Of a stretch of 24,942 nucleotides of DNA, positions 1 through 24,942 are shown piece by piece; position 1 is the stretch's first letter; each line of letters begins with the position of its first letter. This DNA comes from a virus, in the IMG/VR virus record IMGVR_UViG_3300013093_000258, positions 1 through 24,942 of that record. The stretch is one strand, 5' to 3'. The translations under genes and the position numbers were made by a program. Under the pieces are notes generated by a model. That model searched no databases and was not told the origin of the DNA. It saw only the letters and a list, made by a program, of their open reading frames with translations.

Positions 1-420
1 TAGACTTTCTTTGTATCTATTTCTATCTACGTTTATAGCATATATGTATCTTGAATTGGTTGACAATCCGCCGAAATTAAACCCTTGGGATCCCGTTACA
101 AAAGGTCCGTAAACTAAATTCTTGTATTGCTTATAAGTAGTGTAAGAAGGTGAAACTCCTGCTACTAATGGATTGTAATATTGAGATCCTGAACCATAAG
201 CGTGACCGTATGCTATAGAGAACTGAACCGCAGCTCCAGTTGAAGAAGACGCAGTTTGATATACGTTAATATAAAAAGCGTCAGAAGTAATTGTAGTAGA
301 TACCGCTTGAGATCCGCTATAAAATGCAGTAAGAGTAGGCGCATTAGTGCTCCATGCTGGTGCTGTAATTGCATCTGATGAGACTACGAAATCTGTTGAA
401 GCTAACTGTGTATATGACAT
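1..420 (-). CDS. Virion structural protein, partial (C-terminus beyond left edge)
   Basis: An open frame starts at the ATG complementary to 418-420 and runs 140 codons to the window edge without a stop. The N-terminus reads MSYTQLASTDFVVSSD and is followed by Ser/Thr/Ala/Tyr-rich sequence with short blocks such as FSIAYGHAYGSGSQYYNP and YGPFVTGSQGFNFGG. This bias is typical of beta-rich tail and neck proteins. I recognise no specific family. It lies 16 bp downstream of the 217-aa structural gene on the same strand and ends the minus-strand baseplate/tail series, so a virion role is inferred from composition and position. The coding-strand sequence AAAGTATAAT lies just upstream, overlapping the end of the previous gene, and could be a weak promoter. 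Confidence 0.75.
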   Translation of the reverse strand, partial: MSYTQLASTDFVVSSDAITAPAWSTNAPTLTAFYSGSQAVSTTITSDAFYINVYQTASSSTGAAVQFSIAYGHAYGSGSQYYNPLVAGVSPSYTTYKQYKNLVYGPFVTGSQGFNFGGLSTNSRYIYAINVDRNRYKESL

Positions 421-436
421 AGGTTAATTTTTAAGA

Positions 437-1090
437 TTATACTTTATTGATTTGTACAGGAACTGTGATTCTTGCACCTGAGTCTCTACCAACTACTGTT
501 AATAAAGTATATAACGTGGTGTTTGTTCCAAATAATGTGTTTACAGTTGTAGCTGTTATGTTTAACGTAGTTCCAATTACTGTTAAGCTAACGTTAGTAC
601 CCAATGTTTGAGTGCTATTTGCAGCAGTTGCAGCAGGCGTATTAATACCAACTCCAGTGAAAGTACTAGTAGTTCTAATGTCTCCGATAGTGAATGTGTA
701 ACCATCAGTCTCGTAAGTAGAAGTAGCTCCTAAGTAGTTCAATGTTTGAGGAGTGATAGAAACAGAACCTCCTTGTGGTAAGGTAATTGTACTGTAACCG
801 ATATTAACAACTGGTAATTGAGAAGTACCTCTAGGTAAAGTAACTAATCTGTACTTCATGATCTCATTGTCTTCTGGGAAGGCCTGAATAATTGGCATAT
901 TTGTGATTGCCTCTCCGTAGAACGCAGACCCTGAAGGGTGATTAGGGTTATATAATGTGTAATCTACCTCATCGTCTGATAACGAAAACTGAGTGATTTG
1001 GAACGAACCGTCGTTTCTTGCTAATAACTCTCTACCCTTTTTGGTAAGGATAGCGTCTATAACAACCGATGTGTTACTTAAATATGCCAT
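437..1090 (-). CDS. Virion structural protein (217 aa)
   Basis: The N-terminal part (about residues 1-90) is well ordered: it opens MAYLSNTSVVIDAILTKKGR and includes ITQFSLSDDEVDYTLYNPNHP, a pattern I associate with T4-superfamily structural proteins of unknown role. From about residue 95 it becomes Thr/Val/Gly-rich and beta-like, possibly an Ig-like or jelly-roll decoration domain ending in RDSGARITVPVQINKV. There is no signal peptide or transmembrane segment. It is the first gene after a 48-bp gap below the 1525-aa baseplate gene, and a copy of the ATATTTATA motif lies in that gap, so it probably starts a separate late transcript. The family assignment is inference; the coding call is firm because the frame is long and well placed. 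Confidence 0.8.
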   Translation of the reverse strand: MAYLSNTSVVIDAILTKKGRELLARNDGSFQITQFSLSDDEVDYTLYNPNHPSGSAFYGEAITNMPIIQAFPEDNEIMKYRLVTLPRGTSQLPVVNIGYSTITLPQGGSVSITPQTLNYLGATSTYETDGYTFTIGDIRTTSTFTGVGINTPAATAANSTQTLGTNVSLTVIGTTLNITATTVNTLFGTNTTLYTLLTVVGRDSGARITVPVQINKV

Positions 1091-1112
1091 GTTTTTAGTG
1101 TATTTTTCTCTT

Positions 1113-1121
1113 TATAAATAT
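1113..1121 (-). promoter_or_regulatory. Candidate late promoter element ATATTTATA
   Basis: The coding strand reads ATATTTATA, 22 bases before the ATG of the 217-aa structural gene, inside the only real gap (1091-1138) between it and the 1525-aa gene. The same word precedes four other gene groups in this window. A promoter role is inferred from this repeated placement and the presence of a gp55-like sigma gene. Confidence 0.5.
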
Positions 1122-1138
1122 AGTGAAATTATAAATCT

Positions 1139-4100
1139 TTATTGACTTGTATTTGCTTGTGAAGATAATAACTGAGCCTGAACCTGAGATTGGATCGTAT
1201 TAATGTTCGCCAATACCGTTGGGTTTATGTTCTGAGGAATCAAGAATCCATAAGAAGTTTGACCTGGTTTCTTAATAAATGCTAATTGAATATTCTGTTC
1301 GTCTTTGTATCTTCTTAATAAAAGGAACTGAGATATCTTATTAGGGCTAGTTGTCCATGTGCCGTATATCGTTGGTAATACGCTGATATTGACTCTATTG
1401 CTGGAATCCAATGTATATCCTATTACGTCCAAATTTTGAGTAATAACGCCGTCGCTCATGATTATCTTGTCTCCAAATTGAGGTTGGAAAACGTAAGAAA
1501 CGTCTTGGTATTGACTGTATAAACTGCTTGAATAGATAATGGATCCAGACGAGAAATTAGGTACAAATTGATATCCTAGATAGTTAGATAAGCTTGAGTT
1601 CAATACTATAGAACCTGTGTTATTGTTGAAAGCTCCTGAGATAAAATTACCTGCAACCAAACTAGAAGTAGCGTAAGGATATCCACCTGCACCGGCCGCG
1701 GCAGAGTTAAGACCCAAAGAACTATTTGAGGCTCCTGTACTCAAAGAGGCTGTGTAGTTATTCGTAGACATGCTTCTTTGTATCAGTTGGAAAGACACTT
1801 TATCAGAAGGAGTCAACGATATACTTGGAGTGGTATAGTTTACTGTAAATGTTTTAGCATAAGTAGAAGACGCTGGAATCGTACCTGCACTATGAATGTT
1901 GGACAATATAGCTGCGCCTCCTCCCGTTGTTGCGACAGGTAAGTAGCTATACACACTAGTAGCGCTCGTTATCAAATATCCGTAATAAGTAGTTCCAGAA
2001 GATACCCAAGAATAGAATCCATAATTTATGTAATCCGCTCCGGTTCCTACCGTTGTAGAAGAAGCTCCGTTATATATTGAGATTGGACCGTATATGTATC
2101 CTACGCTAGTAACTAAAGTCACACTTGTACTACCTCCAGGAAGTACTGCGCTTGAAGTTAAATTAGCGTAAGTAGAAGAACCAGCAGTATAGCTAGACGT
2201 AAAGTCCATTATCTGTTGAGTACTTCCTGGCAATAAAGCTCCGTTTAAGTATACTTGATACAAGAACGATCCGCTGTCTATTGCGCCGCCCTTTGTTTGA
2301 GGATCTTGGAATTGTAAGCTTAATTGGAAATTAGTCGCAAAACTACTTTGTCCGGCTACGTTTGCAGAGTAACTAGGGAACATCATATTCTGAGATCCTG
2401 TGTAACCTGTCGTAGGATTCGCTACGTCAAATATGTTATATATGTTACCAGTTCTTGTACTTGCATTCGTTATAGAAGCCGAGAAGAACGGATTAGGACT
2501 TCCGCTTATGTAAGCATTAGAAGTTGGAATATCAGTAGTAGATGCGTTCCATGCAATGAAGTTAGAAACTAAGGCATTACCGGTGTAGTTGAAGTATAAG
2601 TTATTATCCACGCCTGACACAAAATACAATTCAGGAGAGTAAGAATACCCGCTGTTGTATATTGTCTTAACGCCATCTGTGCTCTTCTGATTTCCGAATT
2701 TTTTGTTGTCGAATTGCTTAATTGTTAAATTGTTACCTGCTACAAAAATGTTTTGTATGTCGGTCCAGTTCTTGTTGTTTTGGTTTAATTCGTGTAATCC
2801 TCCAGACACGTCAACCAAATATGCCAAAGAAGCATTGATTTCGCCTGGAATGAACGAGCTAGTTTCTACTTGAGTAAATAGAGCCAATTTATTCGTATAG
2901 TAATTGATCATTGGATCGTTACCGTAGCTTATATCTCCATCGTAAGTTGCGCTTTGAGTAGTGTATACGTTATAAGCAGCTCCTCTAGAATAAGATCCGC
3001 TGTATCGAGGTATGATGCTTCTTCTTAAGTTGTAGTTATAGTCCTGTACACTAGCGTATTGACCGTTTGGATTGTTCTGATAGCTTGGACCAAACGCTAT
3101 TGATTGAGTTATTAATCCATAGTTAGTGGCTTTATTCTTTGATACTCCACTAAAATCCAATTTATAGAACAGTTTAGACTTAACAGATCCTGTAACGTTT
3201 TGATACAAAGCACCCAAATTAATGCTCTGAGTCGGTACATAGCTTCCAGATATACTATTAAATTGAAAAGGCTGATACGATCTTTCGGTTTGACTTTTTG
3301 TTCTATTGGTACCAGTAAACATCGATCCACTAAATTCCCCAGTAAATGTCTCGAACCCAACGCTTCTTGAAACCGGGATTAATCCTTTTGTAGTGTACTC
3401 TGTTTTAACGTAAGCAGTAGACTTATTTAGACCCAAAGCATTAGAGCCCGTAATTTTACTTCCGCTTATTTCCGATACCAATCCGCTGTTATTAATCGCT
3501 ATGGGTTGGTGTCTAGCGTACTTGCTTCTTTCTAATATGTGTGGCTTTACAATGATCCCAGTGGACACATCGGCTCTCGCAGGCACGAAGTCCTTGATCA
3601 TCTTAAACAAACTATTGTTGTAGAATTTGATCATTCTCAAGTACTCCCAAACGCTGTGTTGATACGTTGCGTTGGCGAATACCGTATTCTTTAGATTGTC
3701 CAAATTTTGATAAGACGCCGAGTACAAATCAGTCGGGTTACCTATCAATTGATCTATGTTAAAGTATCCCAATGACCCAGTAATGTAAGCGTTGATAGTA
3801 TCCGAAGGAGAAAATCCAACTTCTATTTTTGGTACGTCGGCTCTTCTATTAGTTTGATTATATTGTAAAGTTGCGTAAGGAGATAACACAGAAGAGGATA
3901 TAGATAAGCTGCTTGTTACAGCGTAAGCCTTCTGATTATTGATTTCCAACACACCGTCTTGAATACCTCTATCGTATCCACCAAATTCGTTAATAGTTAA
4001 AATACCCTCAGGTATACCGAAACAAGATATCAAAGCTTTTATTCCTCTGTGAGTACCTTTTGTCTTTAGTAAGTAAGGTAAATTGTGATAAATTCTCTTA

Positions 4101-5716
4101 TAAACTTCGCTCTGAATGATTTGAGCAGGCAAAGTTGAAATACTAGAAGTCACGTAATTTGTTATTCTTTCGGATCCAGTTGGAGGCAATAAACTACCGT
4201 CCGCATTGATACCAAATAAAGAATAATACAAGTTATCCGATAGGTTGGAATTCGTATACAACGAAACACCCAATCCTTTTAAAGCATCTCCAACTAAATC
4301 CAGAGACACACCAGTATTAGGATTATTTGTGTTATTGTATCTATTAGTTACGTCTTTATAATAGATCCAGACATTATCAAAATGCTGTCCTATCATATAC
4401 ACAAAAGTCTCGTAAGGAGCATTGTTAGGATCGTCCAATAAGTACTGTGGAATCGTATTGATCAGCATGTCCTTGTTGGTCAAATCGTAGTAAGACGCAG
4501 AGTACAACATCGATACGTTGCTTGCAGAAGGCACAGTAGTAGCGCTTCCCAACCAATTTAAAGCTGCGGTAGAAGTTACAGAAGCTTGTTGGTAAGGTTG
4601 TGTAGTGTTAGTTTTTGGCCAAGCATAAGAAGCCGAAGTATAATACAAATAGTACTCGTAAGTATCGAAATTTGTTATTATGTTGTTTATGGATTGACTC
4701 AAAAATCCTATAGAAGAAGATGCGGCTAAGTTACCTCCAACTACAGATTTCTGTGCATTTATTTGAGAGTTGTAAGACTCTATTAATCCAAGCTTGTAAG
4801 TAAAGTTGTTTAATCTCTCTATCGCACTTGAGAAGTGGATGAAATTAGAGAAATTAGTATAGTCTACGTTAATGCTTATAGACTTATCTTGATAGTAGCT
4901 ATTTAACTGATTGAAAGAAGAAGTTACTGGGCTCGCTATTAAGTTACTATAATTGTAATAAGGAGTTGTTAATCCTACTTTTTGATTAACGTCTATCTTA
5001 AAATTAGGTCCTCTTAAAGCGTTATTATTTAGTACAGGTTCTGCCTCTACTTGTATGTTTACGTTATAGCTAACAGATTGAGCAACTTGATCCACGATCC
5101 ACAAAGTAGATTTAACGTCAAAATCTGTAGGTAATGGTTCGTATAATTTTATTAATAAGTTAGCTCCATTGGAATCAGTAGAATACGCAACGTTAACAGC
5201 GATTATAAGTTGATTTCCACCAAAATTAAGGTAGAAGTCAGCGAAATAATTTTTATTTGCTGCGTAAGTTTGATAGTCGTTAAAGCCCGATAGTATGGAA
5301 CTATCGCTTATAGTCTGAGATGAAAGAATTAACTCTTTTCTTGATGGAGATATTTGCTTTATCCAATAAAAATTACCGTAAGAAGAGTTAAATAAATTTC
5401 GTAAAAAGTTGTATTGAACGTTGGTAGAACCTCTATCGAATCCCAAACCAGTCACATAAGACTGAGGATCCAATACGATATTTCCGTAAGATCCATTATT
5501 TGTATTCGCTTGAGAAGGAAGCTTGTAAGACGTATAGTTGTAATCGCTACTTAACAAATTACTGTTATCGTCATACACAAAAGCCTCTACGTAATCGTTG
5601 CTATTACTAAGGAAACTAGTATTTATGTAGTTATTGGTAATAAGAGTAAGATCAGAGCTATTGTACTGCTGAGCTTCTACTCCTTGTCCGTTGTATATTA
5701 CGTTTACTAATTCCAT
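1139..5716 (-). CDS. Large baseplate wedge protein, gp7/P2 GpI-like
   Basis: This 1525-aa protein is the largest in the window. Around residues 543-575 it has PYLLKTKGTHRGIKALISCF followed by GIPEGILTINEFGG. The K553-G554-T555 turn followed by a helix and FGI resembles the conserved core of P2 GpI-type tail proteins, whose T4 counterpart is gp7. Established structural work pairs gp6 with GpJ, gp7 with GpI and gp25 with GpW; the first and third partners are encoded just upstream here, which supports this reading. The C-terminal two thirds is Ser/Thr/Tyr/Asn-rich, beta-like and much longer than T4 gp7 (about 1030 aa), so it may carry fibre-like or receptor-facing domains. Its start codon overlaps the stop of the 114-aa gene by one base (TAATG). 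A structural role is nearly certain; the gp7 equivalence is moderate. Confidence 0.65.
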   Translation of the reverse strand: MELVNVIYNGQGVEAQQYNSSDLTLITNNYINTSFLSNSNDYVEAFVYDDNSNLLSSDYNYTSYKLPSQANTNNGSYGNIVLDPQSYVTGLGFDRGSTNVQYNFLRNLFNSSYGNFYWIKQISPSRKELILSSQTISDSSILSGFNDYQTYAANKNYFADFYLNFGGNQLIIAVNVAYSTDSNGANLLIKLYEPLPTDFDVKSTLWIVDQVAQSVSYNVNIQVEAEPVLNNNALRGPNFKIDVNQKVGLTTPYYNYSNLIASPVTSSFNQLNSYYQDKSISINVDYTNFSNFIHFSSAIERLNNFTYKLGLIESYNSQINAQKSVVGGNLAASSSIGFLSQSINNIITNFDTYEYYLYYTSASYAWPKTNTTQPYQQASVTSTAALNWLGSATTVPSASNVSMLYSASYYDLTNKDMLINTIPQYLLDDPNNAPYETFVYMIGQHFDNVWIYYKDVTNRYNNTNNPNTGVSLDLVGDALKGLGVSLYTNSNLSDNLYYSLFGINADGSLLPPTGSERITNYVTSSISTLPAQIIQSEVYKRIYHNLPYLLKTKGTHRGIKALISCFGIPEGILTINEFGGYDRGIQDGVLEINNQKAYAVTSSLSISSSVLSPYATLQYNQTNRRADVPKIEVGFSPSDTINAYITGSLGYFNIDQLIGNPTDLYSASYQNLDNLKNTVFANATYQHSVWEYLRMIKFYNNSLFKMIKDFVPARADVSTGIIVKPHILERSKYARHQPIAINNSGLVSEISGSKITGSNALGLNKSTAYVKTEYTTKGLIPVSRSVGFETFTGEFSGSMFTGTNRTKSQTERSYQPFQFNSISGSYVPTQSINLGALYQNVTGSVKSKLFYKLDFSGVSKNKATNYGLITQSIAFGPSYQNNPNGQYASVQDYNYNLRRSIIPRYSGSYSRGAAYNVYTTQSATYDGDISYGNDPMINYYTNKLALFTQVETSSFIPGEINASLAYLVDVSGGLHELNQNNKNWTDIQNIFVAGNNLTIKQFDNKKFGNQKSTDGVKTIYNSGYSYSPELYFVSGVDNNLYFNYTGNALVSNFIAWNASTTDIPTSNAYISGSPNPFFSASITNASTRTGNIYNIFDVANPTTGYTGSQNMMFPSYSANVAGQSSFATNFQLSLQFQDPQTKGGAIDSGSFLYQVYLNGALLPGSTQQIMDFTSSYTAGSSTYANLTSSAVLPGGSTSVTLVTSVGYIYGPISIYNGASSTTVGTGADYINYGFYSWVSSGTTYYGYLITSATSVYSYLPVATTGGGAAILSNIHSAGTIPASSTYAKTFTVNYTTPSISLTPSDKVSFQLIQRSMSTNNYTASLSTGASNSSLGLNSAAAGAGGYPYATSSLVAGNFISGAFNNNTGSIVLNSSLSNYLGYQFVPNFSSGSIIYSSSLYSQYQDVSYVFQPQFGDKIIMSDGVITQNLDVIGYTLDSSNRVNISVLPTIYGTWTTSPNKISQFLLLRRYKDEQNIQLAFIKKPGQTSYGFLIPQNINPTVLANINTIQSQVQAQLLSSQANTSQ

Positions 5717-6060
5717 TATGCGGTTATATTACTTACGTTTAAATAAGTTTGACTAAGATCAACTAATTGTTGTCTTAAAGTATTAATTTCGTCTATTAAA
5801 GCCTGTTCTTGTGCACTAACTGTAGATCCTCCGATGTATTGAGTACTTCGTTGAACCAATTCCTGATGAGAGTTCGTAGATCCACTTACTGGTATATCGT
5901 AGAATAACTGATCGTAGTATTCAAAGAATTGAGGTATTGTTATAGTAGAACTTGATACAACAGGAGTAGCGGCTATAAGTTCCGAAAAACTTGTGTCTAT
6001 TACCTTGCTGTAGGTATTTACACCGTATACCTGTTTTACTAAATTTACTGTTTCTGTCAT
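5716..6060 (-). CDS. Small baseplate-operon protein (114 aa)
   Basis: I do not recognise this 114-aa protein. It begins MTETVNLVKQVYGVNTYSKV, has a central aromatic stretch (IPQFFEYYDQLFYDIP) and ends with a short helical segment (about residues 82-105, EQALIDEINTLRQQLVDLSQ) that looks like a coiled coil. It has no membrane segment and no cysteines. Its start overlaps the stop of the 366-aa gene and its stop overlaps the start of the 1525-aa gene, both as TAATG, so its translation is probably coupled to both. A position between wedge proteins suggests a minor baseplate component or a chaperone for the giant neighbour; both are inference. Confidence 0.7.
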   Translation of the reverse strand: MTETVNLVKQVYGVNTYSKVIDTSFSELIAATPVVSSSTITIPQFFEYYDQLFYDIPVSGSTNSHQELVQRSTQYIGGSTVSAQEQALIDEINTLRQQLVDLSQTYLNVSNITA

Positions 6061-7160
6061 TACCTAACAATTTTAAAAATCAAGTTACTATCTATATTTA
6101 TCGTTTCGTTCGTTGAAGGCAATACAGTTTGAACTAATAATTTGTAATATCTTTCAGATTCCAATCCATTTATGTACAAGTTAAAGTAGTTGTAAGTACC
6201 GTCAGAACTTATCTTTGTATAAGTAGTATCGAAGTCGATAACCATCTCTTCTGTTTTATAGTCCTGTATTGCCCAATAAGAACTTGAAGGTAATAACAAA
6301 GTATTCAAATACACAGAAGACGTTGTAAATTGTCTTGTTGGGAATGTAGGTCTTGTTGCCAATCTAACTCTGTATTTTTGAGTTCCGTATTTGAATTCGC
6401 TTTGATTATTGGCAAAGTTAACCACAAAATCGTCTGTAGTTACAATAGATCCAGTCATATAGTTACTATCGTCCCATTTTATTTCTAAAGTTGGAGGATA
6501 TATAGTGTGAGTATCTGTACTAAAGAACTTTGTTCCAATATAAGAACCAGAATTGTTTTCTATCGACGTAGGATATTTAACAAGTATTCCGTAATTAGGA
6601 AAAGATCCAGAAAACCAAGAAGCAACTATCGGACTAACGTTTGCATTAATATCTTTGTTATCAGCGTAAGCAAAGCTTTGAGTTGTGTAAACAGAAGTCC
6701 ACGATCCTCCGCCTTGAATAGTGAAATAACTAGAACTAATGCTATTCCAAGTCGTAGAAGCTCCGGTTATATAAGCGTTAGGAGAGTTCCAGCAAACCCC
6801 GTTTATAGTTTCAGGATAGTCGATAAATTTACCTGTACCCATATCCCAAGATTGACTGACTTGTCTAAATTCTAAAGAATAAGTCGTAGATAAATTCTCT
6901 GCGCTTGCCAAATATAATCTAAGATTCGCTTGGAAAGATGATCCAGTAGAAAGGGACTTTACTGTAGCCAAATCTGTAGCAGAAAATTGAACTAAAGATC
7001 TTCTTATGTTTTCAACATAGCTGGCCAGATAAGTACCGTTCGTAGTAGCACCGTAATTCTTAACTCCAATTTCTAATATTTCGTCTAGACCTGTATTTTT
7101 ACTTACATCCGAAGAATATATTGTTGCGTCTGCACTTGCGAATATTTTGTATACTGCCAT
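6060..7160 (-). CDS. DNRLRE-like beta-sandwich virion protein
   Basis: The N-terminus (about residues 1-75) follows the pattern of DNRLRE-type carbohydrate-binding modules: KIFASADATIYSSD, then a Gly/Leu-containing segment with LEIGV, then RRSLVQFS. In that family an A-D-A-(Y/T)-(V/I) strand is followed by a conserved R(S)L..F strand. The rest (to 366 aa) is beta-rich with many Ser/Thr/Tyr residues, and SWDMGTGKF and WTSVYTTQSFAYA resemble the second half of the same sandwich. The C-terminal 120 residues look like a separate domain. It lies between gp6 and the large wedge protein, so it may be a peripheral baseplate protein contacting host glycans. Family assignment rests on pattern recall only; a tail structural role is well supported by context. 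Confidence 0.6.
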   Translation of the reverse strand: MAVYKIFASADATIYSSDVSKNTGLDEILEIGVKNYGATTNGTYLASYVENIRRSLVQFSATDLATVKSLSTGSSFQANLRLYLASAENLSTTYSLEFRQVSQSWDMGTGKFIDYPETINGVCWNSPNAYITGASTTWNSISSSYFTIQGGGSWTSVYTTQSFAYADNKDINANVSPIVASWFSGSFPNYGILVKYPTSIENNSGSYIGTKFFSTDTHTIYPPTLEIKWDDSNYMTGSIVTTDDFVVNFANNQSEFKYGTQKYRVRLATRPTFPTRQFTTSSVYLNTLLLPSSSYWAIQDYKTEEMVIDFDTTYTKISSDGTYNYFNLYINGLESERYYKLLVQTVLPSTNETINIDSNLIFKIVR

Positions 7161-7170
7161 TGTTTAATTA

Positions 7171-9030
7171 TTAAAATGTTACTACTCTACCTTGAATGTC
7201 CGTATTTGGATACAATACTTCAAATATACATGGATCCAACGAAGGATATATTACGTTGTTTACAGTGGCTCCAGCTATATCGTAAGCGTATTGAGAATAA
7301 GTAGCTCCAGTTGAATCTACTAAATTGCTTATGGTGATATTTTTAACCGTTTGAACTCCTTGAATTTGATCCAATAAAGAATACAAATTGGTTAATATGA
7401 TAGGCTGATTGATTTGCCAATTATCTATATCGAAGAAGTTTTGAATGGCCGTAATACATCTTGATATTATGTCTTGACCGTTATAGCTAGGTAATATTAC
7501 CACATCAAAATTAACGCCTATATTAACTATGTAAGCCTGCTGTATTTTAACAGCGTCTGTCAACATTCTATAATCTTGGATGTACGTTTGTACGTTCTGT
7601 AATAAAGCTGGGGTTGGTTCTGCAAGATTTCCATTTGTATCCAATCCAAGAACGTACATAGTAATCAACAAGGGATTTTGTTGCGTAGGATCTCCGTTTA
7701 CGTAATTCGCAAATGTTTGATCGTTTTTAGTTACGTAAGCTTTTGAAACTTTACCGTACATTGGTGGCATACATAATACTCTAGCTAAATAATCCTGTTG
7801 AGTAACAGCTCTCCATTGAGTAGGAAACTCTGCCAATGTATTCATTCTCAATTCGTCTACAGTATCTCCATCACCCCCTCCCACAGAAGAACTTACGTTG
7901 TTTGTTACTAGCGTAGATGCATTTCCGTTTTGACTTGTGTATTGTACCGATACTACATTTGTCAATTCTCCTATAGAAGCGTTTGAAGATGCGCCACCTC
8001 CAGCTAAATAGTTAAACGTAATGGTAGTATTAGTAGGAGCAAGACCGTAAGTTTGTGTAGTGACAAAGTTAGTAGGGTCCCATGAGCTAGACAAATAGCT
8101 CAATCCACCGCCAGTAAAACCTACGCTAACGTTATTTGGGTTAGGTAAAACAGCGCTGTCAGCCACTGAGTTGATACCAGGACCGAACTCTATTTGTAAC
8201 GTATTGTTGCTTGTGAATCTGGATACGAATCTTCTTGGAACCTGTTGCTTTTGAATTATGTAAGGAACTTGATTCTGATACTGATTCAAAGCCGGGTAGT
8301 TCGCAGCCGTATTGGCCACTGGGGTCAATATATAGTCTTGAGCCAAATAGGGAACTTCGTACCAATTGTTTCCGTTTGAATCAACGGCACTTATGATCTG
8401 TATGATACTAGAGTCGTTTATGGCCACAGTAGAGAATCGTTGTGAAGATCCGAAAGAAAAGCTCTGGTTTTTAACTTGCCCAGATATTGCGTTAGTTGAT
8501 TTCTTTAACAGATACGAAGTAGGTACAGAACCTCCGTTTACTTGATACACAGAAACGGTCGTAGGATTCAACGAAGAAGATACCGTAAAGTCAACAACAT
8601 TTCCTACGTAATAGTAAGAGCTGTTATTAATATTTGACTGAACTTGCATCCCAGGTTGGATAGTCAATCCGTAGCTAAAGTCGGGAGTGGGTTGTCCACC
8701 CACTGTTTTTGCTGGAACTTGTTGATAAACGTCCAAATTTACTACCGCAGCAGAGGTAACCTTTGGTCTATAACCAAGCATATAGGCCAAAGTGTATAAG
8801 TTGTTAGGTTGCTTTGCGTATTGTAAAAAAGTTTCTTGTATTTGATTGTCCAAATAGAAAGACATTACGTCTCCAACGTAGGCTGCCATTTCAATGAACA
8901 TGGTACCAGGAGACGCTTGGCTAAAGTCGTTATAAACTGTTGGATAATACGATTTAGCGTACTCAATCAAATCAGATTTGAAAGAGGTAAAATTCTTGTT
9001 TAAATATGTAACGTCTATCTGATTGGGCAT
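7171..9030 (-). CDS. gp6: Baseplate wedge protein gp6-like (GpJ/baseplate_J family)
   Basis: This 619-aa protein matches T4 gp6 in length (about 660 aa) and style. The N-terminus has the characteristic segments NFTSFKSDLIEYAKSYYP, FSQASPGTMFIEMAAYVGDV and MSFYLDNQIQETFLQYA, then LAYMLGYRP. These are the helices that in gp6 homologues precede the GpJ core. A GpJ-type segment follows around residues 385-430, with GDGDTVDELRMNTLAEFPTQ and RAVTQQDYLARVL (compare the DE.R.R......R.VT..DY of baseplate J proteins). gp6 subunits form the inter-wedge ring of the baseplate in the virion. gp25 lies immediately upstream with one intervening base, as expected for T4-like order. No internal damage is seen. 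Confidence 0.93.
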   Translation of the reverse strand: MPNQIDVTYLNKNFTSFKSDLIEYAKSYYPTVYNDFSQASPGTMFIEMAAYVGDVMSFYLDNQIQETFLQYAKQPNNLYTLAYMLGYRPKVTSAAVVNLDVYQQVPAKTVGGQPTPDFSYGLTIQPGMQVQSNINNSSYYYVGNVVDFTVSSSLNPTTVSVYQVNGGSVPTSYLLKKSTNAISGQVKNQSFSFGSSQRFSTVAINDSSIIQIISAVDSNGNNWYEVPYLAQDYILTPVANTAANYPALNQYQNQVPYIIQKQQVPRRFVSRFTSNNTLQIEFGPGINSVADSAVLPNPNNVSVGFTGGGLSYLSSSWDPTNFVTTQTYGLAPTNTTITFNYLAGGGASSNASIGELTNVVSVQYTSQNGNASTLVTNNVSSSVGGGDGDTVDELRMNTLAEFPTQWRAVTQQDYLARVLCMPPMYGKVSKAYVTKNDQTFANYVNGDPTQQNPLLITMYVLGLDTNGNLAEPTPALLQNVQTYIQDYRMLTDAVKIQQAYIVNIGVNFDVVILPSYNGQDIISRCITAIQNFFDIDNWQINQPIILTNLYSLLDQIQGVQTVKNITISNLVDSTGATYSQYAYDIAGATVNNVIYPSLDPCIFEVLYPNTDIQGRVVTF

Positions 9031-9031
9031 C

Positions 9032-9445
9032 TTACGCGTTTTGTATGTTTATCACTGCAGTGTCCTGCTGATTGTTATTATTTAATCTGTAACTAACCGA
9101 TACTGTCACCGATAGAGTGTCAGGCTCTGAAGTTATGGATAGTTCTGTTATTGTTATATTCTTGAAATAGGCCTCTAACTTATTTGTCAAGGATAACTTT
9201 AATTCTTCCAAGCTATAATTTGTGATAGGATCAAAAAGCATTCTTCTTAATCCGGCTCCAAAATTTAAGTTAAAAGGTCTTTCGTTAACATCGGTCAATA
9301 AAAAATTGATTAGATTGTATTTTGTCTGTTCCTGAGAGGTATACACTGGAGTGAATACATTATTCGCAGCAAAAGGTATCTTGACTCCCAAGGAAGTCGA
9401 AGGTTTAAGATCTAACGCCGGTATTTTTACTAATCCGTATGCCAT
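9032..9445 (-). CDS. gp25: Baseplate wedge subunit gp25-like (GpW/lysozyme-like fold)
   Basis: The protein is 137 aa, close to T4 gp25 (132 aa). The diagnostic motif is at residues 52-71: DVNERPFNLNFGAGLRRMLF contains the conserved E-R-P (E55-R56-P57, the family's EPR-type motif), then FG.GL...LF. The C-terminal half (IT..SITSEPDTLSVTVSVSYRL) is the expected beta hairpin region. gp25 links wedge to sheath in contractile tails and is universally conserved among contractile injection systems. It sits between the 174-aa gene (one intervening base) and gp6. Despite the historical lysozyme label in databases, no muralytic activity should be assumed. Confidence 0.95.
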   Translation of the reverse strand: MAYGLVKIPALDLKPSTSLGVKIPFAANNVFTPVYTSQEQTKYNLINFLLTDVNERPFNLNFGAGLRRMLFDPITNYSLEELKLSLTNKLEAYFKNITITELSITSEPDTLSVTVSVSYRLNNNNQQDTAVINIQNA

Positions 9446-9446
9446 A

Positions 9447-9971
9447 TTACATCACTCCTTTTGCCATCATTTTTTGCATTAACTGCGTAAAGTCTGGAAC
9501 CGCATTTACTTGAACCATTTCCACAGCGGAACTAGGTCTTGAAGTAGCCAACATATCGCTAACGTCTCCTACAGGAGCGTCTATATTTTCCATAAAGCTC
9601 ATTCCGTCCATGCCAACTTCAGGCGCTCCAAAAGCCATAACGTCCTCTTGTAACATTCCAGAAGCAGTTTCGTTTAATAACTGACTCATAGGATCTTTAC
9701 CGGCAAAAGGTTTCTGAGCTTGCTGAAATTGCTGAGCTGGATTGAAAGGTCTTGTGTTTAAAGTTCCCGGTATAACTGGTTTTTTAGGGGCTGGTTTTGC
9801 CGCTTCTTGTATTGGAGCCAAAACTTTTTTATTCTTTGACTCTAATAATCTGTTTTGTTTGGCAAGGGCCTCCATGATCAAAACGGGCATTTCTTCCCTG
9901 ATCGCATTTTTAACTTCCTCTCTAATAAGGAATCTTAATTTAGCTAAAGCGCTTTGTTTTTTTACTGCCAT
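9447..9971 (-). CDS. Unknown 174-aa baseplate-operon protein
   Basis: I do not recognise this protein. It has three parts: a charged helical N-terminus (residues 3-48) with a likely coiled coil, LAKLRFLIREEVKNAIREE; a low-complexity Pro/Ala/Gln linker (about 50-90) with several KP and PA pairs and QFQQAQKPF; and a Met-rich C-terminus (LTQ- and MM-containing, ending MMAKGVM). It is the first gene of the gp25-gp6-gp7-like group, and a copy of ATATTTATA ends only 4 bases before its ATG, so its mRNA may be almost leaderless if that motif is a promoter. The composition suggests a flexible assembly or linker protein; this is inference. Confidence 0.72.
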   Translation of the reverse strand: MAVKKQSALAKLRFLIREEVKNAIREEMPVLIMEALAKQNRLLESKNKKVLAPIQEAAKPAPKKPVIPGTLNTRPFNPAQQFQQAQKPFAGKDPMSQLLNETASGMLQEDVMAFGAPEVGMDGMSFMENIDAPVGDVSDMLATSRPSSAVEMVQVNAVPDFTQLMQKMMAKGVM

Positions 9972-9975
9972 ATTG

Positions 9976-9984
9976 TATAAATAT
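9976..9984 (-). promoter_or_regulatory. Candidate late promoter element ATATTTATA
   Basis: The coding strand reads GATATTTATA, 4 bases before the ATG of the 174-aa gene that opens the gp25/gp6 group, in the 26-bp gap after the 579-aa gene. If it acts like a -10 element, the transcript would start at or next to the start codon. Confidence 0.5.
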
Positions 9985-9997
9985 CAATTGTTTAAAA

Positions 9998-11737
9998 TTA
10001 TCCCTGGTTGGCCTGACTAAGATTTTGCTGTAATTGTGCAGTTGCCAAGGACATTTGTTGTCTCATTCTGTTTCTTAATGCTTTACCACCCTTTTGATTG
10101 TTCATAAATGCGTTCAATCCAAGACCGCTATTTTCGTCTTCGTTGTCCGTAGAATCCAATCCATCGTTTATGTTTACGTAAACGTCAGGGCTGATTGTGT
10201 TACCTTCAACGTAAGATAAAGCTTCATTTATACTAGACTGTTGATCGGTAGACAAGGAGCTTACAGGTATTTTTACTAGCTTTTTGGACTCCAAAAGTAA
10301 TTTAACTTCCTCTACTATAATAGCATCGTTTGAAGCAAAGGTAGGAGTAGTTTTTACCACTTGAACTCCGTCAGAATCCAAAGCTATACCGTATCTTCTT
10401 GGTATATTATTGGAACCCTGTGTTATCTCTTCTGAGATTATTTGAATACTGTATCCTCCGTAAGTATTGGTGATCTGGGTAGTTTTGTTTTGGTTGTTTT
10501 GAACGAATGCATTTAATTGGTCTGAAGTGTCTTTTAGCGCACTCATCGTAGACTTAAGATCGTCCACTAGACCTTTTGGAGCGTTATTACAAGTCTCTAA
10601 ATTATTTATAATTTGAGATATATCGTTCATTATAGTTTGGATATCGATGTAAATATCCGCTACTACAGAGCTCAATAATTTCAATAGTCCTGATATGGAA
10701 TTAAGATCCTGTACTATGGTATCTATGAAATCGTTTATCTTTTTTAGGCTATCGCTGAATCTTACATTGATACCTACAACTGTGAATTCGTTAGGTATTG
10801 GTAAGCTCTTTAAAAATTCGGTGACTACTGTAAGAGTCTTAACCAAAGTTACTGCAATATTAACGTAGGACTGAGCCGCTCTAATAGTGGACAGTATTGC
10901 CTGACAGAATTTGGTTATCGCAGAAAGCTGTATTCTTATGGTTTGTAACATAGGAACTAACTTAGATAAGTCGTTACCTATGATAGAATTCAATTGCTTG
11001 AGCTGACTCTGTAATACAGAATTCGCAGCGTTGTTTATTACTTCTAAAGCAGGTCCAATTGCGTAATTGTAACTGGAATATATGTTTATTGACTGAATCT
11101 TTATGCAATGCGTTCTAGTATTATTAACAAAAAACATAATCTTTTGAACGTCGGATTGCTTCAAAGAAGGCAGATCTAATTTAGAAAAAAACGATTTTGC
11201 CTGATTCAAATATAGATTACTTACCAACAATACAGGGAACGCAGTCAATAGATCCTTATCTGCTATAGATCCCGCGTATTTTGTATTGAAAAAGAATGTC
11301 AATTGGTTTATAAGATCTACTATAATGCCTTCAGGATCTTGTAAGTCTTTAACGGGAATATCTCTGTTTTCTGACTTGATAAACTCGTCTATGGTAGATT
11401 GTATAACGTAGGATTGATATTGAAGAGCGTAAGCTTTCTTTACCAACTGAGAAGAATTTTCCTTTGGTGGAGAATTAGGATCGAACTTATACCCTTGAAT
11501 GTTTCTCAATAGGTTAACTTGATAGGACAACAAAGAACACAAGTCCAAAGAAGATACCGTACCAACCACTCCCAATATACCAATGTCTGCAATTCTATCT
11601 TTAATTCCGGCAGTTTTATATTCTCCAGGAGATAGCACTTGAGTTCCATTGAATACTTGATCGATATTCTTTTTAAACTCGTCAACTTTCTCGTTAGACG
11701 TTTTGATAGCCCCTTCAAATATAGTTTTTATTGACAT
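9998..11737 (-). CDS. Unknown 579-aa helical baseplate/tail protein
   Basis: The family is not recognised. Residues about 180-410 are rich in Ile/Leu/Asn/Ser heptad-like sequence (for example IDTIVQDLNSISGLLKLLSS and DIYIDIQTIMNDISQIINNL) and should form long helices. Residues about 425-490 form a distinct module with YGGYSIQIISEEIT, a PRRYGIAL strand and FASNDAIIVEEVKLLLESKK. The C-terminus (about 540-579) is Gln/Asn-rich. The length resembles T4 gp29 (590 aa), but I see no specific motif to claim homology, and tape-measure status is not supported. It is the last gene of the spike group, with one-base TAATG overlap at its start, which points to a hub or wedge component. Confidence 0.72.
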   Translation of the reverse strand: MSIKTIFEGAIKTSNEKVDEFKKNIDQVFNGTQVLSPGEYKTAGIKDRIADIGILGVVGTVSSLDLCSLLSYQVNLLRNIQGYKFDPNSPPKENSSQLVKKAYALQYQSYVIQSTIDEFIKSENRDIPVKDLQDPEGIIVDLINQLTFFFNTKYAGSIADKDLLTAFPVLLVSNLYLNQAKSFFSKLDLPSLKQSDVQKIMFFVNNTRTHCIKIQSINIYSSYNYAIGPALEVINNAANSVLQSQLKQLNSIIGNDLSKLVPMLQTIRIQLSAITKFCQAILSTIRAAQSYVNIAVTLVKTLTVVTEFLKSLPIPNEFTVVGINVRFSDSLKKINDFIDTIVQDLNSISGLLKLLSSVVADIYIDIQTIMNDISQIINNLETCNNAPKGLVDDLKSTMSALKDTSDQLNAFVQNNQNKTTQITNTYGGYSIQIISEEITQGSNNIPRRYGIALDSDGVQVVKTTPTFASNDAIIVEEVKLLLESKKLVKIPVSSLSTDQQSSINEALSYVEGNTISPDVYVNINDGLDSTDNEDENSGLGLNAFMNNQKGGKALRNRMRQQMSLATAQLQQNLSQANQG

Positions 11738-12183
11738 TATCCTAAGTTATTTTTTTGTACAAACACAACTTGAGATCTTGTAGAGTTCTGAATAGCGTTT
11801 CTTATTTGAGGTAATTTAAGTGCCAGTGAATTGGCCGGAGCACTTATATTAGTTCTTAAAGTAGAAGGGACAGAGTATTGAACGTCTTTAGCCTCTTCAA
11901 AAAATGTGGTCAAACTGTCTATCAATAACAATAGTTCGTTGACCAAAGTATCTCCCAATAATACAGGTTCTCCATTTTTGTCTGCATCCTTTTGGCCCAA
12001 ACTTATGATTGGGGAGCTTATGGTCACTCTCGTTTTTGCATCTATATTAACTGTATTGATACTAGATAAACTGACTGCCTGTCTTCCAAATACGAACACA
12101 GAGTCTTTGTCGGCCAATAGAGTAACCCTATCGGAAGTTATAATGGCTTGATTGCCAGTGTATGGAAACTGTGGTGTATACAT
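11737..12183 (-). CDS. Spike beta-helix-like protein (148 aa)
   Basis: Residues about 13-78 contain short repeated strands, ITSDRVTLLADKDSVFVFG, AVSLSSINTVNIDAKTRV and TISSPIISLGQKDADKNGEP, then VLLGD. This spacing, with small and Val/Ile residues alternating and a closing EPVLLGD, is typical of the triple-stranded beta-helix at the C-terminus of T4 gp5/VgrG spikes and of spike tip-associated phage proteins. The remaining 70 residues are helical. It directly follows the gp5-like OB gene with one-base overlap. The likely role is extension of the membrane-piercing spike, here encoded separately from the OB domain. Assignment is by pattern and neighbours, not by alignment. Confidence 0.65.
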   Translation of the reverse strand: MYTPQFPYTGNQAIITSDRVTLLADKDSVFVFGRQAVSLSSINTVNIDAKTRVTISSPIISLGQKDADKNGEPVLLGDTLVNELLLLIDSLTTFFEEAKDVQYSVPSTLRTNISAPANSLALKLPQIRNAIQNSTRSQVVFVQKNNLG

Positions 12184-13094
12184 TATTGAATACTATTTAA
12201 AACTAAAGAATCCTGACTAGCAGCGTCTTGAGAATCGTTAGAGATTGGAGGTTGATAATAAGACGCGATAACATTTTGCTGTTCTATCTGTACGTTAACG
12301 TTATTGAAGGAGTCCAAAGGATACTCGGATATAGAATTTAATACTATCTTTTGGCCGGCTGTTAAATATATAGAAGTAGAATCGCTATTAATATCTTCTA
12401 CAGTGGTAGCAAATTTGTCAACGGTATTGGAAACCTGACCCTGACCGTTCCTTATAATCATGATAGGATCTCCATTATTTCCAGCAGTAGACCAGTGATT
12501 AAACTGTCTCATAGATGGAGTGGTGGATCCAAATCTTATAGATTGTCCAAACCTTGATTCTATTAAAGTATCGCCTTCAAATGGAGTCAAAGACTTAATG
12601 TCCTTTTCTGCAAAAGAATAACCTTTTGGAAGTTCTACGTTGTCTGTTTGCGATTGTCCTGGGTAACTTGGCTTCTTTTTGTATTGAGATGTAAAGTTTG
12701 CCCATTCTTCCATATTTGGAAAGGCGTTATGATTCACTGAATTCCACACTTGAAAAGGAGGAAAATAGAACAATCGTTGGCTGTTAAAGTTATCGTTAAG
12801 TCCATGGAAAGGTCCTCTAGTAATAAAGACTATTTCTCCAATAACCGGTAGCTGTTTAATTACGCTAAATATGGGATAAGCCTCTTTAGAAACCGATCCC
12901 ATAGATACGTTGTTTGGACTGTATAAGAATTCAAAGGATATCTTTCCTATATCGTCGTATGTGTTAAAATCTTCGTCTTTTATATTAGGATCTCCACTTT
13001 TGAATGGGCCCAATACAATATTTTTTACACGACCGATAATTATCTCGGAGCCTCCATCGTTGCTTTTAACTGACTGTGGATTATTCCATGCCAT
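12183..13094 (-). CDS. gp5: Baseplate hub/spike protein, gp5 OB-domain-like, no lysozyme
   Basis: This 303-aa protein has the N-terminal OB-fold features of T4 gp5-type hub proteins: EIIIGRVKNIVLGPF (residues 17-31), PIFSVIKQLPVIGEIVFITR (74-93) and LFYFPPFQVWNSVNHNAFPN (108-127). A second conserved block, FEGDTLIESRFGQSIRFGST (172-191), is typical of marine T4-like gp5 proteins. T4 gp5 (575 aa) carries a lysozyme domain after the OB fold; here there is no room for one and no E...D...T lysozyme signature was seen. The protein probably forms the trimeric platform joining tail tube and spike. It overlaps neighbours on both sides by one base (TAATG), so OB protein and separate beta-helix protein are probably made together. 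Confidence 0.8.
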   Translation of the reverse strand: MAWNNPQSVKSNDGGSEIIIGRVKNIVLGPFKSGDPNIKDEDFNTYDDIGKISFEFLYSPNNVSMGSVSKEAYPIFSVIKQLPVIGEIVFITRGPFHGLNDNFNSQRLFYFPPFQVWNSVNHNAFPNMEEWANFTSQYKKKPSYPGQSQTDNVELPKGYSFAEKDIKSLTPFEGDTLIESRFGQSIRFGSTTPSMRQFNHWSTAGNNGDPIMIIRNGQGQVSNTVDKFATTVEDINSDSTSIYLTAGQKIVLNSISEYPLDSFNNVNVQIEQQNVIASYYQPPISNDSQDAASQDSLVLNSIQ

Positions 13095-13453
13095 TACTTA
13101 TCGGTTAATTGTTTTGTGCTTGTGCTTATGGTTGTAACTTCCTTCATTAATTGCTCGATGTCTTTCTCAGAAAGCAATCCTTCCATAACTTCTCCTTCTT
13201 TTGCAGTGGCTTGAGCGGCCTTTTGGAATAAACCAAGTAACTTAACCAAAACTTCGTCGTTCTTTAAACTAGAATCTATAAGACCTTTAATTTGGGGCAT
13301 TAAAACTATTGCGTCTCCTGGGCCCTCTATCATGTCGGCTATTTCTTCTATTTTACTTTTTATAGCCGAATCTTGGTTGTGTTGTCTATTGTAGACCTCT
13401 TGTACAAGGTCAGATATTTTCTTACCCGGAAATATTTCCTTTTCTAATTCCAT
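13094..13453 (-). CDS. Unknown 119-aa helical protein ahead of the spike gene
   Basis: The protein opens MELEKEIFPGKKISDLVQEV and is predicted mostly helical and acidic, with segments LMPQIKGLIDSSLKNDEVLV, LLGLFQKAAQATAKEG and LLSEKDIEQLMKEV. There are no cysteines, membrane segments or catalytic motifs. It lies between the sigma gene and the gp5-like gene; a candidate late promoter lies 13 bases before its ATG, inside the 3' end of the sigma gene. It could be a baseplate assembly protein, or, because of its size and neighbour, a partner of the sigma factor (T4 gp33 is about this size). The sequence does not decide between these. Confidence 0.7.
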   Translation of the reverse strand: MELEKEIFPGKKISDLVQEVYNRQHNQDSAIKSKIEEIADMIEGPGDAIVLMPQIKGLIDSSLKNDEVLVKLLGLFQKAAQATAKEGEVMEGLLSEKDIEQLMKEVTTISTSTKQLTDK

Positions 13454-13461
13454 GATTTTGT

Positions 13462-14223
13462 TTAGATATAAATATCTTGATCGTGGTTTTCTATTTGATC
13501 CTGTAATATACTTAGGTAAATAGTTTTTAGCTTCTTTACTACCTTTGTTATGGTATTGGACTGAACTTCTGTAATCTCTTTTACATAGATAAATAAGGCC
13601 TTTTTATTGAATACGTCTATGTTTTCTCTCTTTTTAAAGATCTCCAAGATAGCGTCAGCTGCTTTGATTTCCTCTTCCTTTTCGAACAAATCCATTAAAT
13701 TATCGTCTACGCACTTGATAAACTTTTCTATTACGCTTAGCCTGTCTATGGTCTCACTTTCAGGGTCCAATACTAAACTTTCGTGTGTACCGTCTTGATT
13801 GTCTATCTCCTCAACTTCTATTCTGGAGACCATTCTTTTGTAATTCTTTACGTTATAGATAATTAAATATCTCTTTGCAATTGTGCCAAAATAAGAGTAG
13901 GCTTTACCTTTGGACTGATCGTAAAGGTGCAATTTTTGCAACAAGAATGAGATAACCTCGTACTTCAAATCTTCTATATTGTCCACTTCGGTGTGATAAA
14001 ACTTGAAAGTATGAATAATGTTTTCCGCCAATTTGTAGAACGCATTGTGGATCTCAGTATTATAGATCTTGTTTTTCTCGGCTTGACTTGGAGACAGTCT
14101 GTACCTTAGGATAGCTTCCTCGGTTTCAGAAGTAAAGTAGTTATTTTTTGTTTTCGTTTTTCTTTTCCTTGGAGCACCTTTCTTGGTAAGTCCTAAAAAT
14201 TCTACCTCTTTTTCTTCAGCCAT
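13462..14223 (-). CDS. gp55: Late-transcription sigma factor, gp55-like
   Basis: This 253-aa protein has a basic N-terminus (RKRKTKTK, residues 20-27), then YFTSETEEAILRYRLS and a region matching sigma-70 region 2: IEDLKYEVISFLLQKLHLYD (83-102), then KGKAYSYFGTIAKRYLIIYN (105-124), which resembles the F.....(Y/F)........N.. core of gp55-type sigma factors. No region 4 helix-turn-helix is obvious, as in T4 gp55, which recognises only a -10-like late promoter. The C-terminus ends DQDIYI, an acidic-hydrophobic tail that could be a sliding-clamp binding motif like that of T4 gp55 (inference). It probably directs host RNA polymerase to the late promoters of this phage, and is a candidate reader of the ATATTTATA sites. 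Confidence 0.85.
   Translation of the reverse strand: MAEEKEVEFLGLTKKGAPRKRKTKTKNNYFTSETEEAILRYRLSPSQAEKNKIYNTEIHNAFYKLAENIIHTFKFYHTEVDNIEDLKYEVISFLLQKLHLYDQSKGKAYSYFGTIAKRYLIIYNVKNYKRMVSRIEVEEIDNQDGTHESLVLDPESETIDRLSVIEKFIKCVDDNLMDLFEKEEEIKAADAILEIFKKRENIDVFNKKALFIYVKEITEVQSNTITKVVKKLKTIYLSILQDQIENHDQDIYI
13467..13475 (-). promoter_or_regulatory. Candidate late promoter element ATATTTATA
   Basis: The coding strand reads GATATTTATA, 13 bases before the ATG of the 119-aa gene. It overlaps the last codons (D-I-Y-I) and stop region of the sigma-factor gene, so it would let the spike group be transcribed independently of the sigma gene. Confidence 0.5.
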
Positions 14224-14226
14224 AAT

Positions 14227-14502
14227 TTATTTTCTGCCAGTGAATTCTTGAACTCTTTTTTGGACTTGTTTGATTGTTTCAAAAAGCTGTAACAATTCTG
14301 GGTCTGATTGTACCCACATTGTCATGTCTATTTTATTTACTAATGCGTTGAACTCGTCCAACATTACAATTGTGTCGTTAACAAAAGAAGATTGGTTGAT
14401 TACGATCTCTTCTAATTTTCTATTTTTCTCTAAAAGATTCCAGATGACGTATCCAATGATACCTCCAATCCATAGAACGATTGAAATAATTCCAATAATC
14501 AT
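14227..14502 (-). CDS. Small membrane-anchored protein with coiled coil (91 aa)
   Basis: Residues 2-22 form one hydrophobic transmembrane helix (IIGIISIVLWIGGIIGYVIW) with almost no preceding residues. It is followed by a charged, probably coiled-coil region (LEKNRKLEEIVINQSSFVND onwards) that ends QVQKRVQEFTGRK. The arrangement suggests an N-in anchor with a cytoplasmic helical domain, though topology could be reversed. I know of similar small proteins in phages but no function. It sits 3 bp upstream of the sigma gene and 2 bp downstream of the HD gene. A single-helix protein expressed with regulatory genes might act on the host membrane; this is speculation. Confidence 0.75.
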   Translation of the reverse strand: MIIGIISIVLWIGGIIGYVIWNLLEKNRKLEEIVINQSSFVNDTIVMLDEFNALVNKIDMTMWVQSDPELLQLFETIKQVQKRVQEFTGRK

Positions 14503-14504
14503 GA

Positions 14505-15137
14505 TTAAATTTGTGTTTCTACCCTTGATGCCATTAGATCAGCTTGATGCAAGATATAAGGTAAATTGCTTTTGATCTCAGACTCAGGGCTATAGGTTAT
14601 GTAATAAGATTTGTTAGATTCTTCGTACAATCCATCGTGTAATTTGATTGCCAAGAATTCGTTCTCACTAACAGGAATATTGGCTTGTTGTAAATAAAAC
14701 AAACTTCTATCTGCAATTCTCATGTGAGTAATATTGGGATTGTACTTGAAGTGAGCTCCTAATTTTTCTACATGCCATTGAGAATCATTAGGAATATAGA
14801 AAGGCTCTTCATTAGTGCCCAATTTACCTAGGTCATGATTAATGGCAGAGAATACTAATTCTTCAATGCTATAATCTTTCTTCTGACCAAAGCGCTCCCA
14901 TACTTTATCCATTACCAAAGAAGCTTCTACGACTCTGTTTACGTGTTCTATGTATCCACCTGCAAAACAGTTGTGATGACCTTTTTTTGTAGACGCTGGA
15001 CTACTTGCTAAAGTAACTTCTCTGTCCGAATAGAATTTAAGTAAAACATCTTTTCTGTCAGATGCAATGTACTTTTCAATGAACCCGTAAAACTTAGATA
15101 AGTTTTCTATGATTTGCTCTTCTGTTAGTTTTTTCAT
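14505..15137 (-). CDS. HD-domain metal-dependent phosphohydrolase
   Basis: This 210-aa protein carries the HD-superfamily signature: H65 (EHVNRV), H101-D102 (NHDLGKLG) and a distal D200 (HQADLMASR), with H167-D168 as a further possible ligand. In this superfamily these residues bind one or two metals and hydrolyse phosphate esters of nucleotides. The N-terminus also has KKGHHNCFAGGYIEHV, where the segment before H65 probably helps form the site. Substrate cannot be read from sequence: a 5'-nucleotidase/dNTP hydrolase supporting phage DNA synthesis, or a hydrolase of signalling nucleotides, are both possible. It lies in the minus-strand group with the thioredoxin-like and sigma genes, which suggests expression before the virion genes. 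Confidence 0.82.
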   Translation of the reverse strand: MKKLTEEQIIENLSKFYGFIEKYIASDRKDVLLKFYSDREVTLASSPASTKKGHHNCFAGGYIEHVNRVVEASLVMDKVWERFGQKKDYSIEELVFSAINHDLGKLGTNEEPFYIPNDSQWHVEKLGAHFKYNPNITHMRIADRSLFYLQQANIPVSENEFLAIKLHDGLYEESNKSYYITYSPESEIKSNLPYILHQADLMASRVETQI

Positions 15138-15151
15138 AACCTTTATTTTGT

Positions 15152-15337
15152 TTAATTAAATTGTTGTTGTTCTTCGTTATTGATTAAGATCTCAATTTCA
15201 GTAAGCTTGTTTCTCATTCTTTCTAATTGTTGCTTAAGAATATCTGGATGCTCTAATCTAGAGATCGACGATTCTTGTCCAGCAATTAAGTTAACTAATT
15301 CACTGAATTTTCTAATAACTAAATCTTTATGTTTCAT
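15152..15337 (-). CDS. Small coiled-coil protein (61 aa)
   Basis: This short protein (MKHKDLVIRKFSELVNLIAG at its start) is almost entirely charged helix; residues about 25-58 (LEHPDILKQQLERMRNKLTE onwards) look like a coiled coil. There is no motif to name. It is kept as real because it fits the tight gene chain exactly: 2 bp after the thioredoxin-like gene and 14 bp before the HD gene, in the same direction. The function is unknown. Confidence 0.6.
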   Translation of the reverse strand: MKHKDLVIRKFSELVNLIAGQESSISRLEHPDILKQQLERMRNKLTEIEILINNEEQQQFN

Positions 15338-15339
15338 TT

Positions 15340-15624
15340 TTATTGTTTTAATTTCTCTATCATTTGTTCAAGAGAAGCTTGTGGTTTTAGAATATAATCA
15401 CCTTTTTTCGTATTAATCAATTTAAGATCCTCGTAAGAATCCGCGACGTAATAAAGATCAGTGTTGTTCACTATCGCCATTGGATACTTGAAAGTATTTG
15501 TTGTGGCTTCCAGTGAATCACAAAATTCAGGGTTACTATCGCAATCAATTTCTACGTACAAACCAAAGATATTGGCTTTTAATTTCGCGCATTGTTTGCA
15601 GCCTTTAAGCGTCGCTATTTTCAT
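15340..15624 (-). CDS. Thioredoxin/glutaredoxin-like protein
   Basis: This 94-aa protein is the size of a small glutaredoxin. The redox motif C9-K-Q-C12 follows the first strand (MKIATLKG) and begins the expected helix (AKLKANIFG). FKYPMAIV around residues 45-52 supplies the likely cis-proline (P48) that faces the active site in this fold, and the C-terminal LEQMIEKLKQ fits the last helix. C28 and C35 are additional. Phage glutaredoxins often serve ribonucleotide reductase, but no reductase gene lies in this window. The start is the ATG at 15622-15624, which lies inside the 3' end of the 57-aa gene (20-bp overlap in another frame), suggesting coupled translation. Confidence 0.8.
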   Translation of the reverse strand: MKIATLKGCKQCAKLKANIFGLYVEIDCDSNPEFCDSLEATTNTFKYPMAIVNNTDLYYVADSYEDLKLINTKKGDYILKPQASLEQMIEKLKQ

Positions 15625-15778
15625 TGTCTTTAAATTCTTTGTCGATTATTTTCATGATTTGTATCCACGTGATCTTTTCATCATCGTTCATGAAAGCAAA
15701 CTGCATGTCTAAATAATTATATATAATATCCAGATCTTCTTCTGTTATATTATCTATCTTTAATTCTTCTATATTCAT
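15605..15778 (-). CDS. Small acidic protein (57 aa), first gene of minus-strand group
   Basis: A short frame starts at the ATG complementary to 15776-15778, immediately after AACAAGGGGA on the coding strand, and ends at TAA (15605-15607). The product begins MNIEELKIDNITEEDLDIIY and continues with MNDDEKITWIQIMKIIDKEF; it is acidic and helical. It fills the space between the divergent intergenic region and the thioredoxin-like gene, overlapping the latter by 20 bases, which is the packing used throughout this window. No family is recognised. The upstream AAGGGG could pair with 16S rRNA but sits unusually close to the start. Confidence 0.55.
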   Translation of the reverse strand: MNIEELKIDNITEEDLDIIYNYLDMQFAFMNDDEKITWIQIMKIIDKEFKDNENSDA

Positions 15779-15937
15779 TCCCCTTGTTGTGTCCCCTTTG
15801 GTTATTATCTTAGGACAAGATTAAATATACAAATCTATGATATTCAACTAAAGATTATGTTTCAAGTGTTTCAAACTATTTTTCACACATAAGTTTTTTA
15901 TTTTTTATTAGAGCTTTATTTAGTATATTAACTTAAT
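15779..15937. promoter_or_regulatory. Divergent intergenic region between the two transcription directions
   Basis: This 159-bp AT-rich stretch separates the minus-strand regulatory group from the plus-strand replication genes and must contain promoters for both. On the minus strand, 15837-15830 reads TAGATTTG, an exact match to the Bacteroidota -7 consensus TAnnTTTG, but I find no TTTG at the usual -33 spacing. The plus-strand side is a T-rich run (about 15895-15910) followed by TTTAGTATATTAACTTAAT before the primase ATG. No ATATTTAT word occurs here, in keeping with early or middle expression. No ORF, hairpin or RNA gene is seen. Confidence 0.5.
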
Positions 15938-16870
15938 ATGGAACCACACGACTACGTATTAGGCTTATTAGAATCTTTGTTGGGTAAAGGCAAAAAGGAT
16001 CGTCATACTTTCGATTACGCGTTTCATTGTCCTTTTTGTAACCACAAGAAACCTAAGTTGATCGTTAACGTAAAGACCGGTCAATATAATTGTTGGACGT
16101 GCCATCCTCAAACCAAAGGTAAAACGCCCGTTTCTTTATTGGTAAAACTTGGAGTAGAAAACGAAAGAGTTTTGGAGATGAAGAGCTACTTTAAGAGCGA
16201 CAGGACCAAGATCGAGGACTATAGAGACAAGAGCGTTTTTCTTCCACAAGAGTTCGAATCTTTTACTAAAAACGATGGATCATTAGACTATCGTAGAGCC
16301 GTATCCTATTTAAAAATGCGTGGAATTGAAGCTCCCGACGTACTAAAATACAATCTTGGATACTGTAAAACTGGACGATATAGAAACAAGGTTATAGTGC
16401 CTTCTTACGATAAAAACGGTAAATTAAATTACTTCGTTGCGCGATCTTACGAGAAAGATCCGTTCTTAAAATACGACGCGCCGGCAGTTGCTAAGACAGA
16501 AATCATAGGCATGGAGTACTTCATCAATTGGCAAGTTCCAGTAATTTTGTGCGAAGGTGCATTCGATGCAATCGCTATAAAACGCAATGCCATACCATTA
16601 TTTGGCAAGTCTATTCCTAAGTCTTTGATGCTAAAATTGGTAGAATCCCAAGTCAAAACTGTTTATCTAGCATTGGATAACGATGCGCTCAAGGAAGCGC
16701 TGACTTACTCGCAGACACTACTTGACCACGGTAAAGAAGTATACTTAATAGAATTGGAAGGTAAGGACCCAAGCGATCTGGGCTTCGAAAAAATGACGCA
16801 ATTATTACAAAAAGCTAAACCATTAACGTTTGGAGATCTTCTATTGAGAAGGTTACAAATAGGAAAATAA
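15938..16870 (+). CDS. gp61: DNA primase, DnaG/gp61-type (zinc finger plus TOPRIM)
   Basis: This 310-aa protein has a zinc-binding N-terminus, C31-P-F-C34 and C52-W-T-C55 (with H30 and H56 adjacent), as in DnaG-type primases. A TOPRIM domain follows: PVILCEGAFDAIAIK (201-215) with the catalytic E206-G207, VYLALDNDA (242-250) with D247 and D249, and GKDPSDLG (275-282) as the third acidic segment. The length is near T4 gp61 (342 aa) and much shorter than bacterial DnaG; there is no helicase domain and no helicase gene nearby. It would make RNA primers for lagging-strand synthesis of the phage genome. It is the first plus-strand gene, 3 bp before the recombination nuclease gene, so the two are probably co-transcribed. 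Confidence 0.92.
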   Translation: MEPHDYVLGLLESLLGKGKKDRHTFDYAFHCPFCNHKKPKLIVNVKTGQYNCWTCHPQTKGKTPVSLLVKLGVENERVLEMKSYFKSDRTKIEDYRDKSVFLPQEFESFTKNDGSLDYRRAVSYLKMRGIEAPDVLKYNLGYCKTGRYRNKVIVPSYDKNGKLNYFVARSYEKDPFLKYDAPAVAKTEIIGMEYFINWQVPVILCEGAFDAIAIKRNAIPLFGKSIPKSLMLKLVESQVKTVYLALDNDALKEALTYSQTLLDHGKEVYLIELEGKDPSDLGFEKMTQLLQKAKPLTFGDLLLRRLQIGK

Positions 16871-16873
16871 AAT

Positions 16874-19800
16874 ATGCACAAGATACAAAGCACAATCGAA
16901 TTATCAAAGCTTAACAAGATATACCACGTAAGCGATATTCACATTAGAAACTTCAAAAGACACGACGAATACAATAGAGTCTTCGAAAGATTATACAGCT
17001 ACATAAGAGATACTTACACTGACAATAGTCTAATAGTATTGACAGGAGACATCGTACATTCAAAGACCGACGTTACTCCTGAATTGGTCGAAATGGTACA
17101 TACTTTCTTAAGAAATCTGTGTTCTATAGGTAAAGTACTAATGATTCCTGGTAATCACGATGCTAACTTAAATAACGCGCACAGAATGGACGCACTAACT
17201 CCAATCGTTAATGCGTTGAACGAACCAAATCTGTTGTACGTTAAAGATACTTGCCATTTTAAGATCGCAAATAGGACTTTTGTTCATTGGTCTGTATTCG
17301 ATAAAGAGGACAAGTACGTTAAGGCAGAAAAGATCAAAGGCGACTACAAGATCGCTTTATTCCACGGTCCTGTTACCGGCGTACAGATAAGAGAGAACGC
17401 TCAATTGTTAGATCAAAACTTAAATATTTCCGATTTTGAAGGCTTCGATATAGGATTGTTGGGAGATATTCATACGCGTCAATTTTTGGACGGAGAAAAT
17501 ACCATTGGATATCCAGGATCTTTAATTCAACAGAATCATGGAGAAATGATAGGCAAAGGTATATACGTTTGGGACTTAGAAAATAAGAAAGCAGAGTACG
17601 TAGAGATAGAAAATGATACAGCGTTCTACACAATCAACGTAGACACAGGAGTCTACGATCCAATTCCCTCTTACCTTCCTCAGAATTTGTATTTGAGAGT
17701 TAGATACAAAAATACTACTCAGTCCGTAATTAAAGATATCGTTTCTATTGTAAAACAAACAAGAAATGTAGTAGAAAGTTCGATACAAAAAGTTAACGAT
17801 TTTTCTAACACTGAAACAGGAGAAAAAAGACTACATAACATCGACGTAAGAGACGTAACTTATCAAAATACTATATTGACTAGTTTCTTAGAGACGACTT
17901 TTGGCGAAGATATAGAGTCAATTAACAGAGTATTGGAGATAAATACCAATCTTAATAAGTTATTGTCCAAGTCCGAAGTACCAAGAAATTCTATGTGGAT
18001 TCCTAAAAAGTTTGAGTTCGATAACATGTTCTCTTACGGCAAAGGCAACGTAGTAGATTTCTCAAGTATGGAAGGAACTTACGGTATATTCGCTCCAAAC
18101 GCAAGCGGAAAGTCAACTTTATTGGACTCTATTACGTATTGTATTTTTGATAAATGTTCTAAGACTGCTAAAGCAGGGCAAGTAATGAACAACCAATCTT
18201 CTAACTTCCACTGCAAATTAACTTTCGAATTACACGGTAAAGAATACACAATTGAGCGTAAAGGTATCAAGCAAAAGCAAGGTAACGTTAAAGTTAATGT
18301 AGACTTCTATTACATGGACGGTGAAGACATGGACGGTGAAGACAAAATATCGTTGAATGGTAAAGATCGAAGCGATACTAACGCTAAGATTAGAGAAGTT
18401 ATGGGCAATTACGAAGACTTTGTATTGACTGCTTTATCAGTTCAGAATAATAATACTGGATTCATTGACATGTCTCAAAGCGATCGTAAGGATTTGCTTT
18501 CTCAGTTCTTGGACATCAACGTATTCGAAGATCTGTACAACTTGGCCAATAACGAAATGAGAGACATATTAGTATTATTAAGAGAACATCAGAAAGAAGA
18601 CTATCACCAATTACTAAGAAAAGCTGAGTTCGATATTGATACTTTCGATATCGCATTAGAAGAAGCCAAAGAGCAAAAGACAGATATAGAAACTAAAAGA
18701 GCTCTAATCAATAGTCAAATATTAAATAAGACTGCGCAGCTAATTCCAGTTGATAAAGACATAGTTGACATCGATGGACTTGAAGAGCAAAAGACCGCAG
18801 TAGAAACCGGTATCTCAAAGGTAATTAATTTTATAGACATAAATTTAAAAGCTTTAGAAAGTATAGACGGTAAAATAGCCGAACTTAACTCACAAACTAT
18901 CTTCAATAAATTAATTAAAGACATCAATTTAGAAGATTATAGTCACAAATTAAGATCGCATCAACTTGATACCGAAGCTTTACAGCAAGAGAAATTAAAA
19001 TTAAGCCACGCTAAAGCAAACTTAAAGAATAGCCAAAAGAAGATGGAGAAATTGGCCGAACTTAAGTACGATCCAAACTGTAAATTCTGTATGGACAACG
19101 TATTTGTAAAAGACGCCATAGAAACAAAGAACACCATAAATTCTGAAGAGCAAGCGGTGTCGAATATCGAAGAAGTTATAGAGACTCTTGAAAAAAGGAT
19201 CAAACATTGGTCTTCTGCTATCGAAACAAAGGACGCAAAAGATAAGTACGATAAGAGTTTACAAGATCTTGAAGCTCAAAAGAACAGATTAAACGCGGAC
19301 GAAAACAAGTTAAATAAAAAGTTAAACGACGCCAAAGCTTTATTGACCAGCATAGAATCAAAGATCGAGGCTCATAATCAACAACAACAGGCAATAGAGA
19401 CCAATAATGATTTAAACTTAGAAATAAGCGAGCTAAATAAGGATCTAAAAGCTGTTGAGAGAGAACTAAACACAAAGAACGAAGAGATAGTCGAAATCTC
19501 TGCTAACAAAAAATTGGAAGAGAGCAATAAAGTAAAGTATCAAAAGTCGATAGAGAAGTTGAAGGACCTAGAAGTCAAGTCAAAGGATTATCAACAGTAC
19601 TTGGCTGCAACTCACAGAGACGGTATACCTCACATGTTAATCGCTAGTATTATACCTTCGGTAGAAGAGGAAATCAATAATATCCTTGCACAAATAGTGG
19701 ATTTCTCGATAGTTTTACAAGCCGAAGACAAGTCAATAAATGCTTACATTGCCTACTCAGAAGAGGATTATTGGCCTTTGGAGTTGACCTCTGGAATGGA

Positions 19801-20062
19801 GAAGTTCGTAGCTAGTTTGGCCATTAGAACGTCTTTAATTAACGTGTCATCTTTACCAAAGCCTAATTTCTTGGCTATCGACGAAGGCTTTGGAGCGCTA
19901 GATTCTAGCAATTTAAACTCTATGGTGATGCTATTCGACTACTTGAAGACACAGTTTAAGTTCATTATGATCATATCCCATATAGATTCCATGAGAGATA
20001 TCGTAGACTCTCACATAGAAATTAATAAGACAAACGGCAAATCTAAAATAGCGCATCCGTAG
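16874..20062 (+). CDS. Fused Mre11-Rad50/SbcD-SbcC recombination nuclease (gp47-gp46 fusion)
   Basis: One 1062-aa frame encodes both subunits that T4 makes as gp47 and gp46. Residues about 14-260 are an Mre11/SbcD metallophosphoesterase: SDIH (20-23), LTGDIVHSK (56-64), PGNHD (92-96), HGPV (164-167) and GDIHTR (197-202) provide the metal ligands. From about residue 380 an SbcC/Rad50 ATPase follows: Walker A FAPNASGKST (406-415), Q-loop region LSVQNNN (521-527), long coiled coils with a zinc hook C736-K-F-C739, signature ELTSGMEKF (970-978) and Walker B FLAIDEGFGALD (999-1010). The complex processes DNA ends for recombination-dependent replication. No frameshift or stop interrupts the junction (about 365-385). 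A perfect 15-bp tandem duplication is present at 18314-18343. Confidence 0.93.
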   Translation: MHKIQSTIELSKLNKIYHVSDIHIRNFKRHDEYNRVFERLYSYIRDTYTDNSLIVLTGDIVHSKTDVTPELVEMVHTFLRNLCSIGKVLMIPGNHDANLNNAHRMDALTPIVNALNEPNLLYVKDTCHFKIANRTFVHWSVFDKEDKYVKAEKIKGDYKIALFHGPVTGVQIRENAQLLDQNLNISDFEGFDIGLLGDIHTRQFLDGENTIGYPGSLIQQNHGEMIGKGIYVWDLENKKAEYVEIENDTAFYTINVDTGVYDPIPSYLPQNLYLRVRYKNTTQSVIKDIVSIVKQTRNVVESSIQKVNDFSNTETGEKRLHNIDVRDVTYQNTILTSFLETTFGEDIESINRVLEINTNLNKLLSKSEVPRNSMWIPKKFEFDNMFSYGKGNVVDFSSMEGTYGIFAPNASGKSTLLDSITYCIFDKCSKTAKAGQVMNNQSSNFHCKLTFELHGKEYTIERKGIKQKQGNVKVNVDFYYMDGEDMDGEDKISLNGKDRSDTNAKIREVMGNYEDFVLTALSVQNNNTGFIDMSQSDRKDLLSQFLDINVFEDLYNLANNEMRDILVLLREHQKEDYHQLLRKAEFDIDTFDIALEEAKEQKTDIETKRALINSQILNKTAQLIPVDKDIVDIDGLEEQKTAVETGISKVINFIDINLKALESIDGKIAELNSQTIFNKLIKDINLEDYSHKLRSHQLDTEALQQEKLKLSHAKANLKNSQKKMEKLAELKYDPNCKFCMDNVFVKDAIETKNTINSEEQAVSNIEEVIETLEKRIKHWSSAIETKDAKDKYDKSLQDLEAQKNRLNADENKLNKKLNDAKALLTSIESKIEAHNQQQQAIETNNDLNLEISELNKDLKAVERELNTKNEEIVEISANKKLEESNKVKYQKSIEKLKDLEVKSKDYQQYLAATHRDGIPHMLIASIIPSVEEEINNILAQIVDFSIVLQAEDKSINAYIAYSEEDYWPLELTSGMEKFVASLAIRTSLINVSSLPKPNFLAIDEGFGALDSSNLNSMVMLFDYLKTQFKFIMIISHIDSMRDIVDSHIEINKTNGKSKIAHP
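18314..18343 (+). repeat. Perfect 15-bp tandem duplication in the nuclease-ATPase gene
   Basis: Two adjacent copies of ATGGACGGTGAAGAC encode the peptide MDGED twice (residues 481-490). The unit is a multiple of three so the frame is kept. It lies between the ATPase N-lobe strands, in what looks like a surface loop. Confidence 0.9.
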
Positions 20063-20064
20063 TG

Positions 20065-20073
20065 ATATTTATT
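20065..20073 (+). promoter_or_regulatory. Candidate late promoter element ATATTTATT
   Basis: The sequence GATATTTATT lies in the 22-bp gap after the recombination gene, 11 bases before the ATG of the nucleotidylyltransferase-ligase gene. It differs from the other four copies only in its last base. Confidence 0.45.
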
Positions 20074-20084
20074 AAGAAACTTAA

Positions 20085-21779
20085 ATGGATTTTAACGTGA
20101 TCAAGACAGTAATCGCAATATACCCAGGAAGATTCCAGCCTTTTGGTAAACACCACGCGGATTCTTTTAAATGGCTAGAATCAAAGTTCGGTGCAGCGGA
20201 TACTTTCATAGCGACTACAGACAAAGTGGAACCTCCAAAGAGTCCATTGAACTTTAAAGAGAAAAAAGCCATCATATCCAAGTACGGATTCGGCAATCAA
20301 GTAGTTCAAGTTAAAAATCCTTACAAAGCCGAAGAGATCACATCAAAATACGATCCTAAGACTACCGCTGTTGTATTCATGGTAGGACAAAAGGACATGC
20401 AAGAGGATCCAAGATTCAAAATTGGCAAAAAGAAAGATGGTACTGATTCTTATTTTAGAAAGTACGAAAAGGACGGAGTGATGAAGCCTTATACTTCTCA
20501 TGGCTATTTAATAGTAGCTCCTCATGCTTCTCATGAAATTCCTGGTATCGGAGAAATGAGCGGTACAAACATTAGAAAAGCTCTATCTACTCCTACCACC
20601 GCGTCTCAATATAAGAAAAACTTCGAAGGAGTATTTGGATGGTGGGACGAAAAGCTTGCCATGTTAATGAAGCAGAAGTTCTCGTCTCAGCCGCTTAAAG
20701 AAGTGTCTGTATTGAGTACTCTTTTTAAGAAGCTATTAATGGAAGGAGGAGCTGGAGGACACATGGCTCATCCGTTTGATTTGGACAAAGTGAAGACCGG
20801 CAAAGATTTGATAGCAGTGTTCGAACAAACCGCAAAATTCTTACAAAAGAATCCAGCTCCAGTAAAAATAGACGGAGTAAACGCTTCTATAAGATTGGGC
20901 AATATAAATGGCAAGAGAGAATTCGTAATCGATAGAGGTTCTGGAAAGGAACTAGACATCAAAGGAGTTACCAAAGCCGATTTGCCTGCAAGATTTGACA
21001 CGCCTGGTCACGGTATGATTAAAGTTGGAGGAAAAGTTTTAGACATATTCAACGAAGCTTTGCCTTCAATTAAGGACGAGTTGAACAAATTGGGTATGAT
21101 CAAGAATCCTAATATTCTTTTTAATATAGAGTACGTAGAGGGCAAAACAAACGTACAGGACTACGGTAAAAACTTCTTGGCGATACACAATTTACTTGAG
21201 ATAACACAAAATCCGGGCAAAAAATCTAGATCAACTCACGAAATTCCTTACTCAAAAGAAGTACTTGAGTCACTTATACAAAAATTACAGCCTTTTGCGA
21301 AGAAGCAAGGATTCGAAGTACTATCTTCAATCCCAGCAAAAGTTACAAAAACTCCAAACTTCGGTTCGGCTTTGTCAAAGAGCTATCCAATAGTATTGGC
21401 AAAGGGCAAAAAAGAAACAAAGAGCCTAAAAGACTGGTTGAATCAAGCCAAGAATACGAAGGGTATGAAACTTAAATTGAAAGACGGTAAAGTTGTTGAC
21501 GCTTTGAGCAAATTAGTTTTCTTGGAAGTCAAGAAAGGCACTCCAGTTACAGAATTGGTTGCCGATCCTAAGGACGCTAAGATCGCCATGGACTCCTTTG
21601 CTATATACGAAGGTACCATGGAACTTGGAGACGTATTATTAAAATCAATGACAAGTCCATTGGGCCCAGTCGATCAACAAGAAGGTATAGTTGTAAGAGA
21701 TCCAGCAATATCGAACGAGCCATTCAAAATTACAGGATCATTTATCGTTAGAGGCTTACAAACAACGTTTACAAAATAA
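20085..21779 (+). CDS. Nucleotidylyltransferase-polynucleotide ligase fusion
   Basis: This 564-aa protein joins two enzyme domains. Residues about 7-195 match the HIGH-type nucleotidylyltransferase fold (NMN adenylyltransferase/cytidylyltransferase): GRFQPFGKHHA (15-25, the GxFxPxHxGH-type site) and EMSGTNIRKAL (157-167, the ISSTxIR-type motif). Residues about 222-564 look like an ATP-dependent RNA/DNA ligase core: motif I PVKIDGVNASIR (259-270) with candidate AMP-accepting K261, NILFNIEYVEG (343-353, motif III/IIIa region), QEGIVVRD (532-539, motif IV) and FKITGSF (547-553, motif V with K548). A conserved-looking linker GGAGGHMAHPFDL begins the ligase half. Possible roles are NAD synthesis or salvage combined with RNA repair or end modification; the substrate is unknown. 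It shares one base with the next gene's start (TAATG). Confidence 0.8.
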   Translation: MDFNVIKTVIAIYPGRFQPFGKHHADSFKWLESKFGAADTFIATTDKVEPPKSPLNFKEKKAIISKYGFGNQVVQVKNPYKAEEITSKYDPKTTAVVFMVGQKDMQEDPRFKIGKKKDGTDSYFRKYEKDGVMKPYTSHGYLIVAPHASHEIPGIGEMSGTNIRKALSTPTTASQYKKNFEGVFGWWDEKLAMLMKQKFSSQPLKEVSVLSTLFKKLLMEGGAGGHMAHPFDLDKVKTGKDLIAVFEQTAKFLQKNPAPVKIDGVNASIRLGNINGKREFVIDRGSGKELDIKGVTKADLPARFDTPGHGMIKVGGKVLDIFNEALPSIKDELNKLGMIKNPNILFNIEYVEGKTNVQDYGKNFLAIHNLLEITQNPGKKSRSTHEIPYSKEVLESLIQKLQPFAKKQGFEVLSSIPAKVTKTPNFGSALSKSYPIVLAKGKKETKSLKDWLNQAKNTKGMKLKLKDGKVVDALSKLVFLEVKKGTPVTELVADPKDAKIAMDSFAIYEGTMELGDVLLKSMTSPLGPVDQQEGIVVRDPAISNEPFKITGSFIVRGLQTTFTK

Positions 21780-22177
21780 TGACTACACAAGAACGCATAG
21801 ACCTAATAGAGGACTTTATAGACTTTGCTAGCTATCACTTAAAGATAGAGGAACTTCCAAAGATGACATTCATTGGAGACAAGAGTTGGGTATTAGCCAG
21901 ACACAGTTTTGGTGAGTATACCAACGAAACCAACTCTATAGTAATGTATATAGCTAACAGAAATTTAGCTGACGTCCTAAGAACTCTGGGTCACGAATTA
22001 ACGCATCACAGACAGAACGAACTTGGATTATTGTATTCCCAATCTGGTGAGACAGGATCTCCAATAGAAGACGAAGCCAACGTTGTAGCCGGTATTCTAA
22101 TGAGAGAGTTTGGCAAGAAACACGAATTAATATACGAAGGCGTTAAGCTAAACGTATTGAAGCAACTTATAAAATAA
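21779..22177 (+). CDS. Small zinc metallopeptidase-like protein (HExxH)
   Basis: This 132-aa protein has the zincin motif H72-E-L-T-H76 within TLGHELTHHRQ (69-79), and a downstream acidic helix, SPIEDEANVVAG (94-105), whose E97 or E99 could be the third zinc ligand of a gluzincin-like site. No signal peptide or membrane segment is present, so it would act in the host cytoplasm or inside the virion. The C-terminal I118-Y-E-G121 fits the T4 prohead protease rule (I/L)-x-E|(A/G), though such a short match can occur by chance. The start overlaps the previous stop by one base. The substrate is unknown; a SprT-like or maturation peptidase is possible. Confidence 0.75.
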   Translation: MTTQERIDLIEDFIDFASYHLKIEELPKMTFIGDKSWVLARHSFGEYTNETNSIVMYIANRNLADVLRTLGHELTHHRQNELGLLYSQSGETGSPIEDEANVVAGILMREFGKKHELIYEGVKLNVLKQLIK

Positions 22178-22182
22178 AGAGT

Positions 22183-22752
22183 ATGAAAGAAAATGTTTTG
22201 AAGAAAGAGTTCTCCAAAAAAGACGTCCAAAGAATGAGAAATATCATTACCAAAAGGACTGGAGATAAAACTCAAGTGTTAGCGGGATGGGAAAAGAAAG
22301 ATCAAGAGCACGTAGAAGGGGACGTATGGGAAGAGCATGGGCGCAAATGGACGATCTCAAACGGTATAAAGCAGACTGTTACTAAGCTGGACGATTTGAA
22401 GAAGCTGGTAGTGATGCCACTGTGTTGTCCTAAGTGTAACAAGCCAATGAGATTGGACGACTTAAACAAAAAAATGTACGGAATTCACAAGGTATGTTTC
22501 GAGTGCGTGATAGACATGGAGGCCGAAATTAAAAAGCAAGGCAAGTGGGAAGAGTACGTTAGTCAACAACAGAACGCAAACAAGAACGCTCAATTGGACG
22601 ATTTGGAAAAGAGAGTGGAAGCTTGGTTGAACCAACGAGATTCTTTCGTATCAGAATCTGGAGAGGTAGAAAGCTGGTCTGAGGGTGATAAGTCTAAAAT
22701 GTACGAAGAGGTAAAACAGTGGATATCGCAACAAAAGGAAGTTAAACTATAA
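22183..22752 (+). CDS. Zinc-ribbon protein of unknown function (189 aa)
   Basis: A four-cysteine zinc site is visible: C82-P-K-C85 and C105-F-E-C108, 19 residues apart, flanked by MRLDDLNKKMYGIHKV. The N-terminal part contains FSKKDVQRMRNIITKRTGDK and EGDVWEEHGRKWTISNGIKQ, patterns I recall from uncharacterised proteins of T4-like marine phages. The C-terminus (about 125-189) is acidic and helical. It lies 5 bp after the peptidase gene and is the last gene before the next candidate late promoter. A nucleic-acid or protein-binding role is likely for the ribbon, but no specific function can be given. Confidence 0.75.
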   Translation: MKENVLKKEFSKKDVQRMRNIITKRTGDKTQVLAGWEKKDQEHVEGDVWEEHGRKWTISNGIKQTVTKLDDLKKLVVMPLCCPKCNKPMRLDDLNKKMYGIHKVCFECVIDMEAEIKKQGKWEEYVSQQQNANKNAQLDDLEKRVEAWLNQRDSFVSESGEVESWSEGDKSKMYEEVKQWISQQKEVKL

Positions 22753-22753
22753 C

Positions 22754-22762
22754 ATATTTATA
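22754..22762 (+). promoter_or_regulatory. Candidate late promoter element ATATTTATA
   Basis: The sequence CATATTTATAAATAAATC lies between the 189-aa and 204-aa genes; ATATTTATA ends 15 bases before the ATG. Here alone the classical T4 late word TATAAATA also occurs on the coding strand (22759-22766), so either reading is possible. Confidence 0.5.
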
Positions 22763-22777
22763 AATAAATCTCGAGAG

Positions 22778-23392
22778 ATGCCTGCAAAATCAAAAGCACA
22801 ACAAAGACTAATGGGAATGGTACACGCCGCACAAAAAGGTGAAAAATCAGCTAGTCCTAAGGTAGCAAAATTAGCCAAATCAATGACTAAAAAATCAGCA
22901 ACAGACTTCGCTTCTACAAAGCACAAAGGTCTTCCAAACAAAAAGAAAAAGCCAAAGTACGAAAATAATATCGGAGAAATCCACGCAGTATTACACCCAC
23001 ACGAAGGTTGTAGCGTTGCAGGTATGGTTAAAGAAATCGATCCATTGAAAGGATTGGCTCCTCATTCTATTATGGCCGAGGAAGTACACAGCTTGCATCC
23101 AACAAAAGAAGCAGCTTTAAAAACAGCGGAAAAACTTCACTCAGGCCATTTAAAAAAGCTTGAAGAGATCGAAAAGAAAAAAGATCATGTGGCCAAAAAA
23201 ATTACCCATGCGATTGATAATTTAGAAAAGAAAAGAAAAGAGCACATTGATTTGGCAAAGAACGATCCAAAGAACGCAAGATCTCACAAAGAACACATCG
23301 CTCATTTGGCTCACCAAATAGACGATTTGATGGACAAACTAGAAAAGGTTGAGAGATCAAAAAAACACAAAAAAGAAGATAAAAAGAAATAA
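22778..23392 (+). CDS. Basic DUF3008-type protein with His/Lys-rich tail
   Basis: Residues 1-57 follow the pattern of the small DUF3008 family: MPAKSKAQQRLMGMVHAAQK, SPKVAKLAKSMTKKSATDFA and STKHKGLPNK. Usually such proteins are short; here a further 145 residues follow. Residues about 68-100 contain IHAVLHPHEGCSVAGMVKEI (one cysteine, several His), and the rest is a highly charged His/Lys/Glu coiled coil ending KKHKKEDKKK. The strong positive charge at both ends suggests binding to DNA, perhaps inside the capsid. It starts the last gene group, immediately after a candidate late promoter, and is followed with no gap by another basic protein. Family name from pattern recall; role inferred. Confidence 0.75.
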   Translation: MPAKSKAQQRLMGMVHAAQKGEKSASPKVAKLAKSMTKKSATDFASTKHKGLPNKKKKPKYENNIGEIHAVLHPHEGCSVAGMVKEIDPLKGLAPHSIMAEEVHSLHPTKEAALKTAEKLHSGHLKKLEEIEKKKDHVAKKITHAIDNLEKKRKEHIDLAKNDPKNARSHKEHIAHLAHQIDDLMDKLEKVERSKKHKKEDKKK

Positions 23393-23710
23393 ATGTTAGA
23401 GACAGAACATTTTTGCCCTCAGTGTTTAGCAGAATACATCAAAGAACACTGGAATTCTTTACAAGAAGCAAAGTATCACGGTAGAACCGTAACTTTGGGA
23501 AAACCATTTTTAACTCCTGATGGACCAAAGAAAAGATCAGTGTACGTTAAGAACGCAAAAGGAAACGTAGTTAAAGTCAATTTCGGTCAAAAGGGCGTAG
23601 CAATTAAAAAAAGATTTCCAAAACACAGAAAGTCCTACAGAGCAAGACACCATTGTGAGAATCCAGGACCTAGAGATCGTGCTAATTATTGGTCATGTCG
23701 TTTTTGGTAA
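23393..23710 (+). CDS. Small basic Cys-containing protein (105 aa)
   Basis: The N-terminus has C8-P-Q-C11; the C-terminus has C88 and C102 within RARHHCENPGPRD and RANYWSCRFW, a tail that I have seen in small uncharacterised phage proteins. The middle (about 28-80) is very basic and beta-like: GRTVTLGKPFLTPDGPKKRS, then YVKNAKGNVVKVNFGQKGVA and KKRFPKHRKSYRARHH. L23-Q-E|A26 fits the T4 prohead protease cleavage rule; cutting there would remove the CPQC segment and leave a highly basic mature protein. It starts on the base after the previous stop. A virion-internal or DNA-binding protein is the best guess. Confidence 0.75.
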   Translation: MLETEHFCPQCLAEYIKEHWNSLQEAKYHGRTVTLGKPFLTPDGPKKRSVYVKNAKGNVVKVNFGQKGVAIKKRFPKHRKSYRARHHCENPGPRDRANYWSCRFW

Positions 23711-23722
23711 TTTTTTAAGAAT

Positions 23723-24229
23723 ATGGTAAAACTATCAACTATACTAAAAGAGATCCTAGAAGCGGAAAGAACTAAGTCAGGACGCAAAGTTAATAAAGCG
23801 TATTTGACAAAGAATAAGTCCGCTATGAAAAGGGAAATAGACAGAGTCGCCAAATTAAAGAACGACGATCCTTCTGCGTATAGAAAATGGGACGCTGATT
23901 ATCCAAAAAAGGACAAGAAAAAACCTTACAAGACAAAAAAATCGGTAGCTACATCAGCCTATCATAAAAGATTTGGAGAAAATATAAACGAAGGAAACGA
24001 GGACAAAGCTTTAGCCAATAAGGCAAAAGCCACTGGTATATCAAAATCGGTATTACGGGGTGTATATAATAAAGGTTTAGCGGCGTGGAAAACTGGACAC
24101 AGACCTGGAGTTAGTCAGCACCAATGGGCAATGGCAAGAGTAAATTCATTCGTTACTGGAAAAGGCGGAGCGAGAAAAGCTGACAAAGGTCTTTGGAAAA
24201 AAGCTTCGAAGTCAAAGAAGAAAAAATAA
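23723..24229 (+). CDS. Basic DUF5824-like protein with candidate capsid-targeting leader
   Basis: This 168-aa Lys-rich protein begins MVKLSTILKEILEAERTKSG. The amphipathic leader ending I11-L-E13|A14 resembles in length and ending the capsid-targeting sequence of T4 internal proteins (MKTYQEFIAE|A), which gp21 protease removes. Residues about 98-152 form a compact conserved-looking domain, KATGISKSVLRGVYNKGLAA, WKTGHRPGVSQHQWAMARVN, SFVTGKGGARKADKGLW, similar to what is called DUF5824. The tail is KKASKSKKKK. It ends the basic trio (204, 105 and 168 aa). Possible role: DNA-binding protein packaged in the head and ejected into the host. Family by recall; the packaging idea is inference. Confidence 0.75.
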   Translation: MVKLSTILKEILEAERTKSGRKVNKAYLTKNKSAMKREIDRVAKLKNDDPSAYRKWDADYPKKDKKKPYKTKKSVATSAYHKRFGENINEGNEDKALANKAKATGISKSVLRGVYNKGLAAWKTGHRPGVSQHQWAMARVNSFVTGKGGARKADKGLWKKASKSKKKK

Positions 24230-24250
24230 AAAAAGTATAATTCGCATACC

Positions 24251-24942
24251 ATGAATATTAAATCTCATAAGCCATTAAGAAAGCATATTCGTTTAATACG
24301 AGAAAATGCTAAACAGGCGAAAGGCTATTTAGAACAGGGTAAAATATCCAAAGAAGATCTAGAAGCTTTATTGAATGCTGATCCCACTAAACAAAAAAAA
24401 TACGTTGGTTGGATGGCTAAAATCTTCATAAAAGACAGGCCCGACATAGACGATCTAAGAAATACAGTAGAAGAGTTTAATACCTTTTTCAATAAAGGAA
24501 AAATGAGCGTCAAAGATATAAATCAATTCAAAAGTTTTGAAGAATTAAAATCAGAGGTTTCAAAAGTGAACAATTCAGGGCAAGGAATATCTGTAAAAGA
24601 ATTGGAAAACGATTACGAGACTATAGTAGATAATTCCAACTTACTTATTATTTGTCCGCACACTCATGAGGCTTCCCGTAAATTAGGTCTATCAAAATTT
24701 GCTTTTAGAGACTGTGAAGAAGGTGGAAAAGACTCAGCATGGTGTACTACATACAAAGCACCCGACCATTTTAATGACTACTACTACAGTAATAACGTTA
24801 CCTTTTATTACGTTAGAGTAAAATCTCAGGAACTAATTCAAAAATTAAAGCAAGCATTTCCTAAGACCTACAAGCAACTAGAAGTTGTAGCGTTAGCCGT
24901 TTTAGAGGATGGTAAAATAGATGGGTACGATGGATTAGATAA
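24251..24942 (+). CDS. Unknown phage protein, partial (C-terminus beyond right edge)
   Basis: The frame opens at the ATG at 24251 and continues 230 codons to the window end. The N-terminus is basic (MNIKSHKPLRKHIRLIRENA), then LNADPTKQKKYVGWMAKIFI, a DPT..KKY..W module I associate with uncharacterised phage proteins. The second part has CPHTHEASRKLGLSKFAF, then SAWCTTYKAPDHFNDYYYSN and NVTFYYVRVK; the WCTT...F..YY...YY pattern recurs in phage proteins of unknown function. Acidic spacer helices separate the modules. AAAGTATAAT lies 9 bases upstream of the start (24232-24241), and no ATATTTAT word is nearby, so its expression may differ from the preceding group. Function unknown; no catalytic motif identified. 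Confidence 0.7.
   Translation, partial: MNIKSHKPLRKHIRLIRENAKQAKGYLEQGKISKEDLEALLNADPTKQKKYVGWMAKIFIKDRPDIDDLRNTVEEFNTFFNKGKMSVKDINQFKSFEELKSEVSKVNNSGQGISVKELENDYETIVDNSNLLIICPHTHEASRKLGLSKFAFRDCEEGGKDSAWCTTYKAPDHFNDYYYSNNVTFYYVRVKSQELIQKLKQAFPKTYKQLEVVALAVLEDGKIDGYDGLD

Follow-up and report, generated by a model that had tools for sequence, protein, structure and literature searches.

A probable single-element late promoter, ATATTTAT(A/T), in T4-related phages allied to Flavobacterium phage immuto

Introduction

Phage T4 provides the textbook example of late transcription by means of a phage sigma factor and a one-box promoter. T4 late promoters consist of TATAAATA at positions −13 to −6 without a −35 element (PMC2988020, PMC1524935), and are read by gp55 together with gp33 and the sliding clamp gp45 (PMC2988020, PMC1524935, PMC7892883). 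Variant boxes are found among T4 relatives: that of Aeh1 is CTAAATA, and several other relatives have A or T at position −13 (PMC1524935). In Bacteroidota, the −7 element of sigma-ABfr promoters is TAHHTTTG, with T-12, A-11, T-8, T-7, T-6 and G-5 in F. johnsoniae, in which transcripts start 4–5 nt after the 8-base −7 element and a −33 element is weak or absent (PMC6847099, PMC7366714). The transcripts of F. johnsoniae are mostly leadered (87% with leaders over 10 nt; PMC6847099). Our survey of the open-access literature returned no paper that describes TATTTAT or TATTTATA as a phage late promoter.

Five copies of the element in the window

The DNA analysed here (the window) is an IMG/VR virus fragment of 24,942 bases, which carries DNA primase and SbcCD-like nuclease genes (PHROGs families) and in which an Rfam search found no RNA element. 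The closest named relatives are Flavobacterium phage immuto (NC_055915, 160 kb, Immutovirus; gp6-like protein 44% identical) and Microcystis phage Mel-JY01 (PP395634, 190 kb; 43% identical); LR756508 (484 kb, unannotated) is more remote than either. The features considered are as follows.

437–1090, minus strand: gene that opens a run extending beyond the window edge
1113–1121, minus strand: element ATATTTATA, before gene 437–1090; predicted start about 1109–1108, leader about 18–19 nt
6094–6101, plus strand: sixth ATATTTAT, antisense in a coding gene
7171–9030: gp6-like baseplate wedge gene
9032–9445: gp25-like baseplate wedge gene
9447–9971, minus strand: gene that opens the run holding the gp25-like and gp6-like baseplate wedge genes
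9976–9984, minus strand: element ATATTTATA, before gene 9447–9971; AUG 12 nt from the first T of TATTTAT
13094–13453, minus strand: gene that opens the run 13453–9998, tail/baseplate region
13467–13475, minus strand: element ATATTTATA, before gene 13094–13453; predicted start about 13463–13462
13462–14223, minus strand: sigma-like protein, 253 aa; sigma region 2 at about residues 30–134, C-terminal helical domain at about 161–250
13465–13776, minus strand: the C-terminal helical domain of that protein, about 100 residues, absent from gp55
20065–20073, plus strand: element ATATTTATT, before gene 20085–21779; predicted start about 20077–20078
20085–21779, plus strand: nucleotidyltransferase-like gene (phrog_395) that opens the run 20085–22752
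22754–22762, plus strand: element ATATTTATA, before gene 22778–23392; predicted start about 22766–22767
22778–23392, plus strand: DUF3008-like gene (PF11450) that opens the run 22778–24229

The initial annotation had listed five copies of ATATTTATW, all of which we recovered at the same coordinates and on the same strands, 4 to 22 bases before an ATG. As it had also stated, all five genes start runs of abutting or overlapping genes, and the word is missing at the primase/recombination genes (15938, 16874) and at the sigma group (13462–15778). There is exactly one further ATATTTAT (6094–6101, plus strand), again as described, which lies antisense within the 366-aa gene and is probably a chance occurrence that is not part of the system. 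The copy at 13467–13475 doubles as the last codons of the sigma-like gene (D-I-Y-I, in frame, 13462–13476); in the L101 group of relatives, the stop codon of the sigma gene stands immediately before the element or overlaps it.

The raw abundance of ATATTTATW in this AT-rich window is within chance (5 copies versus 2.3 ± 1.7 expected, with at least 5 in 8 of 100 shuffles). Among gene-upstream regions, the word occurs in 5 of 26, against 0.13 expected from dinucleotide shuffles of those same regions, and none of 3,000 shuffles reached 5. When no word was preset, ATATTTAT was the most shared upstream 8-mer (5 regions); because some word equals that figure in 22 of 1,000 shuffles, the window taken alone is moderately convincing, and it is conservation that settles the reality of the element.

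Conservation among relatives

About 160 IMG/VR relatives were fetched with the gp6-like and sigma-like proteins, and the 40 nt before each orthologous start were read; in unannotated contigs, the start was taken as the ATG of a long open reading frame, usually the first. The relatives are not independent of one another, and counts were weighted by family where possible. Within these 40 nt, TATTTAT precedes the five genes in 126 of 127 distinct orthologue upstream sequences: 17 of 17 for gene 437, 41 of 41 for gene 9447 (almost always at an offset of 11–12), 51 of 51 for gene 13094, 10 of 11 for gene 20085 and 7 of 7 for gene 22778. Before the orthologues of the remaining window genes the count is nearly always 0, the exceptions being 6 of 62 (gene 6060–7160), 2 of 10 (9998–11737) and 1 of 34 (1139–5716). 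In the orthologue upstream sequences, the seven letters stay constant while the flanks vary freely, and the orientation relative to the downstream gene is constant across all five orthologue groups.

Anatomy and predicted transcript start

When the sequences are aligned on the word, they read A(T A T T T A T)A/T; the preceding A is present in 71–81% of them, and A or T follows TATTTAT in 98% of the family-weighted set. No conserved −35 element was seen: across 81 sites, columns −45 to −11 from the first T all hold about 0.25 bit or less, and no −35 column stands out in a 51-family table. We defined the offset as the distance from the first T of TATTTAT to the A of the start codon. The family-weighted AUG offsets across 365 gene families come to 0.5 at 9–10, 9.0 at 11–12 and 0.4 at 14–16, followed by a broad spread from 17 to 33; offsets of 10 or less nearly never occur (one case at 9). 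In the 51 families in which the AUG lies at least 18 nt away, the frequency of A is 0.79 at offset 11 and 0.76 at offset 12.

The simplest reading of the A peak and the AUG limit, we infer, is that RNA starts 11–12 nt downstream of the first T, which would set the element and the start about one helical turn apart, and that messages begin at the AUG itself or carry leaders of at least about 5 nt. Given the AUG limit near 11 nt and the distinct peak at 11–12, some mRNAs of the clade are probably leaderless. The nearly leaderless mRNA proposed earlier for the copy at 9976 fits this arrangement, as the predicted start coincides with the AUG of gene 9447–9971 (offset 12); predicted leaders for genes 437, 13094, 20085 and 22778 are about 18–19, 9–10, 7–8 and 11–12 nt, respectively.

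Genome-scale scans

A genome-wide scan for enrichment and strand bias, as suggested in the initial annotation, was run on the relatives and gave sense-strand enrichment upstream of virion genes. In motif-free 7-mer scans, ATATTTA ranked first both in immuto (38 sense, 4 antisense, 2.7 expected) and in the 174-kb contig G001 (36 sense, 5 antisense, 2.2 expected), and the T4 late form was not among the top words of either. A similar scan of T4 placed ATAAATA first (24 sense, 6 antisense, 1.5 expected; TATTTAT, 6 and 24); the method therefore recovers the known T4 box, and the coding-strand boxes of the two clades are mirror images. Mel-JY01 has 24 sense and 3 antisense copies of ATATTTAT within 90 nt of starts.

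In immuto, 32 annotated genes have TATTTAT in the 40 nt upstream; they include those for terminase, portal, PhoH, a virion protein, sheath, tube, hub and tape measure, as well as a gene a little upstream of endolysin and holin. G001 has the element before its orthologues of PhoH, head completion, sheath, tube, hub and tape measure and of three window genes. Among genes of the immuto late region that follow a gap of at least 18 nt, 17 of 37 have TATTTAT at an offset of 9–34, compared with 2 of 47 late genes lacking such a gap (p = 8e-6) and 7 of 63 gap genes of the early region (p = 2e-4). The other 20 of the 37 late-region gaps have no TATTTAT at these offsets, and that of the major capsid gene is among them; this gene is without the element in immuto (NC_055915 126896), G001 and Mel-JY01, and its promoter may lie farther upstream in the head operon.

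LR756508 encodes the same sigma family, yet TATTTAT is not enriched in it. TACTTAA was considered as a diverged late box of this genome, but the signal within 80 nt is weak (15 sense, 3 antisense) with scattered offsets, and we do not claim it. The host −7 element TAHHTTTG was likewise considered as an early promoter of immuto and was dropped, as it has no sense excess in the early region (7 sense versus 14 antisense genes).

Translation signals around the element

Shine–Dalgarno (SD) sequences occur at 9% of window genes, and A stands at −3 in 74%; such SD-poor starts with A at −3 are the Flavobacterium pattern (PMC6847099). Immuto and G001 are likewise SD-poor (4%). In Mel-JY01, 30% of genes have an SD sequence. 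Within 70 nt of starts, the median offset of the element is 41 nt, an SD sequence lies near the AUG at 14 of 20 sites and the element is upstream of the SD sequence at nearly all SD-bearing sites. Because the Mel-JY01 element lies about 41 nt upstream with an SD sequence between it and the start, it is not a ribosome-binding signal; it appears to shift upstream where the leader must house a ribosome site, as would be expected of a promoter. Mel-JY01, in which SD leaders are common, unlike in its SD-poor relatives, also encodes ribosomal protein bS21 (PP395634 22183–22410, L186), a protein that governs anti-SD access in Bacteroidia (PMC9976891).

A sigma-like protein as candidate reader

The sigma-like gene occupies the same late locus across the clade. 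In a sample of 30 diverse family members, the others are 37–85% identical to the window protein, and 18 of the 30 weakly match Pfam Sigma70_r2 (E of 1 or less, best 0.00095). The predicted model (pLDDT 78) matches sigma region 2 structures at Z 8–10 and, together with the Sigma70_r2 matches, gives the protein the region 2 homology of a gp55-type late sigma factor. T4 gp55 (7d7c_F) ranks with the best of these structures (Z 9.8, rmsd 5.3 over 116 residues), although the fold match is common to many sigma factors, with ties within 1 Z unit, and gp55 is not singled out. PHROGs holds no family for the protein, and searches of PDB sequences with it and with its family profile returned nothing useful.

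Comparison with seven gp55 proteins by hhalign was weak (E 0.005 for one pair, probability 6.8%, 23% identity, 97 columns) and pairs the expected segment, YFT...KLHLYDQSKGKAYSYF with YVNN...GLHNFDETKYKNPHAYIT. The T4 complex has Y97 stacked on the flipped A-12, with N13 and H95 in contact with A-9 and a bond between T99 and A-8 (PMC7892883). In the weak hhalign alignment, gp55 Y97 falls on Y111, invariant in 30 of 30 proteins; N13 has a gap opposite it, H95 pairs with Y/F109 and T99 with the variable G113. Taken with the caution due to such an alignment, this pattern would fit a box that retains the T–A step and has its two central As changed to Ts. The sigma-like protein (13462–14223) is the likely reader of the element.

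In gp55-type late sigma factors region 4 is lacking, and gp33 and gp45 take over its role. The C-terminal domain of the window protein gave no convincing fold match; its matches include structures of sigma region 4, none above Z 5 (2h27_D, Z 5.0, 69 aligned), and we suggest that it might be a built-in analogue of region 4 or gp33. A profile of the gp45-type clamp (PF02916) matched T4 strongly and had no match in immuto, G001 or Mel-JY01, the silence of a single profile not being proof of absence. Immuto (NC_055915) has two family-A DNA polymerase annotations; these and the lack of a detectable gp45-type clamp suggest that this phage may not couple late transcription to replication in the manner of T4.

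Evidence for a late promoter and alternative explanations

We consider it likely that ATATTTAT(A/T) is the core of a single-element late promoter, read by a gp55-like sigma factor, in a clade of T4-related myoviruses. The initial proposal of a coding-strand late promoter is supported by the association with genes of virion and lysis regions, by the position before run-first genes and by strand specificity; the lack of a −35 element, the 11-nt limit to the start codon, the A peak at 11–12 and the near-leaderless arrangement at 9976 add to this. The element would serve as the −10-like core of the promoter in immuto and in many environmental relatives. With the phage gp55-like sigma factor (13462–14223) bound, host RNA polymerase would open the DNA at T-A-T-T-T-A-T, would make no −35 contact and would begin RNA about 11–12 nt downstream of the first T. 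In this way, virion and lysis gene runs would be transcribed late in infection, some of them as leaderless mRNAs.

The alternative that deserves most attention is a late promoter read by another factor, whether host sigma-ABfr aided by an activator from the phage, a different host sigma factor or some other phage factor. The host element TAHHTTTG shares the register and four of six fixed bases (T-12, A-11, T-8 and T-6) with T-A-T-T-T-A-T-W, and the sigma family assignment is based on weak sequence scores. However, the two positions that differ, with A in place of T at −7 and A/T in place of G at −5, are invariant or almost invariant in the phage element, the same element is present in Mel-JY01, reported from a cyanobacterium, and the sigma gene keeps the same late locus across the clade, which makes this reading rather improbable. 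Much less probable still is an RNA-level signal, that is, a translation enhancer or mRNA processing site at leading genes: closeness to start codons, A-rich leaders and the scarcity of SD sequences in these phages would suit it, whereas the variable offset (11 to 33 and more, with 14–16 nearly empty), run-internal genes without the element and the position upstream of SD sequences in Mel-JY01 all speak against it.

We give very little credence to the possibility that the other strand, which bears exactly TATAAATA(T), is read as an ordinary T4 late promoter to give antisense or upstream-directed RNA, as the orientation towards the downstream gene does not change in any of the five orthologue groups and both the AUG limit and the A peak are on the downstream side. 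This bears on the earlier suggestion that the phage sigma factor had changed either its specificity or its way of reading: we favour changed specificity over a flipped or antisense reading, because the TATTTATA orientation faces the downstream gene and because the sigma-like protein keeps the region 2 fold but not, in the weak alignment, all of the gp55 contact residues. A chance AT-rich word in AT-rich leaders would accord with the raw count in the window; this reading is already refuted, given that the word is kept at the same five genes down to a sigma identity of about 40% with freely varying flanks, and that its enrichment is strand specific and genome wide.

Comparison with known promoter systems

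A large environmental clade with the same logic as T4 and a reverse-complement box amounts to a natural change-of-specificity experiment for sigma region 2. In many uncultured contigs, the element could serve to locate late operons and transcript starts, and leaderless late mRNAs are predicted in phages of Flavobacterium-type hosts, for which the cultured phage immuto allows direct testing. More speculatively, and to our minds doubtfully, the whole might form a one-protein late system, in which a gp55-like sigma factor with a fused region-4- or gp33-like domain works with no sliding clamp on a box rebuilt into the Bacteroidota −7 register (TATTTATW versus TAHHTTTG), its leaderless late mRNAs suiting hosts that ignore SD sequences.

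Like the Bacteroidota −7 element, the phage word is an 8-mer that starts with T–A in nearly the same register to the inferred start, and it goes without a conserved upstream box much as the host element of F. johnsoniae does; it differs in having neither a fixed T-7 nor G-5, the A at the equivalent of −7 being set by the word itself, and in marking late phage genes. The variant boxes of T4 relatives resemble it in that a late box can drift with its sigma factor, but they keep the TAAATA core, the central AA of which is TT here. With T4 late promoters it shares a single 8-bp, AT-only, −10-like element without −35, virion genes downstream and a likely phage-encoded reader with a predicted sigma region 2; its distance to the start, about one turn, would be similar as well. 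It departs from them in that the inferred start is 1–2 nt closer, the sigma factor has an extra C-terminal domain, a gp45-type clamp was not found in immuto, G001 or Mel-JY01, and leaderless late mRNAs are probable in the immuto-type clade. In place of TATAAATA or a variant such as CTAAATA, the coding strand has ATATTTAT(A), containing the reverse complement of TATAAATA. As the element appears to work alike but differs in sequence, we regard it as a variant of the T4 late promoter kind.

What the first reader, a model, noticed from the sequence alone, without database searches (positions are those of the whole stretch)
20085..21779. Nucleotidylyltransferase fused to a polynucleotide ligase
The N-terminal half has the GRFQPF..HH and SGTNIR motifs of NMN adenylyltransferase-like enzymes; the C-terminal half has ligase motifs I (K-x-DG), IV (EGIVVR) and V (K). 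One domain family makes or charges nucleotides such as NAD, the other forms a lysyl-AMP and seals or modifies nucleic-acid ends. A single chain with both suggests an end-repair, RNA-capping or NAD-linked modification system, or repair of tRNAs cut by host defences. I cannot tell whether this fusion has been studied.
Basis: partly seen in the sequence, partly recalled or inferred. Interest (0 to 1): 0.7.

Follow-up and report, generated by a model that had tools for sequence, protein, structure and literature searches.

The report
Phage enzyme pair built as polyprotein
A virus of aquatic bacteria encodes a nucleotide-joining enzyme and an RNA-ligase-like enzyme in one chain that is probably packed into the virus head, cut in two at a built-in site and injected with the DNA; the ligase-like half belongs to a large family that none of the protein-family libraries searched with it contains.

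Summary
ORF 20085-21779 (564 aa) is an NMNAT/PPAT-fold nucleotidyltransferase (NT) followed by a covalent-nucleotidyltransferase (ligase-fold) module. The AlphaFold model of the module matches T4 RNA ligase 1 best (Z 9.2). K261, D263, G264, E349, E533 and K548 are invariant in 144 distinct modules. No Pfam, PHROGs, PADLOC or PDB sequence model covers the module, yet IMG/VR holds at least 473 relatives. NT and ligase stay linked across both domain orders and two NT types.

The ligase module starts GGxxGHMxH in nearly every member. In a first tally that start follows [LIV]xE, the T4-type prohead-protease signature (48/48 distinct internal junctions, background 2%), or the initiator Met. A wider sample adds in-frame internal ATGs, many with a Shine-Dalgarno. 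Some relatives carry T4-like 10-residue capsid-targeting propeptides, and related NT proteins in published cyanophage virions carry the same kind.

Best reading: a head-packaged polyprotein matured into two enzymes and injected. The ligase most likely joins or adenylylates RNA ends; the NT's substrate is unresolved. Packaging, cleavage and activity are inferred, not shown. NAD-salvage partners were not found in related genomes.

The parts
20085..21779 (+). NT-ligase polyprotein gene, 564 aa (P0001)
   Evidence: Open reading frame; 67 homologous loci in the first IMG/VR scan, many full length
20103..20693 (+). NT domain, residues 7-203, HIGH-type nucleotidyltransferase fold
   Evidence: Z 12.3 to archaeal NMNAT and to PPAT; PF01467 E 0.018; phrog_395 E 2.3e-4
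20127..20156 (+). Motif GRFQPFGKHH, residues 15-24 (HxGH altered to GxHH)
   Evidence: Alignment A5
20559..20576 (+). Motif SGTNIR, residues 159-164 (T161 and R164 invariant in A5)
   Evidence: Alignment A5
20694..20744 (+). Linker, residues 204-220, ending in the prohead-protease-type site LLME just before G221
   Evidence: 48/48 distinct internal junctions [LIV]xE against 2.05% background; low model confidence 202-225
20745..21776 (+). Ligase-like module, residues 221-564, starting GGAGGHMAHPFD
   Evidence: AlphaFold model and structure match to T4 Rnl1
20865..20882 (+). Motif I, KIDGVN, K261 the predicted nucleophile
   Evidence: K, D and G 100% conserved in 144 distinct modules
21123..21188 (+). 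Motif III region, residues 347-368, with E349, N356, Y360
   Evidence: E349, N356 and Y360 100% conserved
21681..21698 (+). Motif IV, EGIVVR, residues 533-538
   Evidence: E533 and G534 100% conserved
21726..21737 (+). Motif V, K548-x-T550-G551
   Evidence: K548, T550 and G551 100% conserved
21779..22177 (+). HELTHH metallopeptidase-like gene; its relatives are fused between NT and ligase in other phages
   Evidence: 37-44% identity to domains inside L165, L182, L186, L199, L203, L204; same gene downstream in 24 or more relatives
23723..24229 (+). DUF5824 gene; the domain is fused to a cytidyltransferase in PHROG 3041; carries LxE-type sites ILE/A and INE/G
   Evidence: Pfam E 1.8e-21; phrog_3041 E 5.3e-12; site scan

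Best explanation
The gene encodes a precursor of two partner enzymes. The NT half is a HIGH-type nucleotidyltransferase that joins a nucleotide from an NTP to a phosphorylated small molecule (an NMN-like substrate most likely). The C-half is an RNA-ligase-type covalent nucleotidyltransferase that loads AMP on K261 and transfers it to a nucleic-acid 5' end, most likely RNA. The precursor is loaded into the head of this T4-like phage and cut by the prohead protease after LLME-220, leaving the ligase with a free Gly-Gly-x-x-Gly-His-Met N-terminus. Both enzymes enter the host with the DNA and act before phage genes are expressed, probably repairing or modifying RNA and keeping the nucleotide cofactor supplied. 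Supported by computation: both folds, catalytic residues, linkage of the modules, conserved junction. Inferred: packaging, cleavage, injection, substrates and purpose.
For: Folds: NT Z 12 to NMNAT/PPAT; ligase module Z 9.2 to T4 Rnl1, and 35 of 35 top PDB matches in one superfamily. Motif residues 100% conserved in 144 modules. Linkage: NTa-lig 92, NTb-lig 35, lig-NTb 11, lig-NTa 9; 38 ORFs show only the ligase, many of them cut by contig ends. Junction: 48/48 distinct internal junctions [LIV]xE before GG against 2.05% background, with 10 further ORFs having Met directly before GG; short propeptides MNLIKILLSE (L039), MQEELLLE (L076), MSDLLLE (L079); N-terminal propeptides ending [LIV]xE before many NT domains. 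Separate release by an apparent internal start: AAGGAG 9 nt before ATG-GG in most of the ELLLM group, Glu codon GAG in 12/12 where the same ORFs use GAG 26% of the time. Capsid proteins of related phages carry AKQL[IVL]xE, mostly followed by A, near residue 60. T4 precedent: the 10-residue IPIII capsid-targeting sequence, with processing determined by residues 8 and 10 (PMC9026906). NMNAT-like proteins are in cyanophage virions by mass spectrometry (PMC10665884, PMC9602691); two of them, S-CREM2 gp154 and S-SCSM1 gp91, begin MKNFSSFLTE/A and MKSFLQFLKE/A and match the NTb profile. In Mel-JY01 the gene lies 2.6 kb before terminase and about 8 kb before the prohead protease.
Against: No proteomic or biochemical data exist for this family that I could find. 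The window protein has no N-terminal capsid-targeting sequence of its own, only the internal site. In the window the gene follows SbcCD and primase genes rather than head genes. Proteins whose module starts directly with Met-GG, and the internal-start group, need no protease for that end. The junction sequences are related, so 48/48 is not 48 independent events. HxGH is altered to GxHH in this NT, motif V is KxT rather than KxK, and no C-terminal RNA-binding domain follows motif V, so activity and substrate are uncertain. A distant jumbo-phage candidate in PA5oct lies among MS-detected structural genes but is not itself marked as detected.
Confidence: 0.52

Rival explanations
1. A coupled, dinucleotide-driven ligase: the ligase half takes AMP from NAD+ (or a related dinucleotide), releasing NMN, and the NT half rebuilds NAD+ from NMN and ATP. 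The two halves form one cycle, whether cut apart or not.
For: Near-obligate pairing across orders and NT types suggests one pathway; the nearest NCBIfam models of the NT are NMN adenylyltransferases; the invariant N-terminal GGxxGHMxH block has no counterpart that I know of in ATP-dependent RNA ligases.
Against: PPAT matches the NT as well as NMNAT does. The top structural matches of the ligase are ATP-dependent RNA ligases, with no NAD+-dependent LigA among the rows shown, which does not exclude it. No NAD-salvage gene in 13 related records.
Confidence: 0.18
2. The two enzymes are not packaged: they are made in the infected cell and act there. The LxE-GG junction is conserved for another reason, such as folding or another protease.
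For: The window gene sits next to SbcCD and primase genes; the window type has no N-terminal propeptide; Met-GG starts and internal starts give the same end without a protease.
Against: Conserved P1 and P3 with a variable P2, propeptides of T4 type, the same rule at capsid-protein sites, and published virion detection of related NT proteins.
Confidence: 0.2
3. The ligase-like half transfers AMP (or an NAD-derived group) to a protein or small molecule rather than to nucleic acid, as an injected host-takeover modifier, and the NT half is degenerate or makes its substrate.
For: Motif V is KxT and no RNA-binding domain follows it (alignment A1); GxHH in place of HxGH in the NT; injected modifying enzymes are common in polyvalent proteins (PMC5512222).
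Against: Top structural neighbours are RNA ligases; all core ligase motifs are invariant; the NT retains GRFQP, T161 and R164 in all aligned members.
Confidence: 0.1

Closest known systems
T4 RNA ligase 1 and the Rnl1/Rnl2/Rnl3 RNA ligases
   Same: Nucleotidyltransferase-domain fold, order of motifs I, III, IV and V, invariant Lys nucleophile
   Different: No clear sequence relation (best Pfam RNA_ligase E 0.058, in 3 of 16 members); conserved GGxxGHMxH start; large region between motifs III and IV; KxTG in motif V instead of the KxK I know from RNA ligases; no C-terminal domain after motif V; fused or paired with an NT
NMN adenylyltransferases (archaeal type, NadM, NadR) and PPAT
   Same: Fold (Z 12), GRFQP and SGTxxR motifs
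   Different: GxHH instead of HxGH in the window type; far below every NCBIfam cut-off; no Nudix or kinase partner domain; paired with a ligase-like module
Virion-associated NMNAT-like proteins of cyanophages S-CREM2, S-SCSM1, S-CBWM1, S-SZBM1
   Same: NT domain of the NTb relationship in the three I read, reported in virions; LxE/A propeptide in S-CREM2 gp154 and S-SCSM1 gp91
   Different: No ligase module found in S-CREM2 or S-CBWM1 by profile, nor in the S-SCSM1 proteins tested; different NT type from the window
T4 internal proteins and Alt (capsid-targeting sequence, gp21 processing)
   Same: [LI]xE cut rule and 10-residue propeptides in some members
   Different: Site is internal, between two enzymes, in the window protein; no virion data for this family
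Polyvalent proteins of phages (Iyer et al. 2017, PMC5512222)
   Same: Several enzyme domains in one chain, zincin metallopeptidase partner, occurrence near late genes in Mel-JY01
   Different: The same NT-ligase pair recurs almost invariably; cut sites lie between modules

Membership tests
Covalent nucleotidyltransferase (ligase/capping) superfamily | Fold of the nucleotidyltransferase domain | tested here: met
   Z 9.2, 179 aa, 3.8 A to T4 Rnl1; first 35 ranked structures all in the superfamily
Covalent nucleotidyltransferase (ligase/capping) superfamily | Motif I KxDG with nucleophilic Lys, Glu of motifs III and IV, Lys of motif V | tested here: met
   K261, D263, G264, E349, E533, K548 in 144 of 144 or 143 of 143 modules
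Covalent nucleotidyltransferase (ligase/capping) superfamily | Lysyl-AMP formation | not testable with these tools
   Needs a bench assay with a K261A control
RNA ligase families Rnl1, Rnl2, Rnl3 | Motif V with two lysines (KxK) | tested here: not met
   KxTG in 143 of 143 modules
RNA ligase families Rnl1, Rnl2, Rnl3 | Family-specific C-terminal domain after motif V | tested here: not met
   The window protein ends 16 residues after K548
RNA ligase families Rnl1, Rnl2, Rnl3 | Match to the Pfam RNA_ligase model | tested here: not met
   Best E 0.058, in 3 of 16 members of A4; not listed for P0001
DNA ligases and capping enzymes | OB-fold domain with motif VI after motif V | tested here: not met
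   No sequence remains for it after K548
NMN adenylyltransferase | HIGH-type nucleotidyltransferase fold | tested here: met
   Z 12.3 to 1m8j and 1f9a, tied with PPAT
NMN adenylyltransferase | (H/T)xGH motif | tested here: not met
   Window type has GKHH at 21-24; L069 has HRGH
NMN adenylyltransferase | Curated NCBIfam score cut-off | tested here: not met
   Best window score 15.6 bits against a cut-off of 449
T4-type head-packaged, gp21-processed protein | [L/I]xE before a small residue at the junction | tested here: met
   LLME before GG in the window; [LI]xE in 45/48 and [LIV]xE in 48/48 distinct junctions
T4-type head-packaged, gp21-processed protein | N-terminal capsid-targeting propeptide | tested here: inconclusive
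   Absent in the window protein; present in L019, L068, L180 and others, and before the split ligase gene of L039
T4-type head-packaged, gp21-processed protein | Presence of the mature fragments in virions | not testable with these tools
   Needs mass spectrometry of, for example, Mel-JY01 virions
Polyvalent protein | Several unrelated catalytic domains in one phage chain, with a zincin partner, near virion genes | tested here: met
   NT, ligase and HExxH domains in one chain in L165, L199, L203; Mel-JY01 context near terminase, prohead protease and capsid genes

The most novel reading that the evidence does not exclude
A two-enzyme nucleic-acid end-modification kit is carried inside the phage head as a polyprotein: a new RNA-ligase family whose free N-terminal Gly-Gly is required for activity and is exposed by protease cleavage, by gene start or by an internal start codon, working with an NMNAT-type enzyme that makes or recycles the dinucleotide it uses, so that cut RNA or depleted NAD in the host is put right from the start of infection.
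Probability: 0.15. Interest if true: 0.88.

Novelty: new variant of a known kind. Interest (0 to 1): 0.66.

Why it matters
The ligase-like module has no family model in Pfam, PHROGs or PADLOC (NCBIfam was scanned only with the NT half) and no sequence match in PDB, yet it has several hundred members in environmental viruses and a fully conserved catalytic set. [quoted passage not shown] The conserved junction gives a simple sequence rule for finding other head-packaged enzymes in T4-like phages, and the three ways of exposing the same Gly-Gly end make a testable prediction about the enzyme's N-terminus.

Tried and rejected
NAD-salvage operon: not supported as context, since there is no NAPRTase/NadV in 13 records (some records are partial). 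Substitute for a missing ordinary RNA ligase: not general, because Mel-JY01 and LR756508 also have PF09414-type matches elsewhere (the Mel-JY01 one is below the curated cut-off but annotated as RNA ligase). Ligase module in T4, P-SSM2, S-CREM2, S-CBWM1, metaG-MbCM1 or P-TIM68: profile searches empty, although the BFVD fold search lists metaG-MbCM1, P-TIM68 and PA5oct proteins; the PA5oct link is weak by sequence and left as a lead. Whole-protein enrichment of LxE sites: not significant for P0001 (3 against 1.15 expected), so the claim rests on the junction only. No NAD+-dependent DNA ligase among the structural matches shown, which proves nothing. An assembly error in the window is made unlikely by four contigs encoding the same full-length protein at 99-100%. 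A single-sequence IMG/VR scan with the LR756508 module found nothing; the profile scan then found at least 473 relatives. Literature searches for an NT-ligase pair in phages gave nothing direct. No model coordinates were available to scripts, so the distance of the Gly-Gly end from K261 was not measured.

Full report
What is there. The ORF at 20085-21779 on the + strand is 564 aa and lies between a fused SbcCD gene and a short metallopeptidase gene in a T4-like phage fragment. The window is an IMG/VR record of 24,942 bases, and four other contigs encode the protein at 99-100% identity.

NT half. Residues 7-203 match NMNAT and PPAT structures equally well, Z about 12, 145-152 residues aligned at 2.6-3.1 A for the top rows. 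Sequence profiles are weak: Pfam PF01467 E 0.018, phrog_395 cytidyltransferase E 2.3e-4. NCBIfam's nearest models are NMN adenylyltransferases, far below cut-off for the window protein. PDB profile hits are mostly PPAT with some NMNAT. The HIGH-type motif HxGH is GxHH in the window type, HRGH in LR756508, and mostly canonical in a second type, NTb. The substrate is therefore undecided.

Ligase half. No Pfam, PHROGs or PADLOC model matches, and PDB sequence searches gave no credible hit. Predicted on its own with a diverse alignment, residues 218-564 give a confident model, pLDDT 89.5 and pTM 0.85. The Foldseek PDB search gave no match below E 1e-3, but the re-alignment of its hits puts T4 RNA ligase 1 first (Z 9.2), then Naegleria RNA ligase, archaeal RNA ligases, TbREL1, T4 Rnl2 and fungal tRNA ligase, with DNA ligases and capping enzyme lower; the first 35 rows are all of this superfamily. 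Across 144 distinct modules the lysine, KxDG, both glutamates and the motif V lysine are 100% conserved. Deviations from RNA ligases as I know them: KxTG in motif V, extra residues between motifs III and IV, and no domain after motif V.

Linkage. With profiles built here the architectures in the fetched loci are NTa-lig 92, NTb-lig 35, lig-NTb 11, lig-NTa 9 and ligase only 38, many of the last cut by contig ends; these counts include overlapping loci of one record. L039 and L051 have the two modules as adjacent genes. So the pairing is kept while order, NT type and covalent fusion change.

The junction. The module begins GGxxGHMxH in nearly every member (L069 is an exception). In the tally (48 distinct upstream sequences plus 10 ORFs) that start is preceded either by [LIV]xE (48/48; background for other glycines in the same proteins 95/4627) or directly by Met. 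P1 is always Glu, P3 is L, I or V, and P2 is the most variable of the 12 positions. Short propeptides occur in L039 (MNLIKILLSE), L076, L079 and L080, and many NT domains are preceded by an N-terminal peptide ending the same way. In a subgroup of the wider sample the glutamate is replaced by methionine: ELLLM-GG. There the DNA reads AAGGAG, nine bases, ATG, in most members; the glutamate codon is GAG in 12/12 distinct sequences although those ORFs use GAG 26% of the time, and the leucine codons vary (p about 9e-8 without correction for relatedness). So the same N-terminus appears to be exposed by cleavage, by gene start or by an internal start.

Why a prohead protease. Major capsid proteins in related records carry an N-terminal region with AKQL[IVL]xE, mostly followed by Ala, near residue 60. 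A review of T4 head assembly states that the first 10 residues of IPIII suffice for head targeting and that processing is determined by residues 8 and 10 (PMC9026906); L039's ligase propeptide is 10 residues with L8 and E10. NMNAT-like or cytidylyltransferase proteins were reported in virions of S-CBWM1, S-SZBM1, S-SCSM1 and S-CREM2 (PMC10665884, PMC9602691). I read three of these: S-CREM2 gp154 begins MKNFSSFLTE/A and S-SCSM1 gp91 MKSFLQFLKE/A, S-CBWM1 gp39 has no such start, and all three match the NTb profile. The S-CREM2 authors themselves note that co-purification is not excluded. In Mel-JY01 the NT-ligase gene lies just before terminase, prohead protease, an ART-like gene and the capsid gene (the ART reading is mine, from sequence).

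Neighbours. The next gene, 21779-22177, encodes an HELTHH protein that is 37-44% identical to a domain fused between NT and ligase in L165, L182, L186, L199, L203 and L204; in the NTb-lig group another HExxH domain lies inside the chain. DUF5824 at 23723 matches the C-terminus of PHROG 3041, annotated cytidyltransferase. These fit the published concept of polyvalent, injected phage proteins in which metallopeptidase domains are hubs (PMC5512222).

Mechanism and confidence. Shown by computation: both folds, complete core ligase motif set, linkage, junction conservation. Inferred: packaging, cutting, injection, AMP loading, RNA as target, and role. I put 0.52 on the combined reading, about 0.9 on the two fold assignments alone, about 0.65 on packaging and processing, and about 0.45 on RNA ends as the ligase's target. 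The coupled NAD+ model is kept as a rival at 0.18.

Novelty. The parts belong to known kinds (HIGH nucleotidyltransferases, covalent nucleotidyltransferases, head-packaged proteins). The ligase module looks like a new family within its superfamily, and the paired, site-separated polyprotein with alternative release routes is, as far as the searched library shows, undescribed; the library is open-access only and absence there is weak evidence.

Noticed in passing
L126 (ONIZ01000001, 410 kb) and L128 (CADBGE010000001, 400 kb): Ligase-module relatives on very large contigs filed as rumen Firmicutes and Erysipelotrichaceae MAGs; these could be mis-binned huge phages or proviruses.
   Followed up: no
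L029-L033, ORF of 759 aa: A domain of about 165 residues of unknown kind is inserted between NT and ligase, bounded by LKE/S and LNE/S, as if dropped in with its own cleavage sites.
   Followed up: partly
window 9447-9971 (-): 174-aa protein with five LxE-type site matches (0.35 expected by shuffling), possibly a processed head-core protein among baseplate genes.
   Followed up: no
window 22778-23392 (+): DUF3008-containing protein starting MPAKSKAQQRLMGM, matching several PHROGs of unknown function; Lys-rich, near the NT-ligase gene.
   Followed up: no
window 16874-20062 (+): SbcD-like phosphoesterase and SbcC-like ATPase fused in one 1062-aa chain, with a DnaG-like primase directly upstream.
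   Followed up: no
PA5oct EST35_0228 (L107 1297-2637): 446-aa protein with KIDG, EIEVLYG..NVIEYDG and EGYVIR motifs, a possible distant ligase-module relative among MS-detected structural genes of a Pseudomonas jumbo phage.
   Followed up: partly
L034, L036: The NT-ligase frame is broken by a frameshift or stop in two contigs; could be sequence error or real gene splitting.
   Followed up: no
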